This document shows, piece after piece, positions 1-64,000 of a DNA stretch of 64,000 nt; the first letter of the stretch is position 1; each line of letters begins with the position of its first letter. The DNA is from Tribonema minus. Its lineage: Eukaryota; Sar; Xanthophyceae; Tribonematales; Tribonemataceae. The position numbers and the translations under genes were made by a program. The notes under the pieces are model-generated. The model did not search any database. It was not told the DNA's origin and worked only from the letters and a program-made list of their open reading frames with translations. Location: NCBI GenBank assembly GCA_017506865.1, contig JAFCMP010000536.1, positions 558,001 to 622,000 on the forward strand, read 5' to 3'.

Positions 1-3000
1 AATGTGATGCTTGACTGCGTGTTTGGCTGTACATATATCTCTGCTCTGCGTTATCATCAATCTGCTCCAGTGTTTTGGTGACAGTTGCACCATACCTGTT
101 GAAGTCATCAGCATCAGTACAAAACCGGGTTTAAAGAGATGTGCCACACATATATACTTGAAGTACGTAGAGGTTGCCGTCATGAGGCGCACCTGAAAGT
201 GCGACACACGCGTGCAACCAACCTCAACAAGAACCTTGTTGACTAAGCATTAAACGGGCATGGGCCGCCACAGACACATTTGTGAAGCAAGCAAATATCA
301 ACCAAACCGATTTGCCTCGCGTTTGAATCAAAAAGGTCTGAAAGATGCTATGCAATCTGACCATGTAGGCTCAGGCGAAAAATAACCGACACCGAAACCA
401 GAAGCAGTCGTCGGTGGTGACAATGCAACAAAGCTTGCAGCGTTCCCACCATGCCCACAGCTGTTGCTCAGCGGCGCAAGCGGCGCAGCAGCTGTGCAAT
501 CGTTGCGCATGTCAAGTGCCAAGGCCGCTGCGCCGCGCATGCATGAGGAGCTGTGACATGCAGCATCGGTCTGCGTTCCTGGACGTGCATCAGGGGATTC
601 CATCTTCAGCTGCCTCAAAGGGCATTTCAGAAAACTCTGTTCGGCGAACTGAGCATCATCAGGGCGACCTGAGCATCATCAGATCAGGGCGCAATCTTGG
701 TCTTCGGGTCAAGAAGTCAGAGCGCAGCCTGGGGCTTCGAACAGTAGCACCTCGTGTGGTGGAGATTGGGAGGGCGTGTGTGGTGCTGCAGCATGCTAGA
801 CGCCGTCCCTGTTGTTCAGCTGAGGCTTGAACCAGAGTTGTCCACTACTCAATCTGCGAGAGACACGGAGACAGAGAGGAGAATGGGTGTCAGTCAAACG
901 ACTGCAGACAACAACGCGAGAGGACGGCCGAGGAACAGCATGCACACCCTGCACGATAGCCTCATAAGATCATGATCGGCACCAGAGCTTCTTGAGCCCT
1001 TCTAAGACCCTCAGGATAATCTGGAGTATCTTCATAGGCATCGGCTGCTGGTGGCAAGCCAGATCACATCAGGGTGCAGGCCTACTAGAGAGGAGGGAGG
1101 TCAGTTATCATATACGATCGCTTCATACGTCACTCCCTGGTCGCTTGCGCGATGGCGGGGCGCGTTATCAATAACACGGACCAAGTACATCAGATCTTCA
1201 TCCCTCTCTCCTCTCTCAGGCACATGAATACATCGAAAAAGCAATGATGCAGGTTGCCATCCTCACCTTTCCGTGTGTGGCCAGCGCTGATGGTGCTGAC
1301 GGTGCTGCTGCTGGTATCCAGGTGCATGTTGCACCAGCAGGCGCGCCTCGGCAGCTTTCACATCGTACCAGCCGACGAGGGTGTGGTGACTGGCTCTCTG
1401 CTCCACAGAAAGCGACGCACGCCTCAACAGGAAGTTGGTGCGGAAGTTCGCTCTTGAAGTTCGAAACTTGAAGATTTTGACCTGTTGGCGTTCGCTTGGG
1501 ACATTCGTTGACAGCGGGCCTGTTGCAATCGCGCGGACTGCGAACAATTGGAGCACAGGAGGAAGGGCACGATGCACGTGCTTGGGGCCCTCAGCCAGGG
1601 CGGCATGAATGTGAGTTGAAGCACACTAATTGTCACGTGCCACACCAGGATTTCTATGTTTTTGTGGTGTTACCAACGGACGCTTTAGAATGGTGACACC
1701 GTCTTCAACGCCAAGCTTTGAAGCTGAATCAACCATGGCGACCCAAACATTCAGACTTTTCTTGTTAACGCACACACCAACAACACCTACATCTCATCTA
1801 TGCACAAGTGGTGACAGCTAAATTCTTGTTCAACTCCTGCAGTGCCATTGCGTGCAAGGACCTGCAAACGCTATGTTACACAGTCACCAACCTGCTGCTT
1901 CAGTGATGGTACTATGGGCTCTTGTGTCACCAGGCCACCGTGATATTTTGTCGACGACGTTGTCGTCCTAAGGCTGAAGATGTGCAACATTGCCGCTTGT
2001 GTTCACATTGGCGGCGCCTCATTCCTCTTCAGATGGGATGGCTGCCACCATCCCCAATCAGTACTTTCAGCATTCGCTCATCCTTCCTTGAAGCGGCGTG
2101 CCTTGTGCCTGAAACACCTGGTTTCTTTTTTAAACAACATCTTTCTCAGCGCGACACATGCGCCCAGCCTCAGTTGGTGCTTATGGTGTCAACATCAATG
2201 AATTGTGCTTCATTACGTAGGTGTGCACCTACAAGTGAGCCAGCCACATTTGCACCTGTTCCGAGGGTATCGCGTGCAAGTTCACGCTGGCTGTAAAGCT
2301 TATGGTGCAGTCGTGAGGTTTGCGAATCCACCAACAACTTCGCAAGGCTCACACCCCAATGGAGCAATCTGCCCCAATGTCATGGCAGGGATCCAATGTT
2401 GGCCGTGCGTGTGAGCACGCATTGCTGCTTATGAGCACTGCTTCCACCCTCTTCATTGACAGCAACAGACTGCGCTGCCGACTGCAGGAAAGTGCATGTG
2501 TTGACACCATGCTTCTCCGCTGCGAAGCGCCACTGGCGCCACCTTCTGCCGCAGCAACAGTTGAAGTTGTCATCTGCAACAGCACTCGCACCTGCCGCGA
2601 CACGCATGCATTTGCTGAGAGGAGAACCTAGAGTTGAAGTTGACTAAATGTAACGGCACAGCAGTTTGAGGCAGTATCACCACTCACATCTGCCACTGCT
2701 TTGCCTGTGCACTTAGGTCGCGGACATGGCGTGGGGCATGAACTGCCGCGAGGAGGACCTGGAGTTGAAGTTGATGATTGCATTGCATCAGCAAACAACA
2801 CAATAAGGCAGCAGCGCTCACAACTGCCGCTGCCTCACCCGCACGCTCAGGTCGCGGACATGGCGTTCGGCATGAAGTGCCGCGAGGAGGACCTGGAGTT
2901 GAAGTTGACAAAGTCAATGACTGCAAACTAGCGAATGCTCTTCAAATCATCACAACAACACGTCAAGGCAGCAGCGCTCATACCTGCCACTGCCTCACCC

Positions 3001-3151
3001 GCACACTCAGGTGGCGGACATGGCGTGGGGGATGAAGTGTCGCGAGGAGGACCTGAAGTTGAAGTCAGTGAAGTTCAATTACTACTAACTATCTAATACC
3101 TCTTTTGAAAGGCAGCGCTCACACCTGCCACTGCCTCACCTGCACATTCAG
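1..3151. other. 5' flank with decayed sequence, no supported gene
   Basis: No exon chain can be supported before 3152. Short open stretches occur, for example near 1254-1457 and 1980-2201 on the plus strand. They lack recognisable domains, are interrupted in every frame, and read like decayed mobile-element coding sequence. The right end (2690-3070) holds partial copies of the next gene's exon start and is listed separately. A non-coding or coding 5' exon of the Orai-like gene could lie here unseen. Confidence 0.4.
2716..3070 (+). repeat. Three upstream echoes of the Orai-like gene's first recognised exon
   Basis: Copies of the start of the exon at 3152 lie at about 2716-2771, 2851-2906 and 3011-3066. 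Each is preceded by an AG acceptor and a stretch similar to the genuine intron end. Each reads VADMAxGMxCREEDL like the real exon, then breaks off at the same codon region into TTGAAGTTGA-like sequence. A more degraded copy may lie near 2600-2645. The copies are tandem and in the same orientation as the gene. Confidence 0.85.
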
Positions 3152-6100
3152 GTTGCGGACATGGCGTGGGGCATGAAGTGCCGCGAGGAAGACCTGGAGT
3201 ACAGGCGGCTAGAGATGGAGTGGCGCAAGCACGATCTGTGGTGCCGGTGGGTGGATGAGCAGTGGCACGCCATGGAGGAGAAGGCCAAGCAGCTGGAACA
3301 GGTACTTCAAGAGGGTTGTGACGCGCCCCTTGTTGAAGTGCGCCTTGTTGAAGCCTGCGTTGGGCGCACAGAAAGTCTGATGGCGCTCGTCCAACCGCAT
3401 GACTGTGTAGTGTATGCGTATGGTACAGTGATTCATTGAGTGTATTAGTGTCAGTTTTGGCCATGTGGGGAGTATGAGGTGGCACCCCACTAACACCAAG
3501 TTTCAAGCGCATTGTATCTTCTGGTTTCCTCAATGCATTGTGTGTGCGCTATCTCAGGGACTAGTTGGATGTGCGACTGAATGCATCATCACTGCCCCGT
3601 AACTGCCATCGCTGATGCGACAGACTGCTGTTGAAGCTGGTCTCTGGTGGTCGCTGGGGGGTGTTCACCAAAGTTCAACTGCAGTTCAGAAGAGGACGCA
3701 TGTACTGCGAAGTACGCGACTTCAACGCCACGACACATTGACACCAGAAGGCTAGCGTGTGATGCCCTTGAGTCAGCAATTCCATCGTGACTGAAATGTT
3801 GCGAGCCATCTTGATGCCTGTGCAATCACATGACATGCGTGAATGCAGCTGGGACATTTAACCAAAACCTGCATTTATCGCATGTTGTCAAGACGGGCTG
3901 AGGCCAGTCCAGCAATACCCATTGTCACGCTCGTGTGCGCGCGCTCACGACCCATGTATCTGGACGCTCGCTGTAGGCGCACCGACTGGCGTGCAGACAG
4001 GTCATGCACGCTCCCTGCACGCTGCATCAGCCTCTCCTAAGGCGGCAGTCCCAAGTCACAGGCAACCGGCAGCAAAGAGCACTGCGCTCTTGCTAGCTTG
4101 TCCTTCACCTGCTGCGCACCGCCGCTCGCCGGCGGCTGCGCTTCACGTTCCAGCTAACTTCAACCCCTACCCCCCCGCTCGCTGCCGCCAACTTCAACAG
4201 ATTGCTCAGCTGAGCGCGCTGCTGGCGGGCTTCGCTCTCGTCGCCATGTGCCAGATGCAGATACCGGACGGCGTGAATGGCTGGCTGCTGGTCTCCTTCG
4301 GCACCGTAACCGCCGCCGCGGTGGGGGTACCGCTGATAGCGATGCTCAGCTCGACGCTGGTGCTGGTCGCCGTCATCAAGTACGACCCGAAGGTCGCGGT
4401 GAACGCCGCGTGCCCGGACTTTGGCACGTTCTGGTCGACGCACTGCGAGGCGGACTGGCGGCTGTCGTTCCGCTGCTTCAACATCAGTGAGTCAGAGTTG
4501 CTGAGTCATGGTCCGTGAGTCTTGAAGTTGACGCTGCTTGCAGTTTTCGGGTGGGGCCAGTGGTTTGAGGAGAGCTGGCGCCCTGCACTGCTTGGAGTGT
4601 CCTGGAAGTCAGATGCTGCCATGAAGAGACTGCAGTGATAGCATGACCTGAGTGCTGTGGTAGACTTCAGTGCGCTGCTTCAACATCAGTGAGGAGGAGT
4701 GTCCGAGGCGTGACCTGCGAGTCTTGTAGTTGAGGCTACAATTGCCTGACCTTCCCGCCCACGATCTACAAGTACAGGTACCCTTTCCTGGTACAATCAA
4801 CGCTGAGAGAAGTGGCGCATTGTGCAGCTGCAAGTACATTGTTGTGCCCATGTGCCATCATGGACGTGGTGACGCTGGCATGTATGTGAGCCGTGCGCAA
4901 GGGTTTGTGGTTTCAATTAGGGTAAGGATTATGGTTGCCAGAAAGGTACCGCCCCTCTCTTGCCAGTCACGAACTACGTTTTGAACTGCGTCTCAAAACT
5001 GCCTCCCTCTGCTTCAACTTGCACCTTGAAGGGCTGTGAAAAGCGCAGCATTCTAATGCACTTCATCACTCCAACGCTGAGCACGCCACGCACCTGCGTA
5101 CTAACGTCTCAAAGCGCTCACATGGTAGAATTAGGGATAGGACGTTGCCTCGGCAAGCCGAGCACGCTATGATGGTAGAATCGCTTAAATGTCAGAGCTG
5201 CAGAGCCACTACTTACGGATGTGGCTGCAGGACGTCAGGACTCAGCTGGGATAATACAAACCTGCGTCGAAGACGATTGAGCCAACGTGCTCAGCACACA
5301 GGGGTGGCTGCAGGGCTTGCTCAACAGCAAGCAGGTGCAACTTGCAGTCAGCATATAGGTTTAGGGCTACATGGTGCTCATAATGCGCTTGAGCTGACCT
5401 CTGCGCACGTGCTTCGCCCCCTTGCCCCCTGATTCCCCCTATGCGGCACAGGCATTGCGCTCTTCCTTATGGTGCTTGGGCAGGTGAGACCGCGCACGAA
5501 ACCATGCAGGTAGGTATGTATGTTCATGTATGCTGTGGTTAGCGTTAGGGTTAGGTGTTAGGGTTCAGATTGGGATTGGGCAGGCGAGACTGCGCACAAA
5601 GAACAACATAGCTTGCACGTATAGTACATATATGTATGCAGCAAAAGTAGGTTGCAGAGAACGAGGCTGATCAACCTTCATGAAGGGCCAGGCGCTGGGG
5701 GTCTTCATTCGTACATTTGTTCATGCGTTCGTTCAATGCAATTCATTCATGCATTCATGGGCTGGCAAGTTTAATGGGGCTGGACATGTGGAGATTGCCA
5801 CCGCAGTCACACGTTGCCAGGGGCGAACGCTAGTCCCCGATCTGAACGTCGCTTCGAGCGGCGCATGCCCTGTGCGCTGCAAGCACCTCAGCGGCGGCAC
5901 AGGCCCTTGCCATGACCATGTGCAAACAACGCTTTCTTTTTTGTGTCAATCGAGGTGCTCCAGGGGATATATGGCAATCAAATTTGATCAGTTCTTGATA
6001 TGTGTTTCATAATGAGTGCGGGTCAGGGTTACGATCAGTCTAGGGTTAGTACGCACGTTTCAATCATGATCCCGTGGCAGCCATATGTGTGATGGTGTCG

Positions 6101-8031
6101 CTAGACTTACGTAGTGACGGTATGTAACTGTATGAAAAATGCGTGTTCAGGTATCCGCGCTACTGTGTGCACCGATGATACTCGGCAGAGCTGTGTGAAT
6201 CAGCGCAGTACTAGGGAATCCCAAGAATCTGCCCTGATGCACGGGTGAGGGCTGGGGTTAGATTTAGGGTTATGGCTAGGGTTAGCCTCCTTCATCTTGC
6301 ACGGATTACTGGCGATTGAGTCGAGGAATGTTACTGCCGCCCAGACTCTCCTCTGCCACCCCGCCTGCAATTAGGGTTAGGGTAGGGGCAGGTGAGCTGG
6401 ACCCAGTACTGTGCGCTTCAACCTATAGCTCCACGTCACCCGTTGTGTGCGCCTGAGGCCACCTGGCTAACCCTAACCCTAACCCTAGCCAGCTGGACCC
6501 ACTTCATTGCCCACCAAAGTACAGAGCAGTTTGGCCGAGGCCCGTCCTGAGCACTGCCACACCATCTGTTGCTCACTTCCATCCCCCTCCCCTCACTTCA
6601 CTCTACTCGTTTGCACAACTCATAAGCCCGACTCATGACTCGTGGCTGATGACTTCGGGTCGGCTGGACCCAGTTCATTGCGACCAGAACTACGTGGCAT
6701 CGTCGACTCCAGCCTTCTTGACGCATGAATGATCACTCATGACTTGTGAGTCAGGTCGGCTGGATCCAGTTCTTTGCGCACCAGGACTACGTCGCATTGT
6801 TGGCCCAGCGTGACTGACAATCATGCCCAATCATACCCATGACTCGCGACTCATGACTCAGGTGGGCTGGATCCAGTTCTTTGCGCACCAGAACTACGTC
6901 GCGTCGTCGACGCTGGTCACCGTCGTCGCCGTCGCCTCGGCCATGGTCTACTTCCTGTACACGTACCGCAAGTGGAGCACATTTTTGGCGACAATGACGC
7001 ACGAGGCGGCGCCGCTGCCGCCTGTCAACGGCAGCTCCAGGCAAGCACCGCGACGCGTATCTGTGCCAGCCCGCCCATGTGCAACAACGACGCGCTTCAG
7101 TTGATGTGGGGCACCGGCGCTGCTTATATCAAGTACAAAGCGGCATGCAATTCTCTGACATCGCATGTATATACACACGTACCGCAAGTGGAGCACGGTC
7201 CTGGCGACCATGACGCACGAGGCTGCGCCGCTGCCGCCCGCTAACGGCAGCTCCAGGCAAGCAGTGCAATAGTTAGTGGGGAGCCCCCCCCTGCAATCAT
7301 GCGCGCTTTAATAGAAGGTCATTTGGGGTTCAGATGCTGCTCATGTCAAGTTACGACTTGGCATACTTCAGAAATACATTTTGTCGATGTCGTATGTATA
7401 TACACATGACGCACGAGGCGGCGCCCGCGACGCCCGCCAACGGCAGCTTCAGGCAAGCACCGCAACGTATCTGTGCCAGCTTGCCCATTTGCATTCACAC
7501 ACGCTTCCGTGGAAGGCTATTTGGGGCACCGATGCTGCTTGTCTCAAGTACGAATTGATACTCAAATTTGCCAATATTGTGTGTATATATACACATGACG
7601 CACGAGGTGGTGCCCCCGCCGCCCGCCAACGGCAGCGCCAGGCAAGCACTGCTTTGCATGTCTGTGACGGGTGTGGTGGTGCATGAGCAATGTGTTGTCA
7701 CCCACTCAAGCCATTGTAAATCTGACACTTGCTCCGAGCAGTGCCATGCAGCGCCCTGCAAGGAACTATCGCTGTTTTACTGCCTGAGTGTTTACACCAC
7801 CAGATCCATTAACGCGCATGGCCATGCGTTCGTGTGAACAGGTACGCCAGGGGGGGCGATGAGGAGGCAGGGGGGCTCGAGGGTGCCCCCCCCTACACGG
7901 GGACGGAAACCCCCCTGAATGGGGACGCATCAGCGCACCCCCCCGCCTGTCGGCCACCGCTTCTAGCGGGCAGACAACGAGGGGGGGCGTCATGGCGCGC
8001 GGCGTGGAGCGCAGGGAGTCTGAGTCATTGA
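3152..8031 (+). CDS. Orai-like (CRAC) calcium channel subunit
   Basis: Predicted four-pass plasma-membrane channel subunit of the Orai family, whose known role is store-operated Ca2+ entry. Exons: 3152-3301, 4201-4486, 5452-5483, 6862-7040, 7842-8031, stop 8029-8031; all junctions keep frame. From the ATG at 3161 the protein is 275 residues, normal for Orai. The first exon is a charged cytosolic helix (RRLEMEW, EEKAKQLEQ). The second carries TM1 (LSALLAGFALVAMCQMQI) and TM2 (GVPLIAMLSSTLVLVAVI). The third and fourth give TM3 and TM4 (FHQNY loop region, then STLVTVVAVASAMVYFLY). In TM1 the glutamate that forms the human selectivity filter (VAMVEVQ) aligns with glutamine (VAMCQMQ). The fourth intron has a GC donor. 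The exon at 3152 starts after an AG, so 3161 may not be the true start. Family assignment rests on TM1/TM2/TM4 similarity recalled from known Orai proteins. Confidence 0.7.
4671..4694 (+). repeat. Downstream echo of Orai-like exon 2 end
   Basis: The last bases of the exon ending at 4486 and its GTGAG donor (CGCTGCTTCAACATCA followed by GTGAGG) recur here about 200 bases into the following intron. Confidence 0.8.
6392..6802 (+). repeat. Four upstream echoes of the Orai-like TM3/TM4 exon
   Basis: Partial copies of the exon start at 6862 lie at about 6392-6415, 6488-6520, 6658-6710 and 6755-6802. They keep the GWxQFFAHQ-coding sequence to differing extents (GGCTGGATCCAGTTC or GGCTGGACCCAGTTC) and mostly follow an AG or a TCAG-like acceptor. 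Copies nearer the true exon are longer and less diverged. Telomere-type repeats (6371-6390, 6467-6487) lie between them. Confidence 0.85.
6467..6487. repeat. Interstitial telomere-type repeat (CCCTAA)
   Basis: About three tandem CCCTAA units lie inside an intron of the Orai-like gene. Related TTAGGG-type runs lie at 5541-5567, 6252-6288 and 6371-6390. Confidence 0.9.
7173..7646 (+). repeat. Three downstream echoes of the Orai-like TM4 exon end
   Basis: The end of the exon at 6862-7040, coding for THEAAPLPPVNGSS, recurs at about 7173-7259, 7388-7454 and 7587-7646. Every copy keeps the same AG/GCAAGC junction, so the non-canonical GC donor has been duplicated with the exon edge. Confidence 0.9.
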
Positions 8032-9890
8032 GTCATTCAGTGATTGACTCACTGACAGGCCACACGCTTCGTGCACCCCTGAGGCATAAGCAGCGATGCA
8101 CGCCGGCGCCGGGTGCGCCGAGCCTGAGACAGGGAATGAATGTGCAGCGCTTCTGCGCATGACCCTGGCAGCACTGGTCAAGCAATGGTGCGCTCGCCAA
8201 CAATGGACACACACCAGGGATGCTGGCACGAAGCTGCATGAGCTGCGCTCAGCATCAGCAGCAACCACTGCTGCACTGGTGACACGGTGGCACGTGGGCG
8301 TGAGCAAGCGCACTCTGCCGAGCACTGATGTGCGTGGCGCAGCCGCCCAGCGATGCACGCAACCTGCCTGGGCAGGCAGGCATGACGCCACCCGCACCAC
8401 CTGCGATTGTTAGCGCTGCTGCTGCTGCTGCTGCTGTCGAGCGCTGATGGTGCATGCAGGTAGGTATGAACGCGCAGCCACGAAGCCCTCCAAGGTTGCC
8501 GCAGCCGTTACCGCAGGGAGCATCGTGCAGCGCCGAGCGACCACGTGCGGTCATTGCTAAGCAGCAACAGCAGGCACATGAGCCATCGACAGGCAACTTG
8601 TGAAGCAGGGAAATGCCACTGCGCTTGCAGCAGCGGCGGCGCCCGTGTCTCTCCTCCGTTCTCCCAGTAAATGACCCCCCCCCCCCCCCCCCTTCGCCGC
8701 ACCTCCGTGCTGCGCGCGCACCTTTTGTACACAGTCCCCTCTCCATGGACACTGCAGTAATCAACTAGTTGCATGCCCATGTTAGCATTTGCTGGAATGG
8801 AACGGTACAGATGCCATTTTCCTGGCTCCGTTCTCGTGCACATCTGGTATGTAACCAAGGATGCTGGGGCTACGCATGGCACAGCAGTACGGCGACTGGG
8901 CAATGGTGAAGCTGTATGCACGCTGCCGCATCCCTGCCGCCTTCCCAATAGAGTACATTCCTGACTTTGGCGACATAGTGTGTGCGCCGCGCTGCTGCTG
9001 TTGGCTTCTCCTGCTTACGTCAACATTGCCCAGAAACGTACCGTCGCTCATTGCATTGCTGGTGTAGCATTGAGTTTAGCATGCTGTCGCCGATGCAAGT
9101 ACAGGGCATGCATCAAGGACTGTATAGTTTGGCCATGCAGCAGTCCTCTAGTGTCTGCAATGTCACATTCCTCTTTGCCCACAAGTGCTGTTTTGGGGGT
9201 TCACCACGCCCCATGCATGCTCAAGCACATATACATCTGCACATGTGAAAGCCAGGAGAAGGTCATGCTGCTGTTTGGCACTCGCGCGGCAGACTTCGCG
9301 CTGCTATTGCACTCCTGGCATTTGAACAATGCACAGCAGCATCTCAATCAGGATTGCAATACCGTGCAATTGATGACGGCATGGGGGAAGTCAGGGAAGT
9401 CACAAGCCAACTGCAAGTTGGAGTGCAAACTCAGGCAGGCACCATGAAGCTGGCTGTGTACAGAATGAAGGCCAAATCAGCAGCGTTCTGCCCGGCCTGA
9501 CATGATCTGGAGATGCCTGCTATGCGGGCTACCACTCACATCACCTTCGGCGACATGTACGACACAAAATTCCTGGTGGAGCATTGTCGCACATGAGCAC
9601 CAGACGCATGAAGCACTTAACACAACCATCTTGCATTGATTGAATTGTGTCATTCTTCATGTGGCTGCAATGCGTACTGTATCATGCTGAGCTGTGCAGT
9701 CATGCAGTAGTGCTGCTGTGCAGCAACAATATGACTTGCAGAACCCCCTTTGTGCGCGACCCAAAAGGTGTGATGGAGCTGTGCAAATAAACGCCACCAT
9801 CACAGTTGAACACCACATCATGTTGGCCACTGACTATGCAGCGCTCCCAGTTCTGCTCATCAGCATCTATACAGCATATACAGATACCGT
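8032..9890. other. Decayed ORF fragments and microsatellites
   Basis: No supported gene. A CTG microsatellite lies near 8411-8437 and a pure C tract near 8687-8703. A fragment reading MAQQYGDWAMVKLYA at about 8876-8970 ends before a GT but cannot be joined to anything. The sequence resembles a degraded mobile element; this is an impression, not a domain match. Confidence 0.4.
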
Positions 9891-10390
9891 GCTCAGCAGC
9901 ACGTCCATCATCGCTCAGCAGCCATCCAGCAACGCTCGGCTGTAGCTCCAGCATCGCTCAGCAGCGCTGCCAGCATTGCTTAGGTGCAGACCCAGCAGCG
10001 ATCCACAACGCGACCAGCATTGCTCAGTAATTACAGCATTGCTCAGCTGCACCTCCAGCATCGCTCAGCACCACGGCACTGCTCAGCTCCACCTCCTCCA
10101 GCAGCGCTCCGCTTTGCGACCAGCATCACTCAGCATCGCGCTCGGCAGCAGCTCCAGCACTGCTTAGCTGCACCTCCAGCATTGCTCACAGCAGTGCCTC
10201 CAGCATTGCTCAGCAGCGCCTCCAGCATTGCTCAGCAGCGCTTTCAGCATTTCTCAGCAGCGCTTCCAGCATTGCTCAGCAGCGCTTCCAGCGTTGCTTA
10301 GCAGCGCTACCCGCATTGCTCATATCCAGCAGCGCTCCACAACGCGATCAGCATCATCGCTCAGCAGGTTCTCCAAGCAGGATCGCCATG
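9890..10390. repeat. Tandem minisatellite, unit about 22 bp
   Basis: Many imperfect copies of CCAGCATTGCTCAGCAGCGC run head to tail. The core GCTCAGCAGCG also recurs near 11570-11800, 12540-12620 and, in a related form, at 40495-40800. Reading frames through the array are repeat artefacts. Confidence 0.85.
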
Positions 10391-13300
10391 CGTTGAGCGC
10401 TGAGGCTGCCACTTCATGCTTGCTCTGCATCGCCTGCAGTGGCGTGATAAAATGGGAAACGACGCAGCAAACACGGCGTGAGACACAAATGTGTAGGGTC
10501 AAATTCACATGGTATCTACATATGCAACAGACTAGGACGCGCGCAATGCCCAGACTTGTAGCCAGCTGGTGAAATGGATGCTGCGCAGAATTGATTGGGA
10601 GGGTTTCATGGGGCAACGGTGCTGCGCGCTGCTGCCTGGGCACTGCCCAGCGGTGTGGTACGAAAGTGCAGCAGCCGTCGCTGCACCATGCCAGGCAGCG
10701 AAGACATGCTGCATGCCAGAGTACAGAGACAAGAAACAGAGACTTTACACTACATTTGTGGCTGAGTGTAGTTTGCAGTGAAGCCAGGATCTTCACTACT
10801 GTAGGTTAGTTCAAGTGGTGACCAGCACATAACTCCACTTGCAACAGCACACATGCATGTTGTAGTTGCTGAGTCATGTTGACAGTCCACTACGCCTCAT
10901 ACTGAATCGACGGCTGCAACACCGAGGCGCCACAGCAGCAGCTTCCATGCTCAGGCATCAGCCCACTACACGCCATTTCTCAAGATGCCTCAACAACAGG
11001 CAGATTACGTACTTGCATCAAATCATTGCTCACGTCGCAACTGACGGCAGATTGTCCATGTTGGTCCGGCTCAATGATTGCCCCCCTGGTCAGCCGGAGC
11101 TCCCCCCCCCCCCACCCACCCCATGCCCTCCGGGTGGCAAGCTGAAGGAGATGCTCTAGACTGTTGATGCTACGATACGGGAAGCTGCTTGGGCACAAGC
11201 CCTGCGACCGCTCTCTTTGGATGTGTTTGCAGTTGACGCACGCTAGGCTGCGAGAACAGCAGTACCATCTCGCAGAGGATACTGAAGTGAACATGGTGGG
11301 AATGGTATACTCGGACTCTTTATTGCTGGCGTTGTTATTTGTCTTGGGCTGCCGCGAATGGCCTATGCTGTGCCCATTCGCGAGTGTAACGAAGAGGAGG
11401 GAATGGCTGTGAGCCATTGCGTCTGAGAGTCAGGCCAGAGTACAGAGGTCCACTTTTGACCAGTCAGTGTTGTGACTAGACCTCGTGCATGTCATATGTC
11501 ACTTGAGACTGCCAGCAGCATGTCGCAACGCCCATCTCCTGTGCAGCGGCATGACTCAGGGCTGCCTCCAGCATTGCTCAGCAGTACCCCAGCACCGTTC
11601 CGCTGCACACATGTACTTGAAAAGGATACGGTTGTGATCAATCGCTCAGCGGCGCCGCCAGCATTGCTCCTGAGCTACACATCCCGCATTGCTCAGCAAG
11701 GGGGATGCAACATCATCAAGCAGCAGCTCCAGCCTCTCTCACCTGCCAACTCTGCATCGCTCGACAGCCCATTCAGCATCGCTCAGCAGTGCCTCCAGCA
11801 TGCCATCGTTCAAAAGTGATGTGCGCCCAAAAGACTTACTGACACGCAGTGCTCAGATACCAACCACATTCTTTCAGTGTACATGAAGCTACCAAGCAGC
11901 GCGTGCAGATGGTGGGACTGCCATACTTCACGGTGTCCGATGTCCCACCACTGCAGTTGAGGTGGTGGGATCAAGGCGCGCACACTTATTTGATGGCGAG
12001 CGTGTTCATGAATGGATATGCTGTACACCGTGCTGAGGCATGAGACGCAAGGGTTCACGAGTGCATAGCCGCACATCTTGGCAGTGCTCAACTTCATTGA
12101 GGTATGTCAGTATGCCCTGAGGCTACGTGTTCTAGCGCTATACATACAAGCCCCTCTCGCAGGACAGGACTACATGTAAATAATGACAGTCCTGACAGAC
12201 TATGAACGTAACATGAGCATGTTTTTTTCATGGTGAATATGCAGCTTCCTGACCGCAGAAAGTTCCCCACTCTGTCAAGTCATGCCGGACAGTGCAGCAA
12301 CACCTGGTGACGGTGAGGAAGACGCAGTGCTGCTTTCCCATCGCGTTAGGTCTGCCATTATGCCGCTTGACTTGAACAGCCTTATGAGAGGTGTGAAAGC
12401 TCTCGAGGCCACTTTCACTGCTGCTGGCCGTGCAACGTCCCCGTGATTGGACCTCATGACTATGTTTTAAGCGTTCAAAACTGCACTTGATCGCCTACCT
12501 GGTACTCCAGCAGCACGAAGTACGCCCATGCGTATCCATAGCGCCATTGCTCCACAGTGCCATTGCTCCACAGCGTCACCGCTCAGCAACAGCGCCATCA
12601 TTGCTCAGCAGCATGTTCATTGTTGAGCGCTGCCACGATTGTCCCGCGCCCCACTTTGTTGCTGCGTATGCATACCCTTGCATCGTCGCATTGCTGGCCT
12701 GGTGAGACATGGCAGTTCAGCAATCGAAAGACCAAGTCAAGTGAGTTGCGAGCGTGATCTGTGAGGAATGCCATCGATCATCAGAGCACTGCTGCCTGTG
12801 TGTGTCATCGTGTTGTGCACTGCCGCCTGCGTCATGAACTGCAGCCGCTGTCAGATACCTGTGCAGCACGATTAGTGTGGGATCCCCGCAAGGACTTTCG
12901 CGCATCTCTCGTGAGCGGACAACTGGGATATGCACACCACACTTCACGGCAAGAAGACTGTATTGCCACACTCTTAAAAGTTGAAACACCACTCGCATTT
13001 GCTCGCTTTGCCTGCAGCAGCGAGCGCGCGGTGTCAGCCTGCAGTGGCGTGCGCGCGCTATCACTGTCTCGCTCGAGTGCGCTCTGATCACTGCCATGAC
13101 CTATCAGCAATCTAAGACCCCCTCTGCTCAGTTGCGTACCGCACTGCAGCGTGGCACACACGCAGAGAGGAACAGGGGGTTGAAGCTGCCTGCAGCATAG
13201 GATGCACTTTGCGCACAGCCTCTGTTGGTAGGAGATTAATGTACGATAAAGGACAGCGCGGTGCATATACGCGACAAGGCCAATGGGAATAGCATGTGTG

Positions 13301-14294
13301 GCGCTCACAACATGACTTGACACTGATTTCCTTTCCCTGACACTAGTTTCTTCTTCCTGTGCATGTCATAAAGGCTGCTGTGACTGATTGACTGAGCATA
13401 CACAAGGGATCTGCATAGGGGACTGGAGATGCATCACTGCATGGCAGTCTGAAATGCCATCTGCCACAGATCATTGTTCCATTCCAGCAGCATAATCATC
13501 ATCGAAGGCTTGGTGCCGGCTGTTTGCCATCCCAAGCCTGCATACAATGCTGGAGAAGGCGTATGTAGCAAAGTTTACCGAGGACTATGAGAGGCAGAAA
13601 GAGTGAAAACCTCACCAGACCGTTGTTGAAATCGATTCATGCCACTGTGCCTCACCTATGGCTCCCTCGAGGCCTCCCCAGCATAGATGTCTCTCTTGCA
13701 CGGAAGTAGCACTTGAAGTTGATGCTTGGCCGGGAACGGGGGTCATCCCATCAAATCCACTGTTGTTGATCGCTTTCATTATGTGCAGCATCGTCCATGT
13801 CTTTGATCGAACGAGTGTGAACATTGAAGCGCAGGGAAAGTCATGCACATGCGATCAGCACGGTTTTCGTTCACACCCGTTGCTCCCGCGCTCCACCTTT
13901 GGCACACGGCAAGCACATCCTCTGCTCGCATGCCAGCAGTAGCATCGGAGCATGCTTACGTATCACTACATTTGGAGACACCTCCACACTGCTTGACCGC
14001 CTCACCTAGAACTTAGCTGCTGGCGACAGCTTCGCCGGCCGGGTGCCTGGCATCGCACGCCGCTGCGCCCCGCCTATCAAAATCCTGCCTCGCCGTGGTC
14101 ATGTCATGTCATGTCAGAACACACAGTCTAGCACGCACACACAGAACGCGAACGCACCACCTCCCCCTCTCTCCTGCTTTCCTTGCCCCGTGACCATCAT
14201 CGCGACCCCGCGAGACATGTCGTTGCCGCCAGTCTCTCCGAGCTCGTGCGTGGTGTGCTGGATCTAGATTTGACGCCTTAGGCTGGATGCATCG
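10391..14294. other. Decayed, repeat-rich intergenic stretch
   Basis: Broken coding-like stretches occur, such as 11130-11412, 12283-12445 (MPDSAATPGDGEEDAVLL) and 13480-13940, with frequent stops and no recognised domain. They probably belong to one or more old mobile elements. A C-rich tract lies near 11099-11115. The segment 14040-14290 may hold the unseen first exon of the following gene. Confidence 0.35.
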
Positions 14295-15642
14295 TTGCTC
14301 AGCAGCGTATCCCCCACCGGAAAGCCGGTGAAAATAACCGTTCTGCCGTATCTGCGAAGAGATGCTTGCCGGACGGCTTGGGCTGCATTGCAGCCCAGGC
14401 TCTCGACCTCACACACACTCACTACCCACGAGACAGAGCAGCAACCGCAGCAGCAGAGAGCAGCAGGACAGCAGCACACAACAGCAACGGCGACTATATC
14501 CGCCATCCGCGGGGTCCGCTTCATCGCGGGCACCGTGTACAACCTTACCGCCGGCGTGGTGGTAGGTGCAGCAGTGGGCGCTACGCAGAGCGCGAAAGCG
14601 CAGATAGAGCACCACGCCCGCAACGCCACACACGCCATTGTGCAGCAGATGGCCTGGCTCATCCCAGGGCCACAGCAGCAACAGCAGGCCACCATCGCCG
14701 CGGCCCCCACAACTCCTGAGCACGAGGACAGCCAAGCTCAAGACCGGCAGCTCCAGGTTGAGTCTCTCGTCTCCGAGACTGCGCCTCTGCAGGATCCTGC
14801 TCTGCTGCTGCAGGACGGCGACGAGCAGCAGCAGCAGCAGAAGCAGCAGCACCACCACCAGCAGCAAGACACGGCCCAGCAGCAGCGACAGCAGCAAGCA
14901 CTGCTGCTCACCGAGACCCAGGAGCCTCAGGTGCCGCCTGTCGAGCTTGCCCCCTCTCGCCTTTTGACAACAGAGGTACTGGCCGCTTTGTGCCACAGCA
15001 GCGAAGGCACAGAGGTGTTTGAGCAGCAGCAGGTGCAGCAGGCACAGCAGCAGCACGCTACGTTTGAGACGTCAAGCGAGATAGTGCACGACAGCCTGTA
15101 CTACCTGCGCCAAGCACACAACTCGGACGTGGAGGCCGCCGCAACGACGCTTGATGTTGAAGCTGGAGCAGCAGCAGCTGACAGCGTCGTCAACAATGCG
15201 AAGCTGCTGCCGATTTTCAGCACGGAGAGCGAGGTTGTCAAGGACCGCCGCCTCTCTCAAGACGACCTCGAGGCGTCAAGCGTCACGGTTGCGGCCAGCG
15301 ACGACGGCGCGATGTCCCCCGCCATCGGCAGCACCCCAGCCAAGGTGCCGTCCACACTTCAAGTCGACATGCCGGCCGAGCGTGCCCAGGACCGTCCCCT
15401 GTGCCACGAGGACATCGCCGCCGCCACCGCCGCCTTTACGTCCTCCGTCGCCACTGATGAGGATGCCGCCTCCGCTGCCGCCGCCGCCGACGACGACAGC
15501 ACCGACAGCGCCGCCACCGCCGCCTTTACTTCCTCCATCGCTGATGATGAGGATGCCACCTCTGCTGCCGCCGCCACCGACGCCACTACTGCGTTCGACG
15601 CAGCCTTCGCAGACTCCGACAGCGCCGCCGCCGCCGCCGCCA

Positions 15643-15673
<31 letters not shown>

Positions 15674-18039
15674 TACTTCCTCCGTCGCCGCTGACGAGGA
15701 CGCCACTGCCGCTGCCGCCGCCGCCGACGCCGCCGCTGCGGTCGCCGCAGCCGTTGCCGACGGCAACAGCAGCGCCGCCGCTGCCGCCACCGCCTTCACG
15801 TTCTCCGTCGCTGCTGACGAAGACGCCGCCGCCGCTGCCGCCGCCGAGCAGCGCCGCATGGTAAGCGCTGAGCACTGCATGCATCATCGTAATCAGGACC
15901 GTCGTGCAACAGAGCGGAGTAGCCAAGCTGCGGTGGGCTGTGCGGCCTACGATACAACAGTGCAGCTGACTGCAATGAATTTGTATGCTGCTCCACTTCA
16001 AGTTTCACTTCAAGTTTTGAGTACCACAGCTGGATTCCCCGGGATGTTTCGCAGAATCATGTGTGTCAGCCTCCTGTTTGCAAGTACAAACTGCTAGGTT
16101 GCCGACATTCTGGTATGAAGTCAGGGCTGATGAACCTGTGCTGAAATGCGACATCTCTGAAATGCGACATGGCTCATCTGATGCATACAGTTACCATGCT
16201 CACCTCTTGCGCGCTCCTTTTCTCTCTGCGTCGTTCACAGCACCTGTACGCCGATGACGACGACGATGCGGCAATGCCTGGCTGTGGCATGTGCGAAGAC
16301 GCCTTCGAGGACTTCCTGAGAGGTATGTATGATAACCCATGCTGCAGGGTATGTCTCTGTTTCCTGACATGCCCCCCTTGAGATATGTAGGTAGCGCTGA
16401 TGCAGCACGCGCAAGCTTTATTGATGTCCGCACACCTGCACTTCTCCACTAGAGCATTTGCAGACGCCGCATGTTGTCAAAGTAGAATGCCAAGAGGTAG
16501 TGTTGTGCTGCTGCTGTATCTTGACAGAGTATCTGATACTTCGGAAGTATGCCAACAGTCAAGCAGTGCTCACCATTGTCGGACAGTGTCAGTGCTCAGC
16601 TCACCAACGTGACATATCCTGCCTGCCCCTGCCCCACCTCTCCCCCCCCCCCCCCAGCATACCCCCCCCCCCCCCCCCCCCTTTCTACTTCGAAGCAGGG
16701 GTCTTTAAGGGGTGCGGCGACGCCTTTAAAGCTACCAGTGACGCGTTCAACGCCGTCAGCGCCCCTTTCGACCCGCATCGCAAGAAGAAGCAGAAGGCTC
16801 CTCAAGTCGAGCAGAAGGCTGCGCTCACCGGAGAGCGTGTGTGACGCCAGGTGGCATGCGCGCGCCGCGGCACGCGCGCGCTGCGCGTGCCACCTGGCGT
16901 CGCACACGCTCTTGGGCGAGCGCTGCTGCCTTCTGCTCAACTTCAAGAGCTTTGTGCTTCTTCTGGTGATTCGGATCAAACAGGGCGCTGACGGCGTTGA
17001 ACGCATCACCGGTGGCTTTGAAGGCGTCGCCACACCCCTCGAAGACCCCCGTTTCGAAGTAGAATGGGGGGGGGGGAGAGGGTAGAATGGGGGGAGGGGG
17101 GGGGGCGGGGGGCGGGGGGTTGATTCAGTGCGCCAGAGTAGAATGCACTGATGTAGTGGTGTGCTGCACTTGTATCTTACAAGGCAGTTGGTTCAACTAT
17201 GGAGCAGTACTCACGATCGCAGAGCATCAGTGTCAGTGCTCAACCTACTGACGTGACATACCCTGCCCACCCCCACCGCACATCAACATGCCCCCCGTTG
17301 ACGTACCCTCCCCCCCCACCCTCGTTTCAACCAAGGCAGGGGTCTTCAAGGGGTGCGGGGATGCCTTCAAGGCGACCGGCGACGCGTTTAACGCCGTCGG
17401 TGCGCTTTTCGACCCGAATCACGACAAGAAGCACAAGGCTGTTGAGGTTGAGCACAAGGCAGCGCTCGCCCAACAGCGCGTGCGACGCCAGGTGGCGCCG
17501 CGCGTGCCGGTCTGCAGGCCCCCTCGCGCTGAGGTGAGAGAGGGCGCCTCGCTGCTGTTCAAGTGAAGTGCGGACGTGTGCGTTGTGCATGAGCCAGCGC
17601 TGCTTGTAGTGTAAGGTACTGCCTCAGGCTAGTTGTGTGTGTTTGAAAGGAGAAGGTGGCCGCACCTGTGTCGAGATGCATGAGCGATTCATCAGCACGT
17701 GGCGCCATCCCGGAGTCCTTGAGGCGCTTTCCAATAAACACGATTGGCAATGCAGCCATTTCTACGTACTAGCCCCCATCCCCATCGTTGACTGTTCTGA
17801 TACAGGCAAGCAACTGTAGCCAATGCGCAACCAGCATCCATTCACCTACAAACTGACCCCCCCGCCCCCCCGTCCCCCCCCCCCCCCCCCCCCCCTGCCC
17901 GCTTGTACAGGACCTCGACCTGCTCCTCCTGTCGCCAACTTCAATTGCCAACGAGAGGCAGCCCCGGAGCCGCAGCAAGTCCCCCGGCTCGGACGTTTGC
18001 GTGCGCTCGCGCTCTCCCGAGTCCACTGTCAGCAACTGA
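14295..18039 (+). CDS. Low-complexity Gln/Ala/Asp-rich protein with RS-rich C-terminus, 5' end unresolved
   Basis: Function unknown. Exons: open from about 14295 to 15860, then 16241-16322, 17340-17533, 17911-18039 with stop 18037-18039; all phases agree. The start coordinate is only where the open frame begins; no convincing in-frame ATG lies near it, so an upstream exon is likely. A possibly structured segment near 14510-14670 (IRGVRFIAGTVYNLTAGVVV) is followed by a poly-Gln region and then repeated TAAFTSSVAxDEDA units built on GCC repeats. The second exon is acidic with a CGMC pair. The third contains GVFKGCGDAFKATGDAFNAV, predicted amphipathic. The last exon ends with RSRSKSPG and RSRSPEST dipeptides, as in splicing-factor RS domains. 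The third exon exists in three copies (see inverted repeat). Confidence 0.5.
16683..17064. repeat. Large inverted repeat formed by a duplicated exon
   Basis: The left arm, 16683-16856, is a near copy of the exon at 17340 in sense orientation. The right arm, 16888-17064, is its reverse complement. The spacer is about 31 bases and itself GC-rich and partly self-complementary. C tracts flank the left arm and G tracts the right. The sense copy opens after an AG acceptor in the correct phase but meets TGA at 16842-16844, so using it would truncate the protein. The flanks (16481-16625 and 17140-17260) are also tandem copies of each other. Confidence 0.9.
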
Positions 18040-20270
18040 GCGTCCGCACACTCTCCGCACCCACGGGTCAGCATACATACCTACCCGGTGGCGCAGCTGA
18101 GCATCCGCCACGCGTCAACGCGCCGTCGTATAAGTCTTCGTCCCTGCTCTGGACCCAGTTCGGTGGGACCGGTGCAGGCAGGTGCGCCATAGCACGACAG
18201 CGCGCGCGTTTCCAGGCAGGTTGAGCGCTGTCACCTGCTGCCGCGCCTGCGCGATGCCGTCGGGCAGAGCGCGTGCACGAGCGCGCTTGCAGCGATACCG
18301 GGCACTGCTTCCCAGCGTTCCCCCTTCCCGCCCCCCCTATAGCAGTCATTATAGGTGCCCAGGCTTTTGCGCCCCCGTCTGACCGTAGCCACGTCTGTCG
18401 CTGGCGCATGATCGTCGTGACCGGACTGCCGCGATTCGCGTTCGCGTTCGCGTTCGTCCATCAGCGTACGCTCATTGATTGAATGATTTGTTGCGAGGCC
18501 GTATTCAGGCATCCCCTGCGTCCGCGCTGCCCGCTTTGGAATGTAGTTGGTTTGGTTTCGTAAATGGTGCCGGCTGGCTGACGGTTGTTTCTCCGTATTG
18601 AGCACGGTTTATGTGTGTTGTGGCAAGGCGCCGCATGTAGTCTGTGAGATGTCCACGGTGCCCCTGAGCAGCACTGCTTCATGCGGCAAGTACACAAGTC
18701 GCTGTGTGTCAGCGCTCATGTGTGCTTGCACGAGACGGCGCTGGTGTTCGTAATCTACTATTGCGTTCCAACATACGTCCAGCTGTTGCGCTTTTGTTGT
18801 TCCCTGCTCTGCACTGCGCGTATGCTCTGCTGCTTGTGTCAAGTGCATGTTATGCTACCATCAGTTGTGCTGCCATGGGTACTATGTAGGTATGCACACT
18901 CTGCCATGCATGTGCCCCCCCCCCCCCCCCCCCGCCCCTCCCCCTTCGACCAGCAAAACCTGGTCAGTTTACGCACATGCCATCTGGAATTTCATGGAGA
19001 CGTGATTGCCTGACATCAAACGTCGCACCCCCCCCCCCGCCCAGTACAGTATGGCCTGCCAGCATGTATATGCCCGCCCCCCATGCACTCACAAAGTCGT
19101 ACACATACAAGCGTCACCACAAGGCCTGGCGTCTGTTGATTGTTGTTGAACGCGCTGGGTGCATTTCAACATGCCATCAGGCCACACGCGCTGACCCTCT
19201 TTTCAAATGCTTGGTGCCACCTTTGGCAGACGACTCTACAAGTTGCTTGTGATGATTTTGATGTGCTGCAAAGAGAGGTGATCACATGCAAGCAGCTCTG
19301 CGCATATGTCGGCAAGCATGGCTGCATTCATGCGCCAGCCAGCCAGCTGCTGTGAAGGTGTTGTGCATGTCCATATTCACAAGTACAGGCGCAAAGTCTT
19401 TATGTAGAACAATCATGGTTGGTGGCTTCCAAAGCCTACAGCTGAAGCAAAGCTGCTGGTCTGATGAACACTACCAGGCAAGCTTCAGAGCACATCCTTC
19501 AACAACCAAGCAAGTGCGTTTCAACTTTGACTGATGCACCTTCTGCATCATAGAAGTACATGCGGTGAATTGTTTAAGCAAACGTCAACGGTCACGTGCA
19601 AGCAGAACGTCAGAAACAGCCCTGCGCAGTCTGAATTGCGGACGATGGCAGAACCTTCATTGACAGCAGTGACCATTGCAACATGCACACATTGTCTTTG
19701 CCAAAACCTGACGTGCAACACATTGAGCCTGATAAACCTCATCTGGAAGCCAGAAACCGGCGTTGCATGTTTGCTCCTTTCCGGAGGCGCGGTCGCACAA
19801 CGCGCGCAGGACGTCTGAAAAGCGCAACAATTCCTTGGGATCGCCTATCCTCACCGTCAGACACCGACTGTGCCTGCCACATCAACACAAACTTCAACAG
19901 AGACATACACGCCGTGCGCCCAGGGATCTGCCAGCATGCCATTGCCAGTCCCCCACATCAAGAGCATGACATGGACCAGGGCACAGCCTCTGTTGAGGCT
20001 TCTGCTGAGGACACACCACGACTTCAAGTTCAAACTTCAACCCTAGACCCCCTAAAACCCTCACCCTGATGTGCGCCCAGGTGTTGTCGGTGCATGACAC
20101 AGCACGCACGCATCAGTACCCGTACGGGCACAAATACGCACATACCCCGATTCGCGTTCCACCCACAACACCTAGCGTGCAGCCAGCGCATCAGCGCACT
20201 CGGGGGCAGTGTATTTCACCCCTAATCCAGACTCTGACCCAGACTCTAACCGGAAGCGCGCGTGCGTGCC
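18040..20270. other. Convergent intergenic region
   Basis: This separates the stops of a plus-strand and a minus-strand gene. It holds C tracts (about 18917-18933 and 19028-19040) and broken coding-like pieces, for example near 19240-19355 (DDFDVLQREVITCKQLC). None can be assigned. Confidence 0.4.
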
Positions 20271-23200
20271 TCAGGGGTCTGACAGGATGCCGTCTTCCGC
20301 GTGCCTTCGGCCGGGGGTGATGACGCGCGATCGCGGTCGGTTTGCGGGGGATCGCGATCGCCGCTGCGTGTGCACCGCGGCGCTCTGAAGCTGAGGATAA
20401 AATTAAGACAAGAATGAAGGCACAGGCAGCGGTGGAGCAGTTATTGACAGCACTGTCTGAGCATGTAGGCTGGCTGTGATTGGTGATGAAACATATCAAC
20501 AAACAACACTGACGCTAATCTTAAAATGACTAGACCTAACTAGTATGAGTTCAGAGATGGACAGGAGTTCCGCTTGTTGCACTTCTCAGTCGTGGCGCTC
20601 TGAAGCTGAAGGAACAAGGCAGTGGCATCTGCGGATGGGTAATCCGCGCCGTTGTACAAGTGACTAGACTATGACGCATAGCGAGGCACTGCGTCAACGC
20701 TGCATGGCAGCATTGCAGCATACGGCAGCACCTCCATCAGTGCGGCTGTTGTTTGAAGGTGAATGAGGAAATGCCGCCTGCGTGCTGCGCCGGTGCCATT
20801 CGAAGCGCATGCAGGTCGCGAAGTGCTAATGGCCAGGTGCAATGCTGCAATGCAGCAGCGCTCCACACGTCGCAGCACAGCAGCGCTCAACACGAGCACT
20901 GCGGAGCGCTGCAACGCAGCAGCGCATCCACCGTCGCAATATAGCTGTGCGTCACCAAACGTCATGATCGCAGGTCACAAAAATGACGTTGTTGACCCGT
21001 CAATGCTACCAGTAGTGCCGTGATGCAATATTTGAGTGGCAGCGCTCCACCATGCTGAAGACAGTAGAAGCACATCGTACTGAATTGACATGCCGCAGGG
21101 TTGCTGCCAGGGTCTCATTCTGTCAGTTGCATGTTTCTCTTGTACGAACCTGCTATCTGACGTACGAATCCGCTACTGTAGTACCCTGATGCAATGATGC
21201 AGTATTGTAGCAGTGCTCGACATGTTGAAGATGCTTTAGGCACGTCGCACCTTTACAGTTGCCCCCCTGGGCGCGTCCCTGCGGCGGGAGCGCCGTCTGA
21301 TGCGCGCTGGCTCATAGAGGTCTGCAACGAGCATCAAGGTAGAGTTTGAAGTATCAGCATACATGCGACATACACGTGTATATACATGTATGTCTTCGCT
21401 CCACGGTACTCCGATATTTTGGCAGGATGGTGCCATTTGCATCCACTCTCAAGTCAGGAGTCTCAAGGTGTATGGGAGAGTGAGGGGTTTCATGCCACTG
21501 TCTGCCTGCACTGTTGGGTCCATGCCATGTGAACTCATGATGCGCCTTCACAGTGCAACCAGCTCACACGAAAATTGACAAGTCCAACGCGGGGGAGGGG
21601 GGGGGGGGGGGGGAGACGCTAATAATTACCTTTTGGCTTTGACTTTCGTCGTGGGAACCGCGAGGCGGTGCCCTCTGTGTGTGTGTGTGCCTCCGCTGCC
21701 TTCAGAACCATCAGCCGCAGCTTGCTGAAGAAGCTCGCCTCTTTTTCCTGTGAGCACGGGAGTAGCCCAAATGCGCAGGTACAGCGGTATCAGGCATGCC
21801 GCGGGTGATACACTAGCGGTTGCACGGTTTACGCACACCAAGCTGCGTGCGTAGTGCTGCTACGATAGCATGGCGCTATATACATACATAGTGGTACACA
21901 ATCATCAGCCACAGGCTTCCTGAAGAAGTTTGCCTGCTTCTTCTCCTGCACGCGCAACCAGCCGGAACACACACAACATGCGTGTGCGGACGTACATACA
22001 TGGCATGCAGACTCTCCGGCACGTTCACTCCAACACGAACGCTTACATCAAACCTGATTCAAACCCTTCATCTACCAGCATACTTGCGCTTACAATAGTA
22101 ACGGTAAGGGCCCAGACAGGACACCCCATTCAGCCTACATCTCCATGTAGCGGTTGCCTAACTAACAATGGACTATGCGTCCGTTTCAACACCGCAATAC
22201 AAGATGATTCTGGCCATCACTGTACACTAGACATGACACGTGCTCTGCGCCAGAGCGCTACACACATCCGCGCCATCCACATGCGGCTCTCGCTTCAACT
22301 TGAACTTCACACGCAGTGACTCGCCTCATTCAGCGTCGTGGTACGCTGAACGCGTCAAAGCGACCATCAGTGCCAGTCGCCAACGCCTCCATTCTTAATT
22401 TCAGTGCTACTGATATAACACTTCGGCCATCTCTATAGACACTACTTGAAAGCAACGCATACTCAGCGCCAGCGCTTTGCACTCAAGCACCATCTGCCCA
22501 GGGCGTGAGCTTAGCGGCAACTCCATACTGCAAGCAGTGACGCACCTCATTCAGCGACCTGCGTTGCGGCATGCCGAACGCGCCGCATCGGCCATCAACG
22601 CCCGCCGCCGCCGCCGCGCTCCTCCGCCGCGCACCGCGGCTGCTCCGTTGCTGAGCGCTGCTGTGCCGCTCAACATCATCGCTGCCGCCGCTATTGCCAA
22701 GTTGCTGAACATCGACTCCGCCGGCGTTGCTGCCGCTGTTCTGCTGCACGCTGATGCCACGAAGCTGCGCGCTGTCACCGCTGTGTTGCTGAGCGCTGTC
22801 GCCGCTGCCGCGCTGCCGAGCGCTGCGACGGCTCTCGCGCGCGCGCATGACCGACGCGCGCCGCGAGATGGCCACCACCTGCCGTCACGCACCGACAAAA
22901 TGCACATAGCATGTGAAGGTGAAGCAGCATCGGGGACGAGGGCGTGCACGGCACGCGCCACGTGACAGGATGTAAATACTGTCGCGGCCCTCGCACGCAC
23001 ACATGCATGATCGATGCGCGGCGCGAGATGGCCATCACCTGCATTGAATGCGAGAGAGCGGAGCATGCATGTGTTTGTGGTAAAGTATCGGTGCTCCAAG
23101 CAAGTAGGGGGCGAAGGGGCGCACGGCTCAGCTCCCACACCATGTGACAGGTGTGTACATATATGCAGGGGGGGGAAGGGGGGGCGGGGGTGGGGGGGAG

Positions 23201-26200
23201 TGCACCCCTCAGCTGTAATGGCATGCAGCAGCGATCGTCATGTTGATCCACGCCTACATGCCCCAGTCTGCAAGAGCCGCAGACTCTTACTATGATCTCA
23301 CGAAGGCTTTGCCATGTACTGCTGCCTGTGTTGTGATGAGATGCAGCAATGCTCAGCATGTCAATCATGCTGAATGCACCTACACTGCCTACGTATGTGA
23401 GACGCTGCGTGCTGCAGATGTCACCAAAGCCTCAAACTGCGCAATTGCTGCTGAGCTCTTGTCTTCGTGCGTACCATTAAACGCAGACAGCTGCCCACGG
23501 CGCAGAACGTCACCGATGCAAACCCGTTGCGCATCCCACACAGTGCAGCCCTTCCACATTGCACCCCACTATTGACGGTGTAAACATCTATACACGTATG
23601 CAGTTGCAAATTCATCTACCCGCAACGTGCTACTTCACGAAGTACCACGACACCTGCCCATGCGATAGTGAACATACCTACTTAGCTGGGCACACATCCA
23701 TACACAAACACAGCGCGGCCACAGAAAGGTCTACCTACGGCATGCTATCACAATACATATCCATACAGTAAGTGGCCGTACCTACATACCTGAACCCTGC
23801 CCCGCTGAGCAACATGCGGCGGAGACATGAAGGTGTGTCGATCCGCCCCCTGCCGCTGCAATGACCCAGCCCTACCGCCCCCCCCCCTAGGGCTACCGAT
23901 GCTGCTACTAGGGTTAGCAGCGGACGCGGCCGCCGACTGTGCTGCGCGCGGCGCTGCCGCCGTCGCATCTCCAGGCGATGCCCCCAGGTCTTTTTGCGCT
24001 GCTGATACCATTACGCCGTTTAAAACTGTCGCCGAGGCCGGTGCCGCCGCTGGCGCTGTCGCGGTACTGGGCGGCTCTGCAGATGCCGCCAGGCATTCTG
24101 ACGGAGCTGCAGCACTGCATGATGCTGCTGCTGCTGCTGCTGCTGCTGCAGGCCCGGACTGCGCCACCGAGACCCCCGCGTCGTTGGTGGCGTTTGTGAA
24201 CTGTGCATGTTGAACTGCCGCCGCCGCCGCTTCATGCGATGTGGCTGTGGAATCTAGCTGAGCAACTGACACCGTCACAATGCTCAATTTGGCCGCCGCT
24301 CCCGATGGCACCAGTGCCGTCGCTATCGCAGCGGCGGGCGCCGACGGCGATCCCGCAGAGCGCGGCGCCGTTGACGCCGCTGCTGCGTCGTCCGACGCGT
24401 CGGCTGATCGCTGACGCATCGGCGCTGCAGCGGCCCCGCCAACTGGCAGCAGTGCTTCCGCGTGCGGAGAGGCGGGCAGGCGCGCTGCGTCACCGATCGC
24501 GTTGCTGGATGCATCTTCAGAGCGCTGCCACGATGACGCGGTACCAGTTTTGCAGTCTACCGGTTCGCACGCCGCCGCGCGCTGCGGCGCCGCTGCCGCT
24601 GCTGCTGCTGCTGCTGCCAGTGGTGCTGCTGGCGATGCGGCTTCGGGTGCTACTGCTGCGGAACAAGCGCCGCCATTGTTGCCGTCGCTGCTGCTGCATC
24701 CGCGGCGCGCACCCCCCTGCTGAGCATCTGCCACCGATGCCGCGTGCGGAGGGGTAGGTAGGCATGCCATATCTGCTGAGCGCTGCCGCTGCCGCCCCCT
24801 GGTGGTACCCTGCGTCGGTTGCTGGCTTGTGGATACCGGAACAAGGTTATTAACAACGTTGACAGCGTCTGCTGGCACGAGCAACCCCCTGCCAATGTCC
24901 CCGTTCTGGTTTTCCTGTGCTGGCGACAGCGCTCTGACGCTATGCTGGGGCGGATAGGGGTCGAGCTGGGGTGATAGGGGCCTTGGCTGGGGGGAGGGTG
25001 ATCCTTCTCTTGGGGGCAGCCGGGGGGGGCTCGGCCTGGGTGACAGGGGGCGATCTCCTGTTGCAAGGGGCAAGGGAGGGGGCGGGGGGGGGGGCGTGAA
25101 CAAGGAATACTTCAAGGCAATGGGCACAAAGACACCTTGAGGCAGCGTGCATACGACGTGTGAATAACGAAAAACAGGCCTTGAGAAGACACCACACAGC
25201 AACATGCACATGACCCGCGGCGTGTGTGATGACGATATTCGCGAGGCGCCCATACTTCATGCACCGCATGAGCGGAAGTTCGCAACTCACTCATTGTGAC
25301 TTACACATTTGTGAGCCGTGACGTATCGGGCGCCAACGGCGTACTTGCGCTTTGGAGCTCTCGCACGCTGCCGATGCTAATGCTGCGCATCACGCGGCCA
25401 TTGCAACTGACACTTGCATGCACGACAACCCCAAGGCAATTAGCGCGTTGTAGCTTTAGTGCGCATGCACGAGGACGAATGCAATTGGTGCGACCACAGA
25501 TTCAACGCGTGGATTTGCGCGCGTCAGCTCGGGGTTAGATCAAGAGTCAGGGTTAATCAAAGGGTAGGGTCAGATGTGATCACAGTGACATGGGCGGCAA
25601 TGCAACGAGTCCTCACCGAGGCATTTGCGGCAGCATTGAGCCAGAATGCGACATGCAAACGCAGGCATCTACGAACGCACACAGAGCTGCAGCATCGCTC
25701 TAGCCTTAAACACTGGATGGGCACCATCTTCAGCTTGAACATCACTTCCACCTCACCTGCGACTCTCCCACTCGGCGAGCCAGGGGGTAAGACATCAACT
25801 TCAGAGTCAAACATCACACCAACCTCACCTGCAACTCTCCCGCTCGGCGAAAGCAGGGGGTTTGCAGGGGGCGGGGACGGTGATCCCCTCACCCCCCCCG
25901 CCCCCTTAGCACTCGGCGACAGCAGCGCCGCGCTGCCGGGATAAGGGCACGGCGAAACGCGCCCCCCCGTCTGCTGAGCACTGGGTGATAAAAGGGGGTT
26001 GGCAGGGGGCGGGGAAGGGGATGTCCTGTCCCCCACACGCTGAGCGCCAGGGGGCAGTAGGGGGTTTGCGGGGGGCGGGGAAGGGGAAGCCCTGACCCCG
26101 CCCGGGGTTTGAGTGCCGGGGGTTGGGAGGGGGGTGGCGCGGGGCGGGGGGGAGGGGGATGGTTTGGCGCCCGTGCGGGTGGGGGAGAGTTTTGGGGAGT

Positions 26201-28610
26201 TTGCGGGGGATGGTCTGGCGGAGTTGGCGTGGGAGGCTGGTTGTTCGCGCAGCGACTGGTCCTGCACAGCGGACGCATGAACGCGTGGATGAAATCATTC
26301 ATGAGTGCGTGAATTCAAGAGTGACGGCGTCCGCCGGTGCAATGTGTAACTGCGGCTACGGAGACGCGACCACAGCAGGATGTACATATTGTGCAGACAG
26401 GGAGAAAGAATATACGGAACAATAGGTGCCAGCGGTACTCGCCTGCACAGGCGCGCAGCTGTGGAGAGTCACACGCCCCAACTTCAAGAAGTAGATACTG
26501 TTGGCGCCGTTGTGGCGCTGAGATCAGCCAAAAGCACACGGTGATAGCGGCGCACGCAATTGCGCGCAGCATGGCGAAGAATGCAAGCAACAGCATTAGA
26601 CAGTGGCCTGTCACTGACCTCTTCAAGTCCAACTGCAAGCCAGGATTCAACTACAATGCTCTGCTATCGCGATGCGTGGGGCAGGCGTGGACCCAAGCGC
26701 TGCACTCTCGTGAAATCCAATGCGCCAAACACGCCTACACCCGGTTGATGCTGAATTACAGGGAGACTGCAGTTGACGTTGAAGCACACAGAGCGACACT
26801 CCCCACCAGCCATGCACATGCCCTCCAGCCTTCACTACCTCTACCCTGTGAGCCTGAGTATACATGCAAACTTGCTTGCATTGACCGCACACTCACATTG
26901 CGCCCGGGGGATCGGTCGGGGAGACGCGGCGACGGCGGCGCACGCGCGCTGCGGGGTGTGGCGGTGGCGGTGGAAGCGGCGGCGGTGGCGGTGGAGGTGA
27001 CCGAGGCGCCTGAGCCAGCCTGGGCCCTGGCAGCAGCCTGTCGAGTGAAGACAAGATGAGAATGTTCTGAGCGTTCTTGAAGTTGAGGTGAGGTTGACTT
27101 GAAGTATGAGTGACTGCTGCTGGGTGCGCTTAGTAGGCAAGATGTGTGTGCGGGTGCTTGGTTTGAAGTGAACCGGCTGTAAAGATGCACACGGTGGCCT
27201 TTGTGACTTGAACTTACACACATTGGCTTCAGCTTAGCATTGCCACCACTAAAGATTGCACAAACACGAGTACACACTTTGCACAATCACCCTGACCCCA
27301 ACCTTAACCCTAATGGTAAGAGGAAATGCTGCATACCTTTTGCCACCGCAGCACCTCCAGCTTAGCTGTCACCAGCTCTCCTGTCAGCTGCGCCACCTAC
27401 AGCACAAAATCGGACAGGCAATGAAGCTGAGCATCAGTGCTCAACACCACCTACATCCGACGCAATAAGCAAACCGACATGTGAAGCTGAGTAAGATCCA
27501 TGCACATCTGTTCAAATAGGACACCATACCTCTGGTGTATGGTCCGCGCACCCTCTATACCAGTGTTAGTCAGATGTTTCGCTTGCATTGACGAAACAAG
27601 ACACTGGATTATCACGCTGGAGTTGTATGTTTGCATGAAACTCTCGACCAAATTGACCGCCCTGGAAGATTTGGCCGTTGCTGGCTAGCCGTAACCCTCA
27701 CCCTAACTGTAAGGTGTGTGGCGGCGCGACTGCTGAAGAGCTTGTGGGTTTCAGGCCTGTTAGGGTTAGACCTAGGTTGCACCTAGCGCGCTTCTGCAAA
27801 AGAGGCGCAATATCCAGATCAAACCACACAAAAGAAAAGCAAAACTGGACATCGGATCATCGCTTGTCTGCAACAGGCGTCAGTTGCTCTCACAGGCTGC
27901 CTGAACACAATGCAGTTGTGCTGAGTTTTGACACCGGGGGTAAGCTGCGCTTGGGCGCACTCACCCTAACCCTCATCCTAAACTCAGCCCTAAACCTAAC
28001 TTTGTCAGCACGAGAGGGTTTTGGCAGCCGCTGTTGTCATGAGTTGAGGAAAACCATTGAGGTTGGGGACATTTAAAGTCCAACAAAAGTGTACCCTGCA
28101 GGTGCAGCGCCATCGTGTCATTGGACGAGGTGGCGCTGGGTAACCGCCTGCAATATGCTGACCTCAAATAAGAACCTTTTTCATACTTCAACTGTCACCG
28201 GTACTAGACTTCAACTGTCACCTGTACATGTGGGCCCCCCGGAGCAAAGGCCTCGCTGCGATCGTCCAAGCCATTCTCATCCAAAAAGCTCGCAAACTCA
28301 GCCTCCAGCTCCGCGATCTGACAACGCAAACAGAGTTCATTCATGTATTCATACACGGTTCATTCATCCAGTTGTCCACAATCTGACCGCGCAAGCAGCG
28401 GATTCGTTCATGCATTCATTCATGGCCTGACCGTGGATGTAGAGGCGTAGCAGCGTTCATGCCACTACAGGGGTATCCACGGGTGTACCGGTGCTGTACT
28501 TGTGCTGTACTCATGTGCATCTGCACCCGGTGTGATCGGCATAGTTTGGCGTCTGGCAGCGGGGGGGGATGGGGGGGAGTGGGGAGGGAGACCCACTAAT
28601 GAATGCGGCA

Positions 28611-28667
<57 letters not shown>

Positions 28668-31647
28668 TGAAACTGACAAGAGTGCCAGGAAGCGCGCGCG
28701 CCGATTGGCGCCATGACGATCGGCAGAGTGCGCCGCTTCACTTCACACCTGTGTGGCACTGGTCAGCGGACGACGCGCGTCAAGCGACTACTTCATCCCA
28801 CAAGCGCCTGCTGTACATAGCGCGAGCTGCTTCTCTCTTTGAAGATCGCCGGCGCTCTCCGCGATAATTCACGCGGGTGGCCATCATCCAGAGGCGCGAC
28901 AGCTTCAACAGGGGCACAAAGGCTGAAAATCCTGTCACCTTGTGCCTGTGCTGCGCTGCCTCCGCGCCAGGCCCCACAGCGGCACGTCACTTAACTGAGG
29001 CATGTCACTTCAGTATTGCATCACCTCATGCCTGTGCAGCGCTTGCACCCGCGCCAATTCCTCTGTGGCGGCAGCGACGTGCGTTTCCAGATCGCGCATG
29101 GCAGTGGCTGCAGCCTCTTCTTCTGCGCGCCGCTGCCGTACCGCTGCCGCCAGCTCCTGCAGACCGCGGCAAGTGTAGAGCGATGCCACGTGCTGTGAGC
29201 TTCAACAAATGACACATGTACTTCAAGGGGCGACAAGCCGCTGCTACGCCTCAGCACGCCGCACCAATGTGGAAGGACTTTCATCCTGCCCTTAAGGTTA
29301 GAGTAAATCTAACCCTAATCCTAACCTATCCCCAACCCTAACCCTTTGCTGGGCCACAACAACATATACAACCGTCCAGTGCGCCATCGCTCACCTCTGA
29401 CTGAGCATCGCTGACGCTGCTGCTGCCGCAGTGCCGCCCGTCGCGCAGCACGGCGATCGCGTGCTCGAAGCGCGCATGCGTAACTGCCACCGTATCCGCC
29501 GCCTCCAGCGCATGCACGCCTGCAGCGCTCCACGCCTGAACTCCGCTGTTATGCACGTTCTCAACATGTCATACCTACAAGTACCTACCCTGCTGTCCAG
29601 CACGCCGTCGCTCACCTCTAACTGAGCGTCGCTGACGCTGCTGCTGCCGCAGTGCCGCCCCTCGCGCAGCACGGCGAGCGCGTGCTCGAAGCACGCGTGC
29701 GTAACTGCCGCCGTAACCGCCGCCTCCAGCGCGTGCACGCGTGCCTCCAGCGCCGCGCGCAGCGCCGCTTCGTCCTGCGCATTGCGTCACCGCAAAGTTA
29801 GAGTTAGGTTTAGGGGTAGTAACTGCCGCCGTAACCGCCGCCTCCAGCGCGTAGTCTACACGCGCGCCTCCAGCGCCGCACATAGCGCCGCTTCGTCCTG
29901 CGCGTTGCGTCACCGCAATAGTTAGGGTTAGGGTTAGGGTTAGTAACTGCCGCCGTAACCGCCGCCTCCAGCGCGTGCACGCGCGCCTCCAGCACCGCGA
30001 CGCTTCGTCCTGCGCGTTGCGTCACCGCAAACTTCAACGCTGGATGAACTTCATGTCAAAATGGCGTGTGCGTGCTTGAAGTGACTGTAAGCCACTTCTG
30101 GTGATGAATTTTGTGAGACAGACATAGAGGCCTCCAGCAAGCGTGCAGCGCGTACATGCGCACCTGCAGTGCTGCGCGCAGTACCGCTTCGTCCTGCAAG
30201 ATGCGTCACCACAAACTTCAATGCTGCGTGTACATTCTTCAACATGGATCACCGCAAGTGCTAGGTGCATGGTAATCCATACATGGTGTGCGCATGTTGT
30301 GTGTGTGTGTGTGTGTTTGGGGTGTGTTGAAGTTGCTGTCAATGACTTGCACTGGCGCGTCCGCACGCCATGCTTCAGTTACATGCTAGCTGGCTGATAG
30401 GTATTGCCAAACTTCAACTCATGACGTGCGTACTAATTGTCAGCTACTTCAACTGCAGTGCCACGACGCGCCGCTGCTGCCAGCTGCCTGGCTCCTGACG
30501 CCGTAGCACACAAAAACCCCTTATCATACAAAAGCCCCTTAAAATGCCACCCACAGAACACTGCAGGCAAGTAGAGTTGGGCAGAGACACCTCAAGCGCA
30601 GGCACCAATGACTGATGATGATGGACACGAGGGTTGGTGCCGTTTGGCGCTGCCTGTACGGCTACGTTTCATAACAGTTACATATGCGCAACTAGCGCCC
30701 CATGACAGTCATATCTGCACGCACGCAACGGCCGGCACTGTTTGGAGGCACCACATGAGTCCCAGGGGGCAATACAAATCAAAAGCCACACGGCAACGTT
30801 TTTCCTTGGCAGTGTCACCTTTCGCCGCGCTGCGGATGGTGCTGCTCGTGACAGTTACATATTGCGCCCGTGATAACGTTCGTGGTGCACAGCACCCACC
30901 ACTGACCGCAACTCTACGCTTGACAGATATGGTGCGATGATGCTCAGGATGGCTTCGGCGCATTAGTGACTGCAACACAGGCATTTCATGATTGCTCGGC
31001 AGCTGGATTTGCACTGTTGGTGCGCAGAATCATGATGGCGTGTATGGAATTCTGGCACATGTCTCCTGACACTTGGCACGAATGCTTCTCAAAGCAGTTT
31101 GACTGTCAGCATTTGCATGCAACCATCGGCAAGAGAGTTTAGAGCATGCTTTTCGGTACATCAAAACTCAACCCTCACGGTGACAATCCCCCAACACAAG
31201 GACTTCAAGTATGGTCATGGTTGACGACCCTGCACATTGTGCAACCCAATAACTTTAAATAACTTTATATATGTAGACCTTCGTGCGTTGCAACAACCTC
31301 AAGCGGCAGTACCTGTTTTTGCATCTCTAGGCCCCAGCGATCTTGCGCAATGTAGCTACATTCGTAGTGAAAGCTGCTGCTCCATAGTAGCGAAAAATCG
31401 GATGCAGCGCTATGAAGGCTACTCTCTAGGTGAGCACACCACATGCTTGAGGATCCTACGGCAGCTGCTGTTCACTGACTGCTGACGGCTCATCATCTTG
31501 CAAGGCATACTGTCCACATTGTCCACCAGCTCGTCAGCAGCTTTTCGACTCCGTTGCAGGTGAAGCGAAAAAGTCGATACTGGCACACGCTTCTGAGCGT
31601 ACCTGCTCGTACTGCTTGTACAGCCCGTCCGATTGGCTTCTCCTCAT
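20271..31647 (-). CDS. Coiled-coil, Pro/Ala-rich protein with RS-rich C-terminus
   Basis: Function unknown; 967 residues in 11 exons: 31647-31603, 29774-29616, 29156-29025, 28317-28228, 27037-26897, 26261-25829, 25057-23790, 22878-22546, 21747-21630, 21321-21251, 20384-20271 (stop 20273-20271). All junctions keep frame, which is the main support. The start ATG is the first in frame with the GT donor at 31602 and follows an in-frame stop. The N-terminal third is coiled coil (DEAALRAALEARVHALEAAV; ELAAAVRQRRAEEEAA; IAELEAEFASFLDENG). The middle has repeated PSPPPANPLLSPS units and a long Ala-rich part. The C-terminal exons give EKEASFFSKLRLMVLKAAEA, an RRRSRRR cluster and RRSRSPANRPRSR before the stop. 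RS content suggests an RNA-processing or nuclear-speckle role, but that is only inference. Echoes flank at least eight of its exons. Confidence 0.6.
20591..20604 (-). repeat. Upstream echo of the last exon of the RS-tailed gene
   Basis: The acceptor and first codons of the exon beginning at 20384 (CTTCAG then AGCGCC) recur here, about 200 bases upstream in the direction of transcription. Confidence 0.6.
21902..21952 (-). repeat. Upstream echo of the EKEASFF exon
   Basis: The start of the exon at 21747 recurs with an intact CAG acceptor. It reads EKKQANFFRKP against EKEASFFSKLR, so reading-frame similarity confirms which frame of the true exon is used. Confidence 0.75.
22320..22356 (-). repeat. 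Downstream echo of the exon ending at 22546
   Basis: The exon end CGCTGAATGAG recurs, but the junction now reads GCGAGT in place of the functional GTGCGT donor. The copy is shorter and diverged. Confidence 0.6.
23008..23045 (-). repeat. Upstream echo of the exon at 22878
   Basis: The acceptor and first codons (GCAG then GTGATGGCCATCTCGCG) match the true exon start GTGGTGGCCATCTCGCG and then diverge. Surrounding intron sequence (GTGACAGG near 22964 and 23144) is duplicated too. Confidence 0.8.
25752..25785 (-). repeat. Downstream echo of the Pro-rich exon end
   Basis: The end of the exon finishing at 25829 (SPSGRVA coding) and its GTGAGG donor recur about 70 bases downstream in transcription. 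Confidence 0.85.
28616..28666. repeat. CAG/CTG microsatellite
   Basis: An almost pure run of about 17 GCA/CAG triplets lies in an intron of the RS-tailed gene. Poly-Leu and poly-Gln frames through it are artefacts. Confidence 0.95.
28933..28968 (-). repeat. Downstream echo of a coiled-coil exon end
   Basis: The last codons and GTGATG-type donor of the exon ending at 29025 recur here in diverged form, with a GTGACA junction. Confidence 0.6.
29396..29545 (-). repeat. Long downstream copy of the coiled-coil exon 29774-29616
   Basis: This copy keeps about 140 bases of the exon, including the region coding for EHALAVLREGRHCGSSS, and a GTGAGC donor. A possible AG acceptor (CTGCAG) precedes it, so it could act as an alternative exon. 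It has several substitutions relative to the full exon. Confidence 0.85.
29820..30197 (-). repeat. Three upstream echoes of the coiled-coil exon start
   Basis: Copies of the exon start (CAG acceptor, then GACGAAGC) begin at about 29897, 30009 and 30193 and run toward lower coordinates. One contains an in-frame stop. They alternate with TTAGGG-type repeats. Confidence 0.9.
29921..29943. repeat. Interstitial TTAGGG telomere-type repeat
   Basis: Almost four perfect GTTAGG units lie between two exon echoes. Similar runs in this gene are near 27296-27315, 27960-28003, 29296-29345 and 29799-29819. Confidence 0.95.
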
Positions 31648-32439
31648 AGCTCCTCAGCTCCTCGTGCGACCCTCGCTCTCGAGCTCGTCTCTCCCCAAGC
31701 ACGCAACGGCGCTCTTTCGGGGTCACCGCGTTGTTGAAGTTTACTGTTGAAGTTTACTGGTGTGCTACTGGCGCATTATATTTTGGTAGAAAAGGGTGCG
31801 TCTGCAGCATGCATCATCTAAAACACGAATACACACCCGCTGGCGCTTGCTGCACTGCAACTAGCGGCTTGTGCAAGGCTGGAATATGTTGGGAAGCACC
31901 AGCAACTGGCATGGTATTGCTCAGCGTTGCAGCATGAAAATACATAGGTAGAAAATGACGACGAAGCACACCATGATGGCGGGGAAGCACCACAGTGAGA
32001 GCGTAAATTTGTCGCACAGTCAATCAACAAAATGGAACGCAATCGTTGTGCGCGCAGATGCCGCTTGCACAAGTACCACTTTCATCGCGCGCCCCCCCCC
32101 TTCCGATCACCCAGCCCCCCCCTCCCCCCTCTCGTGCGCACCTGCCAGTTATGTAAACAGCTCTTTCAACTTCAACAACAGGTGACACCCTTGCACAGCT
32201 GGCGCCCATGGGTCCAGCCGAGCCAGGTTTCACTCCGTTTGCCGTAACGGAACGCGTGGCTAGGATTACAGCAGGCGTACATGGCAAGCGAGCTGCACCG
32301 TTCCCAAACCAGAATCACAGAGCTGGTTTCCCGCGCCAGTGGAACAGAGCTGGCGGGGAAAGGGGAGGGGGGGGGGGCGATAGGCCCTGAGATAGCAGCT
32401 TGCTGAAGGGAACCACAGGGCCCCAGGCGCGAAGCACGT
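31648..32439. other. Intergenic region upstream of the RS-tailed gene
   Basis: This runs from the stop of the lumen-protein gene to the start of the RS-tailed gene on the same strand. It presumably contains the latter's promoter and 5' leader. A C-rich tract lies near 32092-32130 and a G tract near 32359-32377. No gene was found. Confidence 0.4.
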
Positions 32440-35400
32440 CTAACCCTGCTGCAACGTCTTGGCGACCATCTCGTAGGGCACGACCTTGATCTCGCGGATG
32501 CCGCCGAGCGTCGTGTTGAGCTTAATAATGGCCTTCTTGCTTCCGGAGGCGGCGCCGACGCGCGAGACGGCGACCTCCTCGCCGATCATGCGCCCCGTGC
32601 GGCCCTTGTCGGGGCCCGCCACCAGCATGATGCTGTCGCGAATCTGTCGCGATAGGGGGCGGTGAGTTGATGTGGGTCAGCGGGACTTCAAGTATGCGAG
32701 CGGTTGAAAGAACTATCTGGAAAAACACTCGTTCGAAAAAACAGCCACTTCCCAAGTACTTGGGTGCATCATCAGAGTGGCGCAGGCCCGCCACCAGCAT
32801 GATGCTGTCGATGATATGTCGCGACGCAGTGAGTGATAGGGTAGAAGTCAGCAGCGCAACCAGAACTTCAAGTGAGAAGGCAGAACGAAGTTCAATAGTC
32901 CTTTGAAGTGTACGCATTGTTGGTGATCATGCGCCCCGTGCGGCGCTTGTCGGGGCCCGCCACCAGCATGATGCTGTCGCGAATCTGCCGCAATGCGGAG
33001 CGCGCGAGTTTGAAGTGTGTCAGCAAAACTTCAAGTATGCGAGCGGTTGACAACAGTTGACAACATTGATGGTGTGGGCGGGGCCGCCCGCTATCGTGAC
33101 GATGTTGCTGATCTGGCGCATGCAGAGCACCAGCGATGTGGTGGTCAACACAGCGCAAGCAGAACTTCAAGTGTGCGCGGTGTTGGAAGAAGAAGCCTTG
33201 GCTCAAGTACATCATTGGGTGGCGTCGCTCGCCACCAGCATTTTCGCATAAACAACATTTGTAAGGCGTAGCAGCGCTCGACCGCAGCGCAGCAGTGCTC
33301 AGCACGGCGTGCTGCTGCACGGACCGATCTAGGAGGTCGCGCGCCGGTGGCACAAACAGTACAGTTTCGGTGTAGCAGTGCTCGACAGCACTGAAGCAGC
33401 GCTCAACAGCAGCGCAGCAGCGCTCAACGGTATGATGCTGCTGCACACTGACCTTGGGAGGGTCGCGCGTCGGCGGCACCAACAGTGAATATGTGTGTAC
33501 AGCATAGCGCGCTCATCAGCAGCGCAGCAGTGCTCAGCGTGGTATGCTGCAGCAACCTTGAAAGGGTCGTGCGCCGGCAGCACAAACAGTTATAGTTGTC
33601 AAGCGAAGCAGCGCTCAAAAGCAGCGCAGCAGCGCAAAACAGTATGATGCCGCTGCACACCGACCTTAGGGGGGTCACGCGCCGGCGGCACGAAGACCAG
33701 CGTGGAGTCGTCCGTCCCCTTGAAGTACTTTTCCGTGCTGGTGACGGGGTCGTAGGCGTCGTACAGGTCGCCGGCCTTGAGGTAGCGGTCCAGCGCCACG
33801 CTCATTGCGGCGAACGCGCCCTCAGCCTCCTGCGTGTTCCTGAAAAAAACGGGGTGCATGGCAAAGTGCGCAGGTGAGTTGTGACTTGAAGTTACAAGTT
33901 GAGGTAGCGGTCCAGCGCCACGCTCATCGCGGCGAACGCGCCCTCTGCCTCCTACGTGTTCCTGACGGTGGGCGTGCAAGGCAATATATATTAGGCTGCT
34001 TGTTCTACAGGAGTCGACTTGAAGTAACAGGTCGAAAGTAGCGCTGGACCACGACTTGAAGTAAGTAATTGAAGTAGAGGTCCGGCGCCACGCTCATCGC
34101 AGCGGACGCGCCCTCTGCCTCCTGCGTGTTCCTGATCTCAGGGGGGACAACGCGGAGTTCGTTAACCCCTGCATCATGAGGTGTTCTTGGAGTGCGTCAG
34201 GTAAGGCGCTTGACGTGAAAAGTTGAAGTAGCGGTCAGCGCCACGCTCATGGCGGCGAACGCGCTGTGACTTGAAGTTACAAGTTGAGGTAGCGATCCAG
34301 CGCCACGCTCACGGCGGCGAACGCGCCCTCTACCTCCTGCGTGTTCCTGATCTCAGGGGTTGTAGGGCGCAGTGCATAAACGCACACATTGTGAGGTAAA
34401 CGTCGGAATTACGTTAGCTAACACATTGTGAGGTAAGTGTCGGAATAACGTTAGCTTTCAACAAGGTGACTTCAAGTAGGAAGTTGAAGTAGCGGTCCAG
34501 ACCACGCTCATCGCGGCGAACGCACCCTCTGCCTCCTGTGTGTTCCTGACCATGGCAGTGCAAATCGCAATGCATCACATGAGCTTGTCGAAAACCGGCT
34601 CCTGAGCTCCAGCGCACGAGGGCCATTGCAGGCTCTCGGAGACAGAGCAGGGCAGGTAGGTATTGAATAAATGTGGTACATGTCCTCCGCGCACCAGTGC
34701 ACTCGCTGCGGCTGCCGCCTATCTCGCCTGTCGCAATGGTGCCGTCTACGCTGCAGCAGCTCGTGCTATACGACGCTTCTGCCACCGTCGCTACAAACTC
34801 CCGCGCGGCGCCCTCGAGGCTGCCCCCCCACAGCTGCCCTCGTGCAGCAGGCCGTCCTCCTTGTGTGCGCTCCTCTCAACTTCAAGTTGGACACAAACTT
34901 CAAACGTGGTGGTTCGGCTGTGACGTGCCGAGCGCGGCAGGCCTCTGTGGTGAACTTCAACTGCAGGTTCAAAGTTCCACTCCAAGTTAAAGCCAACATT
35001 GAACTCTTGCAACAAGTTGCTTTCGGCTGCGACGCGCCGAGCGGCAGTGCTTGCTGACGCGCCGCGCTCTGCGCGCGCACCGCGGCGGCGGCAGCAGCTT
35101 CAACTTTGTGCTCAAGTTGAAGCTCCACATCGGCATCCCACGCACGTCCCCCTCCCCCGCTGCAGTCTGCCTGCGCTCCGCCTCAATGCACCCCTCAGCA
35201 GCAGCGCTCCGCAGCAGAGCGGCGCCACTCATGAGCGATGCGGCAGCGGTCGCTGCCAGTTCCCTGGCGCATGGCCACAAACAAGCATTGATTGATGTTT
35301 TATGGCCCCACGTAGATAAAGGCCGTGTCTCGCGACCGTTGTCACGCCTGGCGCTGCCGCTTGAGCGCTCACTTTGCATGTGCAGCACGCCTCGACCGCT

Positions 35401-38400
35401 GCACGGCGCCAGTTCACTACCTTCTCTTTTCCAGAACGGCTCAAATTAGATTTACAAAAGCACCAGTGTGATTGCGTTGAGCGCTTCCTTCGCGTCTGCA
35501 GCGCGCCTCAAGCGCTCCACGGCGCCTGTTCACCAGCTTCTCTTTTTCAAACTGCTCAAAGGAGAGTTACAATACCATGTACTGCTCCGTTAGATGTACA
35601 ATAGCACCACGGTGAGTGTGTATTTGAGCGCTCATTTTGCGTCTGCAGCACGCCTCAACCGCTCCATGGCGTCTGTTCACCACCTCAGATACACGATCAG
35701 TGCTCGTCTGGCATGTGTTTAGAAGCAGCCAACTGGGCGTAGCTTTAGGATGACGGTTACGGTGAGTGAGGTAACTGGATGGGCGCTCACTTTGCATCTG
35801 CAGCATGCCTCAACCGCCCCACGAGCACCTGTTTACCACCTATTTTCAGGACAGCCTAAATTCGACTTGGGCGCCTGCTTGGAACCATTGAATATCAGGG
35901 GTTTCCTACTTTTAAAGCAGCTCACTTTGCGTCTGCAGCACGCCTCAACCGCTCCACGGCGCCAAACAGCCGCCCCACCTCGTACCGCAGCGCCACGCGC
36001 GAGTTCTTGGCCACGGGCTGCACGTCAGCAAAGTCGAAGTTGCGCATCATGTCCACTTGTGTCAGAATCATCGCTTTGTTTCTGGGCGTAAGATGCGCTA
36101 TGTGGGTGATCAACATCGAGTTGCCTGTGCGCTGTCACATGCGCTGCGCGCGTCGCGCGCGGACGGCGGCGTCAGGCGGATGCGCAACATCAAACTTGAA
36201 GTCGTGCATCATGTTCTCTGTCACCAATCATCGCGTTGGCTCAGACGAAAGGATGCGCGGCAGCGTCAGGGCGGGTGCGCATAAACAAAGTTGAAGATGT
36301 GCCAAATCACACTTGAAGTTTGCATTTCTGCGGATAGACGCACAACTGCGTCGTGCTGGTTTGGGCGCAAGAAAGCGCAGATGCTCAACGTGAAGCTCGC
36401 TACCAGATGTTCCATTTCATCAGAATATCGCTTTAATGATGTGGGCAGACAGTGCTCATGTACGTGATCACCGTCAAGTTTGCCAGTATTGTCACAAAGT
36501 GACTCAGTGCTCGTTGACCAGCACTCAGTGTGACAGCGCGCGTGACATTAAGATCATGTGGGTATGTATGTATGTACAGGAGCAGCATCCGAACGTGGCG
36601 TATGATGACGCTGTGATGGCGCACAGAGCACTGTCACTCGGAGCGTCACCGTGGGACGCAATGCGTCCAGAAACGTGCGAACTGCAGAAGTTCAACTGTG
36701 GCACAACGACGTGCCCAGCCTTAGCGCCAACCCTCATGCTGAAATGCTGCCTGCAGATGCAGATGCAGTTGACCCCTCCCCCCGCCCCCCCCCCCCCACA
36801 CACACGACTCAGTAAACATTCAAGGTGGGGGGGGTACTGCGCCTGCAACAACACGATAACGAAACAAAGCTGCGCTCCTTGTCATATCGATTCAGCGTCG
36901 CTGATGGTAGCATTTGACATTGTGCCCCCAGGTCAACAAGAATATCCGCGCAACTTCAATTTCAATTGCAACACAAAACCGATGCACTGCGTCGCTACAG
37001 CAGATTTGAGCCCCCAAATTGAACCTCCCTCACTACCGGTAGGTTCTGTGTTGCAGTTGAAGTTTGCAGCAGCACCTCCGCACGCACTGTGCCATGCTGC
37101 CAAGCGCGACAGGCACCCCAATGTACTAACCTTAACCCAAACCCTAGCCCAAACCCTAACCCTAGATCGTGGCACTCACATCATCGCCGGGAAAGGCCGC
37201 ATCCGTGTACTTGGTGAATACAGGGACGAAGCTCCGGAACGCATTGGGGTAGGTAGCTATCAGCTCCCAGTCCTCCGCGAATATGTCCTGCTGAAGTTCG
37301 TCCAGCAGCTTGGCAGTGCGCCTGAGCTTCTCCCCGAAGCGGTTCTTCATCGCTGCGGGAGTGCGGAACAGCAAGTCAGTGCTCCCCTATCTTCGACATC
37401 AAGTTTGAACTTGAGCTTCTCCCCAAAGCGGTGCTTCATCGCTGCAGGAATGCGGCACAGCGAGCCAGTGCTCCCTATCGTCAACATCAAGTTTGAACTT
37501 GAGATTCTCCCCGAAGCGGTGCTTCATCGCTGCGGGAGTGCGGCACAGCGATTCAGTGCCGCGCTTGAGCATGATGTTGAACTTGTCAGCAGCAGGCGCG
37601 TTGGAAGGTGAGCGGATGGTAGAGAGGTTGCGCAACAGTTTTTCATGATTGAGACGGCCTTTCATAACCACGTGTGCACAATCTCTGTAGAACGTGCGCA
37701 ACCTACCGGAGTGACCCCTCATGCAAAATCGAAACTGGCCCTGTCAGCGTCGGCGGGCATCTTTTGCATTATGATCTCTTTAGGCGCAGGTGTCTCCGTC
37801 CTGCGGAGAGCCAGCCAGCGGTGAGATTGCTCATGCATTGTGACCGCGTGTTGATACTGTACTGACTATGTACCGATCTGAATGGGACGCACTGGCCAGT
37901 TGTTCTGTACCATGCAGTGAACCGTGTGCAGTGAACCGTAAGCTGGACGCGTTGTGTGTAAGCCGTGAACTCCATACGCTGACAGGACATGATGGCTTTG
38001 CGCAAAAGCAACAAGTTTACCTCATGTCATCGCCTGCGAAGGCATTATGCTCGTACACACGCTGTGCGCGATCGTGCATTCGCACTTGATGCTGCATCCA
38101 AGCGCGCTGCCACACACCAGGTGCACGATCGATCTCATGACGCAATCAAAGACGGTTTTCCGGTTGCAGTCGCGTTCTAAGCGACTTGCAGGAAGAAATG
38201 CGTGGTTGAAGATGGAATCGGAGTTCCATTCAGGGCGGTGTTTGCGCTTGCAAGACTCAGTGTTATCCCTTTGACCATGATTGCGCTTGCAATACGTGCC
38301 GCACTTATAACTTGCTGACGAGGCCAGCAGTATGCTCCGTGGACATTGCATCAGCTCATGCACTGACACCCAAAACGTTGTCGCGCACTCGCGTCAGCCA

Positions 38401-38639
38401 GCCGTACCTGCCGCATCGTTGCCGGGGCGAGGGGCCGCGTTCGCCTGTGCAGTGCCAGCTATCAGAGTCACCAGACTCGTACCTAGTCCCTGGAACACCT
38501 CTCGCCGCGACACAGCCATGGTGAGGGGCGCCGCCGGGCGCCTTAAGCTCAAACATGTACCTGAGGTAATGAGTGCACTTGCGGGCGCCAGGGTGGCGAG
38601 AAGCGCGCACCCCGCTGTGCAATACCGTCCTCGTGGCAT
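32440..38639 (-). CDS. Nuclear-encoded thylakoid-lumen protein, Tat-targeted, possibly PSII extrinsic-like
   Basis: 330 residues in six exons: 38639-38408, 37352-37180, 36017-35926, 34819-34703, 33839-33665, 32643-32440 (stop 32442-32440). The presequence has three parts: a signal peptide (CALLATLAPASA), a basic transit-like stretch (SLRRPAAP), and a twin-arginine thylakoid signal (SRREVFQGLGTSLVTL) ending in a predicted AQANA cleavage site. The mature part is helical: RTAKLLDELQQDIFAEDW, then YPNAFRSFVPVFTKYTDAAF, then RVALRYEVGRLFGAVERL. The C-terminus has a KOW-like LVAGPDKGRTGRMIGEEV and a beta-rich end. The helix pattern recalls PsbQ/Psb31-type lumenal bundles; I cannot confirm the family. 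Exons 3 and 4 are least certain: an alternative start of exon 3 near 36059 is favoured by intron echoes but does not fit the phase. Nearly every exon has intron echoes. Confidence 0.65.
32790..33113 (-). repeat. Upstream echoes of the lumen-protein last exon
   Basis: Copies of the exon start at 32643 lie at about 32790-32815, 32927-32989 and 33060-33113. The middle one keeps ATTCGCGACAGCATCATG after a CAG and continues for about 60 bases, reading IRDSIMLVAGPDKRRTGRMI before diverging. A faint fourth trace lies near 33225-33245. Confidence 0.9.
33331..33585 (-). repeat. Downstream echoes of the exon coding for FVPPARDPPK
   Basis: The end of the exon finishing at 33665 recurs at about 33331-33352, 33450-33482 and 33556-33585. 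Donors are GTCAGT, GTTGCT or a decayed form. The copies are separated by a repeat rich in AGCAGCGCTCAACAGCAG. Confidence 0.85.
33903..34548 (-). repeat. Five upstream echoes of the exon starting NTQEAEGAFAAM
   Basis: Copies of the exon start at 33839 lie at about 33903-33966, 34079-34137, 34228-34262, 34286-34352 and 34490-34552. Four keep CAG/GAACAC at the junction. Each ends in AACTTCAA-, TACTTCAA- or similar sequence just after the codons for DRY, so all copies share nearly the same breakpoint. Confidence 0.95.
35366..35825 (-). repeat. Four downstream echoes of the lumen-protein exon 3 end
   Basis: The 3' end of the exon finishing at 35926 (coding GAVERLRRAADAK) with its GTGAGC donor recurs at about 35366-35410, 35492-35525, 35627-35670 and 35787-35825. 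Two copies keep the donor, two have lost it. Confidence 0.9.
37128..37166. repeat. Interstitial telomere-type repeat
   Basis: Degenerate CCCTAAACC/CCCTAA units end just downstream of the donor of lumen-protein exon 2. Confidence 0.8.
37405..37548 (-). repeat. Two upstream echoes of lumen-protein exon 2
   Basis: The acceptor plus CGATGAAGCACCGCTT recur at about 37405-37455 and 37500-37555. Both run through the GEKL codons and then switch to AAGTTCAAACTTGATG. Confidence 0.9.
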
Positions 38640-38775
38640 GGCAGCACTGGCGGGGGGGTCGAACGTGCTGCTGCTGCCGCTGGTATGCGTCTCACTGCAC
38701 AAAACATGCGCACACGCACTTCAAGTGCTTGAAGTAGAGGCTTCATGAGAACTTCATTGAGAAGCCTCACCTCTC
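38640..38775. promoter_or_regulatory. Short divergent promoter region with inverted repeats
   Basis: About 136 bases separate the predicted start codons of the minus-strand lumen-protein gene and the plus-strand ENTH-like gene. They contain an inverted repeat ACTTCAAG-TG-CTTGAAGT (38718-38735) and a second pair AGGCTTC (38738-38744) and GAAGCCT (38761-38767). No TATA box is evident. Regulatory function is inferred from position only. Confidence 0.45.
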
Positions 38776-41700
38776 ATGCAGCACTCACTTGCAGTGGATC
38801 GGCGATTCATGCGCCGGCTCCTGCTCTTAGCTTGTCTATGTCTCCTGCAGCGAGCTTCGGGGACTTGTTCTCGCGGCTGGCACATGACCACATGCCAGCA
38901 GATCCAACAGCATGACGTTGTGCGCTTGCGGGGTGGCGGACCGCTGTCCGCTGCACATGCTAAGGCACGACTCGAGTCTGCAGGGGAATCGGCCTTGATG
39001 TACATGTCCAGAGTTCTGCACCCCAGGAGAGAGCTGAAAGCCGTGCTGAGCTCGTCACTGGAGGGGTGCTTGGTTAGGGTCACGCGGCCTGACACCTATC
39101 CTGTCGACGAGGCGCTGCTGCAGCGGGTGCTGGTGACTGCCAGGAAGCTGGGGGACCCAAAAACCTTCAATGGTGCGGTGAGTGTGCGAAGAACAGCAGC
39201 TTTAGCGCCGGTCGATGCTCTTCTGAAGGTGGCAGGCAGCACATGCATCGTGCCCTTGCACTGAGGCACAGAGTGCAGGCGCAACAGTGGTCGCATGAGG
39301 CCAAATGCTGCCCACCACGTTTGAGCAGATCAGAGCTCTGAGAGAGTCTTGCAGAACACCATGTGCTTTTGGGAAGCCCATTTTACTGGCTGCAGTCTTG
39401 TACAGATCACTTCCAGCATTGAAGAACCCATACCACATGCTTCAGTGTCGATACCATTCTGGACTCTGGAAGCGCTGCCGTACCGTTGCCTCCGCAGTGC
39501 TTACACGCCATTCAAAAAGCTCGAAGCATGTGTGTGTGCTCGCTTCCAGGCTGCTGAAGCGTGAAAGCGGGCTCGCCAGGCACAGAGCGCCTCTTGTCGT
39601 GTTGACACACCCGCACGTACATCTACGTCGCCCGTGGCGCTGGCAGCGCAGACCGTTTTTGCGTTCATGCTGCTGCTGCAGGGGCTTTTGAGCTCAACTT
39701 GCGCTTGCACCGATTAGCTAGTGCGACAAGTCCAGCTCTCATGCCCACCCTCCTCTTGTACACTTGCGCATTATCGTTGCTGCAGGCGCCGCACACCGTG
39801 CTCGCGTCCAAGCTGCTGAAGAAGGTGTTTGAGCGCGACTGGCGCACCTGCGCCAAGGGGCTGCACGTGCTGCACCGACTGCTGAGCGATGCAGATGCAG
39901 TTACACATGTAACCGCCACCACAAGCGTACCTGCCACAAGCTCGAGTGCCTCTGCGGCTCCTGTCGTCCCGGAAACTGCCAGCGTCGGCAGCGGCGATAG
40001 CAGCAGCGGACACGGTGCTGCCAGGGAAGGCGGTGGCACCGTCACCGAAAGCAGCAGCAGCAGCGCCGACAGCATCAGCGACGGCGCCGCTGTCGACGGC
40101 AGCAGCGAAGGCGGCAGCGCTTCGGGCAGCCATGGCGATGACAGCAGCATGCACACTTCTGCACTTGACGGTGCTGACAGCGCAAGCAGCGCAGCTAGCG
40201 CCGGCGGCGGTGGCCTTAGCTGCACTGCACACAGTGCAGGCGGCGGCAGCAGCAGCAGCGGCGGCAGCAGCGGCGGCAGCAGCGGCGCTGGCGCATCGCT
40301 GGGGGCGCGGCACTGCGCGGCGGAGTTTCTGCGGCTGCTGGGGGCGAAGGAGGCAGTGGGGCAGGGGTTGGCGGCGCACGTGAGCGCCATTGGCGGCGCA
40401 CAGACGTCTTGGCTCAAGGTGAGCGGATCCCCTAAATGCGGTGTTGCGCTGTAGAGTGCACTGGCTGCTGCATGCCGCACGTCAGGGCGCACGCCTTCAG
40501 CGCCATCATCAGCAGTGCTCAGCGCGATCAGCGACACTCAGCACCATCAGCAGCACTCGGTGCCATTGGCAGCGCTCGGCGCCATCGGCAGTGCTCCGCG
40601 CCAGCTCAGCGCAATCGGCAGTGCTCAGTGCCGTGGACAGCGCTCAGCACTATTGGCAGCGCGCACAACATCATTGGCAGTGCTCACCATTATTGGCAGC
40701 GAAAAGAGCCATCAGCAGCGCTCGGCACCATCGGCAGTGCTGACTTAGCATTATCGGCAGTGCTCAGTGCCATTAGCATTCCTTAGCGTCATTGGAAGCG
40801 CCCATACCTCGGCCACACTGACGTGCCGCGTGTGCCTCCATCACCGACAAACTGACTGGCTGCCTTGGTGCCAGTATTGATGGAACGCGCGGTGCGCATG
40901 CATCAGCAGCGCTCAGCATGTGCCAATGCGCACCTCGAGCGAAGCTTGTGAACCTTGCCAATGTCCACACCAATGTCACCAACCACGTTGGCTTTACGTA
41001 GCTCTGACCCCGACTGTAGTCGCAGGCTGCGCTGACCTCCATGAGCTGCCGAGTGGCTCATTGTATTGCAGTGGAGGCGGGGTGTCCAGTCCGGGCTGTT
41101 GAGTTCCTTCGCACACCACTTTGTGATGCTTTGCGCCGGCGGCGGATGTCCAGTCTAGCCTGTTGCACCGCCTCCGCTGCTTGCGCGCTTCGCGACATGC
41201 TCCTTGTAGCTGGAGCTTGTGTCGCCCGGCCAGGCGCCGGGGCGCGGCGCTGCTGATGACCACTGACCAACCATTCATTCATGAATGTGAATGTGTATGC
41301 CTGTGCGCCGCAGGCGTACGCGGACTACGTGATCCACCGCGCCGGCGCCATGGACGCAGTCCGCGAGGGTATCGTGGCTCTAGGTAGGTATAGGTATACA
41401 CCTCTTTCACACCCACACTGATTAGCAACACGAATGCGCGATCTTCTCATCCTTGCATTCATGTGCAGTTTGGATGCTAGCAGCAGCAGCTGGCTCCAGG
41501 TAGGTACAGGTATAGGTTGCGCCCCCCAGCGCGTGTGCTGCAGACACCGCTGTGACGTCATGTCAATTAGTGTTAGTGTCAGGGTTAGGGTTAGGGTTAG
41601 CCTGGCGCAAAGAGGGTAGGTCATGCCCCCCAGTGCGTGCGCTGCATGGGGACTACTGCAACGAAGAATCTGTGCGTGTCCGCATCTGTGTCAAACTTCA

Positions 41701-43324
41701 ACTACAGGTGCATCCATACTGTACGTTGTGCGTCCTACTCTGGTGTAATGCAATTCTCTTCAGCTGCCAGCGCGTGCTTCCGACAGTCGCCAGGCGCTGG
41801 TGCAAGAGCACTGCTCAGCACCGGTCCAAACATCGCACTGTGCGATAATATTAGAACTAGCTCCTTGCCACACCTCAACTTCAACTTGAACTGCCGCGGT
41901 ACGCCAGCGCAGGCGCCAGGCGCAGCTACAATAGCATCACTCAGCAGCAGTCCAAACTTTACCCTTTGTGACAATTACAAGAGCTAATTTCTTGACGCAC
42001 TTCAACTTCAACTTCAACTGCCGCGGTTTTCCAGGGCACACGGCCAGCCGGCGCCAGGCGCAGCAGGTGCTGTCGGGCATGAACGCAGTGCTCAACAAGG
42101 GGCTGAGCACGTGCTTCGCGACGGGGGTCATGGGGGCGACCACCCCCCTTCAGGTCTGTTCTCTTTCTGAAGTGCGCCATGACACTGACGTGATGGCCAG
42201 GCCATGTGAGAAGCAGTGCTCAGCAAGTGTCAGTGGCTGTGACACGGAACCACCATGTACTGCTCAAGAAGCAGCTGCGCAAGGATGTACGCAGTCATGA
42301 TGGCCGAACACGACAAACCCCTCACATCTCATCAAGACGTCTCTGAGCCCGGTGAAACCCCCCACTCCCCCTGCCCTTTCCGCAGCGGCAGTGCCGCGAC
42401 CTCGCGCTCGCCGACGCGCGCGCGCTGCTCGCGCTGTTCGCCGCCGCGCCGCCGCCGCCGCTGTCGCCGCCGCCGCCGCGCGCCGCCGCCAGCAGCAGCA
42501 GCAGCAGCAGCGCGCAGGAGCTGGGCGCGGAAGGCGAACTGTGTGCGCAGCTCGCGGCGGCGGTTGCCGCGGCGTGCGGCGACGCGTGCGCCGTCCCCTC
42601 GTGGGTCTCAGAGCTGGCGGCAGAGGGCGCCGCGGCGGCAGCGGAGGCGGCGACGGCGGCAGCGGCGGCGGCGGCGGCGGAGGAGAACGGGGGCTGGACT
42701 GCATCCGTTGGGGGGGAGGGGGCGACGGCGGGGGAGGCAGGGGGGGGGCGGGGCGGGGGGGAGGAGGGGACGGCAGCCCCCCTGCCTGCGCAAATGGGGG
42801 TGTGTGTGGCAGAGCTGGGTGGTGGCGCGCAGGAGGGGGGGGCGGTCGCGGCTGCGGAGGTGGCGGCTGTAACGATCGAAGGCGGGAGTCGGCGCGCCGC
42901 AGGGCCGCTGGAGTATGCAAGTATGCGCGGGGAGACGGAGGGAGCGGCGAGGAGGGCGGAAGAGCATGACAGTGCCGCCGCAGCGGAAGGCGACTGTACA
43001 GGGGCGGGGGGTGCGCTCTCGGATGCTCGGGAGGTGGGGGGCGGGGGTGACATGCACGCGATCGCTGGTGTGTCGGAAGCCGACGGCAGGGGTGCACGCG
43101 GAGCGATGCAAGAGGGTAGCGGGGCAATTGATGCGGGTGCCAGACCGAATCAGGCAGCGGCGGCTGCTGCTGCGAATGACGCGTTTGAGGCCCAGGTGCC
43201 TGTACATGGCACGGCTGCGGAGGAAGTCGCTGGAGGTGGCACTGCTCAGACAGAGGCCGCTGCAGAGGCGGAGGCAAGGGCGCAATCGGAAGGCGCAGCG
43301 GCAGTTACAGATGGCACGACTTAA
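38776..43324 (+). CDS. ENTH/ANTH-like protein with N-terminal signal peptide and Ala/Glu-rich tail
   Basis: 720 residues in five exons: 38776-39177, 39786-40418, 41314-41383, 42035-42153, 42386-43324 (stop 43322-43324), with consistent phases. A second in-frame ATG at 38809 would begin MRRLLLLACLCLLQRASG, a typical signal peptide, followed by RLRGGG. The segment PDTYPVDEALLQRVLVTARKL, then LASKLLKKVFERDWRTCAK, then GLHVLHRLLSD resembles helices of ENTH/ANTH membrane-trafficking domains; AYADYVIHRAGAMDAVREGI would be a later helix. A Ser/Gly-rich insert of about 130 residues interrupts the domain. The last exon is Ala/Gly/Glu-rich and disordered. Cytosolic ENTH proteins lack signal peptides, so targeting to the compartment around the plastid is one possibility. 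The domain call is moderate and made without a profile search. Confidence 0.5.
40495..40800. repeat. Tandem minisatellite in the ENTH-like gene intron
   Basis: Imperfect units of about 20-24 bases around CAGTGCTCAGCGCCATCGGC run through the intron after exon 2. The core resembles the array at 9890-10390. Confidence 0.8.
41461..41512 (+). repeat. Downstream echo of the ENTH-like exon 3 end
   Basis: The exon end and donor (GTGGCTCTAG/GTAGGTATAGG at 41383) recur as GCTGGCTCCAG/GTAGGTACAGG. Confidence 0.65.
41579..41600. repeat. Interstitial TTAGGG telomere-type repeat
   Basis: Three tandem AGGGTT units lie in the intron between exons 3 and 4 of the ENTH-like gene. Confidence 0.9.
41873..41935 (+). 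repeat. Upstream echo of ENTH-like exon 4
   Basis: The intron end (AACTTCAACTTGAACTGCCGCGG) and the start of the exon at 42035 recur in shortened form, including GGCGCCAGGCGCAG. A weaker trace lies near 41765-41805. Confidence 0.75.
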
Positions 43325-43880
43325 CCTGTGGCTGCTGCGGGTGGCATGGCTCAGGAAGCGGCCAATGCAGTTAGGACAGCTCAGGCGGGGCGTCAAGCGG
43401 GCGGCGCGGCATGAGAGGAGGCGGGGCCGGGGAGGGGGGCAGCAGTAAGCATGCTGCTGGAGCCCTGAGGTTCAGCGGTGTGAGCGCCAGTGTGTGGTGA
43501 GTCTTCGCCTCAGGGGCAGGCGCTGGCAGTCAATATTGTTAGAGTTAGGGCTAGGGTAACCCTTGTACCTTTGCTTACAAGGACTCGTGCGGGCGACCTT
43601 CACATCAGCCCATGTTTCAATGGCATTGGCATGCCTGCCATTTTACAAAGCCTAGGCGCGTAGGACCACTGCAATGGATCTTGCATGGTTGTTTGAGATA
43701 CCTTTCATATTGACAACGCTGGTGAGGTAAGTGTGTGAGACTGATGGGGTAGGGAGTGACTCGCTCATATCTGTGAGGAAAGAGGTCAGACAACCTGAGT
43801 GTGACAGAGTCTGACTCAGGGTCTGATTGGCGGCAGAGTCATTTTCCTGGGCGAGTCACTCCATGCCTCATCCATCCCAG

Positions 43881-44116
43881 GTGTACTGTATCATCGCACG
43901 CATAGATTTTACAGGTGGCCACACGTGCAAAAACGCATGGTATGTAGGCATGAGCACTCGCGCTGCTGCGCTTAAGGCCACCATCCCGCACTTGAGGTTG
44001 ACAATGTATCGACCGCTGGTGGCGAAGCAGCTCTTGAAGTGCGCAATCACAGGCATTCCAATACAACCATGCGTGCGCTCAATGCGCGGGGCGCAGGGGC
44101 TGCTGTTTCGAGTGTG
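43881..44116 (+). CDS. Possible GIY-YIG-like nuclease fragment
   Basis: An open stretch follows a CCCAG acceptor and ends at TGA 44114-44116. It reads VYCIIARIDF, then NAWYVGMSTRAAALKA. The spacing of VY and WYVG recalls the GIY-YIG nuclease core, with an Arg in the expected helix. It is too short for a full gene. Neighbouring stretches at 44142-44290 and 44351-44510 may be further exons but phases could not be linked. It may instead be a mobile-element remnant. Confidence 0.3.
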
Positions 44117-45094
44117 ACACGCCGCTTGTTTTTGTGCATTTCCAGCGCTGCCAAGAGGCTCAGCAGATGGCCCTCCCGTCTGGCAGTATCGCAACCAGGC
44201 ATGGCTACACGCGGTTCATGCATATATTCACCCAGTTGTTCAGCACGGCAGATCGCGATCGGTCATCCTGCATCAGAGTCACTGACAGATGCATGTTAAC
44301 CCTAACCCTAATCTGGCTCAACCTCTCTTTTAACCCGCTGGTCTGTGCAGATGCGCGAAGCAGTCCGCCAACAACAACAAGCATTAAATGCGAAACAAGC
44401 ACACCCGGGAGGTGGCGGAGGGGCGTGGCGGCAACAGTTGCCATTAACATCGCTAAAGACTCGGACTTTGACTCACCGCTGCGACGCTGGCGTTATCATT
44501 CAGGCGTAAGCCATAAGGCATGCCACGCAGCAAGCAACGCATCATGGCAAGCAATGCTTCATGGCAAGCACCACATCATGGCACATATCAGGCGGCAGTG
44601 CCAAGGCACAGGGTCTTGCAGGGCGAAGCCACGGCGGCGGCGTGCACCGTACAATCACCTAGTAGAGCTGTGACAGAGTAGCCACACGTGTGTATAGTGT
44701 GTGCAAGGCTGTGGGCTTTGTATGCCTGAATGTTGGTGGTGAGTGAAACTTGAAACTGGAGGCTTGCTGTGCTTAGCATGCACGAACTGACATGTAGTTC
44801 TACTCTCATTACACTGAGGTTGCTCAGCATGAATGGACACATAATCATGAGGGGCTCTTTGCTGTGGTGCATGTGTCCTGCTCGAAAGAATACATGCAGT
44901 ACAGTGGCATGCTGTAATGGCCTGGCAGAGGCAGCGACTTTGTGGAGAAAAGCACATGATGTTCAGCTGACACCATACCTCATCTGCTAGCTGGCAGTGC
45001 GGGACAATCGATGTACACGCATGCATTCAATGACAAAGCCAGCAGCGCATAGAAACATTGAGCCTGGCGTCATCGTGTGTTGGCGCGTGTGAGC
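44117..45094. other. Region upstream of the retrotransposon
   Basis: Apart from the short open stretches noted for the preceding fragment, nothing can be assigned. A CCCTAA-type run lies at about 44297-44312. Confidence 0.4.
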
Positions 45095-45108
45095 AAGTAC
45101 AAATGTAA
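45095..45108. repeat. Left target-site duplication of the retrotransposon
   Basis: AAGTACAAATGTAA is repeated exactly at 50642-50655. Bases on either side differ, so the duplication is exactly 14 bp. Confidence 0.85.
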
Positions 45109-48100
45109 TAAAAAGTACATACATGTACACAGCCTGCACGAGATGCGGATAGGTATGTAGCTGTAGCATGTAGCACCATGGCGTAGCAGAGATCATGAAA
45201 AGAATATCATGGCGGCGGCGGGAGGCCCGTATTGCCAACTCTGAATCAGCGCAGAAATGCAAGGAATCCGATCTAGCGTGCGCACAAGCGCAGGATATTA
45301 GCACCAGTGCTGCAGATGGCAATGGCGCTTGTCAACAGGACGATGGCACGAGTGGCAGCAGCAGAGCAACTGGAGACGGACGCGCAGCGCACAAACGCAA
45401 GAGGGTACAGAATGACGGTTGGTCAATTTCCGATCAAACAGGCGAAGGGGAGCACACGGGCGGGCAAAGTGCAGTCAAGCGCTCTAGAACAGGTCATAAC
45501 AGTCTGGAACAGCAACGTCTGATGCTAGACGACGAAGCTGGAGGTGGAGGCAGTGCGGACCCGGAGTACAAGTGCAACTTATGCGACCTCGTGGTGAAGA
45601 AGGGCATGTCGCTGCTCTCGTTACAGCAGAGGTTAAACGCCCACATCGCGGCGAAGCACCAGCGCAAACACCACAGTGGGACAGCAACAACGTTCCTGGA
45701 GCGCTCCGACCTCAGCACGTCGCACTTGCAAACCATCTACACCGAGTGTGCCTTGTGCAAAAACCTGTTTCATGCCAACAAGACATTCAGAGTGGACAGC
45801 AGCGATGCCAGCGCGGGCAAGCACTGCCGCAAATGCAGGCCTATCACTTCACCCGCTGCAGTGGCGGCAACATTGTCAACAACAGCATCAGCAGCACCGC
45901 TAGCACCTGATGCATCGACGGCAACAGCTACCACGTCGCTGCCACAGCAGCAACCGGCGTGCACACCCATCGGCAACCCCTACGCAAAGGGACCAGCGCA
46001 CGCGCAGCAGGCACCTGCTGCTCAGGCTGGTGGCAGCAGCTCCTCCGGCAGCTCAAAGAGGCCGGAACGCGGGGGCAGCAGTGCTACACGAGGGGGTCGG
46101 GGTCGCAGTGGAGGGCGCGGACGTGGCAATGGAGGACGCGTTCGCAGCGGCAGCAATGATGCAGACATCAGCAGTAGCAGAGCGACTAGCGGCAGCAGAA
46201 CCGGAGGCGGCAGCAGCAGCGGTGCCGGCGGCGGCAGTGCAGCCGGTACTAAGGACAGCGGCGCTGGCAACGGCCGCAGCAGTGATGCCAGCAGCCGCAG
46301 CGGCGGTGCTAGCAACAGCGGCAGTGGCGCGCGAACTCAAAACGGCCGCGGTGGCCGTGGCAGCGGTCGCAGCAGCGACAGCGGCGGACGAGGCTGTGGT
46401 CGTGGCGGCCGCGGCGGCGGCGGAGGGGGCCCCAGAGCGGCAGGTGCGGCGACAGCAGCGGCAGCGCCAGGCCCTGCAGGCGCAGCAGGTGGGGCAGGTG
46501 GGCTTTTCACGTGGACCATCTCAACCCCCGCAGTCGCAGCAGTGCTTGACAGCATCAGCCTCGATGAGCTGTGCAAGCTGCAGTTCGCGACAACTAGAAG
46601 CCTTGCTAGACCACGCAATCGTCGCTATGTGGGAGCTGCACTGGAGAACGCAGCAACACATCTGTTGGCACACACAATGACGATGTTCGTCAATGCGGCG
46701 CGGGAGCCAGATTCTGCAGGGCGGGTGCAGCGACTGCAAAGATCCACGATTCTACACCACCTCATGCCATCACTCATCACCTCCACCGATGGCGCACCTG
46801 GCATCACTCGCTCCGACAGAATCAGAATGTTGGCACGCGGTGAGCTTGACCGGTTGGTGCCAGCGCTCCTCGCACACGCGCGTGCGCACCGGCGCTGGCG
46901 CGCGCGCCAGCAAACGGAGGCAGCGATCAACGCCTACGTCCTACAGTGCATGGGCACACGGGGGGGGCTACAGCAGGCAGCGCGTTCCCTTCAGCCCAAA
47001 ACGGTGGCGATACCTGATGATGACTGCTTGGCCGCCATGCAGTCCAAACACCCCCCCGCTGCGCCAGGGGAACAACTCCATGAGCTATCCGGCATGGTTG
47101 ATCAGCTTGTGGCGAAAGCAGCCGACATGCCAGCAGAACTCAGCCTGTTACAGGGGGAGGGAATTGAGCCAGAGACGGTTGCCAAGCTCATCCAGCGAGC
47201 AAGCCCTTACAGTGGAGCAGGCCCATCGGGGCTGCGCTACAGCCACCTGCAGGATGCGCTACGCACAAGCTGGGGACGGCATGAGTTTGCTGCTGTCCTC
47301 ACACGGTGGCTTCAGACCGTTATGCGGGAGGCTGCGCGGCTGCCGGATGCCTTCTGGCAGTTGCATGGCGCGGGGCGCCTGACGCCACTTGCAGAACAAC
47401 AGGAAGATGGTACAGCTAAGCAGCGGCCCATCGTTTGCGGCGAGGTGCTGCAGCGACTATGCACTTCGGTGTACGTGGCAGACCGCAAAGACTTCCTGGC
47501 GGAGCTCCTTGAGCCAGACGGGCAGTATGGGGTAGCCGTCTCAGCAGGAGCGGAGAAAGCGGCCATGGCCGGCAAACTCGCGTATGAGCTCGGTCACTGG
47601 CAGTTCATGCTGGACCTCAAGAATGCCTTCAACATGGTGTTCGTCCTGGCGGCAGCGGAATGGGTAGCAGCACAGCTGCCGGACTTCCTCGACTACTTCA
47701 TCGGCACATACGTTCGCACTCGGCCACGCCTGCTGTTCCAGCACGTTGACGGCTCCACGCGCATCATCATGTCTCAGCGCGGGTTTAAGCAGGGGGACCC
47801 CGCGGCACCGATGCTCTTCTGCGGCGCCATTGCTCAGTGCTTGAAACGGTTCAATGAGGCGGCGGCTGCGCAGCGCACGCGGAGGCGGATGGGCGCCTAC
47901 ATGGACGATGCCAACGTCCGAACAGGCGCTTGCACGCTGACTCAGGATGACATACAGGCGGTGGCGCAGCTCAAACAACACTTTGCGGAGGTGGGGCTGG
48001 AGCTAAACCTCACCAAGTCACGCGCGCTGCCTGGCAGGGGGCATGTGGTGACAGACCACGAGCGGCAACTGCTGCAGCAGCTGGGCGTTCAGCTAGTGGG

Positions 48101-50641
48101 GGATACGGATGAAAATCAGAACCGTGGAGCTGTGTTGCTGGGGGTGCCGGTGGGCCACAGCAGCTTTGTGGACGCATGGCTGCGCAGGGAAGCGGGTGCA
48201 GGCGGGGCAGGGGCTCGATTTGCAGAGCGATGCGCGCGCCTGACATCTCCGAGGGCTATGTTCAGGTTACTGCGCTACTGCGTGGTGCCTCGCATGACGT
48301 ACTGCCTGCGCACCATTCCCACTACGCAGACAGCGCCAGCCGCCAAGGAGTGGGATCGGGTCACGCAGTGGGTGCTTGAGCACTCAATGGGCCTGCAGCC
48401 ACCAGGCCAGACCTGGCGCCAGTTTGAGCAAAGTGGGGCCCACTTCCATCTGGCAGCGCACGGCCCAGCCTTACAGCAAGCGCGACTCCCAACACGGCAT
48501 GGCGGCCTTGGCATTACCAGCGCCTGCGACATCACTGATGCTGCGTATGTGGCGGGCACGTTGCAAGCGCTGCAACCAGCACTCTCTGGATGGGCGGGAG
48601 TGCTGCAGCAGGCGGCTCCTCAAGCGGCTGCAGACAACGCTGCTGAGGATGCGGCAACACAAGCGGCACCGGCAGCAGCGGCAGCAGCACCAGCACCAGC
48701 AGCATCAGCAGCGGCAACTGTTGAAGCGGCAGCGGCAGTTGCCAGTGGAGGCGCGACCGCTCCGGCAGCGGCAACTGCATCAGCGGCTGGCCGCGCTTAT
48801 GGCGCAGCCATTCCGGCAACACACGACGCAGCTGCCGCTGGATCAGGGGCCGCGGCGGCAGCACAGGCGGCACCAGCGGCAGCAGCAGCAGCGGCGGCGC
48901 ACGGCGCAACTACTCCGGCGGCAGCAGCAGCGGCGGCAGCAGCAGCTGCTCCAGCATCAGAGGCTGCTGCAGCAGCGGCAGCACATGTTGCACCTCAAGT
49001 GGCCTCGGCGGCATCACTAACTGCAGCATCAACAGCAGCGGCTGCGGGCATAGGCAATACAGCTGCTACAGGCCCTACTAGCCTAAGGGCTGCTGCAGCA
49101 CCTGCAACAGGAGCAGCGTCGGCAGGCGGCGCCGCAACCGTGCCGGCTGCGACAGCGGCAATGGCGGTGGCAGCGGCCAATGCGGCAGGTGCTGCACCAA
49201 CACCTGCGGCAGCAGCAACACCACTGGCAGCAGCAGCAACGGCAGGCGGCACAGCTGCAGCACCAGCGCACGCAGCAGCGGCAGCCGTCAATGCAGGCGC
49301 TGCGCGTTCCACACCAGCAATGCTACAAGGCGCAGCAGCAGCAGAGGTGGCGCGCCTGCCCCTCATGCGGACGATCGCCACAGCTGCCACATCTCTACGT
49401 GCAGCAACAGGTGACAAGCTGGAACATATACTGCCACCAGCGCTAACGCCACTGCAGCAGCAACCACCTACGCAGCAGCCGCCGCTGCGGCCGACAGCAG
49501 GTGGTGGCACTGGTGCGGATGCTGCTTGCGTACTTGACGCCAGTGCTCTGCAGTTGCAGTGTAGCCTGAAGCGCCCCAATCAGAGTGCGCTTGCAGATGC
49601 CGTCGCTACCGAGCTTGCAGATAAGGTGGAGGCGGACCTGCAACAGCTGCCGCAGGGCACGCAACGCACGCAAGCACTTGCTCGATTCCGGTCGCAGCGC
49701 CACATGCACTCGATCGGCATGGCATTCCTCAACGAGCCCATGTACTCCACAACGGCTTCGTTCGATGGCCTATCCTGGCAGCTGGCCGTCAAACGCGCCA
49801 TCGGAGTAGAGGAGCAGACGGCAGGCTGCAAGCTGTGCGGGAAGTCGCCGGGCGGCACCCTGCATGCACGGCTGTGTCAAGCGCCACGCGTCAAGGCGCA
49901 CGACACCATTGTCCACAATAGCGTCAAGAGGGCCACGCAGCGCCTCCTGCGGCAATACCTCAAAACGGGACTGGTGGACGAGGACTACACGCCGTTTCTG
50001 GGGTCCGCCGGGCCGCCGGGGAGTCGCAGGATGGACATCGTGCTGCCTGCCGACGCCTTCCCGGTGACCGGCTACGACGACCCGACACGCCACCTACCGC
50101 TCATGGTGGACGTTACCTGCTTCGAGGCACAGGTGGCGTCGCGGGCGGCGAAGACTGCAGCAGACCCCGAGCGATGCTGCCGCGACCAAGAGGCCGCCAA
50201 GACTACCCACTATTCTGGTCATTATGATCAGAATTGCTACAAACTTGCCACATTGGCAATAGGGTCATTTGGCAGCATCGGGGAGCAGGGGCGGAAGCTG
50301 CTGGAGGCTGTGGCGACGGAGTATGCCAGCAGGATGTCAGTGCCCGGAGGAGCGCGCCCTAAAGCTCTCAAGGGCATCGCCCTGGCGCGCTTACGCTCGG
50401 CACTGTCGGCAGCGCTCCACATGGCGTACTCTGGCCGTGTCATGACACACATGGCAGAATCCAGGGGGGGGGCGCACATGGAGGAGGACGTAGGGGAGGA
50501 CCCCGAGATGCCATTTGGCGGCGGCGGCGTTTGAGTGGTTGTCGTTGCGACACTTTCAGAATGTCATACGACATGTAGATTCCTTACAGCTAGATGCCAA
50601 TCATCTGGGCTTTTTCGCGCCCTGAGCGAGAATTAATAAAA
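45109..50641 (+). mobile_element. Apparently full-length RLE-type non-LTR retrotransposon
   Basis: About 5.5 kb, bounded by perfect 14-bp direct repeats. It has a short leader (about 86 bases), one uninterrupted ORF, and a 3' UTR of about 107 bases. The 3' UTR carries a hairpin GGGC-TTTTTCGC-GCCC and ends in an A-rich AATTAATAA. There are no long terminal repeats. The 3' UTR matches three short copies at 54818-56043, which defines the element's 3' end independently. The intact ORF and unmutated duplication indicate recent insertion. Confidence 0.9.
45195..50534 (+). CDS. Non-LTR retrotransposon polyprotein: zinc fingers, reverse transcriptase, restriction-like endonuclease
   Basis: 1779 residues, no frameshift. 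It copies element RNA into DNA at a nicked target. N-terminus: a C2H2 finger (C127, C130, H150, H155) and a CxxC pair set (C185, C188, C211, C214). A Gly/Ser/Arg-rich spacer follows. Reverse transcriptase: motif A LDLKNAF (806-812) and catalytic YMDDA (902-906), with GFKQGDPAAP between them. After the thumb comes a long Ala/Pro/Gln-rich segment (about 1140-1430). C-terminus: a CCHC knuckle (C1545, C1548, H1557, C1561) and a restriction-like endonuclease with RRMDIV (D1614) and LMVDVTCFE (D1639). This order of RT, CCHC, then PD-(D/E)xK-type nuclease is that of site-selective R2/NeSL/Hero-like elements and excludes the APE-type (L1) lineages. The clade cannot be fixed without a tree. Confidence 0.95.
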   Translation: MKRISWRRREARIANSESAQKCKESDLACAQAQDISTSAADGNGACQQDDGTSGSSRATGDGRAAHKRKRVQNDGWSISDQTGEGEHTGGQSAVKRSRTGHNSLEQQRLMLDDEAGGGGSADPEYKCNLCDLVVKKGMSLLSLQQRLNAHIAAKHQRKHHSGTATTFLERSDLSTSHLQTIYTECALCKNLFHANKTFRVDSSDASAGKHCRKCRPITSPAAVAATLSTTASAAPLAPDASTATATTSLPQQQPACTPIGNPYAKGPAHAQQAPAAQAGGSSSSGSSKRPERGGSSATRGGRGRSGGRGRGNGGRVRSGSNDADISSSRATSGSRTGGGSSSGAGGGSAAGTKDSGAGNGRSSDASSRSGGASNSGSGARTQNGRGGRGSGRSSDSGGRGCGRGGRGGGGGGPRAAGAATAAAAPGPAGAAGGAGGLFTWTISTPAVAAVLDSISLDELCKLQFATTRSLARPRNRRYVGAALENAATHLLAHTMTMFVNAAREPDSAGRVQRLQRSTILHHLMPSLITSTDGAPGITRSDRIRMLARGELDRLVPALLAHARAHRRWRARQQTEAAINAYVLQCMGTRGGLQQAARSLQPKTVAIPDDDCLAAMQSKHPPAAPGEQLHELSGMVDQLVAKAADMPAELSLLQGEGIEPETVAKLIQRASPYSGAGPSGLRYSHLQDALRTSWGRHEFAAVLTRWLQTVMREAARLPDAFWQLHGAGRLTPLAEQQEDGTAKQRPIVCGEVLQRLCTSVYVADRKDFLAELLEPDGQYGVAVSAGAEKAAMAGKLAYELGHWQFMLDLKNAFNMVFVLAAAEWVAAQLPDFLDYFIGTYVRTRPRLLFQHVDGSTRIIMSQRGFKQGDPAAPMLFCGAIAQCLKRFNEAAAAQRTRRRMGAYMDDANVRTGACTLTQDDIQAVAQLKQHFAEVGLELNLTKSRALPGRGHVVTDHERQLLQQLGVQLVGDTDENQNRGAVLLGVPVGHSSFVDAWLRREAGAGGAGARFAERCARLTSPRAMFRLLRYCVVPRMTYCLRTIPTTQTAPAAKEWDRVTQWVLEHSMGLQPPGQTWRQFEQSGAHFHLAAHGPALQQARLPTRHGGLGITSACDITDAAYVAGTLQALQPALSGWAGVLQQAAPQAAADNAAEDAATQAAPAAAAAAPAPAASAAATVEAAAAVASGGATAPAAATASAAGRAYGAAIPATHDAAAAGSGAAAAAQAAPAAAAAAAAHGATTPAAAAAAAAAAAPASEAAAAAAAHVAPQVASAASLTAASTAAAAGIGNTAATGPTSLRAAAAPATGAASAGGAATVPAATAAMAVAAANAAGAAPTPAAAATPLAAAATAGGTAAAPAHAAAAAVNAGAARSTPAMLQGAAAAEVARLPLMRTIATAATSLRAATGDKLEHILPPALTPLQQQPPTQQPPLRPTAGGGTGADAACVLDASALQLQCSLKRPNQSALADAVATELADKVEADLQQLPQGTQRTQALARFRSQRHMHSIGMAFLNEPMYSTTASFDGLSWQLAVKRAIGVEEQTAGCKLCGKSPGGTLHARLCQAPRVKAHDTIVHNSVKRATQRLLRQYLKTGLVDEDYTPFLGSAGPPGSRRMDIVLPADAFPVTGYDDPTRHLPLMVDVTCFEAQVASRAAKTAADPERCCRDQEAAKTTHYSGHYDQNCYKLATLAIGSFGSIGEQGRKLLEAVATEYASRMSVPGGARPKALKGIALARLRSALSAALHMAYSGRVMTHMAESRGGAHMEEDVGEDPEMPFGGGGV

Positions 50642-50655
50642 AGTACAAATGTAAA
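50642..50655. repeat. Right target-site duplication of the retrotransposon
   Basis: Identical to 45095-45108 and directly follows the A-rich 3' end of the element. Confidence 0.85.
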
Positions 50656-52038
50656 AAAGGCCGCGAAAGCTAACTGCCCGCGGTGCATCACTGGCACGCG
50701 ATCTTTGTGAGCACCTTGAAGCAAGATGGTCTGCAACATGCGGCGCGGCACCACACGCACACGAGGGACATTTGGGCTGCAGGAGCCGTGTGTATCGTAT
50801 GTCGCACGCGTACCGTTTGAACGTCGGTCGGTAACACTGAAGAATTTTTTCAAGCTTCTGGTACATGTGCCTGTATGTAGGTGTGCCTCTAGGTGTGGCT
50901 GCATGCATCACACCAAATCGTTACCAAGTTCCTTGTGATGAGTGATAGGCATCAGCTCTGGCACACAGAGTTCAAAAAAGTCCTGGCACACTGTGTTCGT
51001 CAGACTGGTCACTTTGTGGTTCTAATTGCAATGTGCATGTACTTGAACTACGCTATATGGCTGCATGAAACGCTGCCTTGTTGACATGACAACGCCACAT
51101 ATTGAAAAGTCAAGCGCAGCGTGGCAATGCAACCAACACCGCAAGACACTCGCACACCCACACCCACACACGCACAGGCATGCGGGCACACAACAAGCAG
51201 CAGAAAGTGACACGCCGCGGCCAATGTCAAGTGTAGACGGGCCACGCATGCCTGGTGCATTCAACAAACAGAAGAGTTTGCAATATGTAAAGAGGGACAC
51301 GCGTACAACGACAAGTGTCCCCCCTGCGTCTCTACGGAGAGAGCGCCCCCCGCGCAGAAGCGGGGGGCGCCAGAATGGGGAGGCAGGTAGGTATGCTCCT
51401 CTAGCGAGCCTACCGTGTCAGCTAAAGGCGCGTCACACAAGAATCATGCGCGCGCGCGCACACACACCACCGTCACACGCGTGTTACATTTCTATGCGGT
51501 GTCGCCGCAGCAAGTACGCGCCAGGTTGGCACATTGCAGGCACCGCGCGCGCTGCGTTCACGTCGCCGTGAGGCAGGAGTTGTCGCTCGTATACATACAA
51601 GCCCATCGGGGTGGGGGGAGAGAGGGGGGGGAGGGGGGAGGGGGGGCGAGCGGGTAATTGATGGATCGCCGTTGCGGGGGGGGGGGGGGGGGAGAGGGGT
51701 CCCGCAAACACACAGGGGGTCAAAAAGTAGGCCTACGTTAAACATACAGTGATGGGTGCCGAGCTCGATGCAGTGGCGGCGGTGGTCGCTTGGGGAGGAG
51801 GGGGCGCGGGGCTCAGAGGGTCGGGGGAAAGCCCCCACACAAAACCCCCTGTGTCTGCCGCCGCCGCCGCCCCCGTCCCCGCCTTCCGCTTGCCAAGGCG
51901 CAGGCGTTGCTGCTGCTGCCGCTCGCGCTGGCTAAACATGGTAAAGGATGCCCCCCCGCCCCGTGCGGTGGTCACCCCCCGCGCCGCTCGACAACAGCGG
52001 CGCGGGGAGGGGGGGGGGGGGAGGGGGGGGGAGCGCGC
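50656..52038. other. Intergenic region with homopolymer tracts
   Basis: No supported gene. G-rich runs occur at about 51610-51650 and 51676-51693, and again near 52010-52030, just downstream of the kinase stop codon. Confidence 0.45.
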
Positions 52039-53698
52039 CTAGCGAATGCTGGGGGGGTCACGGCGCCGCAGCCGCAGGTGGCCGAAGAGAACCTTCTGCA
52101 GCCAGTGCATTTGCGACGCGGCGCGCGACCGGCCGCGGCAGCGCTCCGCCGCTGCCGCCACCGCCGCCGCTGCCGCCGCCTCCTCCTTCGCCTCCGCCGC
52201 CGCCACGGCCGCCGGGCACGCGAGCAACGGCGGCGGCGGCGGCAGCAGCGCTGCGGGGGCGGCGGCATGCACGGCGATCCAGGGGTGGTGCAGCAGCGCC
52301 GCGGCGGTCCAGCGCTGCGCGGGGTCGGGCTGCAGCATGCAGCGGATGAAGTGCTTGGCCTCGACGCTGACGTGCGCCCAGAACTTGGCGTGGAAGCAGT
52401 AGTCGGCGCGCACGATGGAGCGGAAGAGCGTCTGCACGCTCGCGGCGTGGAAGGGCGCGTAGCCGCCGAGCAGCGCGTACGCGACGACGCCTAGCGACCA
52501 GACGTCGACCTGCGTGCCGTAGGGCTGGCCGAGGATGATCTCGGGGGCGACGTATTGGGGGGTTCCGCAGGCTTCGTCGCACGTGGTGAGGTCGGCGACG
52601 CGCTTCGCAAAGCCAAAGTCCGTGAGCTTGAGGTCGGTGTCGTCGGAGTCGCTCACGCAGAGGATGTTCTCGGGCTTGATGTCCCTGCAGGGGCAAATGA
52701 TAGGGCAGATTATGAGACAATTTGCAAAAATTACTCAAGATCTTCAGGGTTCTTCTCACGCGACCTGAGCATACCATGCACTGTTTGGTTACGACCCAGT
52801 GCGCATTGTCCTTGATGTCCCTGCGTGAATAGGGTTGTGCAATGGCGCACGACATGTGAACGGATTCAACATGCATGTTAAAGGTTGCCTGCTTTTCACA
52901 GGATCATGACATGCAGACTTGAGATACGCCTAGTCCATTACAGCATACCAGTAAAGTACACCATACATGCATATCATACACCATATCAAGAAAACATCAT
53001 ACGCCGTTGGACAACCCTACATACCTGTGAACGATGCCCGCGGTGTGAACGTGGGCGACCGTCTCGAGCAACCTCGCCATCACCGCCGCCGCGGGCGCCT
53101 CCATGAAACATGTCCTCTTCTGTATCCTGTCGAACAGATCGCCTGCGCTGGCCAGCTCCTGCACCAGCGCTGTGCAGCCGCTGGCGTCGTGGAAGAGGTC
53201 GAAGACGGCGCAGACTCCCGGGTGTTCAATACAGGAGGTCAGAGCTACCTCTCGCCTGAGGGATACAATGTCTGCCGTCCTGAGCCGCCGTGTGTCTACC
53301 ATCTTGACGGCGAACTTGCGGCCGGTATCGCGGCAGGTGCACTCGTACACCTGGGAGAAAGCCCCCTTCCCCAGCCGCCTTCCCAGCGCGTAGTGGGTAT
53401 CGAGCGAGCAGTTGGCACAGGTTGGGTCGGCCTCCCACCCTCTGCCACGCCGGCGCCAGTGCCCCGCTTTGAGCAGCTTGTCATCGTAGTGAGACAGGGG
53501 GCAGTATCTTGTGTCAGTGGGGCTGCCGAGGACAGTGTGTGCCGCTGCCATGGCGTTGGTGTTGGTGGGCGTAGGTGCCGAAGTTGATGTTGTGGAAGGT
53601 GAGCGGCCTTCGAGGCGGTGCACGTGACAGCTGGGCGTGCAGTCGCTGTCACTCTCATGGCGCGCCTCCACAGCCACCGGCGATGGCAGCGCGTGCAT
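52039..53698 (-). CDS. CaMK/CDPK-like serine/threonine protein kinase
   Basis: Protein kinase, two exons: 53698-53025 and 52684-52039 (stop 52041-52039); the join recreates the HRD motif in frame. About 439 residues from the first ATG; a later in-frame ATG (MAAAHTVLG) is also possible. Seen in order: glycine loop LGKGAFSQVYE, catalytic lysine in FAVKMVD, alphaC glutamate in LRREVAL, HRDIKPENIL, DFGFAK, TPQYVAPEII (activation segment end), and GVVAYALLGGYAPF. The HRDIKPEN loop, GTPQYVAPE and late-lobe HPWI are typical of the CaMK group. The C-terminal tail is Ala-rich then basic (LQKVLFGHLRLRRRD), which might bind calmodulin; no EF-hands are seen within these exons. An echo of the second exon start lies in the intron. 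Confidence 0.9.
52806..52830 (-). repeat. Upstream echo of kinase exon 2
   Basis: GCAGGGACATCAAG, the start of the second exon with part of its acceptor, recurs as ACGCAGGGACATCAAGG about 130 bases upstream in transcription, then diverges. Confidence 0.75.
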
Positions 53699-54807
53699 GT
53701 GTTTGCCGCTCGTGCGACTCCTCCTGGCCTGACCCTGAGATTGCAGTTCAGCTCAGCTCAGACCTCCGACGCCCGCGAGGTATCCGAGGCCTACTGCCTC
53801 ACACGCCCATCATCTATCTGCGTGTACTCTCCCTGGTGCATCAAGCTTGCTGGTGTGCTTGCGAGCTGGCTGACTAACTACTAGGCGTCTCACTCACGCA
53901 GAACCTTTTTATGTGACATCGAATGGATCGAGCTCTTGCCGATGGTTTCGCTTGAAAGGTGAGCAGCTGCCGGTCAGGCCGACACAATCAAGTGCAATCC
54001 GCAATGTGCGAGCTGGCGAGTATGACTGCGTCATCATGAAGCGTAGCGCGTCGTGCTCGCTAGTGAAGCCGTAGTGAAGCCCGAAAAATGCTAAACACGA
54101 CACTGATCTGAAACGAAACGACATTTTTTGAGGGCCTGGAGGAGCGAGGAGAAAGCAAGCAACCGGCACGGCCAACACGTAACTTAGTAGTAGCGCGAGG
54201 CAAGCCAGCAGAATTCTATCCAACACATGCGTGTGAAGGCCGCTGTTGCGACACACGTCCCATCGTGATCACGCAGATTTCATATCCCAGATACTGCATC
54301 ATGATAATCCCGTGTACGGACGGGCCATTTTTAATCCTGCGCGCGCCTGCTGCTGCAGCGGAGGACGGACAGCTCATCCATCGGTGGCGTTGACGGACTT
54401 GGCAAGCATGCTTATCGGCAGCTCCAGCTCTGTCAGCATGGGGCACACGACAAGTCACCAGTTGGCGATATGCAGTGGCAGTGTGTGTTCACCCGCATCT
54501 GCTTTTCGATGTCCTTAGATACGATATATCCAAGGATGAAAAAAAAACTTTTGCAATTCATGCAATTCATGAAGCTGATGTTGTTGTTCGTGGCTACTGG
54601 CGCCACACATCAACTACATACGTGAGCAACCAGCATGGCGATGGTAACTGTGTACATCAAACGTGGGTGTCACCTGCAGTGCCGCAAAGTCTGATTCTGG
54701 AAGCAGTTGCACCTTGGTGCGCGCTTAGGTGTACAGCACATGTATTGGCGGCAGTATGAGCATGCTGCAGCCGCAAGCAACCATCGCGTCTGACCCTCAG
54801 CCTACAT
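53699..54807. other. Intergenic region
   Basis: Probably includes the kinase promoter. No coding exon could be supported on either strand. Confidence 0.4.
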
Positions 54808-55084
54808 GTACACAGGGCGGCGTTTGGGTGGCAGTGGTTGCGACACTTTCAGACTGTCATACGACATGTAGATTCCGTACAGCTAGATGCCAATCATCTG
54901 GGCTTTTTCGCGCCCTGAGCGAGAATTTTAAAATGAAAAGTACACAGTGGCGGCGGCGGCGTTTGAGTGGTTGTCGTTGTGACACTTTAAGACTGTCATA
55001 CGACATGTAGATTCCTTACAGCTAGATGCCAATCATCTGGGCTTTTTCGCGCCCTGAGCGAGAATTAATAAAAAGTACACAGGG
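54808..55084 (+). mobile_element. Two adjacent 3'-tail copies of the retrotransposon at the same GTACACAG target
   Basis: Copy 1 occupies about 54818-54939 and copy 2 about 54948-55074. Both match the full element from the last codons (GGCGGCGTTTG) through the hairpin to the A-rich end. Target repeats read GTACACAGGG at 54808-54817, GTACACAG at 54940-54947 and GTACACAGGG at 55075-55084. The second insertion thus used the duplicated target of the first. Confidence 0.9.
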
Positions 55085-55161
55085 TTGCTATTTTGATCCC
55101 CTCGGGAGTGCACAGTGTTTGCGCAACATATCAGCGGGCCCTGCTGCCGCCCCAACACTGC

Positions 55162-58100
55162 TTAGCACCCAAGCGCGTCGTTTGGCGCCAGCACTTCAAC
55201 AGCGGTGCCGTCGGCGGCGGTCTCTACGTGCACCACCGAATGCGGCACCACCGCAGCGGACGACTCCGCCCCGCGCTCGCCGCCCCGTGCCGCCGCCGCA
55301 GCGGCGACGTGCCCTCCTTCAACTTCAACTTCAACCTCTGACGCCTCCTCAGCAGCGCTCGGCGCACCGGCGCCGTCCGCGCTGACAGCAGTTGCATGGC
55401 GGTTGGCAGCGGCCACCGGCACTGCGGCGCTCTCCTCAGGGGGGGCGCGCGCGTGCGCCGCTTGCTGCTGCGGGGGGGCTTTGTTAGGGGGCAGCGCCAT
55501 CTTGGAGGTGAACGCGCGCGCCGCGTCGGGCGACGCGAGCCCCCCTTTGTAAAGGGAGTGGCTCGCCGCGCCGCTCTCCGCCTCGCGGTGCATGGCCTTG
55601 GTGCGCACCTGTGGAAAGAAGAGGGGCAGCATGGGGGGTTAAGGGGGTGGGGGGGGGTGGTGGGGGGGGGGGGCACTGAAGATGACGAATATTTGAAGCT
55701 ACCAGAATTGCTCTTCGCTTCGAAGTGCTTTTTTGTTGTTTCTTGCCAAGGGCGCAAAAGCGCCCAGATGGTGGATGTCAAGCTCGCTGCCGGAATCTGC
55801 ATGCATCTCGTAAAAACGTGAGAGTGCCTCGATGCGCGTTGACGATCACTTCTGATTGATTGATCATCATCGCCAAACGTACCTTGAGAGGTACACATCC
55901 CGAGATGCCATTTGGCGGCGGCGGCGTTTGAGTGGTTGTCGTTGAGATACTTTCAGAAGTCACACGACATGCAGATTCCGTACAGCAGCATCAAGTTAGA
56001 ATCATCTGGGCTTTTTCGCGCCCTGAGCGAGAATTGATGAAAAGTACACATCCGCACACGCACGTGCTCGCTAACGTCCGCTATCAATGGCCATCTCATA
56101 GCAGCGCATCTGCACCTGCCAGTTGTCTTTGGTTCCTGCTGACCTGTATTTCCATGAGCATGTCTGTCGGCAGCCGCACGGTCGTGTGTATGCTGCGGTA
56201 CCCATTGGCCTTGGGAAAGTCGACGTAATTCTTGTAGCGCCCTGCCTGCGGCCACAGCGATAAGACCACGGCATACACCTGTCGTGGCGACGGCAGCAGC
56301 GCGAGGGGCAGCATGAGAAGGGGCTCTTTCTGTGACATTGTACTGGGTTCACAGGCTCAAGAGCTGACAGATCAAACTTTGAAAGAGCTGAAGGTGGGTG
56401 CCAGGTGCCAGCAGCGGCAACATAGGGGGCGAGAGTAGCGGGCCAGTAGAACACGTGTTTGCACTAAAAGCAGCATGGGCTGATGGCTGCCAATCCTCTC
56501 AGCACTTTTAACTTGAAGTACAAGGCAGTAGTGAATAGATCATCATACCTACCTACGGTGGGCACTGCTCGCATCACGCAGCGGGCGGCATGGGCTAAGG
56601 GTTAGGGCTAGGAATGGGGCGTAATGTTACATACCTACCCACACGCTACCTGAGCGATGCTCACCTCGTGCAGCAGCGCGCTGTCCGCGTCGCGCAGCGG
56701 CGGCGGATACGAGTGCAGCGTGTACAGTCTATCCTCCACATCCGGCGGCGGCGCGCGCAGCGCCAGAGCCCCCCCTTTTGGCGCTGCCGCAAGGGGGGCC
56801 GCGCCGCGCGCCGCCGCCGCAGCGGCGGCGGCGGCGGCAGCGCGTTTCCGCTTGGCGCCGCGTGCGCGCTCGGAGCGCTGCCGCGGTGGCATCGAGCGCT
56901 GCTGCTGCGCCTCTATCGCGCGCTGCTGCTGCGCCTCTGGGGGGGAGCGCTGCTGCGCCTCTGTTGTTGAGCGGTGCTGCTGCTGTGCAGCGCCATCCTC
57001 GGCGCACGCGGTGACTGCGGCGGCGGCGGCGGCAAGTTCTACGCGGCGTTGCGCGGGGTGGACGATGATGCGGAGGCCAATCATGTCGTGCACGTCCTGC
57101 GTGATGGCAGCAGCGGCGGCAGCAGCAGGAGGCAGCAGCAAGTAAGCGCCAGGGCCTGGGCTGGTGGCTGCTGCAGAGCAATGATGCAGCCAATGACTCA
57201 TAATTAGAGGGGATGGTTACAGTCGTGCGAGAAACGTTGGCAGCAGCAGCAGCAGCAGCAGCGACGGCAGCAGCAGCAGATCATGGCCAAAGCACACGCT
57301 GGCAGCAGGCGACGCCGTGCGCGCGCGCGCTGCGTGCGCCAACTTCAACAACCAGATGTACAGTTGAAGTTCAAAGCGCCAGACACGACAAACAGGGGCG
57401 CAGTTGAAGTTCAAAGCGCCAAGAATGCGTCAAGTGTACCTCGAGGTTCTTGTTCTGGCGGAACACCTTGCGGAACGTGCTGACGAGCCCTTTGGTGCGG
57501 CCCTGCAGCTCAAAGTGCCGCACGCGACCGTGCAGTGGGGGGTGCGCCTCCAGCGCCACCAGCAGCTGTATTTTGGCGCTGCAGCAGGGGGCAACGGCAG
57601 GGATAAGGTTGTGCTAGTCGCTATGATACGTGCTTTAATTCAGATGCTCTGAAGTACTGTAGTTGCACTTTGATACACCGCGCAAAGGGGGGGGGGCTCC
57701 AGCGCCACCAGCAGCTGCACTTTGGCGCTGCGGCAGTGGACGATGGCAGGGGTGAGGTCATGATAATTACTATATATGCTTTGAAGATTGAATACATGAA
57801 CTTTGAAGTAATTGCGCTGTGATACATGCTTTATGTAATACTTTGAGGCAGACGCACTTTGAAGTATGTAAACAAGCGTAATGCAATTGTGCGCGCACGA
57901 GGCTGGATACACTTTGAAGCAGTTGCACTTTGAAGTACGTTTGGATGCATGTAAACTGCGTGTATAATTGTGCGCGAACGAGGCCAGTCGCTTGCTGCAC
58001 GGCACCGGTCGCTCTGCTGGTGGTACGCACAAGGGTGCTGCATCCAGTCAGAGCGGGGCTTGTAACTTTCTGAGAAACACACTTGGACATCGGGCACACG

Positions 58101-60500
58101 AATGTTGCAGGGTATATGTTTCGGGCGCTGAGGTGTGGGAGCAGCTGTGCAGTCACTGCCTGGCTACTTGATGCTCACTGGATATGCGCAAGTAACACAC
58201 TGACAGTGACGCTGTTTGAACAGGGCACTTCAAGATTGAAGTACCTGTTTAGGAGGATGTGGCCGCGCTGCCACACATCCACGTGCCACTGCGAGACACG
58301 CGCATAGGTCTTGGGGAACAGCGCCTGCCGCAGGTCAAAGTTAGGGTAGGGGTTAGGGTTCCCCAATGCCTGTTGACAATGCGGGTTGACTATGAGCATA
58401 GACAGCGCACAGCTCAGTTCACTTTCTTGGGGAACAGCGCCTGTCGCACGCGTGCTGAACAATGAGTAATGAGTGATGACAATGAGAATAGACAGCGCAC
58501 AGCTCAGCTCATGTTGAGGTTGAGTCCTGTCGGGCACTGACGTGGCCTCTGCATGTTTGCTGCCTGGTTTTCTCAGTGATCACTTCTTCCAGCAACACAT
58601 GCACTAGGCGCGAATCCTGTGTCTGCTTGGGCCCCATGGTCGTCCATCTCTGGCACGGTGGTGAGCTACACGCCCTCAGCGACCACGGATGGACAACCGT
58701 GCAAGCATCAATCAAATTTGCAAGGCACCTCAACAGCAACTGTCTAGCTTATGCCAGCTGAGGCAGGCGGAGCGGCTTGCTGAGGGTTAGGGCTATAATT
58801 AGGGTTACGGTTTGCTTTAGGGCTAGGGTTGGTGCTGCAGCAAGCAATAGGTGACTGACTGCCTTATCTGCGCCTCAGAGGCACCAGTTTGGGATACAGG
58901 GATGGTGCTTTGTTTACCCGACGCATGGCACGGCCGTTGCACCACACGCAAATAACACCACTTCAACTTCAACCCGTACGCCGCAACAATCTACAGGAAG
59001 ACGTATCGCCCATGTATACCTCAACACATTGGCCGCTGCGCACCGAGGACTCTACTCAATGACTCATGACTCACCTTGTACCCCAGCTCCTCCAGCTCGC
59101 GGAACGCCGAGCCGAGTCCCAGCGCATTTGAAACTGGCACGTATAACTGCAACGCCTCCAGTGCCAGGTGATGGCGCAAGTGCGCGGGCATGACCCCGCC
59201 GCCCCTGCCGTTGAAGGCGGTTACGTCGGTTACGTCGCCCATGCCGCGGAGGCGCTGCAGCAGCTGAGCCATGTGCACGACGACGGCCCTCACATCCCGC
59301 GATCTGCACGGCGTGCAGCGTGTAAATGTGTGAGTGATTTGCAAATGCATGCTGCACAGCGCGTGTGCTGTGTTCAGGTGCTTGAGTACACATGCACCAA
59401 GACTAGACTACAAGGTACTTCAAGAGTGTAAAGTACTTCAAGTATGTGGAGTATGTGGAAAACTTCACACATTACGCTGAGGCCGCGTCAGCCATGTGGC
59501 ATTATTCACATGATGTGAATAATGCCAACCCACGATGTGTGCGGCAGTTCGCGCGGTCCTCTTGTACACAACGCACGCGAAGTGCCTTGTAGGGTTTGCC
59601 CCTTTGCACACCCTACAAGCGCACAAACACTCATCGGCAGCATGTGCAATGTGTTGTCGCGCGCTGCGCAACGCTATGTACGCTTTACCAAGGCAGAGAC
59701 CCGTTCTGTACAGCCCACTTGCTGATGCAATACTTGCGTTGAGTGAAGCCCTAACCCTTACCCTAATTCTTTTGGAGGTCGCTCAAGAGCAGCCAACTGT
59801 GGCAAAGGAGGGCCGTGACGTGGTAAACAACTGGGGTATAGAACAATCCTAACAATAGCCCGGGCGAGTCAGCCAACCTGTGCACCAGAAACTCCCGCAA
59901 CAGTCGGCTGTTGTGGTCACCCTGGTCACCTCGGTGTCACCAAGAGAAGACCCCTTCTTTATGACCCTTTCTGCTAATCAAGTGCTGGTGGGAGCATGAA
60001 GCCATATTCCTTACTGCGCTCAAAAGCAGTCAAATGAGGAAAAGTGGGAAAAGCGTGTATATTGAACAGCCCGAATACTGTGCGGACGGCGCACACACTG
60101 TGAGCGAGATATTCCCGCATTAGTCGACTGTTGTGGTCAGGTGTACATATATTTATAACAACTCTAATAATGTTTGGTCGGTGCACAAACCTGTGCACCA
60201 GGTATACTCATGCAGCAGCCGACTGTTGCAGTCGGGTGTATATATATATGACCTCCAATAATGTTAATGTTTGGTCGGCGAACACACCTGTGAACCAGAT
60301 ATTCGCGCAACAGTCGGCTGTTGTGGTCATCCAGGTCCAGTATGGGCCGCACGCCAGTTGAGCGCTGTATCACCATCTGACTCGCTGAGCTGTGTGGCAG
60401 CAGCAGCAGCAGCGGCAGCAGCAGCAGCGGCGGCGGCATGAGCAGCGGCGGCGGCAGCAGCGGTGGCAGCAGCGGTGATGGCGGCAGCGGCGGTGGCGGC

Positions 60501-60535
<35 letters not shown>

Positions 60536-62551
60536 CAGCAGCAGCAGCAGCGACAGCGACGAGAATGGTGACAAGATGTCAGGCTCTGCTGCTGACAGTG
60601 GCCCGCAAGGCAGGCAAGTGGCAGCATCTGCTTGCGTTGATGCTTAGCCGCAGACGTGCTTGGAGACTGAAACGCGCGCCTATCGTATCGCTATGGGTGT
60701 AGCTGAGGGGTGACGGCATATATGCTAGGGTTAGCACATTCAGTGACAGACTTAACGAGCAAGAGCGGGCTGGCATCTCTGCTGCATGCTGCCGCGGCGG
60801 CGCTGGTATTGCGAGGCGAGTTGCTGCAAGCAGTTGCTGCTGCCGTCGCGTCCTATGTGTGATGCAGGGAGAGTCACTGCAAAGCTGCAAGAGCGCGTTG
60901 AGTGCAGGCACTACGCCCCTGCATACCATAAGTATACACATGCATCAGCGTATGCCACAGGCACATGTGGGGAACATTGTGGATTTATTCACAACCTTGC
61001 GTAGCCACAAACGGCATTGCACTACGGTCGCACTTGTACATGACTAAACGCAACGCCAGTGTAGTGTGAGTGCAGACGCTTCCCCGACGTGAGTGCCGTT
61101 GTGGTTGTCATTTGCGTTGAACGGCACTTACTGCTATACCCCTGGGGGGCAAATGGTGACTCTCCCTGCCCTTAGCTGATGCATGTCACAAGCGCCACAG
61201 GGACGGTGCGCAGCAAATACACACCAGAATTGTGGATACGTACTTCAACATGAGAACACCGTTGTGAACTGCTATACGTAGTGACGATGGTGACTCTCCC
61301 TGCCCTTGGCTGATGCACTTCATAAGCGCGACAGGAACAGCGCGCAGCGAATACACGTCAAGCTTATGGACACGCACGCAATAAGCAGTCACCTGGTGGG
61401 TTCTGCCAGCGAATCCAGCAGCACCCTGTCCTCCACGATCCCCCTCACGACGGGCCCAAACTGCTCCTCAATAACTTCTAGATTGTACGGGCCGATTGGC
61501 CCCCCTATTAAGCCCCTATCTTGCGCCATTTGCGGTCGCTGAGCGCTGCTGCAGGCGAGCGCCGCCACGATGGTGTCGGCGTCCGCTTCCATTCCCACCA
61601 ATATCTGCAGGGGGGGGGGGCGCAAATGGCGCAAGCACAAATGTAACTGCCATAACTGTTGACGTCCTTGAGGTCTGAAGAGGTGAGTCCCTTCAACTTT
61701 TGGATGAATTTCATGATTCGTCACTGGGCCACCTTGTACACACATGCCGCGCACAGTGCCGCCAAATGCTTCAAGAATAAAGCAGCTCATCGGTGTACTG
61801 TTCAGACTCCTCTCCTGCGCGCGCAGCTCAGCGCCACAAACACACACCAAAACCATTGGCAAATGCAACGCGGCGCAATGGCGTGCCACATGCGTGAACC
61901 ATACGTAGACGAGAGAAAAGAATCTGGTGACCACCACCCTGAGCACTACGCAGCCCGAAACTGCTTGGCCCCATATACGCTTCTTTTCAACAGGACTTTT
62001 TACAACAGGACTTTTCCTGGAGTACCAGCCACCGGGTCTCCGACTACTCAATGTCAACTCGCGCACGAGGTCGTTCGCGCCGTCGCACGAGGTGCGTCAC
62101 TTCTGCCTAGGTTTACAGCTAGCTCGCAGAAGTGCCAACGCCACAGAGATACCGTAGGTATTGTAACACTGCCACCCACCTTGACCACCTCTAGACTGTG
62201 CTGCAGGCCGTCGGTCACCCCTCCGCCCGCCCCCCTCCCCCCCCCCTCCTCCTCCCCCTCCCCCTCGCCCTCGCCCCCCCCCGACAGCCACCGCGCGCGC
62301 AGCCGCTCCTTCTCCCGCGCCGCGAACCCCTCCTGAGCGCTGCTGCCCTGCACCAGCTGACCACTGCCACCAGCGCTGCCACTCGCACGGGCACCGGCGT
62401 CGGGGCCCCGCCCCCACCACGCCTCCGCCCCCGCGCCCGCAGACCGGTCCGAACCTGCAGGATCGTTCCTGTTCCCCGCTGCGACGGGCGCCGGCTCCAG
62501 GTCCTGCACCTGCCGCCACAGCTGGTCTGCGCCCTGGAACACGCCGCTGCC

Positions 62552-62582
<31 letters not shown>

Positions 62583-64000
62583 TCATCGCCGCTGCTGCTC
62601 GCGCCGGCGGCGGCGGCGGTGCTGCGCCATCGGCTGCCGCGCCGCGCGCCGCCTGCGCCGCCGCCGCTGCTGCTGCCGGCGCGTCTGCGGCGCGCGCCGC
62701 CGCCGCTGCTGCCGGTGTCGCGGCCGCGGAGGCGCGCGGGGCTGAGCGCTGCTGCTGCGGCGCCGCGGCGCGCGCTGCCCTCGTACCACCGCACAAACTC
62801 CTCGAACGTCACCTGCAAGAGCGGTATTACGAGGCTTGGTTCGTGAAGCAGTGAGTATGGATTGAAGTTGAGTGAGCCTATCATTTCAGGCAAGGTCACA
62901 GCGGCGGGTAGATCAGCTGGGGTAAGGTCCGATGGGCTGGTAGCTTCCATGGGGGGGCTCAGCCGCCGCCAGCATTGGCAGCGCACGCACACTGGACATG
63001 GCCACGCTGTTATAGGGTACAACGAAAACCTGCTACATACAAGAGAGTACAGCAGTGACTGTTCCGAAGGCTGTCTGTCTCATCGCTGCTGGCGTGCACA
63101 GAATCACATGTTACACTACCGCGCTCAGCTAGGATGAGGGTGACGACTCACGTCGCCATTGGAGTCAAAGTCCATATCTGCAAAGATCTTCTTAAGGCTC
63201 AGCGCCCAATGGTTATAGGGTTTGAAGTTGGGGTCAACTTCATTTGCAGCGTGCAAAACTCACCTCGCCATTAGAATCAAAGTCCATCTCTGCGAAGATC
63301 TTCTTGGGGCTCAGCACGCCGTCCCGCCGTGGGTGCTCGCGCAGCGCCGCCATCGCCGCCAGCACTATCATCGCGCGCTTCACCCGCGCCTGCGCATGTG
63401 CGAAATATGTGTCGTTCATGCATGCTGAAATGAATGCAAGTGAACACTCCACGAGCACATTGCTCAGCACAAGCGCTGCGCGAACGCGCGCACACACACA
63501 CATGGTGCACACTGTGAATTGTGCCGCGTCGGCGACTGCACAACTTCAACTTTGTGCGCCACGCGGCGCTTCAAGCTACGCACTGAGTCAATGATGTGCC
63601 TACTGCCTTAACCAGCCACACTGTTCCATTCCAGTTCTCCAACTTCTTCTGAGCTGCCCCATCCCACTCGTGCGCCACTGAAACTAAAACACAGAGCTGC
63701 AATGGTGGCTGCAGCTAAACACACTCGAAGCCAGGCAGTGACATCTATGTGTTGCGTTTCCAGACAGAGTCTCCGTTTTCTTATGATGCTCCCGCGATCA
63801 GAGCTTGACAAAATGCTGGTACGTCAGCAAAGTTGAAGTTGAAGCTGAAGTTAAGTGCTGGGCGACACATATCACACACGACACTGACCTGCCCCTCGCT
63901 CCCCAGGTACTCCAGCGCGCCCCCCTTCCTGAGCTCGCGCCACATGGCGCTGATGAGCCGCTGGAACCGAAACGGAGCGCTGCTGAGGTCATATGCCCCC
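55162..64000 (-). CDS. CRSH-like: Calcium-type RelA/SpoT homologue: EF-hand, inactive HD, (p)ppGpp synthetase (5' end beyond window)
   Basis: Predicted plastid (p)ppGpp synthetase; 881 residues visible. Exons: 64000-63889, 63389-63264, 62812-62180, 61604-61393, 60389-60288, 59303-59075, 58324-58245, 57578-57440, 57096-56665, 56278-56144, 55608-55162 (stop 55164-55162); every phase agrees. The second and third exons join into a canonical EF-hand loop DFDSNGEVTFEE. A Gly/Ala-rich linker follows. The HD domain keeps HSLEVVKILVGMEADADTI, but the HD pair is CS (AALACSS) and the later KLADRLHN aspartate region reads HMAQLLQR, so hydrolase activity is probably lost. Synthetase motifs are intact: GRTKGLVSTFRKVF, HDMIGLRIIV, NYVDFPKANGYRSIHTTV, MEIQVRTKAMH. 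A Gln/Ala-rich insert of about 100 residues splits the synthetase domain. Plant CRSH proteins have EF-hands at the C-terminus; here it is N-terminal. Confidence 0.9.
55685..55800 (-). mobile_element. Possible old reverse-oriented tail of a related retroelement
   Basis: Read on the minus strand it has GGGCGCTTTTGCGCCC, a hairpin analogous to the element's, followed by AAGAAACAACAAAAAA. Similarity to the element's 3' UTR upstream of the hairpin is weak, and no target duplication was found. Confidence 0.35.
55891..56053 (+). mobile_element. Third 3'-tail copy of the retrotransposon, in an intron of the RelA/SpoT gene
   Basis: The body, 55901-56043, begins at the codons for PEMPFGGGG near the element's stop and runs to its A-rich end. 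It is flanked by GTACACATCC at 55891-55900 and 56044-56053. It is antisense to the host gene and lies in the last intron. Confidence 0.92.
57695..57732 (-). repeat. Upstream echo of the RelA/SpoT exon at 57578
   Basis: CCGCAG/CGCCAAAGTGCAGCTG matches the exon start CTGCAG/CGCCAAAATACAGCTG and continues through LLVALE codons before diverging. Confidence 0.9.
58339..58362. repeat. Interstitial telomere-type repeat
   Basis: TTAGGGTAGGGGTTAGGGTT lies directly upstream, in the sense of transcription, of the exon at 58324. Another degenerate run is at 58788-58830, and one at 59745-59768. Confidence 0.85.
58422..58445 (-). repeat. Upstream echo of the RelA/SpoT exon at 58324
   Basis: GACAG/GCGCTGTTCCCCAAGA repeats the exon start (ALFPK codons) with an intact acceptor, about 115 bases upstream in transcription. 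Confidence 0.9.
59874..60236 (-). repeat. Three downstream echoes of the RelA/SpoT exon ending HNSRLLREYLVH
   Basis: The end of the exon finishing at 60288 recurs at about 60189-60236, 60104-60140 and 59874-59922. Each keeps CACAG at the exon edge; following bases are GTTTGT, TGTGTG (donor lost) and GTTGGC. Confidence 0.92.
60395..60560. repeat. CAG/GGC microsatellite upstream of a RelA/SpoT exon
   Basis: An interrupted GCA/GGC triplet array directly abuts the acceptor of the exon at 60389. On the transcribed strand it gives CTG/GCC repeats in place of a usual pyrimidine tract. Ser/Gly and poly-Leu frames through it are artefacts. Confidence 0.9.
63143..63200 (-). repeat. Downstream echo of the EF-hand half exon
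   Basis: The end of the exon finishing at 63264 is repeated with a perfect GTGAGT donor and codes for KKIFADMDFDSNGD, still a good first half of an EF-hand loop. An upstream acceptor is not obvious. Confidence 0.9.

Follow-up and report, generated by a model that had tools for sequence, protein, structure and literature searches.

Exon-edge copies in Tribonema minus introns point to recurrent tandem duplication across splice junctions

Introns in the window, which is the whole 64,000-nucleotide stretch of Tribonema minus DNA analysed here, and introns elsewhere in the same genome carry truncated copies of the edge of the adjacent exon together with its splice site. These exon-edge echoes very probably stem from recurrent local tandem duplications that spanned working splice junctions and subsequently grew into arrays. 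In protein comparisons, LHC proteins were closest to antenna chains of cryptophyte and Porphyridium type, and 21 residues of a RuBisCO fragment were closest to red-type enzymes; the cryptophyte phycoerythrin alpha family returned no match, in a search in which control genomes gave none either. At this level, the protein matches indicate an alga with a red-type plastid.

Placement and orientation of exon-edge copies

A sequence-only reading of the window had claimed that copies of exon starts lie only upstream of the exon and copies of exon ends only downstream. This placement was examined in two non-overlapping sets of regions. The first comprises 40 HMM-anchored exons within 11 proteasome and kinesin loci outside the window, chosen from the same 158 Mb genome for their multiple exons, and the second comprises 84 ab initio coding segments in six regions, namely the window and five other 40-kb blocks. 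Specifically, the first test yielded 47 exon-edge copies on the predicted side, one on the wrong side and one inverted, with copies at 23 of the 40 exons. The second yielded 58, zero and zero, respectively, with copies at 31 edges of the 84 segments, and 44 of the 58 are located outside the window. Pooled, 105 of 106 direct copies lie on the side predicted by tandem duplication. The echoes are thus confirmed and not confined to the window, wrong-side copies are not equally common in the sample, and rule-obeying copies occur in 16 separate stretches (10 of the 11 outside loci and all six regions). Wrong-side copies are detectable, because planted ones were recovered nearly as well (39 of 42) as right-side ones (42 of 42). 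Among copies aligned at the junction, 57 (33 acceptor and 24 donor) are on the predicted side and one is on the wrong side. The one-sidedness is not a second discovery, because tandem duplication across a single junction that spares the exon permits no other geometry.

The copies form head-to-tail arrays with steady spacing (offsets in one example are 179, 355, 512, 681 and 831), and both this order and the direct orientation are those of local tandem duplication arrays. Six outside loci contain 47 direct versus 5 weak inverted local repeat pairs, and four of the five other blocks contain 14–39 direct versus 0–2 inverted ones. The remaining block, C223, has 44 direct and 18 inverted local pairs, and two inverted matches lie inside 20 well-bounded introns; therefore, other repeat types exist too. 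Taken together, the direct orientation, the head-to-tail spacing and the one-sided placement support the earlier proposal of serial tandem duplication across the splice junction.

Exon-edge copies in the window

Self-comparison of the window, akin to the per-gene self dot-plots that the sequence-only reading had suggested as a check, returned 73 direct repeat pairs less than 3 kb apart and no inverted pair. Copies were placed by reading at 15 exon edges on both strands (8 acceptors and 7 donors; Table 1); the figures of at least 25 edges and seven genes given earlier were not reproduced as numbers. At 12 of these 15 edges (7 of 8 acceptors and 5 of 7 donors), a predicted-side copy aligned across the junction, and at one of the 12 a single wrong-side match was obtained as well. 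The self-comparison showed no repeat pair inside the kinase gene at 52042-53752.

Table 1. Exons with echoed edges and the copies placed in the window
Position	Strand	Feature	Basis and remarks
3152..3301	+	Exon, 5' edge echoed three times upstream	Read from sequence; 3 junction-aligned copies, AG kept in 3/3
2613..3060	+	Array of acceptor plus truncated exon start, upstream of the 3152 exon	By eye and self-comparison (HSPs 2613-3059 / 2744-3200)
~2717-2764, 2851-2898, 3011-3052	+	Exonic parts within the 2613..3060 array	By eye; includes start 2716 of the sequence-only reading
4201..4486	+	Orai-like channel exon, donor GT at 4487	Edges by eye; Pfam PF07856, E 7e-18, for the surrounding ORF
4673..4737	+	Copy of Orai-like exon end with donor, downstream	Self-comparison and junction alignment
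6862..7040	+	Exon echoed on both sides, donor GC at 7041	Reading and junction alignment
6631..6795	+	Two upstream copies, 5' edge of the 6862 exon	Self-comparison, junction alignment; AG in one, GG in the other
7175..7666	+	Three downstream copies, 3' edge of the 6862..7040 exon	GC donor read in 3/3, 2 aligned across the donor
29616..29775	-	Exon echoed on both sides	Edges by eye; aligned copies: acceptor 3, donor 1
29801..30226	-	Three upstream (gene sense) copies, acceptor edge of the 29616..29775 exon	Self-comparison, junction alignment
29374..29523	-	Downstream (gene sense) copy, donor edge of the 29616..29775 exon	Self-comparison, junction alignment
32441..32643	-	Terminal exon, acceptor AG at 32645-32644	Read from sequence
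32785..33050	-	Two upstream (gene sense) copies, 5' edge of the 32441..32643 exon	Self-comparison, junction alignment; AG in one, AT in the other
33665..33839	-	Exon echoed on both sides	Reading and copy listing
33880..34563	-	Upstream array, 5' edge of the 33665..33839 exon, four copies and further partial ones	Partial copies by eye; no copy satisfied the stricter junction-alignment test; 574 bases match nothing outside their own locus in a genome-wide search
33259..33586	-	Downstream array, 3' edge of the 33665..33839 exon	Three copies across the donor (GT, GT, AT)
35926..36040	-	Exon, donor GT at 35925, only donor end placed	By eye
35361..35868	-	Downstream array, 3' edge of the 35926..36040 exon	Self-comparison; 0 copies passed the junction-alignment test
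37186..37353	-	Exon, far end approximate	
37412..37559	-	Two upstream copies, 5' edge of the 37186..37353 exon, 88-bp period	AG kept in 2/2
57440..57578	-	Exon, acceptor AG at 57580-57579	By eye; one additional wrong-side match at this exon's edge in junction alignment
57677..57782	-	Upstream copy, 5' edge of the 57440..57578 exon	Self-comparison, junction alignment; AG kept
58245..58324	-	Exon	By eye
58468..58511	-	Upstream copy, 5' edge of the 58245..58324 exon	Self-comparison, junction alignment; AG kept
60288..60347	-	Exon end, donor GT at 60287, only donor end placed	Read from sequence
59876..60228	-	Downstream array, 3' edge of the 60288..60347 exon	Three copies seen by reading, of which two align over the donor
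63264..63390	-	EF-hand-like exon, donor at 63263, approximate 5' end	By eye
63146..63203	-	Downstream copy, 3' edge of the 63264..63390 exon	Self-comparison; failed the junction-alignment test

Decay of the copies

Comparison of copies with their exons reveals mismatches of 7.6%, 8.4% and 19.0% at codon positions 1, 2 and 3, versus 19.9% in the intronic part. This is the pattern expected if the copy decays freely and its exon is constrained. Specifically, divergence at positions 1 and 2 is 0.08, about half of the 0.19–0.20 at neutral sites, as expected when the exon alone is constrained, and by this codon-position measure positions 1 and 2 are not conserved in the copy itself. Additionally, 11 of 41 copies carry a frame-shifting indel in the exonic part. 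Judged by their divergence, the copies are old. Coding alternative exons are rejected by the codon-position decay and by the limited exonic reach, since copies contain at most about 100 bp of exon. With an exonic part of this size, the whole-exon copying of duplicated (mutually exclusive) exons was not seen, and no repeat family joins both neighbouring exons in the 20 well-bounded introns.

The copies nearest the exon had been described as usually longest and least diverged, which holds as a tendency and not as a rule. Of two copies, the one farther from the exon is the more diverged in 20 of 30 pairs in one comparison and in 29 of 44 in another, and it is shorter in 17 of 26 and in 16 of 29 pairs, respectively; the nearest copy is more identical than the next at 8 of 14 edges. 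An age gradient in all arrays is thus not borne out. In 11 young tandem pairs, the junctions range from 16 intervening bases to a 14-bp overlap, and the breakpoints are too decayed for a visible repair signature.

Intron growth and apparent over-representation of exon edges

Transposons are usually credited as the source of intron growth. In the 20 well-bounded introns, families that touch an exon edge make up 5040 of 17390 bases (29%), and intron-only families make up 845 bp; older copies may be past recognition, beyond this share. These proportions support the earlier claim that the copies make introns grow, and suggest that introns here grow by repeated duplication of their own borders.

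In the same introns, families that touch an exon edge number 16 and the others 6. The observed exon-edge share of 0.73 compares with averages of 0.44–0.66 in simulations of random duplication that included detection bias. The observed base ratio was attained in 2 of 175 random-duplication replicates versus 23 of 75 with edge boosts of 4–8 fold. Across 264 kb, 37 of 55 families touch a coding edge, versus 16.9 by circular shift, a control uncorrected for detection bias. Copies reach more than 105 bp into the exon at 1 of 57 edges versus 13.9 expected, and this sole edge belongs to an over-extended HMM exon, so in truth there is none. Exon edges therefore look over-represented relative to random placement, and purely random placement fits poorly with the edge share and the reach limit.

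All of these figures would also be expected if the duplications were aimed at junctions and not merely selected there, with splice junctions acting as hot spots, for example through clustered transcription-linked nicks or R-loops. We regard such targeting as possible but doubtful. With short ancestral introns, random duplication attains the observed family share in up to 9 of 25 replicates; the reach limit could reflect selection against longer, more exon-like copies; and families overlapping old arrays are merged, so intron-only events are undercounted. Tentatively, then, junctions in this lineage may be targeted sites of tandem duplication, with breaks or nicks confined to about 100 bp of exon and extending as far as a few hundred bp into the intron, each event lengthening the intron by roughly 70–330 bp. 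If so, introns would lengthen in ratchet fashion from the exon edges outward, since only one geometry makes the event harmless and exon-defined splicing ignores spare sites, and intron length would be set largely by junction duplication and its decay.

Splice sites within the copies

The junction-aligned copies retain AG in 30 of 33 acceptor cases, and GT in 17 and GC in 4 of 24 donor cases. By our own arithmetic, dinucleotide retention slightly exceeds the square of exon-side identity (0.898 and 0.809), the shared ancestry of array units being uncorrected in this comparison. The proposal that the copies seed decoy splice sites is thus half supported: at the sequence level, the dinucleotides have survived to an extent similar to, or slightly greater than, that of the bases around them. 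Intact splice dinucleotides in copies seem to be tolerated. This retention, with GT or GC in 21 of 24 donors, is what a functional reading would build on, in which the copies are alternative or decoy splice sites under selection that tune splicing. Selection of this kind is improbable, as the excess is small and the aligned copies have one exon edge only, carry the frame shifts described above and decay at the neutral rate.

Mobile elements and assembly artefacts

The introns are long and repeat-rich, and the short motif TTGAAGT is widely enriched, as might be expected if introners or another mobile element had brought splice sites into genes. This is very unlikely. One unit, from the 33.8-kb gene, was searched genome-wide (the search leaves out simple repeats and highly frequent words) and had no match outside its own locus; copies are specific to each individual exon; and far repeat pairs in the window number 11 versus 73 local ones. 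TTGAAGT/ACTTCAA, suspected as a target site or terminal repeat, does lie where the copies of several window arrays are truncated. Of the copies in the 11 outside loci, however, 2 of 26 at acceptors and 3 of 21 at donors (5 of 47) have it close to the truncation, near the background of about 5%, and by this frequency the motif is not the general cause. Exon edges duplicated through mis-joined reads or collapsed haplotypes are hardly credible, since assembly errors of this kind would leave almost identical copies without regard to codon position, whereas the copies diverge by 10–20% with a codon pattern and obey the rule in separate stretches.

Proposed mechanism and implications

We propose that a unit of about 70–330 bp, consisting of intron and about 20–100 bp of exon, would be duplicated head to tail, the first duplication perhaps arising by break-and-fill-in repair, as described for small tandem duplications where the broken ends have complementary overhangs (PMC8355091). 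When the unit crosses an acceptor, the truncated upstream copy would become intron and the downstream copy would remain joined to the rest of the exon; a unit crossing a donor would give the mirror image. Only protein-preserving outcomes would persist, and the one-sided rule would follow because geometry and selection on the exon leave only these. Unequal exchange or slippage between homologous units may then expand the array, giving a near-constant period and a longer intron, and the copies would decay neutrally with most splice dinucleotides retained. Exons are presumably recognised as units, and such exon definition would account for the apparent tolerance of intact splice dinucleotides in the copies.

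Because each copy decays freely while its exon stays fixed, the arrays amount to internal clocks for the growth of introns. They also make it testable here how splicing bypasses spare splice sites lying about a hundred bases off, whether such introns are permitted by exon definition, and whether splice junctions are places where DNA breaks are concentrated.

Comparison with known systems

A genome-wide version of this process as a mode of intron growth was not found in the open-access literature. Introners (PMC9860276, PMC7789003) likewise reshape introns across a genome, but in the available parts of these sources they are families that spread between genes, whereas the echoes are private to each exon, and the one unit searched did not recur in many genes. 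Direct repeats around intron borders have also been described (PMC11782384); in the portion of that source available, they measure 4–30 bp and are read as insertion scars, whereas the echoes comprise about 20–100 bp of exon and a stretch of intron, are one-sided and often form arrays.

The small tandem duplications that arise when fill-in synthesis and end joining act on DNA breaks (PMC8355091) are, like the echoes, direct and limited in size. Splice junctions play no part in the available portion of that account, and the events here are detected as fossils whose exonic reach does not exceed about 100 bp. Intron gain by tandem genomic duplication, as far as the accessible accounts go, is likewise intragenic and neutralised by splicing, with exonic sequence containing AGGT being duplicated to give a new intron. 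Unlike in that model, the copies here carry an existing splice site along with intron sequence from before the AG or after the GT.

The single boundary-crossing case published in the open-access literature is the potato RdRp gene, in which a tandem duplication spans an intron–exon boundary (Ma, Lan and Niu 2016, PMC4974935). According to the available part of that report, the branch site, polypyrimidine tract and 3' splice site were copied along with the boundary, and the echoes likewise consist of intron, splice site and part of the exon. The potato duplication is one case, which yielded a new intron and an inserted piece of exon. By contrast, tens of junctions are involved here, often with arrays, and the truncated copy is, by the gene models, wholly intronic, apparently lengthening an existing intron.

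Results

Exon-edge copies obey a one-sided rule

We analysed 313 kb in total of this single eukaryotic genome (assembly of 158 Mb in 554 contigs), including the 64-kb window, which derives from a 1.9-Mb contig; gene models were based on protein profiles, codon usage and by-eye reading. The sequence-only reading had proposed that introns in the window hold partial copies of exon edges with their splice site, exon starts being copied only upstream and exon ends only downstream, and both statements were borne out. Specifically, 12 of 15 edges placed by reading have a predicted-side copy whose alignment crosses the junction with 8 or more bases to its left and to its right, while 1 wrong-side match appeared at one edge with the low-complexity filter off. 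A self-comparison of the window yielded 73 direct and 0 inverted pairs less than 3 kb apart, and 10 direct and 1 inverted pairs beyond 3 kb.

The rule extends beyond the window. A genome profile search for exons gave 45 proteasome and 132 kinesin matches, and 11 multi-exon loci (5 proteasome, 6 kinesin) were selected solely on several exon matches, before their sequence was viewed. Their 40 profile-anchored exons have 26 upstream copies of 5' parts and 21 downstream copies of 3' parts, with 1 wrong-side copy (E = 0.001) and 1 inverted match. At least one copy is present in 23 of these exons, and none was found at locus L039, which has three exons. Whole-locus self-comparison of six of the 11 loci gave 47 direct versus 5 weak inverted pairs. 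Additionally, an annotation-free scoring of six regions (the window plus five 40-kb blocks from elsewhere), using codon usage trained on the anchored exons, delivered 84 strong coding segments with 29 upstream 5'-part and 29 downstream 3'-part copies (44 of the 58 outside the window) and no wrong-side or inverted copies. Over the 11 loci and 84 segments, 105 of 106 direct copies therefore obey the rule. When copies were planted on random sides, 42/42 right-side and 39/42 wrong-side copies were recovered.

Copies form arrays and have decayed without constraint

The copies are direct and lie head to tail, often in arrays of steady period, with offsets of 179, 355, 512, 681 and 831 in one array and 170, 315, 465 and 643 in another. 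At 31 ab initio edges the nearest copy is offset by 66 to 332 (median 172), and 14 of these edges have at least two copies. A 574-base stretch of one array had no match outside its own locus in a genome search. Several copies of one exon end at the same base, which implies that whole units, junction included, multiplied after the first duplication. The one-sided rule is a consequence of this geometry, since tandem duplication across one junction keeps the exon complete at the array's end and puts the truncated copies towards the intron.

Among 41 copies of anchored exons, mismatches at codon positions 1, 2 and 3 amount to 54/712, 60/717 and 133/700, and 11 copies carry a frame-shifting indel. 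Thirty of these copies include sufficient intron for a comparison; their intronic part has diverged at 467/2347 sites (19.9%), versus 154/1480 (10.4%) in the exonic part, which is the less diverged of the two in 26 copies. Such a contrast is expected when the copy evolves freely and its exon is held under constraint: divergence is about half the neutral level at protein-constrained exon sites and reaches the full level in intronic sequence and at third codon positions. Together with the frame-shifting indels, it indicates that the copies are old and unconstrained.

The acceptor AG is kept in 30 of 33 junction-aligned copies, and the donor is GT in 17 of 24 and GC in 4, two of these from an exon with its own GC donor; splice dinucleotides thus persist about as well as the surrounding sequence. 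A GC donor is also seen at one real exon boundary, in addition to those in copies (see table), and GC-AG introns may be common in this genome. The copies carry intact-looking acceptors upstream and intact-looking donors downstream of the real sites. If the shortest intron were chosen, the copied sites would win and the message would be wrecked; their persistence, as judged from sequence, suggests that Tribonema minus splicing recognises each exon as a unit.

Reach into the exon and a possible preference for exon edges

For 57 exon edges, the exonic reach of the nearest copy is 93 bp or less, with the exception of a single row of 164 bp (exon 2 of locus L036, where the HMM match extends into the intron); one further row (offset 1723) is spurious. 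The exonic part of the 58 ab initio copies spans 21-100 bp (median 56), its lower bound being set by detection. Uniform breakpoints would put 13.9 rows beyond 105 bp, coding segments being up to 732 bp long. The limit is not accounted for by random duplication alone; it reflects either a restriction of breaks to the junction or selection acting against longer copies.

In 20 introns between exons adjacent in the protein profile, with edges trimmed by eye, 14 contain repeat families. Sixteen families reach an exon edge (8 at the left exon, 8 at the right) and cover 5040 of 17390 bp, 6 do not and cover 845 bp, and 2 matches are inverted. Because only one side decays, exon-derived copies stay recognisable for longer, and random duplication was therefore simulated with that bias. 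In these simulations exon-edge families made up 0.44-0.66 of all families on average, versus 0.73 in the real introns. A base ratio as high as the real one (6 to 1) arose in 0/75 replicates of one run and 2/100 of another without raised duplication at exon edges, and in 23/75 with edge boosts of 4-8. When very short ancestral introns were assumed, random duplication reached the observed family share in up to 9/25 replicates. Of 55 families in 264 kb, 37 reach a coding edge versus 16.9 after circular shifts, a figure that shares the detection bias.

Other sequence features

Coordinates of features (bare numbers, window; L-numbers, loci elsewhere in the genome; C223, another contig)
Feature	Position	Remarks
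Reverse transcriptase ORF	45174-50534	1786 codons; PF00078, E 2e-10
Light-harvesting gene	L007 1231-2145	two LHC matches in one frame
TTGAAGT/ACTTCAA, densest	2561-3333, 33886-34900, 41875-42017, 57342-57930	
Intronic TTAGGG/CCCTAA stretches	5530-6490, 29310-29340, 29795-29945, 37126-37164, 58780-58840, L037 introns	telomere-like
GC donor, real exon end	7040-7041	
GC donors, copies	L036 1782, 1961	
~131-bp repeat	54816-55082, 55920-56050	three copies, flanking both sides of a coding-looking segment
Block L032-L035	C223:300001-340000	18 local inverted and 44 direct pairs

The motif TTGAAGT/ACTTCAA occurs 93 times in the window, usually within (C/G)TTGAAGT(T/A), and TTGAAGTTGA with at most one mismatch occurs 58 times versus 2.4 by chance. 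The sites are clustered (73 neighbour pairs within 60 bp versus ~16 expected) and enriched in other blocks as well; across the 11 loci they number 1.26 per kb outside versus 0.57 inside anchored exons, and no wider consensus around them was found. The telomere-like stretches, which are enriched in a genome sample, are perhaps break-repair scars. The exon-edge rule is not obviously applicable to the ~131-bp repeat, and block L032-L035 is unlike the other blocks in its inverted pairs. The reverse transcriptase ORF is probably a retroelement, perhaps of non-LTR type.

The genome has 92 light-harvesting-domain matches, many partial as though cut by introns. Two light-harvesting proteins match best to antenna chains whose hosts we take to be cryptophyte and Porphyridium-type; the phycoerythrin alpha family of cryptophytes had no match in the genome, and none in the control genomes either. 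The best PDB matches by score of the L007 gene are the very long LHCI chains of 9vfj, and its antennae are perhaps polyproteins. Loci L004 and L005, on 2-Mb contigs, are RuBisCO large subunit fragments with an in-frame stop in each, L004 being of red type (21 residues compared); both probably represent plastid DNA that has entered the nuclear genome. Together, the antenna, phycoerythrin and RuBisCO results place the genome no more narrowly than in an alga with a red-type plastid.

Discussion

Searches of an open-access library listed no account of introns carrying copies of exon edges across a genome. The excerpted account of the very intron-rich chlorarachniophyte Amorphochlora does not mention such copies (PMC12730881), and introners are of a different kind (PMC7789003; PMC9860276). 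In other published work, 4-30 bp direct repeats reported close to splice sites are interpreted as insertion scars (PMC11782384), the AGGT model of intron gain involves duplicated exonic sequence (PMC3443670), breaks with complementary overhangs give small tandem duplications via fill-in synthesis and end joining (PMC8355091), and one tandem duplication over an intron-exon boundary of the potato RdRp gene produced a new intron (PMC4974935).
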